Shown piece after piece: positions 1-41,003 of a stretch of 41,003 bases of DNA. The stretch comes from a virus, in the IMG/VR virus record IMGVR_UViG_3300049460_000214, positions 1 through 41,003 of that record; one strand, written 5' to 3'. Both the position numbers and the translations under genes were made by a program. The notes beneath the pieces were generated by a model that saw only the letters and a program-made list of their open reading frames with translations, made no database searches and was not told the DNA's origin. The stretch's first letter is position 1. Every line of letters starts with the position of its first letter.

Positions 1-461
1 ACCACCCGGGCCCCGATCTTCTTCGCCACCGCCCGATGGAACGACGCCTCCAACTTCGCCTGCCGCGCCGTCTCGTCATACCGGCCAGCCACGAACCGGC
101 AGTCCTCCGCCGTCATCCGGGCCACCGCGCGCCGGGTGTTGTCCTCGTCGATCACGTACTCGGCGGCGAACGGCCGCATCACCGACGCGTCCCCGTCCGT
201 CCCGAACGACCGCGCCGCCTCAGCGAACGCCCGACGCGGAGCCCCCACCCGCGCCAACTGACGACGGCTGTTCGACTTCCGCGCCACCGCATCCGCCAAG
301 AACACGGCCGCCTTCAACTCCAGCCAGCCCGTGAGGAGATCCGGGTCCTCGGCGCGAAGCCGGTCCACGAGATCGGCGGCGACCAGCGGCGCCGTGTAGT
401 CGCCGTCCGGGATGGCGGCCTCGATCGCCTCGTTCATGTCGGTCAAGTAGTCGCGGCTCAT
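1..461 (-). CDS. hypothetical protein, C-terminus beyond window edge
   Basis: A leftward reading frame starts at ATG 459-461 and stays open to position 1, so the stop lies outside the window. A good ribosome binding site (GAGGGGAAA) precedes the start. The 153 visible residues begin MSRDYLTDMNEAIEAAIP and are acidic and helical. A later stretch (RMTAEDCRFVAGRYDETARQ) resembles small actinophage proteins of unknown function that carry a D-C-T-x-x-D-L-like segment and a long helix. I do not assign a role. It is transcribed divergently from the portal gene, with the AT-richer region 462-682 between them. Confidence 0.7.
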   Translation of the reverse strand, partial: MSRDYLTDMNEAIEAAIPDGDYTAPLVAADLVDRLRAEDPDLLTGWLELKAAVFLADAVARKSNSRRQLARVGAPRRAFAEAARSFGTDGDASVMRPFAAEYVIDEDNTRRAVARMTAEDCRFVAGRYDETARQAKLEASFHRAVAKKIGARV

Positions 462-537
462 CAGGTTTTCCCCTCGATGTGGCGAGCATGACGGATTGAG
501 CGCGTTCAGTTCAAAGGCTGTCGCGGAATCAGAATGC

Positions 538-584
538 ATTAGGTTGGCCGGTTTGGCAAAAAGCAATTAGATTAGCCGGTCCGG
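538..584. repeat. pair of 19-nt imperfect direct repeats, operator-like
   Basis: Two copies of ATTAGnTTnGCCGGTnnGG lie at 538-556 and 566-584, 28 nt apart, and match at 15 of 19 positions. They sit in an AT-rich pocket of an otherwise very GC-rich genome, between the divergent genes at 461 (leftward) and 683 (rightward). Tandem sites here could bind a regulator of either promoter or a DNA-packaging protein; the sequence does not decide which. Confidence 0.5.
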
Positions 585-610
585 TTAATTCAATTCGGAT
601 ATGCATTCCC

Positions 611-642
611 GGAATGATCTTCGCCGAGCTGCTCCTACCGTC
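611..642 (+). promoter_or_regulatory. putative late promoter, copy 1 (GGAAYGATC-N16-TACCGTC)
   Basis: GGAATGATC (611-619) is followed by exactly 16 nt and then TACCGTC (636-642). The same arrangement occurs at 13076-13107 and 23333-23364. TACCGT fits an actinomycete -10 (TAnnnT), and the 9-mer occupies the -35 position. Here ACCCGC follows and the portal start is about 40 nt further on, so this transcript would have a short leader with a ribosome binding site, unlike the other two copies. Confidence 0.65.
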
Positions 643-682
643 ACCCGCACACCCCATCCACGGGAGCAGCGGGAGCCGACAC

Positions 683-2458
683 ATGGCCTGGTACCACGCC
701 TTCACGCGGCGCGGCGCGCTGCCCGCACTCACCCCCCACACCCCCACGCAGGCCAACGCGCTCACCGCCGCCGCAGCCCCCGTCACCAGCCCACGCAGCT
801 CCCTCATCCGCAACACCGACGGCTGGCAAGAAGAAGTCTGGGAGTTCCACGACACCCTCGGCGAATTCCGGTACGCCACCGACTGGGAAGCCAAGAGGCT
901 GTCCCGCGTCCGCCTCTACGCCGCCAAACTCGAACCCGGCGCCGACGAACCCGTACGCGCCGAAGCCGGACTAGCCGTCGACCTCCTCACCGCATTCGCC
1001 GGAGGCCCCGGCGGACAAGCCCAGATCATGGGCGGCCTCGCCACACAACTCCGCGTCCCCGGCGAGGGCTACCTCATCGTCGAAAACGTCAACGGCATCG
1101 AGAAGTGGTCGGTCCGCTCCATCGACGAAGTCCGCGTCGCACGCCAGCGGTACGAAGTCATCGACGAGAACAGCCCCCAGTCCGGCAACAACTGGCGCCC
1201 CCTCGCCCCCGACTCGATGGCACCCATCCGGGTGTGGCGTCCCAACAAGCGTTGGCACCACCTCGCCGACAGCTCTACCCGCGCCGCGCGCTCCACGATG
1301 CGCGAGCTGGAGCTCGTGAACCGGCACATCATCGCCCAATACCTCAGCCGCCTGGCGTCAGCGGGTGTCGTGCTCTTCCCGCAAGAAGTCACCTTCCCCG
1401 TCCGCGAGGAGTTCGCCGACGCGCCCGACCCGTTCATGGCCGAGTGGATCGAGATCGCGGCCGAGGCGATCCGTACGCCGGGCACTGCGGCAGCGATCGT
1501 GCCCATTCCGATGAAGCTGCCGGGTGAGTGGATCGACAAGGTCAAGCACGTCGACTTCACCCTGAAGATCGACGAGAAGATCATCGAGAAGCGGGACAGT
1601 GCGATCAAGCGGCTCGCCTCCCAGCTCAACGTGCCATCCGAAGTCCTCCTCGGCATGGGCGACCTGAACCATTGGAACGCCTGGATCAGCGACGAGACGT
1701 CGCTGAAAGTGGACGTCGCCCCCGATGCGGAACTGATCGCGCAAGCCATCACCACCGGCTATCTCCAGCCCCGCCTGAAGGCCAGCCACGTAGAGGACTG
1801 GGCGCAGTGGGTCGTCTGGTACGACATGTCCGAACTCACCCTCCGCCCCGACCGATCCGGCGACGCAGTACTGCTGTACGACCGCCTCGAAATCAACGGC
1901 GCCGCACTCCGCCGCGAAACCGGCTTCAACGAGGACGACAAGCCCACCGACGACGAACTGAAAGAACAGGGCCTCAAGGTCATCATCAAGACCTTCCCCA
2001 CCGCAGCCCCCGGCGCCCTCACCGAACTCACCGGCGAACAAGTCACCGTCGCCATAACCCCGCCAACCGCCCCCGGCACCCAGCCGGAACAGCAGCCCGC
2101 ACCGGAGGACCGCAGCCCGCCAAACCCGGACGCGGCGCGCCAGGCGGCGGCCGTACAGCGCGGCGAGTGGATGGCCCGGCAGGCGCAGGCCCTGCACGCC
2201 GTCCGATTCGCGACCGGCCGGCCGCCGGAACTCCTGCACCCGGATCTCTGCTCGCAGCACGCGCACAGCTGCCCGTTCACGCATGCCGCATTGAAGCTGC
2301 ACTCGCTTCCGAGGCCGGGGACGTCCGGCGTGTATGAGGCGCGGCTCGACCCCTTCGGTCGGTTCACGATTGGCCAGCTCTCCCCGCTACTGGACACCTC
2401 CTTCTTCTTCTCGACGACTCGGAGCAGCGCGAATGGTCTCGCTCACAGCCGCGGCTGA
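683..2458 (+). CDS. portal protein
   Basis: This 591-aa protein is the probable dodecameric portal at the capsid vertex, through which DNA enters and leaves. It has portal-type composition (helices, a central EKIIEKRDSAIKRLASQLNVPSE segment, a proline-rich tail) and it lies immediately upstream of a MuF/protease gene, the normal head-module order. I place the start at ATG 683 (MAWYHAFTRR) because GGGAG lies 7 nt upstream. An ATG at 614 is in frame but lies inside the promoter-like element. Residues 27-31 (LTAAA) match a motif that recurs in the next gene and in the capsid protein. The last 26 nt overlap the next gene. The role rests on family resemblance and order. Confidence 0.85.
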   Translation: MAWYHAFTRRGALPALTPHTPTQANALTAAAAPVTSPRSSLIRNTDGWQEEVWEFHDTLGEFRYATDWEAKRLSRVRLYAAKLEPGADEPVRAEAGLAVDLLTAFAGGPGGQAQIMGGLATQLRVPGEGYLIVENVNGIEKWSVRSIDEVRVARQRYEVIDENSPQSGNNWRPLAPDSMAPIRVWRPNKRWHHLADSSTRAARSTMRELELVNRHIIAQYLSRLASAGVVLFPQEVTFPVREEFADAPDPFMAEWIEIAAEAIRTPGTAAAIVPIPMKLPGEWIDKVKHVDFTLKIDEKIIEKRDSAIKRLASQLNVPSEVLLGMGDLNHWNAWISDETSLKVDVAPDAELIAQAITTGYLQPRLKASHVEDWAQWVVWYDMSELTLRPDRSGDAVLLYDRLEINGAALRRETGFNEDDKPTDDELKEQGLKVIIKTFPTAAPGALTELTGEQVTVAITPPTAPGTQPEQQPAPEDRSPPNPDAARQAAAVQRGEWMARQAQALHAVRFATGRPPELLHPDLCSQHAHSCPFTHAALKLHSLPRPGTSGVYEARLDPFGRFTIGQLSPLLDTSFFFSTTRSSANGLAHSRG

Positions 2459-5400
2459 CGGCTCGCACATGCAGGGCGCGATGATCGCGCTGATGCCGAC
2501 GCCGGAGGATGCGGCACGGCTGGCGATCGAGGGTGGCGAGGCCGCGGACCAGCTGCACCTGACGTTGCGGTACCTCGGCAAGGGTGCGGACTTTGACGAG
2601 GCGTCGCGTACCGCGATCGTCGACTCGGTGCGCCTGCTGGCGGAGGGGATGCCGCCGATCACGTCGAAGATTTTCGGGGCCGCGCACTGGAACGGGAACG
2701 GTGACGAGCCGTCGTGGGTGTGGTCGGTCGGCGACGACCCGGAGTACGGCCAGTCGCTGGAGGCCGCGCAGGGTATGGCGGAAGAGGCGCTGCTCATGGC
2801 GCCGATGGATGTGGAACTCCCGGCCCCACACACACCGTTTGTGGCGCACATCTGTGCCGCGTACTCCGACGAGTTGGACCTCATCATCCCGATGGAGGAG
2901 CGCCTCGGTCCGGTCACCTTCGACCGGGTGCGGGTGGCGTTCGCCGGGGACTACACCGATATCCCGCTCAGCGAAGGCGCGTTGACGGCCGCTGCCGATG
3001 GCCCGCTGCGCCGGAACCCCACCGAACTGGAGACCCGCTCCCGCGTCGATTTCGCCGCCATGGACAAGGCCTGGCATGAAGCCGTCAACGGAACCGTCGA
3101 AGCCTGGTCGGACGTCCAGAAGGCGCAGCGCGAGCAGATCACCGCCGCCGTGCAGGCCGCCGCCGAAGCCGACGACCTTTCCCGCCTTGACGGGCTCACG
3201 GTGGATAGTGCCGACGGTGAGCGTCTCCTCATCGCCCGCATGATCGCCTACGCGCGGGAGGCGGGCGATGCTCAGCAGGCCGAGGCCGAAGCGCAGGGCG
3301 TCACGGTTCCGGAGTGGTCGCTCGACGACGAGGCGCTCACCGCCGCCGCGATCCGGGACCGGCTGCGGCAGGTCGGACGCACGGCCGCCCGCGTACTGGG
3401 GACCGGGCTCGTGCAGTCCGCTGTGCGGCAGGCGATGCGCGTATGGGGCTCCGGCCCGGCCGACCAGGTCGCCGCGCAGGTCGACGAGCACCTCGCGTCA
3501 CTGTCGGGCGCGGCCGTCGAGGATCAGGTCGGCGGCGCCATGTCGGCGGCGCAGAACGAAGGCCGCATGGCCGTCCTCGCCGTCGCGCCGCCAGCCGAGT
3601 ACACAGCCACAGAGATATTGGACAAATCGTCATGTAAGCCATGTAGGGATATCGACGGCACCCGCTACACCACCCTCCCGGACGCCCGCACCGCATACCC
3701 GTCGGGTGGCTACACGGGCTGCCTGGGCGGTGCCCGCTGCCGGGGCACCCTCGTCACCGTCTGGCCGCAGGGCAGCGATCAGGCAGCCGCCGGAATGATC
3801 TTGGCGGCATCCGCGAACACAATGCCGCAGACCAACGAGCAGGGAGGCACCGTGCCGTACAGCATCGTGCAGGACCACCCGGACTGCGGTGCTGATACGC
3901 CGTGGGCCGTGGTGCAGACCGACACCGACGAACTCATGGGCTGCCACGACAGCGAGCCCGCAGCCGAGGAACAGCGCGCCGCCCTCATGGCCGAAGAAGG
4001 CGACATACCCAAGGACATGCCCAACAGCGACGGCATGGACTACGCGGGCAAGACCGCCCCCTGGCGCGGCCCCCTCGCCATCGAAGGTCAGGTCACCGGC
4101 GACGGCCGCGAGTTCGCCCCCGACGCACTCACGTGGGCCGAGCTTCCCGTACCGCTGCGGTGGAACAAGGAAGACTCCCACGGCGGCGACCCGAAGACCG
4201 TTGCCGTCAACGTCGGCCGCATCGACAAGATCTGGCGCGACGGCAGCCTCATCATGGGCGAAGGCGTCCTCGACCTCTCTGACGAAGACGGCCGCAAGGT
4301 GCACGGCAAGATCCTGGGCAAGTTCCTGCGCGGCGTCAGCATCGACGCCGACTCCATCGCCGACGCCGACGTCGAATTCGTGTGGCCCGAAGACGTCAAC
4401 GCGGGCACCGGAGACGGCGGCGAGGACGACCTGTTCGAGATGCTGTTCGCGCAGCCGGAGAAGATGATTTTCCACGGCGGCCGCATCCGCGCCGCGACCC
4501 TCGTCGACATCCCCGCCTTCGCCGAGGCGTACATCGCGCTCCTCGACGAAGCCGGCGCGGTCGTGGCCGGCGGCCAGCCGGTCGGCGCGGCCGCCCTCCT
4601 GGAGCTGGCGGCACAGGAGATGGGCGCGGTCGGCACGCACGACACCGCGACCTCCGACACGGCGTGGGACGCCGGGGCGAACGAAAAGCGCATCGACGGG
4701 CCACTGACGGTGGACAAGGCGCGGGCCGCATACGCCTGGTACGACGAGAGCGCGGTCGAGGGCGGCGAGATGCCCAAGTCCGCGGCGAAGTTCCTTCACC
4801 ACGAGATCAGCGCCGACGGCACCGCAGGACCGGCGAATCTGGCGGCGTGCTCGGCGTCGATCGGCGCCCTGCATGGTGCGCGCGGCGGCACCGGCATTCC
4901 GGAGGCGGACCGTCGCGGCGTGTACGACCACGTCGCCAAGCATCTGCGGGACGCCGGACAGGAGCCGGAACCGTTCCGGTCGCTGACATCCGTGACCGCC
5001 TCGGCCGACGTGTTCCGGCCGCCGGCCGCGTGGTTCGCCGACCCGAAGCTGTCCCTGCCGACGCCGATCACGGTGACGGACGACGGCCGGATCTACGGGC
5101 ACGCCGCACAGTGGGGCTCCTGCCACATCGGGCAGGACGATGTGTGCGTGCAGCCGCCGCACGAGGACGCCCACCCGTACTACCGCACCGGGGAGGTGGC
5201 GTGCGCGGACGGCACCCGGGTGGCGGTCGGTCAGATCACTGTCGGGACGGGGCACGCCCCGCTGCACTACGGGGCGTCCCCGGCGGCGGAGCACTACGAC
5301 AACACCGGTGCGGCCGTCGCCGATGTGGCGGTCGGCAACGACCAGCACGGCATCTGGGTTGCCGGGTCGATTCGGCCGGGTGCGGATCCGCTGCGCGTGT

Positions 5401-5663
5401 ACGAACTCCAGGCAGCCGGCCAGGTGTCGGGTGACTGGCGGCGGATCGGCGGTCAGCTGCGGCTGGTCGGGCTGCTGGCGGTGAATGTGCCGGGGTTCCC
5501 GGTGCCGAAGATGCGCGCCCGGGTGGCGAGCGGCGAGCCTCAGGCGCTGCTCGCGGCGGGCCGTCCGACGGTGGCGGGCGGTTTCTCGGCGGAGGAGTCG
5601 GAGCGTCAGGCGGTGCGGGTCGTGATGCGGATGCTGTCCCGCCGAGTCCACCCGGGGAGGTGA
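2433..5663 (+). CDS. 2H phosphoesterase-like / MuF / capsid maturation protease polyprotein
   Basis: A 1076-aa protein with at least four parts. Residues 12-180 resemble 2H phosphoesterases: H42-L-T44 is a clear HxT, but the second motif is H139-I-C141. Residues 190-457 are MuF-like, with the usual Cys module (C401, C404, C430, C436). Residues 535-740 resemble a prohead protease; H583 (SHGG) and S636 (RGVSID) are the likely catalytic pair. Residues about 753-846 and 860-1050 are two further domains seen in actinophage head proteases. MuF-protease fusions are known in actinophages. Start ATG 2433 has GGAG 8 nt upstream; the in-frame ATG 2334 would overlap the portal by 125 nt. Variants of [LV]TA[AS]A recur at residues 4, 184, 302, 457 and 854, close to most part boundaries, suggesting self-cleavage (inference). 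Confidence 0.85.
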   Translation: MVSLTAAADGSHMQGAMIALMPTPEDAARLAIEGGEAADQLHLTLRYLGKGADFDEASRTAIVDSVRLLAEGMPPITSKIFGAAHWNGNGDEPSWVWSVGDDPEYGQSLEAAQGMAEEALLMAPMDVELPAPHTPFVAHICAAYSDELDLIIPMEERLGPVTFDRVRVAFAGDYTDIPLSEGALTAAADGPLRRNPTELETRSRVDFAAMDKAWHEAVNGTVEAWSDVQKAQREQITAAVQAAAEADDLSRLDGLTVDSADGERLLIARMIAYAREAGDAQQAEAEAQGVTVPEWSLDDEALTAAAIRDRLRQVGRTAARVLGTGLVQSAVRQAMRVWGSGPADQVAAQVDEHLASLSGAAVEDQVGGAMSAAQNEGRMAVLAVAPPAEYTATEILDKSSCKPCRDIDGTRYTTLPDARTAYPSGGYTGCLGGARCRGTLVTVWPQGSDQAAAGMILAASANTMPQTNEQGGTVPYSIVQDHPDCGADTPWAVVQTDTDELMGCHDSEPAAEEQRAALMAEEGDIPKDMPNSDGMDYAGKTAPWRGPLAIEGQVTGDGREFAPDALTWAELPVPLRWNKEDSHGGDPKTVAVNVGRIDKIWRDGSLIMGEGVLDLSDEDGRKVHGKILGKFLRGVSIDADSIADADVEFVWPEDVNAGTGDGGEDDLFEMLFAQPEKMIFHGGRIRAATLVDIPAFAEAYIALLDEAGAVVAGGQPVGAAALLELAAQEMGAVGTHDTATSDTAWDAGANEKRIDGPLTVDKARAAYAWYDESAVEGGEMPKSAAKFLHHEISADGTAGPANLAACSASIGALHGARGGTGIPEADRRGVYDHVAKHLRDAGQEPEPFRSLTSVTASADVFRPPAAWFADPKLSLPTPITVTDDGRIYGHAAQWGSCHIGQDDVCVQPPHEDAHPYYRTGEVACADGTRVAVGQITVGTGHAPLHYGASPAAEHYDNTGAAVADVAVGNDQHGIWVAGSIRPGADPLRVYELQAAGQVSGDWRRIGGQLRLVGLLAVNVPGFPVPKMRARVASGEPQALLAAGRPTVAGGFSAEESERQAVRVVMRMLSRRVHPGR

Positions 5664-5669
5664 AAGCGA

Positions 5670-5732
5670 ATGTGCAGTTGCAATAAGAGGCGTCGTCCGA
5701 CACCCCCGCCGCCGCCCCCTCCGAGCGCCTGA
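5670..5732 (+). CDS. 20-residue Cys/Arg/Pro micro-protein
   Basis: A very short gene beginning MCSCNKRRR, followed by PT, seven prolines and SA. A strong ribosome binding site (GGGAGGTG, 5655-5662) lies 7 nt before ATG 5670, and the frame starts 7 nt after the protease stop. The order is therefore protease, micro-gene, hairpin, capsid. A CxC pair next to a basic patch and a polyproline tail suggests binding to nucleic acid or metal, or a role as a small virion or assembly component. The function is unknown. The strong ribosome binding site and tight spacing are the reasons to believe it is translated. Confidence 0.65.
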   Translation: MCSCNKRRRPTPPPPPPPSA

Positions 5733-5744
5733 CCTTTATTAATG

Positions 5745-5780
5745 CGGACCGGTGAAGAGAATTGACTCTTTGCCGGTCCG
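5745..5780 (+). other. 15-bp RNA hairpin between protease and capsid genes
   Basis: CGGACCGG (5745-5752) pairs with CCGGTCCG (5773-5780), and AAGAG (5755-5759) pairs with CTCTT (5766-5770). The two positions between them on each side form tandem U-G/G-U wobbles. In RNA this makes one continuous 15-bp stem with loop AAUUGA. No U-tract follows, so it may be a terminator, a processing site or an mRNA stabiliser that sets capsid expression apart from the protease gene. Confidence 0.6.
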
Positions 5781-5791
5781 TGTGCTATGCG
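5762..5791 (+). promoter_or_regulatory. possible sigma-70-type promoter for the capsid gene
   Basis: TTGACT (5762-5767), an 18-nt spacer and TATGCG (5786-5791) form a moderate match to an actinomycete housekeeping promoter. The -35 lies in the loop and descending arm of the hairpin at 5745-5780. It would give a leader of about 55-60 nt before the capsid start. Confidence 0.35.
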
Positions 5792-5855
5792 CTAGCCTTC
5801 GCAAACAAAGGGCGCCAAACCGCAAGGCGCACACCCCTTCACAGCGGAGGACTCA

Positions 5856-7613
5856 GTGCCCGAGGAACTCTTCAGCGCCCCGTCCGACCTCACCCTCATC
5901 GGTGACAGCGACCTCACCGAACTCGAAACCCGCGGCGCAGCAGAGTTCGCCCGCGTCGAAGCGATCGACAACGTCGACCCGGAGACGCTCCAGTACGCGA
6001 TGCGCCTCGCCGACGACCTCGACGCCATCCGCGCCGAACTCCGCGTCCGCGAAGTCCGCGCCCAGGCCAACGCCGACCTCCAGCGCACCCGCGTCGGCGA
6101 GCAGCTCGCCCAGCTCAAGGACCGCGTCCACGGCACCGACGGCCAGGGAACCCCGGCGAGTCAGGCCCCGGCCCCCGTCGACGCCGACGCCATCGCCGCC
6201 GCAGCCGCACAGGGCGTCGCAAGCGAGTTCGTCAAGATCTTCAGCAACGGCCGTAGCGGCAACGGACTCGGCGCCGTCGCCAAGCGCGCCACCGCCTCCC
6301 TCGCCGAGACCGCGCAGCACGCACCCGCCGCCAAGGTCCCCACCGCGCGCCTCGCCGTCACCGCGTCCGTCGACATTCCCGGCGTCGCCCGCGGCGAAGG
6401 CCTCACGAGCCTGACCGCCCTCGCCGACGTGACCGCCCGCAAGGCCAAGTCCATGCCGGTCACGCAGGGCCAGCCGTCCGAACAGCTCGTCGCGTCCATC
6501 CGCAACGACTTCTCCCACAGCGTCGACAACCGCACCACCCGCGGCGAGATGAAGGACCTCATCTCCTTCCTCACCGGCCCCGACAAGCAGGAAGCCCTCG
6601 TCGCAGGCGGCGGATGGTGCGCCCCGTCCGAGACCAGGTACGACTTCTTCAACATCGCCTGCGAGTCCGGCCTCATCGACCTGCCGACGTTCGGCGTCAC
6701 CCGCGGCGGCATCACGTTCCCCGTCAGCCCGTCGCTCGCCGACGCCCTCTCCGGGGGCACCGCGTTCGCCGGATTCGCCGCCACCCTCTCCAACACGTCG
6801 ACACCGTTCCTGTGGACCGAAGCCGACGACATCGCCGCCGCCACCGGCTCCCCGACCAAGCCCTGCATCCGCGTCCCCTGCTCAGACATGGACGAGGAGC
6901 GCCTGGAGGCGTACGGCTACTGCCTCACCGCAGGCAACCTCACCGACGACGCATGGCCTGAGGCCACACAGAACACCCTCCAGCTGCTGATGGCCGCGCA
7001 CGCGCACGTCATCAACGCCCGCCTCATCGCACTCATGCTCGCCCGCTCCGCCGCCACCACCACCATCACCGGCGGCGCCGTCACCGACGCCGCAGCCCCC
7101 CGCATCTACAACGCGGTCGGCCTCGCCGCCACCGACTACCGGGCCCGCTACGGCATGTGCATCGACGACGTCCTCGAAGTGATCCTTCCGTACTGGGCTC
7201 GCGACGTCATCCAGGCCGACCTCGCATGGAAGGCCGGAGTCGAACTCGGCGACATCCCGCTCAGCGAGGTCAACCGGTACTTCACCTCCCGCAACATCGC
7301 CGTCCAGTGGGTCAACGACTGGCAGGTCCGCGGCGCCTCGCAGTTCGGCAACGCCACGAACATGACCGCCTGGCCCACCACGGTCGACTTCCTCATCTAC
7401 GCGGCCGGCACGTTCATCCACGGCAACGGCATGACCCTCGACCTGGGTGTCATCCGCGACAGCGTGCTGAACGAGACGAACGACCACACGGCGGCCTGGT
7501 CCGAGGAGGCGCACCTCATCGCGCGCGTCGGCCACGAGTCCCGCCGGTACACGGTCGGCTTCAACGTCAACGGCTCCACGTCGGCGCTGCTGACCGGCAC
7601 CGTCCGCGTCTGA
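5856..7613 (+). CDS. major capsid protein with N-terminal delta (scaffold) domain
   Basis: A 585-aa probable HK97-fold shell protein. The first 170 residues are charged, helical and coiled-coil-like with an Ala/Pro linker, typical of a delta domain that guides assembly and is cleaved off. The rest (from MPVTQGQPSEQL, through FNIACESGLIDLPTFGVTRG, to TGTVRV) is a compact capsid-type domain of about 413 residues. Residues 168-173 (VTASVD) lie at the junction and match the motif at the boundaries of the protease polyprotein, so this is a good candidate maturation site. The GTG start at 5856 has GCGGAGG upstream. The mature part has at least six cysteines, unusual for an intracellularly assembled shell. 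Confidence 0.85.
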   Translation: MPEELFSAPSDLTLIGDSDLTELETRGAAEFARVEAIDNVDPETLQYAMRLADDLDAIRAELRVREVRAQANADLQRTRVGEQLAQLKDRVHGTDGQGTPASQAPAPVDADAIAAAAAQGVASEFVKIFSNGRSGNGLGAVAKRATASLAETAQHAPAAKVPTARLAVTASVDIPGVARGEGLTSLTALADVTARKAKSMPVTQGQPSEQLVASIRNDFSHSVDNRTTRGEMKDLISFLTGPDKQEALVAGGGWCAPSETRYDFFNIACESGLIDLPTFGVTRGGITFPVSPSLADALSGGTAFAGFAATLSNTSTPFLWTEADDIAAATGSPTKPCIRVPCSDMDEERLEAYGYCLTAGNLTDDAWPEATQNTLQLLMAAHAHVINARLIALMLARSAATTTITGGAVTDAAAPRIYNAVGLAATDYRARYGMCIDDVLEVILPYWARDVIQADLAWKAGVELGDIPLSEVNRYFTSRNIAVQWVNDWQVRGASQFGNATNMTAWPTTVDFLIYAAGTFIHGNGMTLDLGVIRDSVLNETNDHTAAWSEEAHLIARVGHESRRYTVGFNVNGSTSALLTGTVRV

Positions 7614-7662
7614 CCCGGTCCAGACCGTGAACCGTACCGACAACGAAGGGTGGTGAACGCGC

Positions 7663-8562
7663 GTGGCACGCCAGCTCATCGACCCGCCATCCGAGTTCAC
7701 CATCCTGCCGTACGGCCTGTGGGACAGCATCCAGCACCCCGCCGCTGCCGGACCGCACTGGCAGAACGGCATCACCTGGATCGAGCGCTGCCCGGACGGC
7801 GACACCACCTACGACGAATGCCTCACGGTCACCGGCACCGGCGCACCCCCGGAGCCGCCCGCGAAGACCGACAACACCACCCAGCAGCTCCGCGGCGCCA
7901 CCCCGTTCACCGTGTACGCCGAGTTCGACTGCTCACCAATCGGCCTGGCCGATGCGGCCACCATGGCCCGTGAGGCGCTTGCCCGGGTGGAGAAGACCCA
8001 GCTCGAACGGGCGTTCTTCACTGGCGTGGCAGGCGGCCAGAACGTGGTTTTCCCGCACCTTGCCGCCGATACCGAGGTCACGGATGCGCAGGGGATCATC
8101 CTGCAACCTGCGGCTTCTCCGATCGTCACCGGGTCGACCGTCGACATCACCGACGGCCTGGGCAGGCTCGAAAGTGAGCTGGCTAACTGCTACGGCGGCA
8201 GGGGCTATATCCATGTCCCGCACCGGGTCTTCCCGATGCTCGCCGCATGGAATCTCGCGATCGAACGTGACGGCGGCCTGTACACCCCGGCCGGTAACCG
8301 GATCGTCGTCGGAAACGGGTTTGCGAACTCTGCGCCGGACGGCGCCCCGCCCGAGGCCCGCACAGCGTGGGCCTACGCCACCGGCCAAGTGTTCGGCTAC
8401 CGCAGCGAGGTGCGGTTCACGCAGGCCGCAGAGTCCATCGACCGGGCCGCAAACACGTACAAGATGATCGCCGAACGCACGTATGTCATCGGTTTCGAGT
8501 GCTGCCTGATCGCCGTCCAGTTCGCCCTTGGTGTCATCCCCACCGGCGCAGTAATCCCGTAG
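7663..8562 (+). CDS. second head protein, capsid pentamer-like
   Basis: A 299-aa protein directly after the capsid gene. The opening (MARQLIDPPSEFTILPYGLW) and the segments CSPIGLADAATMAREALARV, YIHVPHRVFPMLAAW, FGYRSEV and AERTYVIGFE match a recurrent actinophage head protein that I understand is often interpreted as a capsid pentamer or other HK97-like shell component. The GTG start has GGGTGGTGA upstream. The family resemblance is clear to me, but the exact structural role (pentamer, decoration or minor capsid) cannot be read from the sequence. It has several cysteines, like its neighbours. Confidence 0.6.
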   Translation: MARQLIDPPSEFTILPYGLWDSIQHPAAAGPHWQNGITWIERCPDGDTTYDECLTVTGTGAPPEPPAKTDNTTQQLRGATPFTVYAEFDCSPIGLADAATMAREALARVEKTQLERAFFTGVAGGQNVVFPHLAADTEVTDAQGIILQPAASPIVTGSTVDITDGLGRLESELANCYGGRGYIHVPHRVFPMLAAWNLAIERDGGLYTPAGNRIVVGNGFANSAPDGAPPEARTAWAYATGQVFGYRSEVRFTQAAESIDRAANTYKMIAERTYVIGFECCLIAVQFALGVIPTGAVIP

Positions 8563-8571
8563 GAGACCGTC

Positions 8572-9249
8572 ATGGCAGCTACCTCCACCTGCGTGGTGCC
8601 GATCAAGGGCACACACATGCGGATCGTCCAACTCGACGTCTGCGGCATCCCCGTCACCGGGGCGTCCGGAATGGTCGTCGTCAACGACTCCTTCGTACAG
8701 ATCGTCCGCTCCCCTCAGTACGAGGAGGGCACCGAGTTCTTCGAGCGCAACGCGGCCGGTGAGGCGTGCGTGAACCAGAAGGACGATCCGACGCTGAAGC
8801 GGTTCAACCTGACCGTGCAGCTGTGCTCCATCAACGTCAGCGCGACCGCGTTCGTCATCTCTGCCCGCGAACTCGTCACGGGCACTCCGACGACCGGCAC
8901 CGGTTTCGCCGTCGCGGAAGGGCAGCCCACCAACCGGTATTCGCTGGAGGTGTGGCAGGAGGTTGCCGGGCAGGGCGCCTGCGACGCGGACGGCAACCAG
9001 CGGTTCATCTACAACGCGTTCCCGAACGTGGGCGCGACGATGCTCGGCGACTACACCATCGAACTCGGCCGCAGCATCCTGGAGTTCACGAGCGAGACCC
9101 GGGCGGCCGCCGCATCGTGGGCGGCACTGGTGGGCGCGGACTGGCTGCCCGCAGGGGAGACCGTCGAGACCGACGAGCACTACGTGTACAACGTCACGAC
9201 CACGCCCCCGCCCACCGCAGCCTGCGACCCGACGACTTTGGCCGCGTAA
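8572..9249 (+). CDS. major tail (tube) protein
   Basis: A 225-aa protein matching the actinophage tail-tube type that opens with a short beta segment, then xMRIVQLDVCGIPVTG, then VVNDSFVQI, YEEGTEFFERNAAGE, and a C-terminal YTIELGRSILEFTSET. Such proteins stack as hexameric rings around the tape measure. ATG 8572 is preceded by AGGAGACCGTC, a good ribosome binding site, and lies 9 nt after the preceding stop. It lies before the connector genes rather than after them, as in some actinophages. The four cysteines at C7, C24, C65 and C83 are typical of this type. Confidence 0.75.
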   Translation: MAATSTCVVPIKGTHMRIVQLDVCGIPVTGASGMVVVNDSFVQIVRSPQYEEGTEFFERNAAGEACVNQKDDPTLKRFNLTVQLCSINVSATAFVISARELVTGTPTTGTGFAVAEGQPTNRYSLEVWQEVAGQGACDADGNQRFIYNAFPNVGATMLGDYTIELGRSILEFTSETRAAAASWAALVGADWLPAGETVETDEHYVYNVTTTPPPTAACDPTTLAA

Positions 9250-9273
9250 CGCATCGACCCGGAGGGGGTGTCC

Positions 9274-11313
9274 ATGGCGCTTGCCCAGTACAGCAAGCTG
9301 TTCTGGTACCCCTCCGGGGCCGTGGCCGCGAGCATTCCGGCACGGGTGTTCCCGGAGGCGTCGAACACCTTCGCCACTTTGTGGGCGGACGCGGGCGGAA
9401 CGGTGCCGCTGGCGAACCCCGCCACCACCACGGCGGCGGGGGTGCTCACGTTCTGGGCGGAGGAAGGCGAGTACTGGATCCACATCGACTCGGAGAGCTT
9501 CCTCGTCACCGTGGGCGCCTCGCCGTCCAGTGTTTCCCCGTCCGCGACGGTGACGGCCGAGACCACCTACGGGCAGGCATCCAACGCCGGGGCATCAGTA
9601 ACGTATTCGCGGGGCGACCACACGCACGGCACCCCGGCGCTTCCGACGGTGGGCACGACGCCGGGCACGTACGCGGCCGGTGACGACGCACGGTTCTCGC
9701 AGTCGAAGCCGTGGGTGTTCGACGTCACCGCAGCCGCCTACGGGGCGGTCGGGGACGGGCAGGTCGTCGGAGACGGGGCCATGGGTGCCGGGGTGGCAGT
9801 GCTGACGAGCGCGACAGCGAACTGGCCGTCGACCGTGGTCGGCAAAGCCATCTCAGTGAAGGGCGCCGGGGCGAGCGGAGTGACCACGCTGATCACCACC
9901 GTGGCCTCCCGCGAGAGCGCGACCCAGGTGACCCTGTCGGCGGCGAACGCTTCCGGTGGCGCAGTCAGCAGCGCGGTCGTCATCTGGGGCACCGACGACA
10001 CCGCCGCCATTCAGGCTGCCACGGACGCAGCCGAGGCGTACCTCACTGCGGGCGACACGTACGCGCAGGTGTACTTCCCGCCCAGCGCGTACATCGTGGC
10101 CGGTGCGCTGAACAATACGAAGTCCGGCAACGGGCAGATCGTGTTCGGGCCCGTCGCCGTGGCCGGAGTTAAGAAGATCCTGGAGTTCCGGGGCGAGACC
10201 GACGGCGCGGCGGCCGTCCGCCACTGGCAGCAGACCGTGCCGCAGTTCGCCGGATCCTGCCTCATCTCCTTCGGCGTGTACGCGTCCACGGTGGCACAGA
10301 CCGCCAACATCAACGCGGACGGGAACCCGGGCGTCATCTCCGGACCCAATGAGGGCTTCGGCTATGGCGCCAGCGCCCTCTTCAGCAACATGCAGGCCGT
10401 CATCAAAAACCTGGCCATCCTCACCACGCACTCGGCGTTCGGCCTCACCTACGGCGCCGCCAACCTGTGGGGCTGCGCCAACGCGCACATAGAGAACGTC
10501 GGCTACGGCACCGCAGGCATCGTCCCCGGCAGCGACTACAGCTCACCGGGAACCTTCGGCACCGGCCTGTCCGTCGGCCTGCTACTGCCCGCGCCCGGCA
10601 ACAACGACCACGTCATCGCGAAGAACGTGAGCTGCGGCGGCGGCTACACCTACGCCGCGTTCGTCACCGAACACGCCGTCGTCGACCGGTACATGGCCCT
10701 GTACTGCTGGGCCGGCCTGTGCGCCGTCGGCAACTATGCGGGGTCGGTGGGCTCCGTCCACGCCATGCTCGTCCTCTCCGCGAGCATCGAAGCCTGCATC
10801 AACGAGTTGTACATCGTCGGCGTCGGCTCGGCCGGCGTCGGCCCGATCATCGACATCGACCAGCTGTCCACCGAGTCCAGCACGCCCAACATCGGCGGCA
10901 ACAGCGCTGCGGCGATGAACGCGGCGCTCGGGAAGATCCGCCTCACCGGCCTGTTTACCGAATCGGGCGTCACGGTCGACAACCCGACCGGCATCGAGAT
11001 CATCAACGGGCAGGTACCCAGGGCGATCAAGCGGAAGACGACGACGTTCACGTGCTCGCCGATCGACCGCGTCCTCGTGTGCGACACCACCGCGGGCGCT
11101 TTCACGGGCACTCTGCCGGCCGCTGATTTCAACCCGGTCGAGTACGTCTTCAAGAACGTTGGAGTCAACGATCTCACCGTGGCAACGACAAGTAGCCAAC
11201 TGATCTACACCACGAGCGGCACCGGAGCGACCACCGCAACGGTGACCACGGGACAGACCCTCCGGGTGCAGGCCCTGTACAACGGGTCATCGTGGGGCTG
11301 GTATGCCGTCTGA
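9274..11313 (+). CDS. beta-helix tail spike / receptor-binding protein
   Basis: A 679-aa protein. Residues about 1-85 form a beta-rich N-terminal domain that probably anchors it to the virion. [11 protein letters not shown] at about 110 is a typical phage fibre segment. From about residue 150 ([15 protein letters not shown], later [16 protein letters not shown] and [13 protein letters not shown]) it has the signature of a pectate-lyase-like right-handed beta helix, which in spikes binds or cuts surface polysaccharide. The C-terminus ([19 protein letters not shown] and onward) is a small beta domain seen at fibre tips. I chose ATG 9274 because GGAGGGGG lies 7 nt upstream; GTG 9268 would be too close. 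It sits between tail tube and connector genes, an odd place for a spike. Confidence 0.75.
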
Positions 11314-11343
11314 TCTCCATCCCTCCGATGCAGGAGCGGCGTC

Positions 11344-12174
11344 ATGCCCGTCATCAACAACATCCTGAGCCAGCCGTCCGGCACCGGTGGTATGCGCGGC
11401 CCGTGTGCGGACTGGCCTGTGACGTGGACGTGCGATCTGTCGACGCTGAACCCGGCGGTGACCGGGGTGGCGGTGTCGATGGCGACGGAAACCCTGTACG
11501 CGCTGTCGGGGATGCGGTTCGGGCTGTGCGAGGTGACGCTGCGGCCGTGCCGCAGCGATTGCGGCGACGGCTCGTTCTTCGACGACTTCGGGCCGCCGTG
11601 GATGGGCGCGTCGTATCCGCAGCCTGCACTGATCGGCGGCCTGTGGTTCAACCTCACCTGTGGCGGCTGCTCGTCGGGGTGTTCGTGCGGTGAGGTGTCG
11701 GAGGTGCGGCTTCCGGCCCCGGTGTACGACATCACGGAGGTCGTCATCGACGGGGTGGTTCTCGCGGCGTCGGCGTACCGGCTCGACAACAACCGGATCC
11801 TGGTGCGTGTCGATGGCGGACGGTGGCCGCGCTGCAATGACTTGTCGGTGGACTCCGGTGAGGGCACGTGGACTGTGACGGCCCGGTACGGGGAGCCTCT
11901 GCCGGAGGGGGCCGCGTTGGCGATGGGCGAGTTGGCGTGTCAGTTCGCGAAGGCGGCGGACGGGCAGGACTGCCGTCTTCCGGCTGGGGTGCAGCAGTTG
12001 GTGCGGCAGGGTGTGACGATCTCGTATCCGGATGTGGGTGAGTTGTTCCGGCAGGGGCGGACTGGGTTGTATCTGGTGGATGCGTTCCTCGCGACGTGGA
12101 ACCCGTACAACTTGCGGCAGCGGTCGCGGGTGTACTCCGTGGACCGGCCGACCGTACGGAGGGCAGGAACATGA
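11344..12174 (+). CDS. head-to-tail adaptor/connector
   Basis: A 276-aa protein. Its C-terminal part (LPAGVQQLVRQGVTISYPDV, then GELFRQGRTGLYLVDAFLAT and WNP) is the recognisable signature of the actinophage head-to-tail adaptor, which docks under the portal. The middle has a cysteine cluster CGGCSSGCSC (residues 106-115), with more cysteines at 21, 30, 62, 69 and 73, consistent with metal binding or disulfides. ATG 11344 follows GGAG at a suitable distance. The stop overlaps the next start as ATGA, so the two are translationally coupled. Confidence 0.7.
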   Translation: MPVINNILSQPSGTGGMRGPCADWPVTWTCDLSTLNPAVTGVAVSMATETLYALSGMRFGLCEVTLRPCRSDCGDGSFFDDFGPPWMGASYPQPALIGGLWFNLTCGGCSSGCSCGEVSEVRLPAPVYDITEVVIDGVVLAASAYRLDNNRILVRVDGGRWPRCNDLSVDSGEGTWTVTARYGEPLPEGAALAMGELACQFAKAADGQDCRLPAGVQQLVRQGVTISYPDVGELFRQGRTGLYLVDAFLATWNPYNLRQRSRVYSVDRPTVRRAGT

Positions 12175-12671
12175 TCACGGGCCCGCTCAAGTGGTACACC
12201 GTCGCCTCCACCCTGGAACAGGCGATCTACGCCGAGCTCGCCACCAAACCATCCCGGCACTCCGTCGTCCCCGGCCAGATCGCCTGGGACGAATGCGACT
12301 GCGGACTCCTCGCCGTATCCGTCGGCCAGATCTACCCGACGGAACAGTTCCCCGACCCGGCACAAACCCGTATCGGGGGCGCCTGCGACGCACCATGGGA
12401 AGCCGCCGAGATCGTCATGCAGATCGTGCGGTGCGCACCCAACCCCGACGACCCGCTCCTCGCCCCCACCACCGCCGAGCTCGACGCCTCCGCCCGCGAA
12501 GTACTCACCGACGCCTACGAGATGATGCTCGCCGTCTCGGTGACCCTGTGTCAGATGAACAAGGACCGCGACATCTCCGACTACCTCATGCGCGCGAACG
12601 TCCCGCAGGGCCCCTCTGGAGGCTGCGTCGGCAACGAACTCCGCGCGGTCGTCTCCCTCCCCAGGAACTGA
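12171..12671 (+). CDS. tail terminator-like connector protein
   Basis: A 166-aa protein that overlaps the adaptor stop by 4 nt (ATGA), with ACGGAGGGCAGGAAC upstream. Its pattern (WDECDCGLLAVSVGQIYPTE, RIGGACDAPWEAAEIVMQIV and RCAPNPDD, then an alpha-helical C-terminus with C-G-G-C-V-G) fits the tail-terminator position and type in actinophages, where a ring of this protein caps the tail tube before joining the head. The assignment depends on order and general resemblance. Confidence 0.5.
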   Translation: MITGPLKWYTVASTLEQAIYAELATKPSRHSVVPGQIAWDECDCGLLAVSVGQIYPTEQFPDPAQTRIGGACDAPWEAAEIVMQIVRCAPNPDDPLLAPTTAELDASAREVLTDAYEMMLAVSVTLCQMNKDRDISDYLMRANVPQGPSGGCVGNELRAVVSLPRN

Positions 12672-12678
12672 GGCCGCC

Positions 12679-13071
12679 ATGTTCACGGTGTCGACCAGCT
12701 TCAACCTCGACCGCACCCGCGTCGAACGCATGCTGCGCCTGCCCGGCGGGATCGTGTACCGCAACATGGAACGCCGTGTCCGCCGTGTCGAAGCCGAAGC
12801 GATACGGCTTGCGCCCGGCAGCATGAAGCAGGGCATCCGCGTGAGCATCGGGCGCGGGCCCGGCGGCGACTTCCGGGGCACAGTGAAGTCCACGCACCCC
12901 GCGACGATCTATGTAATCAACGGGACGAGGCCTCACCGGATATACCCCCGCCGCCCGGGTGGCGTCCTGCGGTTCACCGTCGGCGGGAAAGTCGTGCACG
13001 CCCGCTACGTCAACCATCCCGGCTTCCGGGGTAACGACTTCCTGAGCAAGGCCCTGCGCGCCGCCCTCTGA
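12679..13071 (+). CDS. HK97 gp10-like head-tail joining protein
   Basis: A 130-aa basic protein. NHPGFRGNDFLSKALRAAL at the C-terminus is the hallmark of the HK97-gp10-like family (a small beta-sheet connector or minor tail protein). The preceding PRRPGGVLRFTVGGKVVHAR and HPATIYVINGTRPHRIYP also fit. It starts 7 nt after the previous stop with TGAGGCCGCC upstream. Its stop is followed at once by the promoter-like element at 13076. Confidence 0.7.
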   Translation: MFTVSTSFNLDRTRVERMLRLPGGIVYRNMERRVRRVEAEAIRLAPGSMKQGIRVSIGRGPGGDFRGTVKSTHPATIYVINGTRPHRIYPRRPGGVLRFTVGGKVVHARYVNHPGFRGNDFLSKALRAAL

Positions 13072-13075
13072 CCCC

Positions 13076-13107
13076 GGAACGATCATGACGTGGGGCGGCC
13101 TACCGTC
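13076..13107 (+). promoter_or_regulatory. putative late promoter, copy 2, leaderless
   Basis: GGAACGATC (13076-13084), 16 nt, TACCGTC (13101-13107). The -10-like TACCGT ends 7 nt before ATG 13114, so transcription would begin at or next to the start codon. There is no ribosome binding site in the intervening ACCCGC. The element occupies nearly the whole 42-nt gap between the gp10-like and chaperone genes. Confidence 0.7.
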
Positions 13108-13113
13108 ACCCGC

Positions 13114-13614
13114 ATGACCGAGCTGCTCACGTACCCGAACGGCGCCGCACCCGCCGCGCCTCCCCTCATGGCCGCAGCGGCACCGCCCGCAGCCCGCGAC
13201 TTCAGCCGCAAGCGCAAGCGCCTCAACTTCACCATTGACAGCGAAGAGTTCGACGCCGCCCCCGCACTCCCCGGCGACATCTACGCCGAGTTCGTCACCA
13301 TCTACAGCTCCACCGGTGAAACCGAGACATACCAGGACCAGCACGACGCCCTGAAGCGGGCCCTCGCCCTCGCCCTCATCGACGAGTCCTACGAACGCTT
13401 CCAGGCCCGCCTCCGCGACAAGACCAACCCCATCGAAGACGACCAGGTCGGCGACATCGTCCTATGGCTCCTGGAGGAGTACGGCATGCGCCCTACGCAG
13501 CCGTCTCCGGGCTCATCGGATGGGCCTGCCAGCCCGGCAACTGGCACGCCCTCGACGGCGAATACGCAGCCCGCGGAGTCGATTTCGGAAACCTCCCCGC
13601 CGACCGCTTCCTGA
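13114..13614 (+). CDS. tail assembly chaperone (upstream frame)
   Basis: A 166-aa protein with an Ala/Pro-rich head, a folded middle (RLNFTIDSEEFDAAPALPGD, then YDALKRALALALIDE-like helices) and a disordered Ser/Pro/Thr tail. It lies directly before the tape measure gene and overlaps an in-frame-shifted partner, as in the lambda G/GT arrangement. ATG 13114 is favoured because the -10-like box ends 7 nt upstream (leaderless). An alternative start at 13090 lies inside the promoter-like element. Confidence 0.65.
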   Translation: MTELLTYPNGAAPAAPPLMAAAAPPAARDFSRKRKRLNFTIDSEEFDAAPALPGDIYAEFVTIYSSTGETETYQDQHDALKRALALALIDESYERFQARLRDKTNPIEDDQVGDIVLWLLEEYGMRPTQPSPGSSDGPASPATGTPSTANTQPAESISETSPPTAS

Positions 13615-13838
13615 ACGCGATCTACCACGAGATGCTCCAGCGACTGATCGTCCGCGAAGGACAGACCGAGGAACAGGCCCGGAAACGCTTCGACGCCGAC
13701 CTCGGGGTTTCCGCATGGGCACTGCCCGGACGTGAACGCCGCGAACCCGAACCCGTCCAGGACCCAGGCGCGCCCTGGTGGTGGACGGACGCCGAGGAAG
13801 CATCCCAGTCCTGGCTCACCGCGATGGGGATCACATGA
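13464..13838 (+). CDS. tail assembly chaperone (downstream frame, possible -1 frameshift product)
   Basis: Up to 124 aa in the -1 frame relative to the previous gene, with 150 nt of overlap. The real domain seems to begin near GLIGWACQPGNWHALDG and continues with FLNAIYHEMLQRLIVREGQT, then EEASQSWLTAMGIT, a typical GT-type chaperone end. The only ATG (13464) has no convincing ribosome binding site, and the frame is open well upstream, so it is probably made as a frameshift fusion. I found no classical X-XXY-YYZ heptamer in the overlap. The stop overlaps the tape measure start as ATGA. Confidence 0.55.
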   Translation: MAPGGVRHAPYAAVSGLIGWACQPGNWHALDGEYAARGVDFGNLPADRFLNAIYHEMLQRLIVREGQTEEQARKRFDADLGVSAWALPGRERREPEPVQDPGAPWWWTDAEEASQSWLTAMGIT

Positions 13839-16800
13839 GCACTCCTGCGGGCGGCGTCATCGGCGACGCCACAATCAACGTCAACGCGAACACCACCGCA
13901 GCAGCGCTCGCCATCCGCGGCCTCCGCCGTGACGCCGAGGGAAACCTCCGAGACCTCCGCGGCCGGTTCGTGTCCGAGAGCCGCCTCATCAACGGCGCTC
14001 TGACCGGGGTCACCGACAACACCAGCCGCTTCGGTGAAGCCGTCGAGGAACTCCGGTCGTCGGCGCTGCTGCTGGCGCCCGCACTCATCCCCATCGCTGT
14101 GCAGGCCGCACCGATTGCCGCCAGCGTGGGCGCGGCAGGAGCCGCCATCGGCGTATTCGCTGCTGCGGCGGCCGGGCAGGTCACGGCGCTGACGGAAGCG
14201 GGCGAGGCGGAGAAGAAGTATCAGGACGCGATCGACGAACACGGTCGCGCATCGAAGCAGGCAACCGACGCGCAGGCCGCATACGTGCGCTCCGTCCAGA
14301 AGATGCCGCCCGCCACCCGCGAGGCCGCCGCCGCCCTGTCGTCCTTCAAGGACGAGTACAAGTCGTGGTCGGACAGTCTCGCCGGGGACACGATGCCCGT
14401 CGTCACGAGGGGCCTTCAGGCCTTTGGCGCAGTGTTCCCCAAGCTGACCCCGATCGTGCAGGGTGCGGGCGTTCAGCTCAACCGGTTCGTGACGATCGCG
14501 GCCGGCGGCATTCAGTCGCCGGGCTTCGACCGGTTCATGAGCTCGTTCGCCGAGTTCTCCACCGGCGCCTTGCAGCGCGGCAACGAGTTGCTCATCCGCT
14601 TCCTGCGCACCCTCGACACGGGGAAGATCTCCGGCGGGTTCAGCACGTTCATGGACTACGTCCGCGACAACGGGCCCGTCGTCCGCGAACTGCTGTCCAG
14701 CGTGATGCAGGCCCTCGCCAACATGGCGCAGGCCGCAGCGAACGTAGGGCCCGGCCTGCTGACCGTGGTGAACGTGCTCGCGAAGCTGGTCGCCGCACTG
14801 CCGCCGGACGTCATCACCCACATGCTGCAGCTCGCGCTCGCCCTGAAAGCGGTACGGCTGGCCGCTGCTGCTGCGGCAGCGACTTCGGTGGGGCTCACGT
14901 CATTCACCGCATCGATCACCGCGATGCGACTGGCGGCAGGCGGGGCAACCGGGGTGCTACCGAAGCTGGGTGCCGCGATCGCCACCCTGTCGCGTACGGC
15001 GAAGGTTGCCATCGCCGGGACGGGGATCGGTCTCCTCCTCATCGCTCTCACCGAGCTGTCACAGCGGGGCCGCGCGGCACCGCCGGACGTCGACAAGCTG
15101 ACCGGTTCTCTGGCCAAACTGGGCAGCACGGGGAAGGTCACAGGGGAAGCGGCGAAGGCGTTCGGCGGCGACCTGGATGGCCTGCACGGCAAGGTCAAAG
15201 CACTCACCGATCCGTCGACCACGGACAAGGTGCAGCAATTCTTGGTGGGCTGGACGGGCTGGGACTCCACCCCCGTCAAGGAGGCGAAAGAGAACTTCGG
15301 CGCGGTCGACACCGCGCTCGCCAACCTCGTCAAGAACAACCAGGCCGACCTTGCCGCCGCCGCAGTGAAGCGGCTGACTGCCGAGTACGGGGCGGGCGGC
15401 CGGAACACGAAGGAGTTCACCAGCAAGCTCGCCGAGTACAAGGCGTCGCTAGCGGACGCCAAGTTCGAGCAGCAGCTCGCCGCGGACGCGATGGGCTTGT
15501 TCGGTGCGCAGGCGCAGCAGACGTCGGCGAAGCTCGCCGAACAGAAGCAGTCCGCTGACGGCCTGCGCCAGGCGATCCAGGCTCTCAACGACGTGAACCG
15601 GGCCGGGCTCGGGGCGATGAACGCGTTCGAGGCCGCCATCGACACGACAGCCAAGGCGGCCAAGGACAACGCGGGTGCGCTCCAATTCACCAACGGCGAG
15701 CTGGATCTGAACTCGGAGAAGGCCCGGTCTGCCGAGGCAGCGCTTCGGGATCTGGCGTCGAGGACGGACGAGGCTCAGGGCGCGGCGCGGGAGCAGGGCA
15801 AGTCGTGGTCGTACGTCAACGGGATCTATGAGCGTGGCCGCCAGCAGCTCATCGCGAACGCCACGCAGATGGGTCTCACCCGGGAGCAGGCGGCGCAGCT
15901 TGCCAGCGAGATCCTGCGCGCTCCTGGTACGAAGACTGCCCTGCTGAAGGCCGACATCACCGACTGGAAGGCAAAAGTCTCGGAGGCGGAGACCCAGCTC
16001 AAGACCGCCAAGGGAGACAAGCGGGCCAAGTTGACCGCCGACATCGCGGACTGGAAAGCGAAGGTCGCGGCAGCCGACCTTCAACTGAAGGGCGCGAAGG
16101 CCGACAAGCGGGCCAAGCTCACCGCCGACGTCACCGACTGGCGGTCTAAGGTTGCAGCCGCCGAACTCCAGCTGCGCAACGCGAAGGGCGAGAAGAAGGC
16201 GACGCTCAAGGCGAACATCGACGACTGGCGGCGGAAGATCGGCACCGCACAGCTGATGATCAATAATCTGCCCCCGTCCAAGTCGACGACGCTGACCGTC
16301 TGGAAGATCACCAAGATTCGGACCGACTACGTCAACAGCCTCGCCCGAAGGGGCCAGTCGGTCCACGAGGCTGTCGGCGCGACGGGCGGCCTGTTCACCG
16401 GCAAGGACTTCAAGCACCGCGGCTACGCGGGCGGCGGCCTCGTCGACGGCCCCGGCACGGAGACCTCCGACGGCGTGTATGCGCCGTGGCTGTCGAAGAA
16501 CGAGTTCGTCGTCAACGCCAAGCGCACCCGCCAGTACCTGCCGCTGCTGAAGGCCATCAACTCCGGCGGCATGGCGGCCGGCGCAATGGCCGGCGGGGGC
16601 ATGGCGTCTGCGGGCATGGACGCGGGCCGCGGCCTGGCATCCGGCCTGTCCGGTGCGATGTCGCTCGTTATGGCGGCGGCCAAGGCGATGGCGGCCGTGG
16701 TGGAGACGGGGGTGCGGCAGGAGCTGAAGATCTCGTCCCCGTCGAAGGTGATGCAGGCGCTCGCGAAGGACATCGGCGCCGGGCTCATCAAGGGCCTCAC

Positions 16801-17767
16801 CGGTACTCGCGAGCAGATCTCCCGCACTGCGGCCGACATCGCCAACAGCATCACGAAGGCCTTCAGTAAGCGCAAGACCCGGGTCGACGACCGGCTTGTT
16901 GCCGCAGTCGCGTACGCCAACAAGCGTCTCCAGGCTCTGGCGGCCGAACGAGACAAGATCGCGCAGCGGATCGCCGACGCAAAGAAGTTCTCTGCGGATG
17001 TGGCGGAGCAGGCCAAGGGCGCGTTCTCCCTCCAGTCGATCACCCAGGGTCCTGCCGGGGTGAGCGGGGAAACCATCCGGCGCGGTCTCGCATCGGCGGC
17101 CGCGCAGATCCGCGAGTTCATCGGGCGCATCAACGTCCTGCGCAAGAAGGGCCTCAGCAAGGATCTCCTCGCGCAGATCATCGGCATGGGCCCGGAGGCT
17201 GGGCTTGAGTTCGCCAACGTCCTGTCGCGGCAGTCGGCCGATTCACTGCGCGAAATCAACCGGCTGCAAGGCCAGATCAACAAGGCGTCCACCAACTTGG
17301 GAAAGCTGAGCGCGGACGCCCTCTTCGACGCGGGCAAGCAGTCCGGGAAAGGCTTCCTCGCCGGGCTGGCGGGACAGCGCAAGCAGATCGAACAGCTCAT
17401 GCTGTCGATCGCGAAGAGCATGCAGGCCGCGATCCGTAAGGCGCTGGGCATCAAGTCCCCGTCCACGGTGATGGCGGAGGTGGGGCGGCAGTCGACCCTC
17501 GGTGTCGCCGTCGGCCTCGTTGACCAGCTGCCCGCTGTGAAGAAAGCCATGGGAGGGATCTCCCGCACCATCTCTGCCGGGATCGCAGCGCCGGGGCTTC
17601 CCGTATCGGTCTCTGCGGTGGGCCGCGGCGGAACAGCCCAGCAGGAGTCGATGAACGTCACGTTCATCAACCACGGGCCGATCGGATCCCGACGCGAACT
17701 CGACGACTGGCTCGTCGGATCGATGGACCGCCTGCGCCTGCAACGCCGCCTCCCGAAGGGGGCGTGA
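13835..17767 (+). CDS. tape measure protein
   Basis: A 1310-aa protein that sets tail length and is probably ejected with DNA. It has long helical stretches, hydrophobic segments (about residues 80-120 and 330-410), and a C-terminal region with YAGGGLVDGPGTETSDGVYA, FVVNAKRTRQYL and two LKISSPSKVM/GIKSPSTVM modules typical of tape measures. Residues 704-819 form four tandem 29-residue repeats. I chose ATG 13835 because it overlaps the previous stop by ATGA; an in-frame ATG at 13778 would overlap the chaperone by 61 nt. Confidence 0.9.
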   Translation: MSTPAGGVIGDATINVNANTTAAALAIRGLRRDAEGNLRDLRGRFVSESRLINGALTGVTDNTSRFGEAVEELRSSALLLAPALIPIAVQAAPIAASVGAAGAAIGVFAAAAAGQVTALTEAGEAEKKYQDAIDEHGRASKQATDAQAAYVRSVQKMPPATREAAAALSSFKDEYKSWSDSLAGDTMPVVTRGLQAFGAVFPKLTPIVQGAGVQLNRFVTIAAGGIQSPGFDRFMSSFAEFSTGALQRGNELLIRFLRTLDTGKISGGFSTFMDYVRDNGPVVRELLSSVMQALANMAQAAANVGPGLLTVVNVLAKLVAALPPDVITHMLQLALALKAVRLAAAAAAATSVGLTSFTASITAMRLAAGGATGVLPKLGAAIATLSRTAKVAIAGTGIGLLLIALTELSQRGRAAPPDVDKLTGSLAKLGSTGKVTGEAAKAFGGDLDGLHGKVKALTDPSTTDKVQQFLVGWTGWDSTPVKEAKENFGAVDTALANLVKNNQADLAAAAVKRLTAEYGAGGRNTKEFTSKLAEYKASLADAKFEQQLAADAMGLFGAQAQQTSAKLAEQKQSADGLRQAIQALNDVNRAGLGAMNAFEAAIDTTAKAAKDNAGALQFTNGELDLNSEKARSAEAALRDLASRTDEAQGAAREQGKSWSYVNGIYERGRQQLIANATQMGLTREQAAQLASEILRAPGTKTALLKADITDWKAKVSEAETQLKTAKGDKRAKLTADIADWKAKVAAADLQLKGAKADKRAKLTADVTDWRSKVAAAELQLRNAKGEKKATLKANIDDWRRKIGTAQLMINNLPPSKSTTLTVWKITKIRTDYVNSLARRGQSVHEAVGATGGLFTGKDFKHRGYAGGGLVDGPGTETSDGVYAPWLSKNEFVVNAKRTRQYLPLLKAINSGGMAAGAMAGGGMASAGMDAGRGLASGLSGAMSLVMAAAKAMAAVVETGVRQELKISSPSKVMQALAKDIGAGLIKGLTGTREQISRTAADIANSITKAFSKRKTRVDDRLVAAVAYANKRLQALAAERDKIAQRIADAKKFSADVAEQAKGAFSLQSITQGPAGVSGETIRRGLASAAAQIREFIGRINVLRKKGLSKDLLAQIIGMGPEAGLEFANVLSRQSADSLREINRLQGQINKASTNLGKLSADALFDAGKQSGKGFLAGLAGQRKQIEQLMLSIAKSMQAAIRKALGIKSPSTVMAEVGRQSTLGVAVGLVDQLPAVKKAMGGISRTISAGIAAPGLPVSVSAVGRGGTAQQESMNVTFINHGPIGSRRELDDWLVGSMDRLRLQRRLPKGA
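15944..16291 (+). repeat. four tandem 87-nt coding repeats in the tape measure gene
   Basis: Four units of 29 codons encode L[KT]A[DN]I.DWK.KV..A..QL..AKGDK.A. and start at 15944, 16031, 16118 and 16205. The first three are closely similar; the fourth keeps LKANIDDWRRKIGTAQ and then diverges. The regular spacing of Asp-Trp pairs suggests a repeating helical module. A change in copy number would change tail length by a fixed step. Confidence 0.85.
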
Positions 17768-19368
17768 TGGCCGCACCCCTGTACACGCTGACCATCGACT
17801 GGGACAACGACACGATCGTCACCGGCGGCAGCTACGAGGACGTCACCGACGACGTCCTTAACCAGGGCCGGTGGACCTATGGCTACGGCCGCGACCAGAA
17901 CCGGCAACTCTCCCCGTCATCGATCGGGAACAGCGCCTTCACCCTGTGTAACGCCGACCGGATCTACAGCCCCGAGAACACAGCCTCACCCCTCGTCGAC
18001 GACCTCGGCCCCGGACGGCCGGTCGCCATGGACGTCACCATCTCCGGCGTCGACCACGCCCTGTTCCGCGGCCGGATCGACGACTTCGACATCCACCCCG
18101 ACCGCTCCGACCGGACCGCCGACTTCACCGCCCTGGACGGACTGGCGGACCTGTCGAATGCCGACCTGTCCACCGCCCTCTACTCGGGGCTGCGTACAGG
18201 ACAGATCGTCGACGTCATCCTCGATGAGATCGGCTGGACAGGCGCGCGGGACATCGACGCCGGCGCCACCTATGCCCGGTTCTGGTGGGCGGAGAACACC
18301 GATGCACTGACGGCGGTCAACGATATTGTTGCCGCCGAGGGGCCGCCGGCGATCGCCTACATCGCACCGGACGGCACTTTCACGTTCCGGGACCGGCATC
18401 ACCGCATCGTGCGGACGGAATCCACTGTCCCTCAGGCCGTGTTCGCGGCGGAGCGGGTGACATGCGATGCGCCTGCGGTGACCGGCTCCAGCTACGACTA
18501 CACGGCGCCGTTCGAGTACCGGCACGGCTGGCGTGATGTGGTCAACACGGTGGACCAGGAGGTGAGCGACAGGGCCACCACGTTCGACACAAGCGTCGTG
18601 TGGTCGACCGACGGCATTTTCACCCTGTCGATCGGGGAGACGCGCGAGATCCGGGTGCAGGCATCGGACCCGTTCCGGGATGCGGTGACCCCCGTTGCGG
18701 GTACGGACTTCACGACGTCGGGTACGGGCGTGGTGTCGGCGGTCATCACGCGAACCTCCGGGCAGTCGACCATCATCAGACTGACGTCGGTCGGTGGCTC
18801 CTCGTCGATTCTCAGTCTCCAGCTGCGGGCCCGCCCGGTTCTCGTGGAGCGCACGGTGCGGGTGCGGGTGAGTGATCCCGGATCCATCGGAACGTTCGGC
18901 ATGAAGTCGTTTCCGAACACGATCCCTTACGCATCGCCCGCCGATGCGCAGGCTGTCGCCGAGGTGCTCGTCGCGGCCTATTCCAGCAGACGCCCGATCG
19001 TCAAAATGCGGGTGGTGTCGGGCGATATCCCGCATCTCCAGCAGATCGTGACACGCACCATCTCCGACATGCTCACCATCCGTAACGGTGAGCTGGGGCT
19101 CGACGCCGAGTTCCATGTGGAAAGCGTCGCGCACACCATCACCCGCATCCCCGGCGACGCCGACTGCGACGACTACGTTCCCGTGCATTCCGTGGTCTTC
19201 GGGTGCGAGAAAGTCCTGGAGGACTGCGCACCCAACCCGTTCACGTTCGACAAGACGGGGGCCGGGTTCAACGACGGCACGTTCGACGCGATCGGATGCA
19301 GCAGCCCGGACACGGTGTGGATCTGGGATGCCCAGTCGAAATTCAACGAGAACAACTTCGGGGTATAG
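17767..19368 (+). CDS. minor tail / distal tail protein
   Basis: A 533-aa protein after the tape measure, in the position of a distal-tail or hub protein. It begins MAAPLYTLTIDWDNDTIVTG with a tail-protein beta domain, followed by NADRIYSPENTASPL and LFRGRIDDFDIHPD, then a long central region and a C-terminus with DMLTIRNGELGLDAEFHVES and VAHTITRIPGD. ATG 17767 overlaps the tape measure stop (TGATG); GTG 17764 is also possible. GGGGG a few nt upstream can serve as the ribosome binding site. The exact baseplate role is inferred from order. Confidence 0.65.
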   Translation: MAAPLYTLTIDWDNDTIVTGGSYEDVTDDVLNQGRWTYGYGRDQNRQLSPSSIGNSAFTLCNADRIYSPENTASPLVDDLGPGRPVAMDVTISGVDHALFRGRIDDFDIHPDRSDRTADFTALDGLADLSNADLSTALYSGLRTGQIVDVILDEIGWTGARDIDAGATYARFWWAENTDALTAVNDIVAAEGPPAIAYIAPDGTFTFRDRHHRIVRTESTVPQAVFAAERVTCDAPAVTGSSYDYTAPFEYRHGWRDVVNTVDQEVSDRATTFDTSVVWSTDGIFTLSIGETREIRVQASDPFRDAVTPVAGTDFTTSGTGVVSAVITRTSGQSTIIRLTSVGGSSSILSLQLRARPVLVERTVRVRVSDPGSIGTFGMKSFPNTIPYASPADAQAVAEVLVAAYSSRRPIVKMRVVSGDIPHLQQIVTRTISDMLTIRNGELGLDAEFHVESVAHTITRIPGDADCDDYVPVHSVVFGCEKVLEDCAPNPFTFDKTGAGFNDGTFDAIGCSSPDTVWIWDAQSKFNENNFGV

Positions 19369-19370
19369 GC

Positions 19371-19721
19371 ATGAACCTTTTGGTGCAGACCGCGCGGGCG
19401 TACGTGTACGCAGGCAACTGGGTGGCCGACTGCCCGGCCTCGTGCGGAAACGTCGAGCTGCTCCACGAAGCCGCCGTCCGTGGTGGCGCACTGGTGCGGA
19501 AGAAGGCGGCGTTCCACTGCTCGTATTGCAACTTCGAAACGCAGGCGATCGAGTGGCCGCCGAACGAGCACGAGATCACAGAGGTGCTCGCCCGGCGCCC
19601 GATCCCCCACACCCGTAACTGGTATCCGGCGGAACACGCTGCCGCGATCCGCTTCCGGATCCCGCACGGACAGAGCGTGCAAGACCTCGTCGACGAGAAC
19701 ATTGAGAACGGGGTGCTCTAG
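19371..19721 (+). CDS. zinc-ribbon-like minor tail-associated protein
   Basis: A 116-aa protein starting at ATG 19371, two nt after the preceding stop, with GGGG about 9 nt upstream. It has CPASC near residue 22 and FHCSYC near residue 45, a C-x3-C / C-x2-C arrangement that could hold zinc, followed by IPHTRNWYPAEHAAAIRFRI and a helix. I do not recognise the family. Its location between two tail genes suggests a virion or assembly role. Its last four nt overlap the stop of the opposing HNH gene. Confidence 0.6.
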   Translation: MNLLVQTARAYVYAGNWVADCPASCGNVELLHEAAVRGGALVRKKAAFHCSYCNFETQAIEWPPNEHEITEVLARRPIPHTRNWYPAEHAAAIRFRIPHGQSVQDLVDENIENGVL

Positions 19722-20233
19722 TGGCTGCCTTCGGCTTCGCGCTCTCGACGAGTCTTCTGGGAGGCACGCATCCTCGCGCGCGCCTCGGGGGTGTGCCTGC
19801 GACCCAGGGCGTGGTCCCGCGCATGCTTGGACTGTGTCGTTTTCTCCAGGTTCTCCAAGCGGTCATCCGCCGGATCCTCATTGAGGTGGTGGATCACATC
19901 GCCGGGCAATACCGGATCCTCGGGGTGCGCCGTGTTCCACACGTACTGATATCGCTGGATGTAACCGTCTTTACGCATCGTGGGGTGCAGGTGCCGCTCC
20001 ACATCGGGGACTCGGACAAATATGCGGCCCTCGTCGCTGGTCCACTGACCTCCCGCCCAGTTGGGGTTGGCTTCACCCCGGGTCTTCTTCGAGATCTTTG
20101 CTTTGACCTCGGGGGTCATGCGTCCTGGGGCCTTGTTGGCGCAGGCTCGGGAGCAGCAGTTGGGGAGTTTCCCGACAGTGTGGATCCGAGTGAACGTGAC
20201 TCCGCAAACGGGGCATTCCTTGGTCGTTTTCAC
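19718..20233 (-). CDS. HNH homing endonuclease
   Basis: A 171-aa leftward gene inside a rightward tail module. The N-terminal zinc-knuckle-like region has C7, C10, C26/C27 and C31. TPEVKAKISKKTRGEANPNW and HTPEARARMRASQKTRRERE look like NUMOD-type DNA-binding elements. The core VIHHLNEDPADDRLENLEK (H115, H116, N128, with H137 after it) is a classical HNH motif. The start is GTG 20233 without an obvious ribosome binding site. Free-standing HNH genes of this type are mobile and cut unoccupied alleles. The gene sits directly upstream of a tail gene that appears to lack its normal start codon. Confidence 0.85.
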   Translation of the reverse strand: MKTTKECPVCGVTFTRIHTVGKLPNCCSRACANKAPGRMTPEVKAKISKKTRGEANPNWAGGQWTSDEGRIFVRVPDVERHLHPTMRKDGYIQRYQYVWNTAHPEDPVLPGDVIHHLNEDPADDRLENLEKTTQSKHARDHALGRRHTPEARARMRASQKTRREREAEGSH

Positions 20234-20273
20234 AAGGCCATTCTAATAGACAGCCAGAGAGGGGGCGGTCCAA

Positions 20274-20813
20274 ATTAGCTGGACGGCGCCAATGACCGCG
20301 GTGGCCAACACCGTCTTCACCGCAGCACAATTCAACCTCCACGTCCGCGACAACCTCAACGAGACCGCACCAGCGAAAGCCACACAGATCAGTTCCATTT
20401 TCGTCGGCAACGGGCTCAACTCGATCGTCGAACGACTGCCCCAGGTTGACAACGTGGCAACTTCAGAGACCACCGCGAGCACTTCGTACACAGACCTTGC
20501 GACGGTCGGACCGAGCGTCACCACCGCCACCGGCGCCCGCGCCCTCGTATTCGTGCGAGTGGCCACGGACAACACCGGGGCGAACAACGGCAACTTCATG
20601 TCCTGGGACGTGACGGGGGCCAGCACTTTGGCGGCATCGGACAACCAGGCATGCAACTTCGCGGGCGTCGCGGCGGCGACCCGAAACCGCCTGACCTCCG
20701 CATACCTGATCAGCTCCCTGACCCCAGGCACCAACACGTTCACCGCGAAATACAAGGTGACCGCAGGGACGGGCACATTCCTCGCCCGCCAGATCGCCGT
20801 CATCCCCTTCTAG
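20274..20813 (+). CDS. minor tail protein, apparently with an ATT start
   Basis: Encodes a 179-aa protein if started at ATT 20274 (M-SWTAPMTAVANTVFTAAQFN), or 173 aa from ATG 20292. Actinophage proteins of this type usually begin M-x-W-x-A-P and then have FTAAQFNLHVRDNLNETAPA, so the natural N-terminus lies at ATT 20274. A strong ribosome binding site (GAGAGGGGGCGG, 20256-20267) is spaced correctly for 20274 and is more than 20 nt too far from 20292. An in-frame TAG at 20247 excludes starts further upstream. The rest is beta-rich, with a C-terminal jelly-roll feel. It is followed by the sialidase gene. Confidence 0.7.
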   Translation: MSWTAPMTAVANTVFTAAQFNLHVRDNLNETAPAKATQISSIFVGNGLNSIVERLPQVDNVATSETTASTSYTDLATVGPSVTTATGARALVFVRVATDNTGANNGNFMSWDVTGASTLAASDNQACNFAGVAAATRNRLTSAYLISSLTPGTNTFTAKYKVTAGTGTFLARQIAVIPF

Positions 20814-20820
20814 GAGACCC

Positions 20821-21891
20821 ATGCCCATCCTGTTCACCTCCGGCACCGGCGGCTACCACACCTACCGCATCCCCGCCCTCACGCAAGCCCCGGACGGCAC
20901 GCTGATCGCGTTCGCCGAGGGGCGCAAGAACGGCGGCGGGGACAGCGGCGACATCGACATCGTGTGCCGCCGCTCCACCGACGGCGGCGCGAGCTGGTCG
21001 CCACAGCAGATCGTCACCGCCCACGGTGGTGACACTGCCGGCAACCCGACCGTGGTCACCGACCCGACGTCCGGGGACCTGGTACTCCTGTCGTGCCGCA
21101 ACGCCGGCGCCGCCACCGAGACGACCATCCTGAAGGGCCTCGACGTACGACAGGTATACGTCCAGCGCAGCGCCGACAGCGGCGCCACCTGGACTGATCC
21201 CGTCGACATCACCGGGCAGACCAAGACATCGTGGATGCGCTGGTACGCCACCGGCCCGGGCTGCGGTGCGGCTGTCACCCAAGGACCGCACGCGGGACGG
21301 CTCGTCATCCCCGCCAACCACTCCCGTGCTCCCGCATCCGGGAGCAGCGACACGGGCACCGAAGCGAAGTACCTCGGCGCCCACAGCCTGGTCTCCGACG
21401 ACGGCGGCCACACCTGGCAGATCGGCTACACCTCGTCGAACCCCAACGGCAGCACCAACGAGAACGAGACCACCTGCGCCGAGCTCCCCGACGGGCGCCT
21501 GTACTTCAACTGCCGAAACCAGTACGGCACCGTGGCCGGCACTCGTGCGGATGCCTGGTCGGTGGACGGTGGCAGCACGTTGCAGTATGCGTTCCGGGTG
21601 CAGGGCACGATCGTCACGCCGGTAGTGCAGGGCAGCGTGTTGCAGGTGCCGGGCGGCCCGCTGCTGTACGCGGGGCCCGAGCATCCTGACTGGCGGGTGG
21701 CGATGGTGATCCGCCGTAGCGATGACGGCGGGGGGACGTGGCGGACATGCCGGAAAATCACTGGGCTGCATGCCGCGTATTCGTCGCTGGCGATGCTGGA
21801 TGCGGTGACGGTCGGCTTGCTGTATGAGACGGGGGACTGGGCTCCGTACAGCCGGATCGAGTTGGCCGCCGTGCCGGTTGCGGAGCTGTGA
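20821..21891 (+). CDS. exo-alpha-sialidase-like (GH33) tail protein
   Basis: A 356-aa six-bladed propeller of the sialidase family, which removes terminal sialic or related nonulosonic acids. It shows YRIP (R16), EGR (R35), GDSGDID (catalytic Asp 41 or 44), four Asp boxes (STDGGASW 52-59, SADSGATW 117-124, SDDGGHTW 192-199, SDDGGGTW 300-307), Glu 217/221 before LPDGRLYFNCRN (R232), R292 and LLYETGDW with the expected nucleophile Tyr 335. No signal peptide is visible, consistent with a virion part. It lies between tail and lysis genes and starts 7 nt after the preceding stop with AGGAG upstream. The catalytic set looks complete, so I expect an active enzyme. The substrate is unknown. Confidence 0.8.
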   Translation: MPILFTSGTGGYHTYRIPALTQAPDGTLIAFAEGRKNGGGDSGDIDIVCRRSTDGGASWSPQQIVTAHGGDTAGNPTVVTDPTSGDLVLLSCRNAGAATETTILKGLDVRQVYVQRSADSGATWTDPVDITGQTKTSWMRWYATGPGCGAAVTQGPHAGRLVIPANHSRAPASGSSDTGTEAKYLGAHSLVSDDGGHTWQIGYTSSNPNGSTNENETTCAELPDGRLYFNCRNQYGTVAGTRADAWSVDGGSTLQYAFRVQGTIVTPVVQGSVLQVPGGPLLYAGPEHPDWRVAMVIRRSDDGGGTWRTCRKITGLHAAYSSLAMLDAVTVGLLYETGDWAPYSRIELAAVPVAEL

Positions 21892-21895
21892 TCTG

Positions 21896-22708
21896 ATGCG
21901 CCTCGTCACGCGGGCGGCACTCGGCTGGCCTGCATCTGCCGCGCCCTTGCAGGCCGTCACGCAGGGCGTGAAGGTCCACTACGAGGGCACGCCCGTCAGT
22001 GCCGAGCTGCTCACCGACCATGCCGCGTGCATCGCCGAGTGGCAGGCCATCCGCAAGTCGCACCTCGCCAACACGACCGAGAACTACTCGGACGTCGCCT
22101 ACAACTACGCGGCCTGCCCGCACGGCTACCTCCTCGAGGGCCGCGGCATCGGTAAGCGCACCGGCGCCAACGGCAACCAGGAGCTCAACCGGGCGCACTA
22201 CGCGATCGTCGGCCTCGTCGGCGACGAAGGCCTCACCGAGCCGACCGACGCCATGCTCTCCGCCATCCGCGACGGCATCGACCTGCTGCGGAAGAACGGC
22301 GCGGGCACTGAGATCAAGGGCCACCGGGACGGCTACGCAACCGAATGCCCCGGCGGTCCGCTGTACGCGTGGGTTCAGAAGGGCGCCCCGCGACCCACCA
22401 CTGAGGAGGACGACGTGACCCCTGACGACATCACGAAGATCGCTACGGCGACGGCGGCGGCGACCGCGACCAAGCTCATCGCGGGCGGGGGCGTTCTCGA
22501 GAACAGCGATGTGGCCCGCGTCGCGGCGGCCGTGGCCGCGAAGCTCCAGCCCATCGAGGCCGCGCAGAACGCCACGATCGACAAGCTCGTCGGCGCCGTC
22601 GCCACCCTCGCGGCGAACGTCGGCGGCCTGGACCCGGCGGCGATCGTCGCCGAACTCCGTGCCGCCATCGAGGCCATCACCATCCACCTCGACGTACCCG
22701 ACGCCTGA
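21896..22708 (+). CDS. endolysin, N-acetylmuramoyl-L-alanine amidase
   Basis: A 270-aa lysis enzyme that cuts the bond between muramic acid and the peptide stem. The N-terminal half is an Amidase_2/PGRP domain with zinc ligands H28 (KVHYEG), H143 and C151 (GHRDGYATECPGG; spacing as in T7 lysozyme), plus DVAYNYAACPHGYLLEGRG. The C-terminal 100 residues are Ala-rich helices, not a classical LysM or PG-binding domain, and may bind the wall or form oligomers. ATG 21896 follows GGAG by about 10 nt. The holin gene comes next. Confidence 0.85.
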   Translation: MRLVTRAALGWPASAAPLQAVTQGVKVHYEGTPVSAELLTDHAACIAEWQAIRKSHLANTTENYSDVAYNYAACPHGYLLEGRGIGKRTGANGNQELNRAHYAIVGLVGDEGLTEPTDAMLSAIRDGIDLLRKNGAGTEIKGHRDGYATECPGGPLYAWVQKGAPRPTTEEDDVTPDDITKIATATAAATATKLIAGGGVLENSDVARVAAAVAAKLQPIEAAQNATIDKLVGAVATLAANVGGLDPAAIVAELRAAIEAITIHLDVPDA

Positions 22709-22726
22709 CCAGGAAGCGAGCAGACC

Positions 22727-23059
22727 ATGAAGATCTTCGGCAGAGAGCCAGCACTCATTGTCAGCACGATCAGCGCCGTCCTGTCGCTGATCGTCACCTT
22801 CAACATCGGCATGTCCGGCGAGCAGGCCGGAGCGATCGTCGCCATCATCTCCGCCGTGTTCGGTGCGATCGTGGCGGCAGCGACCCGGCCGGTCGCCCCG
22901 TCTGCGTTCACCGCCGTGGTAGCTGCTGGCGCCGCACTCCTGGCTGCGTACGGGCTGGACGTGTCGGCGGAGACGGTGGGTGCGACGAACGCGGTCGTCC
23001 TGGCACTGCTCGCGCTGCTGACGCGCGGCCAGGTCTCTCCGAAGGGAGTCGCAGCGTGA
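22727..23059 (+). CDS. holin
   Basis: A 110-aa membrane protein with three to four hydrophobic segments (about residues 9-27, 34-52, 60-76 and 84-98) and a short charged N-terminus (MKIFGREP). It lies directly after the amidase gene with AGGAAGCGAG upstream. Small multi-span proteins in this position act as holins that release the endolysin. The stop overlaps the next start by GTGA. Confidence 0.75.
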   Translation: MKIFGREPALIVSTISAVLSLIVTFNIGMSGEQAGAIVAIISAVFGAIVAAATRPVAPSAFTAVVAAGAALLAAYGLDVSAETVGATNAVVLALLALLTRGQVSPKGVAA

Positions 23060-23322
23060 ACAGCCCTCTGGACAATCGGATGCGCGCCATCGCCCGCGAG
23101 GAAGCCAACGCCCTCCTCGGCGTCCCCGGCGGCGTACAGGCGGCGGCCGGCTCCGAGCCGACCGCCAGTCAGATGCAGCAGCAGATCACCGACCTGCACG
23201 AGCACCTGCACCACGCCGCCACCACTATCAGTCGACTGGAGGCACGCATCGGCGCGCTGGAGAAAGCTGACAAGTCGAACGACCAGGCGGCACGGCGCAC
23301 GGCACGCAAGACCGTCGGGTAG
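23056..23322 (+). CDS. small coiled-coil protein of the lysis cassette
   Basis: An 88-aa hydrophilic protein with a coiled coil (QMQQQITDLHEHLHHAATTI, then SRLEARIGALEKA) and a basic tail. It starts at GTG 23056, overlapping the holin stop. Proteins of this kind often accompany actinophage holins, perhaps as partners or antiholins. The role is inferred from context only. Confidence 0.6.
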   Translation: MNSPLDNRMRAIAREEANALLGVPGGVQAAAGSEPTASQMQQQITDLHEHLHHAATTISRLEARIGALEKADKSNDQAARRTARKTVG

Positions 23323-23332
23323 CCCCCACTCC

Positions 23333-23364
23333 GGAATGATCTTCTCGGGCTGCCTAATACCGTC
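23333..23364 (+). promoter_or_regulatory. putative late promoter, copy 3, leaderless
   Basis: GGAATGATC (23333-23341), 16 nt, TACCGTC (23358-23364). TACCGT ends 7 nt before GTG 23371, the same distance as in copy 2, so the glycosyltransferase mRNA would be leaderless. No ribosome binding site is present in the CCGCTC that separates the box from the start codon. Confidence 0.7.
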
Positions 23365-23370
23365 CCGCTC

Positions 23371-25542
23371 GTGAAGACCCTCGTGTACCCGTCAGACCGT
23401 CACGGATGCGGCAGCTTCAGGGCGATCTGGCCCGGCGAGCACTGCGCTGCCGCCGGACATGACGTCGAGGTGGTGCGTCAGCAGGACCGGAGCGTCCGCC
23501 TCGTCATGGAAGGGGGCGTCGTCAAGGACGTCCTCGTCGAAGCCGACGTCGTCGTCCTCCAGCGGGTCACACACGCCTACATGGCGCAGGCTGTCGCAGT
23601 GCTGCGGGCGAAGGGCATCGCCGTGGTCGTCGACGTCGACGACGACCTCTCCTCCATCCACCCGTCGAACCCGGCATGGGCTGTGCACCGGCCGGGCGCG
23701 GGCCCGCACTCGTGGCACAACCTGGCGCTCGCCTGCCGGGAGGCGACGCTGGTGACGGTGTCGACGCCGGCGCTGCTGGACGTGTACGCCCGTCACGGCC
23801 GCGGGCATGTCCTGCCGAACTATCTGCCCGACCAGTACTACGGGCTGCCGCGCCAGGATTCGGATGTGATCGGCTGGCCCGGCTCCCTCCACTCCCACCC
23901 GAACGATCCGGAGGTGGTGGGCGGGGCGGTCGCCCGGCTCGTCGACGAGGGCGCGACGTTCGTGATGCGCGGCGACTCGACCGGCGCCGGGCGCGAGTTC
24001 GGCCTCGCCACAGATCCGGCGGGTGGCGGGGTGCCGATCGGAGAGTGGCCGATGGCCGTTGCGGGATTGGGAATTGGGATCGCCCCGCTCGCAGACACTC
24101 GCTTCAATGCCGCTAAATGCGTAGACTCAAGTATGCGAATCTGCACCCATAGAGGGATAGTTGAAGCGGCCGAGATCCAGACTGGTGACCAGGTATGGCG
24201 TGACGGCTGGAAGGCCGTTGAGGCCGTCGAGCACGACGTTCCGCGACCCGGCATTGAGATCACCACCGAAGGCGGCTACAAGCTGCGCCTGACGCCAGAA
24301 CATCGGATGCTCGTCAACGGCGAGTGGGCGCAGGCCAAAGACATCGCAGTCGGCGACGTCATGGCCATGGAGCCGGAGCCTGTCGGGCCGACAGCTCCGG
24401 TACGGGCACCGTGGCCCGCAGACAGCCGGATGAACCGCCGTGCCGAGGTGGACTACTTCGCGTTCCTCACGGCACCTGACGGTCCGCGCATCGACATCTC
24501 TCCGCGATGGGGGCGCTTCTTGGGTGCGTTCGTCGGGGACGGAAGCTGTAGGGCTGCGACACAGATCGAGATCTCGTGCGACGGGCAGGATCAGGACTGG
24601 ATCGATGCGCTCATGGATGACTTCCGGGCGTTCGGGCTCAGCCCATCGACCGAAGAGAAGACCACGTTCGACGGCACGGTGTTGCGCCGACGCGGCGTGC
24701 GAGTCTCATCGGCGCATTTGCTCCGAGTGCTGAACAGCCTCGGCCTAACGGAGGACCGTGAGAGCGGGCGCCCGATCAGGAAGGTGTGCGTGCCTGAGGT
24801 GATCTGGCGCTCTCCGCGCGAGGTGATCGCCGAGTTCCTTGCTGGCTACTTCGAGGCTGACGGCTGCTGCACTAACACGGGGGCCAGCGCTACATCGAAG
24901 GACGAACAGTTGATCCGCGATGTGCAGCGGCTACTCCTGTCCTTCGGCATCGTCTCCAGGGTGGGTCCGCGAACTCACCGGAATCAGACCGGATACAGCG
25001 CCGAGTACTGGCACCTGACCATGGGGCGCGCCGCTGCGGACGTGTTCGCCAAGGAGATTGGGTTCCGATCCGTACGCAAGCGGGCACGGCTGGCGGAGAT
25101 CACGGAGAAGCCGCACTCGAACGCGTACCGACCGATGAACTGGGCGCCGAAGGTGACCGAGGTCAAGCCCTGCATGGTCACGCCGGTGGACATTCAAGTC
25201 GAGGGCAGCGAGTACATCGCAGCCGGGTTCGTGAGCCACAACTCTTGGCTGAAGCCGCTGGAGATGTCAGCGACTGGTGTTCCCTGGATCGCCTCACCGC
25301 GAGCCGAGTACCGCCGACTTCACGACCTGGGCGCCGGCCTCTTGGTCGACCGGCCGCGGGTGTGGCACCGGGAGTTGAAGCGTCTGCGGGAGTCGGCTGC
25401 GCTGCGGACGGAGCTGTCGGAGGCGGGGCGCGCGGTGGCCGAGGGCCTGCGGCTACGGGATCACAGTTGGCGCTGGCAGGAGGCTTGGGCCAGGGCGTAC
25501 GAGATGCAGCGGGCCACGCCGCGCACGGCAGTTCCGGTTTAG
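23371..25542 (+). CDS. glycosyltransferase (GT4-like) interrupted by an intein
   Basis: A 723-aa precursor. Residues 1-249 and 625-723 together form a GT-B fold glycosyltransferase of 348 residues: MKTLVYPSDRHGCGSFRAIW, VVDVDDDLSSIHPSNPAW, PLADTRFNAAK joined to SWLKPLEMSATGVPWIASP. The last is the sugar-nucleotide donor motif, with its conserved Glu. Residues 250-624 are an intein (see separate entry) placed exactly inside this donor motif, so activity should require splicing. The start is GTG 23371, 7 nt after a -10-like box. The target may be phage DNA, virion or host wall glycan; sequence does not tell. Its stop overlaps that of the opposing gene by 4 nt. Confidence 0.9.
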   Translation: MKTLVYPSDRHGCGSFRAIWPGEHCAAAGHDVEVVRQQDRSVRLVMEGGVVKDVLVEADVVVLQRVTHAYMAQAVAVLRAKGIAVVVDVDDDLSSIHPSNPAWAVHRPGAGPHSWHNLALACREATLVTVSTPALLDVYARHGRGHVLPNYLPDQYYGLPRQDSDVIGWPGSLHSHPNDPEVVGGAVARLVDEGATFVMRGDSTGAGREFGLATDPAGGGVPIGEWPMAVAGLGIGIAPLADTRFNAAKCVDSSMRICTHRGIVEAAEIQTGDQVWRDGWKAVEAVEHDVPRPGIEITTEGGYKLRLTPEHRMLVNGEWAQAKDIAVGDVMAMEPEPVGPTAPVRAPWPADSRMNRRAEVDYFAFLTAPDGPRIDISPRWGRFLGAFVGDGSCRAATQIEISCDGQDQDWIDALMDDFRAFGLSPSTEEKTTFDGTVLRRRGVRVSSAHLLRVLNSLGLTEDRESGRPIRKVCVPEVIWRSPREVIAEFLAGYFEADGCCTNTGASATSKDEQLIRDVQRLLLSFGIVSRVGPRTHRNQTGYSAEYWHLTMGRAAADVFAKEIGFRSVRKRARLAEITEKPHSNAYRPMNWAPKVTEVKPCMVTPVDIQVEGSEYIAAGFVSHNSWLKPLEMSATGVPWIASPRAEYRRLHDLGAGLLVDRPRVWHRELKRLRESAALRTELSEAGRAVAEGLRLRDHSWRWQEAWARAYEMQRATPRTAVPV
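24118..25242 (+). mobile_element. intein with LAGLIDADG homing endonuclease
   Basis: A 375-residue protein intron in the glycosyltransferase. It begins at C250 (CVDSSMRICTHRG, block A), has the block B motif T308-P-E-H311 (LRLTPEHRMLV), two LAGLIDADG motifs (FLGAFVGDG 383-391 and FLAGYFEADG 489-498) and ends GFVSHN, with N624 followed by S625 as first C-extein residue. All splicing residues (Cys1, His-Asn, Ser+1) are present and the two endonuclease Asp/Glu positions look intact. Base composition is slightly lower in GC than the flanks, consistent with horizontal arrival. Confidence 0.9.
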
Positions 25543-25832
25543 GTGCGATCGGTCACGGCAGGAGGTTCGCGGTCCTCTCGGACGATGCAGAACCAGAGGT
25601 AGACCTCATCGTTCTCGTCTCGCACGAGGCGCGGCTTCTCGGGGTCGGCTCCCTTGAGGATCTCTTCAAGAAAGTCGGTCCCTTCGAGTTCGTTGAACCG
25701 CATCGCGCGCATGACCATTTGCGCGATGGCCGTCTCGCGGGAGATGCCGAGATCGGCGAGGCTCCACTTGGTGTCGTGCTCGCCTTTCCCGTCTTTCCAG
25801 GCGGAGCGGAGAGACATGACGTTGTAGTCCAT
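25539..25832 (-). CDS. hypothetical protein
   Basis: A 97-aa leftward gene beginning MDYNVMSLRSAWKDGKGEHD with a helical middle (ISRETAIAQMVMRAMRFNEL) and ending in VREDREPPAVTDRT. It starts 10 nt after the WhiB stop, so it is the last gene of a three-gene leftward operon (winged helix, WhiB, this). Its ribosome binding site is weak (GGGTGT), suggesting read-through from WhiB. I do not recognise the family. It converges with the glycosyltransferase gene, and the stops overlap by 4 nt. Confidence 0.65.
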   Translation of the reverse strand: MDYNVMSLRSAWKDGKGEHDTKWSLADLGISRETAIAQMVMRAMRFNELEGTDFLEEILKGADPEKPRLVRDENDEVYLWFCIVREDREPPAVTDRT

Positions 25833-25842
25833 GACACCCACG

Positions 25843-26244
25843 CTACGCCGCGCTCGCGGGTAGCGGTGTGGCGGCGATCGGTTCCTCGCGCACGTCCCGG
25901 ATCCACGAGATGCCGCAGCTGAGGCACATCTCGTGCGGGTCCTCGTACACGAGCGCCGTCCCCAGGCACAGCGGGCACTTCGCGCGGGTACGTACGCGCC
26001 GCAACTGGTTGCGCTGGTAGGTGGTCGTCCCACCCCAGTAGCCCTCGGCACCGTGCAGCATGGCCCACGCGAGGCAGGTGGTACGGACCGGGCAGGTACG
26101 GCACCACTGCTGCGCCTCGTTGACACCCTCGTCGGTCTCCTCGTCAGGGACGAAGTCGAAGCCGCTGGCCACACACGGGGCGCCCGCCTGCCACTCGGTG
26201 CCTTCGGCGCTGACCGCGTCGAGGATGCGCTTCTCGAAGCCCAT
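25843..26244 (-). CDS. WhiB-family regulator with extra C-terminal zinc ribbon
   Basis: A 133-aa iron-sulfur regulator. C24, C48, C51 and C57 are the WhiB [4Fe-4S] ligands (QQWCRTCPVRTTCLAWAM), followed by the G-[VIY]-W-G-G turn (EGYWGG, 68-72) and a basic stretch. WhiB proteins bind region 4 of the principal sigma factor and change promoter choice; phage WhiBs such as that of TM4 interfere with host WhiB. This one has a second metal site, C90-x2-C93 and C107-x2-C110 (CPLCLG, CLSCGISW), not usual for the family. ATG 26244 gives the normal N-terminal length; it lies 14 nt after the upstream gene. Confidence 0.85.
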   Translation of the reverse strand: MGFEKRILDAVSAEGTEWQAGAPCVASGFDFVPDEETDEGVNEAQQWCRTCPVRTTCLAWAMLHGAEGYWGGTTTYQRNQLRRVRTRAKCPLCLGTALVYEDPHEMCLSCGISWIRDVREEPIAATPLPASAA

Positions 26245-26258
26245 GACCGCGCCGCCCT

Positions 26259-26504
26259 TCAGGGGCACGGGGTGTTGACGGCAACGGACCACACGATGAC
26301 CCCGCCGTCGAGGCACTGGCGTACGCGCCCGTCGCGGCGAAGGCGCCCGAGGGCGAGAGCGACCAAGTCGGTGGTGAGACAGGTCTCCTGCGCGATCTCA
26401 CCGCGCGACATGGATCCCGCCGCGAGCAACTCGTAGATCCGCTGGTCGCGTTCGATGGTCTCGGCCGGGCGGGGGCGTCCTCTGCGGGGCGCGGTCTGCT
26501 GCAT
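26259..26504 (-). CDS. small winged-helix DNA-binding protein
   Basis: An 81-aa protein: a basic arm (RRGRPRPAE), then helices forming a winged helix (RIYELLAAGSMSRGEIAQET, then LVALALGRLRRDGRVRQ and a beta wing DGGVIVWSV). It starts at ATG 26504 after a good GGGAG ribosome binding site and leads the operon with WhiB. An imperfect 21-bp dyad lies just upstream in its leader (26520-26540), suggesting autoregulation. Confidence 0.75.
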   Translation of the reverse strand: MQQTAPRRGRPRPAETIERDQRIYELLAAGSMSRGEIAQETCLTTDLVALALGRLRRDGRVRQCLDGGVIVWSVAVNTPCP

Positions 26505-26519
26505 GACAGGCTCCCATTC

Positions 26520-26540
26520 ATTTCGGCGAGCGGCTGAAAT
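26520..26540. promoter_or_regulatory. 21-bp imperfect palindrome, operator-like
   Basis: ATTTC (26520-26524) and GAAAT (26536-26540) flank a partly symmetric centre (GGC/GCT), with seven of eight outer positions paired. It lies between the -10-like CATAAT (read leftward) and the start of the winged-helix gene, where a bound protein would block transcription. Confidence 0.45.
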
Positions 26541-26608
26541 TCATTATGCAGCAGGAACGCAAGAGGGCTCATTGGCCGGAATCGTGTGGCTGATCTACGT
26601 GTGACACT

Positions 26609-26639
26609 CCCGTTCGAACGGGCCGTTCCAGTTACGGCC
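26609..26639. promoter_or_regulatory. two adjacent dyads upstream of the 26662 gene
   Basis: CCCGTTCGAACGGG (26609-26622) is a perfect 14-bp palindrome. It overlaps a second dyad, GGCCGT (26621-26626) / ACGGCC (26634-26639), with a 7-nt loop. Either could be an operator or an RNA hairpin in the leader of the rightward gene at 26662. Confidence 0.45.
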
Positions 26640-26661
26640 AAGCACTACTGGAGGCACCCGC

Positions 26662-26907
26662 ATGGACCTGCTCATCTGGCTCGGCGGCGGGGCCGCCGCA
26701 CTGCTGGCCCTCGGCGCGCTGGCCCGCTCGGTATGGCGGATCAACCGCCGGATCGTAGTGATCGTGGACGCGGTGAAGGAACTGACCCCGAACGGCGGCC
26801 GGTCCATCAAGGACACGGTGACGCGGACGGAACGCAAGGTGGACGAGACGGCACGGGAGCTGTGCCAGCTGAAGCAGCAGTTCGACGAACACCTGAGCGG
26901 CTCGTAG
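26662..26907 (+). CDS. small membrane-anchored coiled-coil protein (DUF2746-like)
   Basis: An 81-aa protein with one N-terminal membrane segment (LLIWLGGGAAALLALGALA), a basic stop-transfer region, and a helix PNGGRSIKDTVTRTERKVDE ending in QQFDEHLSGS. This matches a common actinophage pattern (DUF2746-like). ATG 26662 has a strong GGAGG ribosome binding site. It is a lone rightward gene between two leftward ones and may be expressed in lysogeny or late. The function is unknown. Confidence 0.7.
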   Translation: MDLLIWLGGGAAALLALGALARSVWRINRRIVVIVDAVKELTPNGGRSIKDTVTRTERKVDETARELCQLKQQFDEHLSGS

Positions 26908-26933
26908 ACCGGGTGGTCCGCCAGTAGCGCCCG

Positions 26934-27122
26934 CTACGCCGCCTCCACGACCGCCCCCTCCACCCGCACGGCCGCCGCCCACTCCACGACCAGCTCCGCG
27001 TACGCCGCCCGCTGATCCGCCGTCGACAGGACACCGCCCGCGCGGAACCACAGGGCGCGGATCTCCTCGTTGACGACGGCAGCAGGGCGTACGGAACCAG
27101 GCAGGGAGGGGGTGGGGGTCAT
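26934..27122 (-). CDS. hypothetical protein
   Basis: A 62-aa leftward gene beginning MTPTPSLPGSVRPAAVVNEE and continuing with a helical stretch ending in EWAAAVRVEGAVVEAA. No ribosome binding site is visible, but TATCCT ends 6 nt before ATG 27122, a typical leaderless arrangement in actinomycetes. It is divergent from the XRE/TPR regulator gene. The function is unknown. Confidence 0.55.
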   Translation of the reverse strand: MTPTPSLPGSVRPAAVVNEEIRALWFRAGGVLSTADQRAAYAELVVEWAAAVRVEGAVVEAA

Positions 27123-27203
27123 GCGTTCAGGATATCGAGATCGGGGGCCCGAAACGCATGGCCGCCCGCCGAAAATGGAGAAGGCCCCCACGGACCGTAA
27201 TCC

Positions 27204-27216
27204 GTAAGGACCTTAC
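27204..27216. promoter_or_regulatory. 13-bp palindrome GTAAGGACCTTAC, operator-like
   Basis: Perfect symmetry around a central A, in the 157-nt divergent region between the genes at 27122 (leftward) and 27280 (rightward). CCGTAA is also repeated directly at 27196-27208. This is a likely binding site for the XRE/TPR regulator or another dimeric regulator. Confidence 0.5.
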
Positions 27217-27279
27217 CCACACACTCCGTTGGCCGACGGGCGTACCGTTCCAAGTGTCGAGCAAGGAACGGAGACCAGT

Positions 27280-28506
27280 ATGACCCACCCCACCGACAAT
27301 CCACCCGCCGAGAGCAACGGACAACGCCTCGCCCGGTTGCGCGCCCGCCACCGCTGGACACAGCAACGTCTCGCCGCCGAGTCCGGCTACACCATCAGCG
27401 CCGTGAAGAAGTTCGAGCAAGGACTCCGGTCCCTCGACCGGCCCGCCGTTGTCCTTGCTTTTGCGCAGGCGCTGGACTGCCACCCCACCGAAATCACCGG
27501 AGCCCCCTACGTGCCCGTCCAGGCCGACCGTGACGGGCAGACCGCTGTCGCCTCGGTGGCCGCTGTACGCCGCGCCCTCATGCGGCATGGCAGGCCAGCC
27601 CGACCCACCGAAGCCGAAGCTGCCGCCGTCGACCTGCCCGGCCTGCGTCGTCGCGTCGTCGAGGCCAACGCCCACCGCCAGGCCGCTGCGCTCACCCAGT
27701 CCGGCGTTCTGCTGCCCGCCCTGCTGAGGGACCTTCAGATCGCCGCCGAGCTGACCGCAGGCGACGATCGGCGCGCCGTCTTCGGGCTCCTCGCGTCCGG
27801 CTACGAATGCGCCATGCAGTACCTGTACAAGCTCGGCCACTCTAGCGACGCCACCCTCGCGACCGAGCGCGTCGTGTGGGCCAGCCGGGAAACCGGCGAC
27901 CCGCTCCGGCTGCTGGCCGCGCACTGGTACGACGCCGGCGAGTTCCTCACGATCGGCGAGCACGACGAGGCGGGCGCCATCATCGACGAGGCGCTCACCG
28001 AGCTGGGTGCGATCCGTACGCCGGGGCCGGAGGCGGTGTCACTGAAGGGGGCGTTCCACCTGAAGGCGTCCCTGAACCTGGCTCGCGCCTCCGACACGGA
28101 CGGCGCCGTCCGCCACCTCGGTCACGCGCAGCAGGCAGCCGCCGAGCTCGGGGAGGACCGCAACGACTGGCAGATGCAGTTCGGCCCCACCAACACCGCC
28201 CTCTGGTCGGTGAGCCTGCCGGTAGAGATGGGCCGCGGCAAGGATGCCGTCGCCCGCGCGGAGAAGGTGCGACTCCCTGCGGAGTACTCCCGGGAACGGC
28301 ACTCCCACTTCCACATCGACCGCGGTCGCGCCTACTTCTACAACGGGCAGCGCGACGAGGCTGTACGGGCGTTCCTGGATGCGGAGCGGCTGGCACCGCA
28401 GGCGACGCGGGCTCACGCAGGTGTGCGGGAGACCGTCGGCACGATGATCCGTACACAGAAGCGCGGGAATCTGGTGGAGCTGGGGATCCGGCTCGGCGTG
28501 GTGTGA
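27280..28506 (+). CDS. XRE-type regulator with TPR-like C-terminal domain
   Basis: A 408-aa protein. Residues about 14-65 (LARLRARHRWTQQRLAAESG, then TISAVKKFEQG and LAFAQALDCHPTEI) form an XRE helix-turn-helix. The rest is a helical repeat region (for example QRDEAVRAFLDAERLAPQAT) like the TPR regulators abundant in Streptomyces chromosomes. Such proteins often sense small molecules or peptides. It resembles host genes more than typical phage repressors, so it may be a captured host regulator (inference). ATG 27280 has GGAACGGAG upstream. Confidence 0.8.
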   Translation: MTHPTDNPPAESNGQRLARLRARHRWTQQRLAAESGYTISAVKKFEQGLRSLDRPAVVLAFAQALDCHPTEITGAPYVPVQADRDGQTAVASVAAVRRALMRHGRPARPTEAEAAAVDLPGLRRRVVEANAHRQAAALTQSGVLLPALLRDLQIAAELTAGDDRRAVFGLLASGYECAMQYLYKLGHSSDATLATERVVWASRETGDPLRLLAAHWYDAGEFLTIGEHDEAGAIIDEALTELGAIRTPGPEAVSLKGAFHLKASLNLARASDTDGAVRHLGHAQQAAAELGEDRNDWQMQFGPTNTALWSVSLPVEMGRGKDAVARAEKVRLPAEYSRERHSHFHIDRGRAYFYNGQRDEAVRAFLDAERLAPQATRAHAGVRETVGTMIRTQKRGNLVELGIRLGVV

Positions 28507-28512
28507 CCCCGG

Positions 28513-28535
28513 AAGGGACACAGTCTGTGTCCCTT
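28513..28535. terminator. perfect 11-bp inverted repeat after the regulator gene
   Basis: AAGGGACACAG (28513-28523), one T, CTGTGTCCCTT (28525-28535), starting 6 nt after the stop of the XRE/TPR gene. It could act as a terminator; no U-tract follows, which is common in high-GC actinomycetes. Its perfect symmetry with a 1-nt centre also fits a protein-binding operator. Confidence 0.55.
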
Positions 28536-28537
28536 CA

Positions 28538-28597
28538 GTGACCCCCTGGCATCTAGCGTCGGTTGAGTAGCAAACGCCACGCAGTCAGGGGGTCACC
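28538..28597. promoter_or_regulatory. 11-bp inverted repeat flanking a promoter-like region
   Basis: GTGACCCCCTG (28538-28548) and CAGGGGGTCAC (28587-28597) are perfect inverse copies, 38 nt apart. Between them lies TAGCGT (28554-28559), a good -10, and TAGCAA. The second copy also contains the ribosome binding site of the gene at 28600. Confidence 0.5.
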
Positions 28598-28599
28598 GT

Positions 28600-28941
28600 A
28601 TGTCCGGCAGAATCGTGGGGCCAACCGTTGCCGAGGCGGCTGTACTCCTGCCGCTCCCGGATCTGGCCGCCATGTCCGACCCGCAGTTCCGTGGTGCGGC
28701 CTGCGCCTGGTGCGCGGTCATCCTCGCCCCGGCGACCGCCGTTGATCTCGGCCCCCGCCGCATACGGCTCCTCGACGGGCACATCACTGCCCGCCCGCGC
28801 GGCTGCCGGGCATGCGTCGCCGAGCATCTGCCGGCCGTCCTTGAGAACCATGCGGGCACGTGCGAGCAGTGCGTCGACGATGTGGCGGTCTGCGAGACGG
28901 CCCGCGCGCTACGGCATCTCGAGCTGACGGTGTCCCGGTGA
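28600..28941 (+). CDS. Cys-rich hypothetical protein
   Basis: A 113-aa protein with CAWC (about residues 35-38), RGCRAC (68-72) and CEQC (87-90), a probable zinc-binding protein. It starts at ATG 28600 after AGGGGGTCACCGT. The stop overlaps the next start as GTGA, so it leads a three-gene operon of small Cys-rich proteins. I do not recognise a function. Confidence 0.65.
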   Translation: MSGRIVGPTVAEAAVLLPLPDLAAMSDPQFRGAACAWCAVILAPATAVDLGPRRIRLLDGHITARPRGCRACVAEHLPAVLENHAGTCEQCVDDVAVCETARALRHLELTVSR

Positions 28942-29096
28942 GCGCGCAGCCGGCCGCGACGGTAGAGGGCCGGTTCCGGAGGCTGGCGAACCACTGCTCG
29001 AGGTGCCCCGACTGCAATGCCGACACGACCCGCGCGTGCCCGCAAGCCCATCAGCTGCGGCGCGCCTGGTCCCGAGCATGGAGGACAACCCGATGA
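28938..29096 (+). CDS. 52-aa Cys-rich protein
   Basis: Starts at GTG 28938 in a 4-nt overlap with the preceding stop. It has NHCSRCPDCNADTTRACPQA, with four cysteines (CxxCxxC plus one), and a basic C-terminal helix. A small zinc-binding domain is likely. Its stop overlaps the next start as ATGA. Confidence 0.6.
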   Translation: MSAQPAATVEGRFRRLANHCSRCPDCNADTTRACPQAHQLRRAWSRAWRTTR

Positions 29097-29251
29097 TCTG
29101 CGACCGCTGCGGCGACCCGATCCGGTCCGGCCAGAAGGTCAGGACGTACCCGATCGACTCGGCGTCGGGAGGCGGTAGGTCCGCCACCATCCATGATCGG
29201 CCGTGCAGGAAGCTGCCGACTCAGACGTATCCGTCCCGCGCGTCCCGTTGA
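29093..29251 (+). CDS. 52-aa zinc-finger-like protein
   Basis: ATG 29093 lies in an ATGA overlap with GGAGG 8 nt upstream. It encodes MICDRCGDPIRSGQKVRTYP and later IHDRPC, with a CxxC and a third cysteine next to a histidine, resembling a half LIM or ribbon-type metal site. It is the last gene of the small operon and is followed by strong dyads (29313-29378). Confidence 0.6.
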   Translation: MICDRCGDPIRSGQKVRTYPIDSASGGGRSATIHDRPCRKLPTQTYPSRASR

Positions 29252-29312
29252 GCCCCCGCCTCCGGTGTCCATGCTCCGGGCCGGTGGCGGGATGTAGCTG
29301 GCTGTCCCTGTT

Positions 29313-29326
29313 CCCCCGATCGGGGG
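29313..29326. terminator. palindrome CCCCCGATCGGGGG
   Basis: A perfect 14-bp GC palindrome 62 nt after the last gene of the rightward operon. As RNA it would form a tight hairpin only with a small opened loop, so it may work together with the larger stem-loop that follows. Confidence 0.4.
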
Positions 29327-29333
29327 CGGCCGT

Positions 29334-29378
29334 GGTGACCCGTCGCAGTGCTCTACCCCGACGCTGCGGCGGGTCACC
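29334..29378. terminator. 15-bp stem-loop between convergent operons
   Basis: GGTGACCCGTCGCAG (29334-29348) pairs with CTGCGGCGGGTCACC (29364-29378) over 15 positions, 14 Watson-Crick and one G-U. The loop is 15 nt. It covers the stop of the leftward XRE gene and lies after the rightward Cys-rich operon, so it can serve as a bidirectional terminator. Confidence 0.65.
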
Positions 29379-29616
29379 GGACGAGATCGGCGAGGGGGAC
29401 GTTGAGGGCGTCGGCGATGAGGTAGAGGTGCGTGTACTTGATGCCGACGCCAGCCTCAACCCGCTGAATCGTCGACCGTCCCAGCGATGCCCGCTCGGCA
29501 AGTTTCTCCTGAGTGAGGTCGGCGTTCTCCCGGACCTGACGGATGTGGTCCCCCTGCCTCTGGCAGGCGAGGCGGAGAGATTCGGGCAGGTCGTCGTGCA
29601 CCCGTCCAAGCTGCAA
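29374..29616 (-). CDS. small XRE-family repressor (Cro/CI-like)
   Basis: An 80-aa protein that is almost only a helix-turn-helix: HIRQVRENADLTQEKLAERA, SLGRSTIQRVEAG, YLIADALNVPLADLV. It lies next to the integrase region, leftward. TTG 29616 and GTG 29601 are both possible starts; neither has a strong ribosome binding site, so the start is uncertain. A 16-bp dyad lies just upstream (29636-29651), suggesting autoregulation. It is a candidate lysogeny or integration regulator. Confidence 0.75.
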   Translation of the reverse strand: MQLGRVHDDLPESLRLACQRQGDHIRQVRENADLTQEKLAERASLGRSTIQRVEAGVGIKYTHLYLIADALNVPLADLVR

Positions 29617-29635
29617 GGCTGGCGATCGCGTGTCA

Positions 29636-29651
29636 GCATCAGAAGTGATGC
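29636..29651. promoter_or_regulatory. dyad GCATCA-GAAG-TGATGC upstream of the XRE gene
   Basis: Perfect 6-bp arms separated by 4 nt, 20-35 nt upstream of the XRE start, in an AT-richer stretch (TGATGCATTATTTGATC). This is a typical size and location for an operator of a small XRE repressor. Confidence 0.5.
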
Positions 29652-29771
29652 ATTATTTGATCTTGGAGGGGGCGGGAATCTGATTCCGGACACCCCCTCT
29701 TCGAGCGGGCTGGGGCCAGGCGACTTCGCGCGAGGTGCGCCGTCCGTCCAGACGACGGAGCCCCGGCTCGG

Positions 29772-29799
29772 CCGCCCCCGGCCATAGCGCCGGGGGCGG
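29772..29799. terminator. strong 11-bp GC hairpin
   Basis: CCGCCCCCGGC (29772-29782), loop CATAGC, GCCGGGGGCGG (29789-29799), followed by TCTT on the + strand. It is stable enough to be a terminator separating the accessory operons from the integrase region. Confidence 0.6.
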
Positions 29800-30048
29800 T
29801 CTTACTGCCGCTGGAGGGTTCCCACGAAACACGTCGACCACGGACCCCGTCGGGGGCTCCCGAAGCGGCGATCGATGGAGCAGGTAACTTCGATAAACAC
29901 GCTCAGAGCCCAGCAGGTCAAACGGGCCGATGCACATCGCTCGGAGCCTGATAATTGCTCCCTACCGGCCGCACGTTGATTCCCCAATCGGTTCGATGAC
30001 CTGCTGTTTCATACCTACAGACTTCCGCAAAGCCATTGCACATCGCTT

Positions 30049-31020
30049 ATGCGGCAGATAACTTCCCAACCCATGGCAGCACACTCAGGACCCTTCGCCC
30101 GACTCCTCCGCTCGTGGGAACTCTCCCTACGATCCGCGAACAAGAGCCCCGAGACCATCCGCTCCTACCTCCGCTCCGCCAACCTCTTCGCCGACTATCT
30201 CACCGACCCGCCGCCACCGGCCAAAGACGCCGGGTTCGACCCCGTCGACTGCGTCGACGACGTCCTCGACATCGCCCGCGCCCACGTCCGCGCCTTCACT
30301 GCCCACGAAGTCCAGCGCACCTCCGCCACCAGCGCCCGCTCCCGCTTCCTCGGCGTCCAGGCCTGGATGAAGTGGCTCGTCGAGGAAGAAGAGATCCCCA
30401 CATCCCCGGCCGCAGGACTGCCCGCCCCTCAGACCGAGGAGAAGGAGGTTCCCATCCTGACCCCGGAGGAGTTGAAGGGGCTCCTCAAGACGGTCAGCGG
30501 ACGAGGTTTTCCCGAGATTCGCGACCGAGCCCTGATCATGCTGTGGCTCGACTCCGGGGTCCGCCTGTCAGAAGCCGTGAACCGCACCGTGGATGACGTT
30601 GATCTGGAGCTCCAGGTTGTCCACGTCATGGGCAAAGGGTCCCGTGGCCGCGCCGTCCCCTTTGGTGCGAAGACCGCTCAGGCCCTCGACCGGTACCTCC
30701 GTGCGCGGGCCAAGCATCCTGGGTCGAAGGGTCTGGAAGCGCTGTGGGTCGGCATCAAGACCAAGCAGCCGCTCACGACCTCAGGGGCCGGGACGCTGCT
30801 GGCGCGACGCTCGGAAGAGGCTGGGCTCGGGAGGATTCATCCTCACCAGTTCCGGCATACGTTTTCGCATATGTGGCTGGCGGCCGGCGGGAACGAGACG
30901 GACCTGATGCGGATCACGGGTTGGAAGTCGCGGTCGATGGTGGACCGGTACGCGCGGTCGGCCGGCGCGGAGAGGGCCCGGTCGGCGCATCGGGCCCTCT
31001 CTCCGGGCGACCGGCTCTGA
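30049..31020 (+). CDS. int: tyrosine integrase
   Basis: A 323-aa site-specific recombinase. The N-terminal SAM-like core-binding domain ([20 protein letters not shown]) is followed by a catalytic domain with R172 (DSGVRLSEA), K196 ([11 protein letters not shown]), H266 and R269 (HPHQFRHTF), W292 (GWKSRSM, in place of the second His) and nucleophile Y301 (DRYAR). This is a complete R-K-H-R-W-Y set. Starts at ATG 30049 or 30073 are possible; no clear ribosome binding site marks either. TGCACATCGCT repeats overlap the region just upstream, so int expression and attP binding may be coupled. Confidence 0.9.
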
Positions 31021-31023
31021 CCC

Positions 31024-31212
31024 TCAGGGCGTGGTGCGCAGCACGTGGAAGCCGTCACGTACGAGTCTGGGTTCGCGGAGGCAGATCCAGGCGAGTGCGG
31101 CGGCTTCTTCGATCTGGCGGGGGTCGTAGGCCGCCCTGACCTTATCTCCCTGGACGAGGTGCATGACGGGTACCCCGTCGGTGAGATTGACGCATTCGAG
31201 ATGCACTTTCAC
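31024..31212 (-). CDS. hypothetical protein
   Basis: A 62-aa leftward gene from GTG 31212 (MKVHLECVNLTDGVPVMHLV, ending DGFHVLRTTP) with AGGGGGTCAC as ribosome binding site. That 10-mer also precedes the gene at 28600, in the other orientation. A -10-like GATAGC lies upstream. It lies 3 nt from the convergent integrase stop. The function is unknown. Confidence 0.55.
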   Translation of the reverse strand: MKVHLECVNLTDGVPVMHLVQGDKVRAAYDPRQIEEAAALAWICLREPRLVRDGFHVLRTTP

Positions 31213-31379
31213 GTGACCCCCTAGTCCCGCATGTGCTATCCCGAGACGCGACGGATTAGCACGCACGTTCGATGTGCGCGAGGTCACGACACCATACGTC
31301 GCGCAGTCACATTCATTCAGCATGCAGACGCAACTGGCCACACCCCGCACAGGATTGTGACGCCTTGTTCGAAAATGGA

Positions 31380-31763
31380 CTACTCCGCGCCAGGCTCTGC
31401 CCAGCGCTTGAGGAGGTCGCGCTCGGGGGCGCCCGGCTCGGCTCCGATGCGAAGCATGAGCGTGGCCGGGGCCCCTTCCTGGAGCTCGCCTTCGCTGTAG
31501 CCGATGAGCTGAAGGTGTGCTGCGGCGCCCACGACTTCTCGCGACATCCCAAGGCCGGCGGCGATGGCACCGATGAGCCTTGGATTGATCTTGTACGACT
31601 GCCCGGCGACGATGTTGCCGATCAGTCCGTTGCTGGGTCGATACCCCGTGTCGGGATCGACAGCCTTCTCGCAGAACGTCGCAACGCTCATCTTCTCCGG
31701 GCCCGTATGCGTCCCGACATGTTGCTGCACGAGCTCGGTCAAGGCGTCGCGCTGCTGAGCCAT
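31380..31763 (-). CDS. probable phage repressor (XRE-like)
   Basis: A 127-aa protein with a helix-turn-helix-like N-terminal domain (MSVATFCEKAVDPDTGYRPS, NGLIGNIVAGQ, PRLIGAIAAGLGMSREVV), where a loop replaces part of the classical XRE helix 2. The C-terminal part is short. It is divergent from a second small HTH gene (32010), the classical layout of a cI/cro switch. ATG 31763 has AAAAAAGGA 6 nt upstream. I consider it the best candidate for the immunity repressor, but XRE proteins also occur at 29374 and 27280. Confidence 0.65.
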   Translation of the reverse strand: MAQQRDALTELVQQHVGTHTGPEKMSVATFCEKAVDPDTGYRPSNGLIGNIVAGQSYKINPRLIGAIAAGLGMSREVVGAAAHLQLIGYSEGELQEGAPATLMLRIGAEPGAPERDLLKRWAEPGAE

Positions 31764-31931
31764 ATTGTGTCCTTTTTTCCTTTACTGTCCCAGGATGCTC
31801 GCCAAAGCGCGTGGCGAAACAGCAGGTCAAGCAGCGCAATCACCCGCCAGACGCGCATCATTGTCCATGAATACGAGTGCGGATGATACGGCGCTCAGGG
31901 GCTTAGCTGAATTTTCACCAACACGCGGGCG

Positions 31932-31968
31932 CTCAAGCGGTGGACACAGCACGAGCGGTGTGCTTGAG
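31932..31968. promoter_or_regulatory. dyad in the divergent switch region
   Basis: CTCAAGC (31932-31938) and GCTTGAG (31962-31968), 23 nt apart, with inner ACAC/GTGT arms. It directly abuts the 24-nt operator-like site O1 (31969-31992). It may be part of a composite repressor site or an RNA hairpin. Confidence 0.4.
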
Positions 31969-31992
31969 TATCCATATCCACGGACGTGGATG
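31969..31992 (+). promoter_or_regulatory. 24-nt operator-like site O1
   Basis: Begins TATCCATATCCA and continues CGGACGTGGATG. Its core ATCCACG-GA-CGTGGAT (31976-31991) is a perfect dyad. It lies 18 nt before GTG 32010 and just before its ribosome binding site. A near-identical copy in inverse orientation (O2) lies at 32239-32262, matching at 23 of 24 positions. Confidence 0.65.
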
Positions 31993-32009
31993 AGCGGCAA
32001 GGAGAATGT

Positions 32010-32459
32010 GTGTCTGACCAACGCCTCGAACTCACCGACAGCGGACTCCTCCGCAAGCTCATGCAGCGAGCACCCGGAGGCCCGCTCAGCGTGAGGGCAC
32101 TGGCGACGGCCGTCGGCATCTCGAAGACCCGAGTCGACGACCTTCTGCACGATCGATACGCAACGGTCACGGAGGGGGTTGCAACCCGGATCGCTCGAAT
32201 CCTGGGCGTCCACCGCGACGCCCTCTTTCTGCCCAAAACATCCACGTCCATGGATATGGATAACAAAGGAGGACCCCTTGAACACCCCCGAGCGGTCGAT
32301 GCGGATGCGCATCGCCTCGTACAAGAGCTGGGCCAACACGGCGGACCGGTCCGCCCGGACCGCAGCGGCCCGGAAGTCCTCGCATCACGACCGGTTCATC
32401 CGGCAGGCCCGCGAGATGCACCCCGACGCCACAGACGGACAGGTCGAGGACGCAGCTGA
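32010..32459 (+). CDS. small helix-turn-helix protein (cro-like), with long overlapping 3' end
   Basis: A 149-aa frame from GTG 32010, with AGGAG 5 nt upstream. Residues 1-77 form an HTH domain (LLRKLMQRAPGGPLSVRALA, TAVGISKTRVDDLLHDR, TRIARILGVHRDALFLP). The remainder overlaps the next gene by 182 nt and reads like a shadow of it (Pro/Arg/His-rich), so the functional part is probably the first 80-90 residues. It is the first rightward gene opposite the repressor, hence a cro- or excise-like candidate. O1 lies upstream and O2 inside its end, fitting autoregulation. Confidence 0.65.
   Translation: MSDQRLELTDSGLLRKLMQRAPGGPLSVRALATAVGISKTRVDDLLHDRYATVTEGVATRIARILGVHRDALFLPKTSTSMDMDNKGGPLEHPRAVDADAHRLVQELGQHGGPVRPDRSGPEVLASRPVHPAGPRDAPRRHRRTGRGRS
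32239..32262 (-). promoter_or_regulatory. 24-nt operator-like site O2, inverse copy of O1
   Basis: Read on the minus strand it gives TATCCATATCCA, then TGGACGTGGATG, differing from O1 in one base. It lies just before the AAAGGAGG of the gene at 32278, as O1 lies before that of the gene at 32010. A protein bound here could block the second gene or loop to O1, 270 bp away. Confidence 0.65.
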
Positions 32460-32598
32460 GGCGCTGAAGTCCGCCTACTACCGGGAGCTGGCAACCCGGT
32501 CGGCCGCCACCCGCCGGATCAAGAGCGAGATGAAGGCGGCGGCGAAGGCCAAGCAGATCGAGCAGGTGCTCGCCGCAGCCGACTCCGACGCCGCCTGA
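32278..32598 (+). CDS. conserved actinophage-type small helical protein
   Basis: A 106-aa basic helical protein with SYKSWANTADRSARTAAARK, FIRQAREMHPDATDGQ and AYYRELATRSAATRR. The S-W-A-x-T-x-D-R-x-A-R-T pattern is common in small Streptomyces proteins found in phages and chromosomes; its function is not known to me. TTG 32278 is chosen because AGGAGG lies 5 nt upstream; the other in-frame start lies far upstream in the HTH gene. Confidence 0.7.
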   Translation: MNTPERSMRMRIASYKSWANTADRSARTAAARKSSHHDRFIRQAREMHPDATDGQVEDAAEALKSAYYRELATRSAATRRIKSEMKAAAKAKQIEQVLAAADSDAA

Positions 32599-32616
32599 CC
32601 CCGCAAGAAGACGGGG
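32599..32616 (+). terminator. short hairpin CCCCG-N8-CGGGG
   Basis: A 5-bp GC stem (32599-32603 / 32612-32616) with loop CAAGAAGA lies directly after the stop of the previous gene, in the 87-nt gap before the antirepressor. It is weak, perhaps an attenuator. Confidence 0.35.
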
Positions 32617-32685
32617 CCGCCCGGACCACGCCCGGTCCCGACAGCCCCTCGGCACACCTCAACCACGAAACAAGAAGAGGTACCC

Positions 32686-33504
32686 GTGAGCACATCATCT
32701 CCCGAGTCGCAACAGGTCGTGAAACTCGACCTGTCCGCCGGCTCGATCCACACCACTCTCGTCGGCGGTCTGCCGCATGTCGTGCTCAAGTCGGCGGTCG
32801 AAGACCTCGGGCTCGACTACTCCACCCAGCTCGCCAAGCTGAAGACCCGCTCGTGGGCCTCCGTGGGGCAGAGCCCCATGCAGATGCCCGGCGACGACCA
32901 GGTCCGCTCGGTGACAGTCGTCCCGGTCCGCACCTTCCTGATGCTGCTCGCCACGGTGAACGAGAACCGCGTCAAGGTCGCCGTCCGCCCGACGCTGATC
33001 GCCTTCCAGAACGAGACCGCCGACGCGATCGAGTCGTACTGGACGCAGGGCGGCGCGATCAACCCGCGTGCCACCGAGGACCAGCTCGACTCGCTGATCT
33101 CCCGCGCAAAGCAGCAGGCCGAGGTACTCAGCATCCTGTCCGGCCTCGTCGACTCCTCGTGGCTGGAGACGAAGGCCCGCCTGGTCGCCGCGAAGGCGCT
33201 GGGCGAGGAGCCGGAGGTCGACCCGCTCGATGTCCCCCTGTATGTCCCGGATTTCCTGAAGGCGCTCGGGCTGAAGCGTAAGGACGTCGAGTCGGCGCAG
33301 TCCTGGTTCGGCCGGTACGCGGCGTCGGTGTGTACGGAACTCGGCATCGAGTTGCCGCAGGAGCGCCAGTCGGATCTGCCGAACGGTTCGGTTCGGAAGA
33401 CGAAGGCGTGGACGGAGCGGCATCGGCCGGTGTTCGAGCTGGTGTGGGCGCGGCATTACGCGCACAAGTTCCCGGGCCTGTTCGACCTCGGGGGTGCGGC
33501 ATGA
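32686..33504 (+). CDS. phage antirepressor-like protein (P22_AR_N type)
   Basis: A 272-aa protein. The N-terminal 130 residues (LVGGLPHVVLKSAVEDLGLD, VVPVRTFLMLLATVNENRVK, LIAFQNETADAIESYW) match the P22 antirepressor N-terminal domain. The C-terminal part has VPLYVPDFLKALGLKRKDVE and WTERHRPVFELVWARHYAHK. Antirepressors bind and inactivate phage repressors, promoting lytic growth. Its place right after the switch suits this. GTG 32686 follows AAGAAGAGG. It begins the early operon. Confidence 0.8.
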   Translation: MSTSSPESQQVVKLDLSAGSIHTTLVGGLPHVVLKSAVEDLGLDYSTQLAKLKTRSWASVGQSPMQMPGDDQVRSVTVVPVRTFLMLLATVNENRVKVAVRPTLIAFQNETADAIESYWTQGGAINPRATEDQLDSLISRAKQQAEVLSILSGLVDSSWLETKARLVAAKALGEEPEVDPLDVPLYVPDFLKALGLKRKDVESAQSWFGRYAASVCTELGIELPQERQSDLPNGSVRKTKAWTERHRPVFELVWARHYAHKFPGLFDLGGAA

Positions 33505-33722
33505 GCGAGAACCCCTTCGACGCCGCCGGCTTCAAGGCGGTGTGTGCCGCGCTCGACATCGAGACGCGGGTGGTGACCGACACCTTCGGCCGCCAGGACG
33601 TGCAGATCGACCGGGACGGGCTGAACAAGCTCATCGCCGCCGGCCTGCTTCCCGAAGACCCTTCGGATCTCCCCGCCTGGGGCGAACTGGTCCGTCAGCA
33701 GCGAGAGGGCGGCACCCGATGA
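33501..33722 (+). CDS. hypothetical protein
   Basis: A 73-aa acidic protein (MSENPFDAAGFKAVCAALDI, then LNKLIAAGLLPEDPSDLPAW) starting in an ATGA overlap with the antirepressor stop and ending in an ATGA overlap with the next gene. The function is unknown. It is the first of eleven overlapping stop-start joins. Confidence 0.65.
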   Translation: MSENPFDAAGFKAVCAALDIETRVVTDTFGRQDVQIDRDGLNKLIAAGLLPEDPSDLPAWGELVRQQREGGTR

Positions 33723-34042
33723 CCACTTCCCCGATCGAGATGCCGGGCCGCACGGTCCCGGTGCTGTCGCTGACCGAGGCTCCCGCGCCGGCCGCGAATC
33801 CGATGGATGCGCTGTACGTGCCGCGTCCGTCTGACGCGTACGCGCCGCCGTTGGACATCGCGGTGCGCCTTGCCCGGCGGGACTTGGCGGTGCAGCAGAA
33901 CGCCAACGTCCAGGACCACGCGGCCATGGTCACGGCTGCGGCGGTACTGGAGGTGCGGCTGCGGCTGCTGTTGGACGCGCTGGACGCGGACTGTGCGAGG
34001 ACTGTGCGCCCGCTGGTCGAGCGCCAGGGCGGTGCGGCATGA
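33719..34042 (+). CDS. hypothetical protein
   Basis: A 107-aa protein with a Pro-rich head and a helical C-terminus (RLARRDLAVQQNANVQDHAA, ending PLVERQGGAA). Start in ATGA overlap. Similar small early proteins are common in actinophages, without known function. Confidence 0.6.
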   Translation: MTTSPIEMPGRTVPVLSLTEAPAPAANPMDALYVPRPSDAYAPPLDIAVRLARRDLAVQQNANVQDHAAMVTAAAVLEVRLRLLLDALDADCARTVRPLVERQGGAA

Positions 34043-34665
34043 GCGCCCCGCTGTCGCATGACCCGCTGACGGTCACGTTGAAGGACAACTCGGTTTGGAG
34101 GCGTCGGGCGGTGACTGACGCGGGGCTCGGCCTGTATGCGGTCGAGGGGTCGTGCCAGTGCCCGGAGTACCTGTTGGTGTCGCTGGCTGAGCTGGCGGTG
34201 CACGGGATCCAGGGCATGGCGGATGTACTGCCGGTTCCGGTCGGGCCCGTACCGCAGGCGTCGGAGCGGAACCGCCTGAGGGCCGCGTACGTAGCGGCGC
34301 TGAACGAGGCGCACAAGACGCATCCGTGCCCGGTGACGGGCCGTCCGTACTGGTCGGGCTGTGTGCACTACGACGACGCGGGCCACGTGTCCGGTGTCGG
34401 CTCGTGCCACTCGGAGCGGCGTGCGGATGCTGTGCTCGCCGTACGCGACGTGGAGATGGAACGCCTGCGGGCTCGCGTCGCCGAGCTGGAGGCGGAGCGC
34501 CACTCCACGAACGAGGCGCTGGACGACGCGGTGCAGGAGCTGCGTGCACGCCAGTCCTGTCTGTGCCCGCCGGCGGATCAGCCGGGCCCGCATCAGGTCG
34601 GCTGCCCGCTGGCCGAGGTGCAGGTGCGGGAGTTGGGCAATCACTTCCTCGGCGGGGGTGCCTGA
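34039..34665 (+). CDS. hypothetical protein with coiled coil
   Basis: A 208-aa protein. The N-terminal half has a beta-rich opening (LTVTLKDNSVWRRRAVTDAG) and cysteines (CQCPEYL, PCPVTGRPYWSGC). The C-terminal half has a coiled coil (VEMERLRARVAELEAERHST) followed by CLCPPADQPGPHQVGCPL. Metal binding is plausible. Start in ATGA overlap; its stop overlaps the next ATG (TGATG). The function is unknown. Confidence 0.6.
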   Translation: MSAPLSHDPLTVTLKDNSVWRRRAVTDAGLGLYAVEGSCQCPEYLLVSLAELAVHGIQGMADVLPVPVGPVPQASERNRLRAAYVAALNEAHKTHPCPVTGRPYWSGCVHYDDAGHVSGVGSCHSERRADAVLAVRDVEMERLRARVAELEAERHSTNEALDDAVQELRARQSCLCPPADQPGPHQVGCPLAEVQVRELGNHFLGGGA

Positions 34666-35090
34666 TGTCGACCTCCGACCCCACGAAGCATCTCCTCGGC
34701 TACGGCCGCCGCGACGCGGCCACGGGCATGCTGCACGGCCACATCCGCTGGCCGGATGGAACCGCCCCGACTCCGTTCGGCTGCCGCTGGTGCGGTATCG
34801 AGCAGGGCGGTCACGGCCGCCGGTGGATGCCCGGCAAGGGCGTGCACGGCTGGGAGCGCCCGACTCAGCGCCAGATCAAGGCCCGCATGGTGGCCCGCCG
34901 GAACACCCGCAAGGGCGTGTGCCGGTGCCCGGACCCGATGGAGTGCGGGGTACCGCAGCCGTTCGCTCCGGTCGTGGACCCGTGGAAGTGCGAGGCCGAC
35001 GACTGCCGGATGCATGACCGGTTGCTCGGTGCGTGGATGACGCCGCTGTCGTTCGGTGAGGCCGTGGCGCAGTCGGGCGGCCCTCGATGA
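34665..35090 (+). CDS. hypothetical zinc-binding protein
   Basis: A 141-aa protein with CRWCGIEQGGHGRRW (CxxC plus His), CRCPDPMEC and CEADDCRMH, i.e. several possible metal sites in a basic context. It begins MSTSDPTKHLLGYGRRDAAT. ATG 34665 overlaps the preceding stop by one nt. The function is unknown. Confidence 0.6.
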   Translation: MSTSDPTKHLLGYGRRDAATGMLHGHIRWPDGTAPTPFGCRWCGIEQGGHGRRWMPGKGVHGWERPTQRQIKARMVARRNTRKGVCRCPDPMECGVPQPFAPVVDPWKCEADDCRMHDRLLGAWMTPLSFGEAVAQSGGPR

Positions 35091-35389
35091 CCGTCCTCGT
35101 CTTCTTCTTCGCCGACCTGTCCGCGCCTGCCGCTGTGTGCCTGGCGGTTGGTGCGACGGCGACGGCGTCCATTCCGGCGCTGCTGCTCGCTGACGCGCAC
35201 CGCTCGGACTTCGACCCGCGCCCTGCGCTGACCCGGCTGGTCGAGTCCGGCCGCCTGGACGCGCTGCTGGTGGCTGTCGGTCCTGCGCGTGTGCGGCGGT
35301 CCGTGTGGCTGCCCGCCCGCGAAGCGTGCCGCGACGCCGCCGCACTGCTCCTTCTCCTCACGACCTCCCCGAAAGGGGCCATGGCATGA
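35087..35389 (+). CDS. small hydrophobic protein
   Basis: A 100-aa protein with an N-terminal hydrophobic region (LVFFFADLSAPAAVCLAVGA, then ATASIPALLLA), probably one or two membrane segments, and a C-terminal hydrophobic helix. Start in ATGA overlap. It may be an early membrane protein such as a superinfection factor, but this is not supported beyond its topology. Confidence 0.5.
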   Translation: MTVLVFFFADLSAPAAVCLAVGATATASIPALLLADAHRSDFDPRPALTRLVESGRLDALLVAVGPARVRRSVWLPAREACRDAAALLLLLTTSPKGAMA

Positions 35390-35757
35390 AGTACCGCATC
35401 GACGGCCCGATCCCCGCCTTCGTCACCGCGACGGAGGACGGCGCCGACATCGACATCAGCCTGCACCTGGTCCGCGCCGTGTTCGCCTCACTGTTCGAGG
35501 CGGCCGACGCCAACCCGGAGGGCTTCGGCGAGGAGTTCGCCGACATGCACGCCCTGTCCGTCTCGGCGCAGCAGCAGGGCCGGGACTCGCACGCCCGGCA
35601 CGAGTTCGACGCGCGGATGGAGAAGTACCTCGCGGAGTTCGCGGACGAGGGCCGGATCCGGTTGTACGCGACGGGGCTGCACCAGTTGCGGGATGCGCTG
35701 GCTCAGATTGCGGCGCCGCGTCCGGTGCCCGGCCAGCAGGACCGGAGGGCGTCATGA
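35386..35757 (+). CDS. hypothetical protein
   Basis: A 123-aa acidic protein (MKYRIDGPIPAFVTATEDGA, then ISLHLVRAVFASLFEAADAN) starting in an ATGA overlap, with GAAAGGGG upstream. It reads as a compact mixed alpha/beta protein. I do not recognise it. Confidence 0.6.
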   Translation: MKYRIDGPIPAFVTATEDGADIDISLHLVRAVFASLFEAADANPEGFGEEFADMHALSVSAQQQGRDSHARHEFDARMEKYLAEFADEGRIRLYATGLHQLRDALAQIAAPRPVPGQQDRRAS

Positions 35758-36158
35758 GCACCGACATCCGCCGCGCACAGCTCACCGTCGCCAGCCACTC
35801 CCGCACCCCCGACGAATGCCGCGAACTCCTCGACATGCTCGGCCTACTCACGGCCGAGCGGAGGAAGCCGGGGCGCCCGGCCGTCGACCACGGGCACGGC
35901 CACCGTCGCACCTACGACAAGGGCTGCCGCTGCGCCGACTGCCGCGAAGCCCATCGCCTGTACTTCGCCAAGCAGCGCGCGAAGTGGGCCAAGGACCCCA
36001 GCGCGGCCGACCGTGCGGGGCACGGGAAGCCGTCGACGTACAAGAACTACAGCTGCCGGTGTGAGCCGTGCACGAGGGAGCACAGCGCGTATCTCGCGGC
36101 GGGGCGCGACCGTCGTCGGCAGCGTGCTGCGGCCTCACTGACGGGCGGCGCCAAGTGA
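35754..36158 (+). CDS. protein with two CRCxxC zinc modules
   Basis: A 134-aa protein with a helical head and two similar basic modules: HGHRRTYDKGCRCADCREAH and GHGKPSTYKNYSCRCEPCTR. Each has C-x-C-x2-C, flanking His and an R/K-rich helix. This duplication looks like a small DNA- or RNA-binding module common in actinophage early genes. Start in ATGA overlap. Confidence 0.65.
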   Translation: MSTDIRRAQLTVASHSRTPDECRELLDMLGLLTAERRKPGRPAVDHGHGHRRTYDKGCRCADCREAHRLYFAKQRAKWAKDPSAADRAGHGKPSTYKNYSCRCEPCTREHSAYLAAGRDRRRQRAAASLTGGAK

Positions 36159-36622
36159 ACGCCCCCGCGCAGACCGAGTACATCGTGCAGTGCGTCCGCG
36201 AAGCCGGATCCATGTACGAGAAGGACGCCCGCGCCTTCCTCGCCGAGCACGACGGGCACGTCCGTACGGCCGCCCGCAACGACGCCGCCGACTGGCTGGC
36301 CGCCTACCCGTTCCCCGCCGACACCACCGACTGGGCGCGCGGACGTACCGAGGGCGTCGCCTGGACGGTCGGCATCCTCCGCAACCCGGACCCGCAACGC
36401 GGCGACGAGGGCGGGCGGCCGGGGTTCTTCCGGCCGGGCCACACCTACCAGCACTCCGACTGGTCGTTCCGCTGTGACGCCGTCACCACCCACCCCGACA
36501 GCGGGGAGCGCACCGCCATCGGATGGTTCAGGTTCCGCGACGACGCCTGGCGTATCTGGTCCGCCGATCTGGGCCTGTGGTCGGTGGCCTGGACCGACGT
36601 CACCGAGGCGGGCACCCGATGA
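36155..36622 (+). CDS. hypothetical protein
   Basis: A 155-aa protein: a helical N-terminus (MYEKDARAFLAEHDGHVRTA) and a beta-rich C-terminal half (WSFRCDAVTTHPDSGERTAI, then GWFRFRDDAWRIWSADLGLW). GTG 36155 overlaps the preceding stop. The function is unknown. Confidence 0.6.
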   Translation: MNAPAQTEYIVQCVREAGSMYEKDARAFLAEHDGHVRTAARNDAADWLAAYPFPADTTDWARGRTEGVAWTVGILRNPDPQRGDEGGRPGFFRPGHTYQHSDWSFRCDAVTTHPDSGERTAIGWFRFRDDAWRIWSADLGLWSVAWTDVTEAGTR

Positions 36623-36798
36623 CCGTCCGTCTCGCCGCCTGGTGGACCGCCACCACCCTCACCGCCGCCAGTGCCGCGACCGTCGCCGCAATCCCCTTCA
36701 CCGGCCCGTACGCGTCCGCCGCCGGACTCATCGCCGCCGGCGGCGTGTGCCTCGCCGGGATCGCCCTCGCACCACACATTCGAAAGGACGGCGCATGA
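36619..36798 (+). CDS. small membrane protein
   Basis: A 59-aa protein with two hydrophobic helices (about residues 3-25 and 31-50) and a short basic tail (HIRKDGA). Start in ATGA overlap. The topology is of a small two-span membrane peptide; the role is unknown. Confidence 0.55.
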   Translation: MTVRLAAWWTATTLTAASAATVAAIPFTGPYASAAGLIAAGGVCLAGIALAPHIRKDGA

Positions 36799-37082
36799 CG
36801 ACCGTCGCGCAGGCCGGGGCTTCGGCCCCGACCGCCGGCCCCAGCGGAAGAGTCGGCGAACTCCTCGCCACCATCCGCCGTCAGGGCGGCCGGTGGGGCG
36901 CGACCCGCACCGTACGCCTCTACCGCCGCCTCGACTCGGCGGCCGACATCCCCGACACCAAGGTCCGTGCCGTTGCGCGGGGCGACCTCCGCGACCTCGC
37001 CGCGTGGGGCTACCTCGCCCTCCACGACGAGCCGAGCAACCGCCACTACACCCTCAACTCCCGGAAGGACGTGCGCCCGTGA
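36795..37082 (+). CDS. winged-helix-like small protein
   Basis: A 95-aa protein with GRVGELLATIRRQGGRWGAT, then RLYRRLDSAADIPDTKVRAV, then DLRDLAAWGYLALHDEPSNR, which resembles a winged helix as in small replication or regulatory proteins. It lies directly before recT with a GTGA overlap. The role is uncertain. Confidence 0.6.
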   Translation: MTTVAQAGASAPTAGPSGRVGELLATIRRQGGRWGATRTVRLYRRLDSAADIPDTKVRAVARGDLRDLAAWGYLALHDEPSNRHYTLNSRKDVRP

Positions 37083-38152
37083 GCGCCGAGATCGTCAAGC
37101 ACCAGGGCTCAGCCCTCGCCACCCTCGATGGATCCGTCCGCTTCGCTCAACTCCTGGCCGACGCCGACCTCCTGCCGCGTCAGTTCGTTGGCAAGCCGGC
37201 CAACGTCCTCTATGCCGTCGAGTACGGCCGCACGCTCGGCATCACCCCCGTCGCCGCCATCACCGGTATCCACGTCATCGAAGGGAAGCCGTCCGCGTCG
37301 TCGGGGCTGATCGGCGCCCTCGTGCGGCAGGCCGGCCACAAGCTCCGCGTGAAGTCGGACGGAATGTCGTGGGCTACGGCGCAGATCGTCCGCGCCGACG
37401 ACCCTGACTTCACGTACGAGTGCACGTGGAACCTGGAGCGCGCCGCTCAGGCTGGACTCTGCAAGATCGAGAACGGCAAGCCCGTGGCCCGGGACCGGAA
37501 CGGGAAACCCACGTCGTGGGAGAAGTACACGGCCGCGATGCTCAAAGCGCGCGCGATCACCGAGGTGGCGCGGGACGCGTGCGAAGACGTGCTGTTCGGG
37601 CTGCACTACACGCCCGAAGAGTTGGGCGCCATCGTCAACCAGGACGGCGAGCCGGTCGAGGCGCAGGTGCAGCAGCTGCGCCGCGTGCAGTCGGGCGAGA
37701 GCGACCCGTGGGCCAGCCCCCAGCAGGACGGCCCGTTCGAGCCGCACGCCGAGGCGCAGGCCATCGCCAAGCGGGCCGCTGCCGCCGAGGACCGGTTCAT
37801 CATGGGCGCCCTCATCGATGAGGCGAAGCGGGCCGTTCCCGCCGACGCTGCGGTCTTGGCGCCGGACACCGAGCAGCCGGACACGCTGCGCGAGTACCTG
37901 ACGCGCCGGTGGGCAGTCCTGCCGAAGCCGGACGAGAAGAAGGACGACGACGGCGTGACCGACGCCGAGGTCGTCGCGGAGGGCGAGACCGAAGCGGACG
38001 TCGCCGAGCGGGACCTGCGAGCCGCCGCCGCGAAGGTCGGCCTCGACACCCTCGACGCGGACTTCGAGCAGAGCTACGGCCTGCCCATCCGCGAGGCCGG
38101 CGCCCAACAGATGCGCGAGATGACCGGGCTCCTCACCGGCTCCGCCGCCTGA
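37079..38152 (+). CDS. recT: RecT-like single-strand annealing protein
   Basis: A 357-aa protein with the actinophage RecT pattern: YAVEYGRTLGITPVAAITGI, HVIEGKPSASSGLIGALVRQ, AGHKLRV, MLKARAITEVARDACEDVLF, YTPEELG. The C-terminal 120 residues are acidic and variable, as usual. RecT anneals complementary single strands during recombination and replication. A RecE-type exonuclease is not adjacent; a DnaQ-like exonuclease lies 1.2 kb downstream. GTG 37079 lies in a GTGA overlap. A strong terminator follows. Confidence 0.85.
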   Translation: MSAEIVKHQGSALATLDGSVRFAQLLADADLLPRQFVGKPANVLYAVEYGRTLGITPVAAITGIHVIEGKPSASSGLIGALVRQAGHKLRVKSDGMSWATAQIVRADDPDFTYECTWNLERAAQAGLCKIENGKPVARDRNGKPTSWEKYTAAMLKARAITEVARDACEDVLFGLHYTPEELGAIVNQDGEPVEAQVQQLRRVQSGESDPWASPQQDGPFEPHAEAQAIAKRAAAAEDRFIMGALIDEAKRAVPADAAVLAPDTEQPDTLREYLTRRWAVLPKPDEKKDDDGVTDAEVVAEGETEADVAERDLRAAAAKVGLDTLDADFEQSYGLPIREAGAQQMREMTGLLTGSAA

Positions 38153-38169
38153 TCCACCGCACACACCAC

Positions 38170-38198
38170 GGGCCGCCCCGCGGCTATCGGGGCGGCCC
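38170..38198 (+). terminator. 11-bp GC hairpin after recT
   Basis: GGGCCGCCCCG (38170-38180), loop CGGCTAT, CGGGGCGGCCC (38188-38198). The perfect stem lies 17 nt after the recT stop and ends about 19 nt before the next start. It likely terminates or attenuates the long early operon. Confidence 0.7.
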
Positions 38199-38216
38199 AC
38201 CCCTAGGAGAACACGA

Positions 38217-38762
38217 ATGAGTCTGCGAGAAGCAGCCGCCCGCGAGGCGTACCTCAAGACCCTCCTTGACGTCGTCAACGACGCCTACAAGGAGGCCCGT
38301 ACCGAAACCCAATCACTCCTCGACACGGCGGCCATGGAGTCCGGTACCCGCCAGGTCGCGGTCACCCTGCCCGGAGGCCCGGAGCAGCCCGGCGTGGACA
38401 TCGCCACCGTCAGCCTCTCCGCAGGTGAGGGGGCGGCGAAGGTCACCGACCCGGAGAAGTTCAAGGCGTGGGTGCTGGAGAACTACGGCAGCGAGATCAA
38501 GCGGGAGTTCGTCACCTCCGTGCAGCCCGCCTTCGAGAAGAAGCTGCTGGCCGAGATGACCGCGGCTGGCGGGACGGAGTGGCCCGACCCGGAGACCGGC
38601 GTGATTCACGACGTGCCGGGTGTGGAGATCGCGGCGTCGCGGGCGCGGACGCACGCGGTGCGGTTCAAGAACGAGGGCCGGGAGCGGGTGATGGCGGCCT
38701 GGCGTGAGGGCCGTCTCGCGAACGTGGCCCTTCCGCAGCTCACCACCGGGAGTGCCGAGTGA
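38217..38762 (+). CDS. hypothetical protein, RecT neighbour
   Basis: A 181-aa protein ([20 protein letters not shown], then [20 protein letters not shown] and a C-terminal Ala/Arg-rich helix). ATG 38217 has TAGGAGAAC upstream. It lies between recT and an HNH/exonuclease pair, so a role in recombination or replication is plausible but not shown. Its stop overlaps the next start by GTGA. Confidence 0.65.
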
Positions 38763-39394
38763 AAATCCGGACCATCCCCGTGGGGGAACGGGTCGGGCGC
38801 CTCGTCGTCGTCACCGAACGGAACACTGTCGACCAGGCGATCCACGTTCGGTGCGACTGCGGCACCGAGAAGACCGTGAGCCTCAAGCACTGGGGAGACA
38901 CGCAGTCCTGCGGATGTCTTCAGGAAGAGCGTTCATCGGCGGCGCACGTCACCCACGGGATGACGCACACGTCGGAGTTCAAGATCTGGAGCGGCATCCT
39001 CGCCCGAACGACCAACCCCAACGACCCCAAGTACCCCGACTACGGCGGCCGGGGCATCACGGTGTGCGAGCGGTGGCGGAACTCGTTCGAGAACTTCTAC
39101 GCAGATATGGGCCCGCGGCCCGAGGGTCGCAGCGTGGACCGGATCGACAACGACGGTCCTTATTCGCCCGAGAACTGCCGGTGGGCCACTTCGCGTGAAC
39201 AGGCGCTGAATCGGCGCAAGCGCAAGTCGCCCCCTCCCCTTGCCGCATGCGCGGCTGGCCACGAGATGACTGAGCAGAACACCTACGTCGACAAGCGGAG
39301 CGGACGCGGGAAGTGCCGTGCCTGTCGCAATGAGCGCACAACCGAGTGGCGCGCTCGACGTCAGCAGACGCTTCCCCAGGAGGTCTCGGCGTGA
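38759..39394 (+). CDS. HNH-type homing endonuclease with C-terminal zinc finger
   Basis: A 211-aa protein. The N-terminal Cys region ([28 protein letters not shown]) is followed by the phage HNH-like core [45 protein letters not shown]. The C-terminal [20 protein letters not shown] then KCRACRNER is a second zinc module. These genes are mobile. GTG 38759 overlaps the preceding stop and the gene's own end overlaps the exonuclease start, so it is embedded without disrupting its neighbours. Confidence 0.75.
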
Positions 39395-40140
39395 AGTTCA
39401 ACCAGATCCGGCGCCTCTCCTGGGACACGGAGACGACCGGAACGAATCCGCTCGAGGCACGCATCGTAACTGCGGCGCTCGTCGTCCGTGGCGGGGAGCT
39501 CGAGGACCGCACGTTCTCGTATCTGATCAACCCGCAGGTGCCCATTCCGCCCGAGGCGAGCGCCATCCATGGCGTGACCAGCGAACGCGCACAGGCCGAA
39601 GGTGCAGATCCGAAGGAAGCCCTCGAGGAAATCGCCGGCCACCTCGCCGCCGCCCTGCGCTACGGCATGCCGCTGGTCGCCTACAACCAGTCCTTCGACT
39701 GGTCGATCCTCCACTACGAGCTGCTCCGCCATCGCCTCCCCACCGTCTACGACCGGATCGACGGGGAGCCGGTGACCCTGATCGATCCCATGGTCATCGA
39801 CCGGAAGTTCGGCGAGCGGCCGAACGGCAAGGGGCTGCGCAGACTCCAGCCGACGGCCGGACGGTACGGCGTCGAGCTCGACGACTGGCATGAGGCGCAG
39901 GCCGACGCCACGGCCGCCCTGCTCATCGCGGAAGCGCAGTTCGAGCGATTCCCGGAACTGGCCCGGATGCGCCCGCAGAACCTGTTTGTTGCACAGCAGG
40001 CGTGGCGCGCGAAGCAGGCGGCCGGCACGCAGTGGTGGCTCAGGGAGAAAGCAACCCCGGAAGAGGGCGGCGACCCGAACAAGGTCATCGACGGGTCCTG
40101 GCCGCTGCTGCCCGCGCAGCGGGACGGCGGTGCCTCATGA
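39391..40140 (+). CDS. DnaQ-like 3'-5' exonuclease (DEDDh)
   Basis: A 249-aa nuclease with D12 and E14 (WDTETTG), D103 (NQSFDWSIL), H167 and D172 ([10 protein letters not shown]), a complete DEDDh set. [13 protein letters not shown] is also typical of this family. It removes nucleotides from 3' ends and could supply RecT with substrate or proofread replication. GTG 39391 has a strong AGGAGG 8 nt upstream. Confidence 0.85.
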
Positions 40141-40622
40141 AGCTCATCTCCAACGCCGAGTACGCCGCCCTTCAGGCCGATCTCGCCGCCGCCCGCGCGG
40201 AGGCCAACCGGCAGCGCGCGCGGGCCGAGAAGGCCGACGCCCGCGCCGAGACCGAGATCGAAGCCCGGCGCACCATCACCCGCCAGCACGCCGAACTCGA
40301 CGCCGCGAACACCCGGCTCACCGGCCGGAACAAGGCGCTCGGCGAGCGGCTGGCGGAGGCGCAGGCCGCGAACGGATTCGACCCCGTGAAGGCCCGGCGT
40401 ACGGCGGAGCGGATCGCCACCCTCCAGAAGGCCGCCGCTGAGGGGCGCGAGGAAGCCGCGAAGGCGAGGGCCGAGGCCAAGAGGGATCGGAAGCGCGTCG
40501 CGCACCTCGAGAAGGAACTGGACAACGCCTGCGGCACGCCGCCCGGCGGACTCCTGGACAGCGCGCCCTGGCAGCCCGGCTACCAGGCGCCGACACCGAA
40601 CACGAAGGCGAGCACGTCGTGA
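40137..40622 (+). CDS. coiled-coil protein
   Basis: A 161-aa protein, mostly one long charged helix (ALQADLAAARAEANRQRARA through AERIATLQKAAAEGREEAAK), ending in a disordered Pro/Ser tail. Start in an ATGA overlap with the exonuclease. The function is unknown; similar helical proteins accompany early genes of many actinophages. Confidence 0.6.
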   Translation: MKLISNAEYAALQADLAAARAEANRQRARAEKADARAETEIEARRTITRQHAELDAANTRLTGRNKALGERLAEAQAANGFDPVKARRTAERIATLQKAAAEGREEAAKARAEAKRDRKRVAHLEKELDNACGTPPGGLLDSAPWQPGYQAPTPNTKASTS

Positions 40623-40924
40623 ACGACAGAATCGCGCTCGGCGCGGCCGTGTGGGTGTCGGGGATCCTCGCCGTCCAGTGGGCTATCGCCCCGGTCCGCG
40701 AGCCCGGGAAGCACCGCGCGAAGGACGGGATCATCGTCCCGCTCGACGACCTCCTCGGCGAACCGTCGGCGTACACGCACGAGTTCGAGCACGCGCCCGG
40801 TGTCGTACGGCAGGAGTTCGGGGACTGCCCGCACTGCGTACGGACGACGGCTGGTGTGCGTACGGACGACGGCTGGTGGTGCGGCGAATGCCTCACCCCG
40901 GCCGGGGCGGAGGCCGCGTCGTGA
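40619..40924 (+). CDS. membrane-anchored protein with zinc ribbon
   Basis: A 101-aa protein with a hydrophobic N-terminal segment (ALGAAVWVSGILAVQWAI), an acidic middle and a C-terminal CPHC / CGEC pair that could bind zinc. GTG 40619 overlaps the preceding stop. TCCGTACGGACG-like repeats lie in its 3' half (GTACGGACGACGGCTGGTG occurs twice, near 40837 and 40860), coding for TTAGV and TDDGWW. Confidence 0.55.
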   Translation: MNDRIALGAAVWVSGILAVQWAIAPVREPGKHRAKDGIIVPLDDLLGEPSAYTHEFEHAPGVVRQEFGDCPHCVRTTAGVRTDDGWWCGECLTPAGAEAAS

Positions 40925-41003
40925 GCACCCTGACCGCCGCCCTGACCGTCGCCGGAGTCCTCGCTGCCGGCGTGCCCGCCCTGTGGTGGCAGATCCGCGC
41001 CGC
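40921..41003 (+). CDS. small membrane protein, truncated by window end
   Basis: GTG 40921 overlaps the preceding stop (GTGA). The visible 27 residues (MSTLTAALTVAGVLAAGVPA, then LWWQIRA) form a hydrophobic helix. The rest lies outside the window. Confidence 0.5.
   Translation, partial: MSTLTAALTVAGVLAAGVPALWWQIRA

Follow-up and report, generated by a model that had tools for sequence, protein, structure and literature searches.

A nine-letter substitute for the −35 box probably turns on virion genes in a large group of uncultured Streptomyces-type viruses

Introduction

Which genes are served by the element GGAAYGATC-N16-TACCGTC, which occurs three times in the genome of an uncultured virus, and which factor would read it? 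The DNA analyzed here, called the window below, is the whole 41,003-nt stretch of IMG/VR record IMGVR_UViG_3300049460_000214, a 41-kb viral contig that contains an integrase gene. A first-pass annotation had proposed that the element represents a phage-specific late promoter class. Among cultured phages we found no near relative of the window, except for one tail gene, and no close relative of its WhiB-like protein or of its tail assembly chaperone, which is 30% identical to proteins annotated as tail assembly chaperones in Cece and DSL-LC01. A literature search for the literal element string yielded unrelated papers only.

Results

Three copies of the element in the window

Exact matches to the pattern were found at the three positions reported by the first-pass annotation, all on the + strand (sites A, B, and C; Table 1). 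The expectation that chance would hardly produce such matches was borne out, with none in 100 dinucleotide-preserving shuffles of the window. Allowing up to three mismatches over the full pattern revealed no additional site in the window. At sites B and C, as had been claimed, exactly 7 nt separate TACCGT from the start codon. Because the start codon follows a TAnnnT-type −10 hexamer by 6 to 7 nt, transcripts initiated at such sites should be leaderless, and the prediction of two leaderless copies out of three thus stands. Site A has a leader: its predicted transcription start is at around position 649, giving 33 to 34 untranslated nucleotides with a GGGAG sequence at 671 to 675 ahead of the portal start codon at 683. 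The glycosyltransferase gene downstream of site C is interrupted by an intein, for which the Intein_splicing match was slightly below the cut-off. In most relatives this gene is shorter and devoid of the LAGLIDADG intein.

Table 1. Promoter-like sites and genes of the window discussed in the text
Feature	Position	Strand	Remarks
Site A, portal operon promoter (predicted)	611..642	+	−35 part 611-619; −10 TACCGT 636-641
Portal protein	683..2458	+	phrog_776, E=5.5e-121
MuF-like/capsid maturation protease fusion, 1076 aa	2433..5663	+	same-place gene so annotated in Mischief19 and TurkishDelight
Site D, internal promoter-like element GGAATGATC-N17-CACAAT	3792..3823	+	inside protease gene; 18/18 genomes
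Ribosome-binding site GGGAGG and in-frame internal start GTG 3852	3842..3854	+	downstream of site D
Major head protein	5856..7613	+	phrog_777, E=4.2e-124
Site B, leaderless tail assembly chaperone promoter (predicted)	13076..13107	+	−35 part 13076-13084; −10 13101-13106
Tail assembly chaperone, leaderless ATG 13114 (predicted)	13114..13614	+	syntenic; precedes tape measure gene
Site C, leaderless glycosyltransferase promoter (predicted)	23333..23364	+	−10 23358-23363; GTG 23371
Intein-interrupted glycosyltransferase	23371..25542	+	phrog_7162, E=1.2e-24; LAGLIDADG_3, E=1.8e-16
WhiB-like protein with C-terminal CPxC..CxxC (zinc-ribbon-like) tail	25843..26244	−	Pfam WhiB, E=1.4e-11
Small winged-helix protein	26259..26504	−	upstream of WhiB-like gene, same direction; DprA_WH-like, E=9e-4, below curated cut-off
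CATAAT box and ATTCA-N14-TGAAT inverted repeat	~26505-26560	−	before winged-helix/WhiB operon; conserved in relatives

Conservation and geometry in viral relatives

In a scan of viral contigs, exact matches turned up in at least 117 stretches, many of which came from the same contigs. An ATG or GTG lies exactly 7 nt past TACCGT in 78 of 123 matched sites, a set that includes some duplicates and some chance matches; other offsets are mostly 0 to 3, and an offset of 6 occurs in 8 to 10 sites. Some lone matches in unrelated or AT-rich contigs are attributable to chance, because 16 specified bases permit them in so large a collection, and our conclusions are independent of them. All 50 records that were searched carry the element, in up to four copies each that lie largely on the same strand. 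In the entire set, only one match to the reversed pattern was obtained.

We read the sequences of 17 relatives. Site A precedes the portal gene, at the same position, with TACCCT, TACCGT, TAGCCT, or TAACCT as its −10 hexamer. Site B precedes the chaperone gene, and site C is found upstream of either the glycosyltransferase gene or a gene for a small CxxC protein. Some relatives harbor an extra site, E, before an epimerase-like gene, with CACCCT, CATCCT, or TACCGT as the −10 hexamer. The first-pass annotation had anticipated conservation before virion genes in related phages, and these fixed syntenic positions agree with it.

Conservation was also assessed without reference to the motif, by fetching relatives of the chaperone through protein similarity and reading the DNA upstream of their genes (80 viral loci). 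A fixed rule, namely the element, a TAnnnT or CAnnnT −10 hexamer, and an ATG 7 or 6 nt downstream, was satisfied by 52 of the 80 loci, with the ATG at +7 in 40 and at +6 in 12. By chaperone identity, the proportions were 16/17 (≥60%), 6/6 (50 to 59%), 28/34 (40 to 49%), and 2/23 (<40%), and the element precedes the gene in nearly all relatives whose chaperone is at least 41% identical. Outside the rule, reading revealed the element or a close variant at L302, L315, L321, L322, L342, L343, L353, and L362. In two distant relatives, L344 and L345, whose WhiB-ribbon protein has diverged, the chaperone gene is preceded by a different conserved region with a Shine-Dalgarno (SD) sequence, CTAGTACG..GGTCACCACACTGGGAGG.

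The consensus reads GGAA[T/C/A]GATC[A/T]T, and the spacer is 16 or 17 nt long. In the chaperone-anchored set the −10 hexamers are TACCGT, TACGGT, TAGCGT, TAGCCT, TAACCT, and TACCCT, 6 to 7 nt before the start codon. The description of a −10 fitting TAnnnT next to a −35 region unlike TTGAC holds across the relatives: the −10 varies only within TAnnnT/CAnnnT, and the place of a TTGAC-like box is taken by GGAANGATC, at the same position in all these phages. No complete element was detected in phiC31, in Xula, or in the first 50 kb of Mischief19 and TurkishDelight, and a blastn search with the consensus gave weak, chance-level matches only. We consider it close to certain that this promoter class is real and conserved.

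An internal site in the protease gene

The −35 part recurs inside the protease gene, at a place overlooked by the first-pass annotation (site D; Table 1). It is followed in 18/18 genomes by an SD-like sequence and then an in-frame GTG or ATG codon. The codons GGA, TTG, and ACA within site D are fixed wherever the amino acid is kept; GGA makes up 9.8% of the Gly codons and TTG 6.8% of the Leu codons. Of 63 conserved Gly columns, that of site D alone is fixed as GGA. At the Y base of the site, methionine and threonine alternate, which suggests that the DNA itself is kept, and not the protein alone. The simplest reading of these sequence features is that site D would act as a promoter within the gene, from which a shortened protease would be made.

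A WhiB-like protein as candidate specificity factor

Just past the late genes, on the opposite strand, lies a gene for a WhiB-like protein. We found it in 19 of 20 records, and the remaining record ends before that place. Distant relatives also have the gene at this location, and no other regulator-like gene was seen in all of the records that extend to it. It was found in 41/41 element-bearing records extending to its place versus 3/10 larger records without the element, a co-occurrence whose p value of 1e-6 is descriptive only: it is neither a fair probability nor independent evidence, because the records are related, with a shared ancestry of element-bearing phages and WhiB-like genes. The element is absent from G480, G481, and G484, in which a diverged WhiB-ribbon gene is still present. 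A second, different WhiB-like gene (cluster of G007_73) occurs in 10/18 genomes.

The protein has the hallmarks of the Wbl family, i.e., four cysteines (C24, C48, C51, and C57), a GYWGG motif, and a Pfam WhiB match. Its C-terminal KCPxC..CxxCGxSW-like tail is kept down to approximately 31% identity. The best PDB matches of the predicted structure (mean pLDDT 82) are complexes of WhiB3, WhiB, and WhiB1 with sigma region 4 or RNA polymerase (probability 1.00, E ~1e-3). Activation by this WhiB-like protein is the best-supported mechanism, and we regard it as reasonably likely.

The same promoters could depend on another phage protein, a winged-helix protein or an unrecognized activator, with the WhiB-like protein regulating only lysogeny or host genes. 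A winged-helix gene does lie directly upstream of the WhiB-like gene in the same direction, and according to a 2021 survey the sole phage WhiB protein studied during infection, that of TM4, acts as an inhibitor (PMC8612146). However, the winged-helix gene occurs at this place in only 13/18 genomes (one of the remaining five is truncated) and is not adjacent to the WhiB-like gene in distant phages, and besides the WhiB-like gene no other regulator-like gene is found in every record reaching the place. Moreover, the CATAAT box and inverted repeat preceding the two genes hint that an operator of its own may be the target of the winged-helix protein; from their sequence, they could represent an autoregulated operator of the winged-helix/WhiB operon. 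Dependence on another phage factor is thus an unlikely explanation, though one that deserves some weight. If the WhiB-like protein is the activator, the winged-helix protein might be its partner or an autoregulator.

Occurrence in bacterial genomes

When 84,980 species genomes were scanned with a stricter motif, 12 matches resulted, 11 of them from Streptomyces. The strict motif was present in 4/393 Streptomyces genomes and the loose motif in 1/31, the latter being the genome with a satellite-like element; both controls gave 0. All Streptomyces matches that were examined are located within prophages or satellite-like elements. Strains with a prophage of this group include S. caniscabiei NE06-02D, Streptomyces sp. 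A012304, and Streptomyces sp. 549. This restriction to mobile DNA argues that the element is not a host promoter class. Leaders shorter than 10 nt have been mapped in 264 cases in Streptomyces coelicolor (PMC4681348); leaderless mRNA is thus common in Streptomyces, which makes leaderless phage mRNAs plausible there.

These data bear on whether an alternative sigma factor, encoded by the phage or by the host, would recognize GGAANGATC as its −35 box. The −35 part starts with GGAA, like extracytoplasmic function (ECF) promoters, and phiC31 has an annotated sigma factor gene. Nevertheless, no sigma region 2 or 4 above the cut-off was found in these phages, and host chromosomes lack the element, arguing that no host regulon uses it; on these two grounds we set aside a sigma factor of phage or host origin as the reader. 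The first-pass annotation had dismissed ECF factors for their spacing, rightly so: 24 nt separate GGAA and CGTC, beyond the ECF range, and GGAA(C/T)-N16/17-CGTC does not describe the sites. In addition, the −10 varies as TAnnnT, which is typical of the principal sigma factor. We consider an alternative sigma factor improbable. Least probable is that the element, although repeated and oriented within one phage clade, is a conserved operator or a packaging or replication site rather than a promoter, given the 6 to 7 nt fixed between −10 and start codon, −10 variation confined to TAnnnT, a single orientation that matches every downstream gene, and a copy, site D, that lies within coding sequence ahead of a separate ribosome-binding site.

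Satellite-like elements with the promoter

Single or paired leaderless copies of the element were found in satellite-like elements of eight Streptomyces genomes (G071, G053, G056, G052, G057, G054, G055, and G051; L254-L270). These carry integrase-like, TerS-like, and tape measure genes without a complete virion set. Their tape measure protein is homologous to its phage counterpart (up to 54% over 1332 aa), and the TerS-like (small-terminase-like) protein of G057 is 66% identical to the product of a phage gene. Integrase, XRE-type, and replication genes are recognizable in most of them, and the same promoter precedes a leaderless HTH_17-like gene encoding about 290 aa. Queries with portal, capsid, and large terminase proteins gave no matches in these elements. 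In G055 the copies are located at contig ends, and no tape measure match was obtained there.

Three of the genomes (G051, G054, and G055) contain both a phage of the group and a satellite-like element. The other five (G052, G053, G056, G057, and G071) have a satellite-like element, no phage of the group, and no WhiB-ribbon gene, which fits reliance on a factor supplied by the helper. Judging from these sequences, small genomic parasites appear to have copied the phage promoter signal.

Discussion

The element probably provides a nine-letter −35 substitute that turns on virion genes in a large group of uncultured Streptomyces-type viruses. As for the initial proposal of a phage-specific late promoter class, its promoter part is upheld by syntenic conservation, leaderless geometry, −10 variation within TAnnnT/CAnnnT, and absence from host chromosomes outside mobile DNA. 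Its late timing is likely, since the genes served encode the portal, the protease, the tail chaperone, and proteins of the tail region.

The explanation that best accounts for the whole, namely late phage promoters used by the host HrdB polymerase, a WhiB-like specificity factor, and use by satellites, is in our judgment somewhat favored. The −10 hexamer (TAnnnT, sometimes CAnnnT) would be read by the host HrdB-type RNA polymerase, and the 9-bp GGAANGATC at −38 to −30 would stand in for the TTGAC −35 box. Transcription would start 7 nt, sometimes 6 nt, past the −10 on the A or G of the start codon, yielding leaderless mRNAs for the chaperone, glycosyltransferase or CxxC, and epimerase genes; mRNAs with an SD sequence would be made for the portal gene and the internal start in the protease gene. 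The WhiB domain of the phage protein may hold region 4 of HrdB, while its basic linker and zinc-ribbon-like tail would read GGAANGATC, possibly with the adjacent winged-helix protein. Satellite-like islands would bear the promoter so that the helper's factor activates their packaging and tail genes.

At T4 middle promoters, a phage factor acting on sigma region 4 swaps the −35 box for a phage box, and the −10 is kept (PMC7403470). The mechanism proposed here would be similar in those respects, and sigma appropriation of the AsiA/MotA type is consistent with the restriction of the element and its linkage to the WhiB-like gene. The proteins are unrelated, however, being WhiB-like and zinc-ribbon-like here, and the box is GGAANGATC; unlike T4 middle promoters, many of the transcripts are predicted to be leaderless and the genes are virion genes. 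Another likeness, seen through PDB entries 8dy7, 8dy9, and 7kif, is to the activation of HrdB or SigA promoters by Streptomyces WhiA-WhiB and mycobacterial WhiB7. In contrast to those systems, the candidate activator is phage encoded, a C-terminal CPxC..CxxC tail replaces the AT-hook or WhiA, and the target element differs and is absent from host chromosomes.

The satellite-like elements resemble PICIs, PLE, and Mulch/Flayer in having an integrase, a small-terminase-like gene, and an incomplete set of virion genes. Putative tape measure genes are present in PLE and cf-PICI satellites (PMC12987554). In the Streptomyces elements, unlike in Mulch/Flayer (PMC10690885), tape measure and small-terminase-like genes occur without portal, capsid, or large terminase genes, and these elements bear a phage-type leaderless promoter. 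We see the case as evenly poised for the following proposal: a phage WhiB-like protein with a zinc-ribbon tail would be a dedicated late activator that appropriates host HrdB through GGAANGATC and controls leaderless transcription of virion genes in a wide clade of actinophages, and satellites that have a tape measure gene but not this protein would exploit it.

WhiB-like genes are widespread in actinobacteriophages, and a defined element with a linked WhiB-like gene offers a directly testable target and role for one of them. Translation of virion genes from leaderless mRNA is a further testable point. The element marks the virion operons of uncultured Streptomyces-type phages, and it points to a satellite-like family that probably depends on them.
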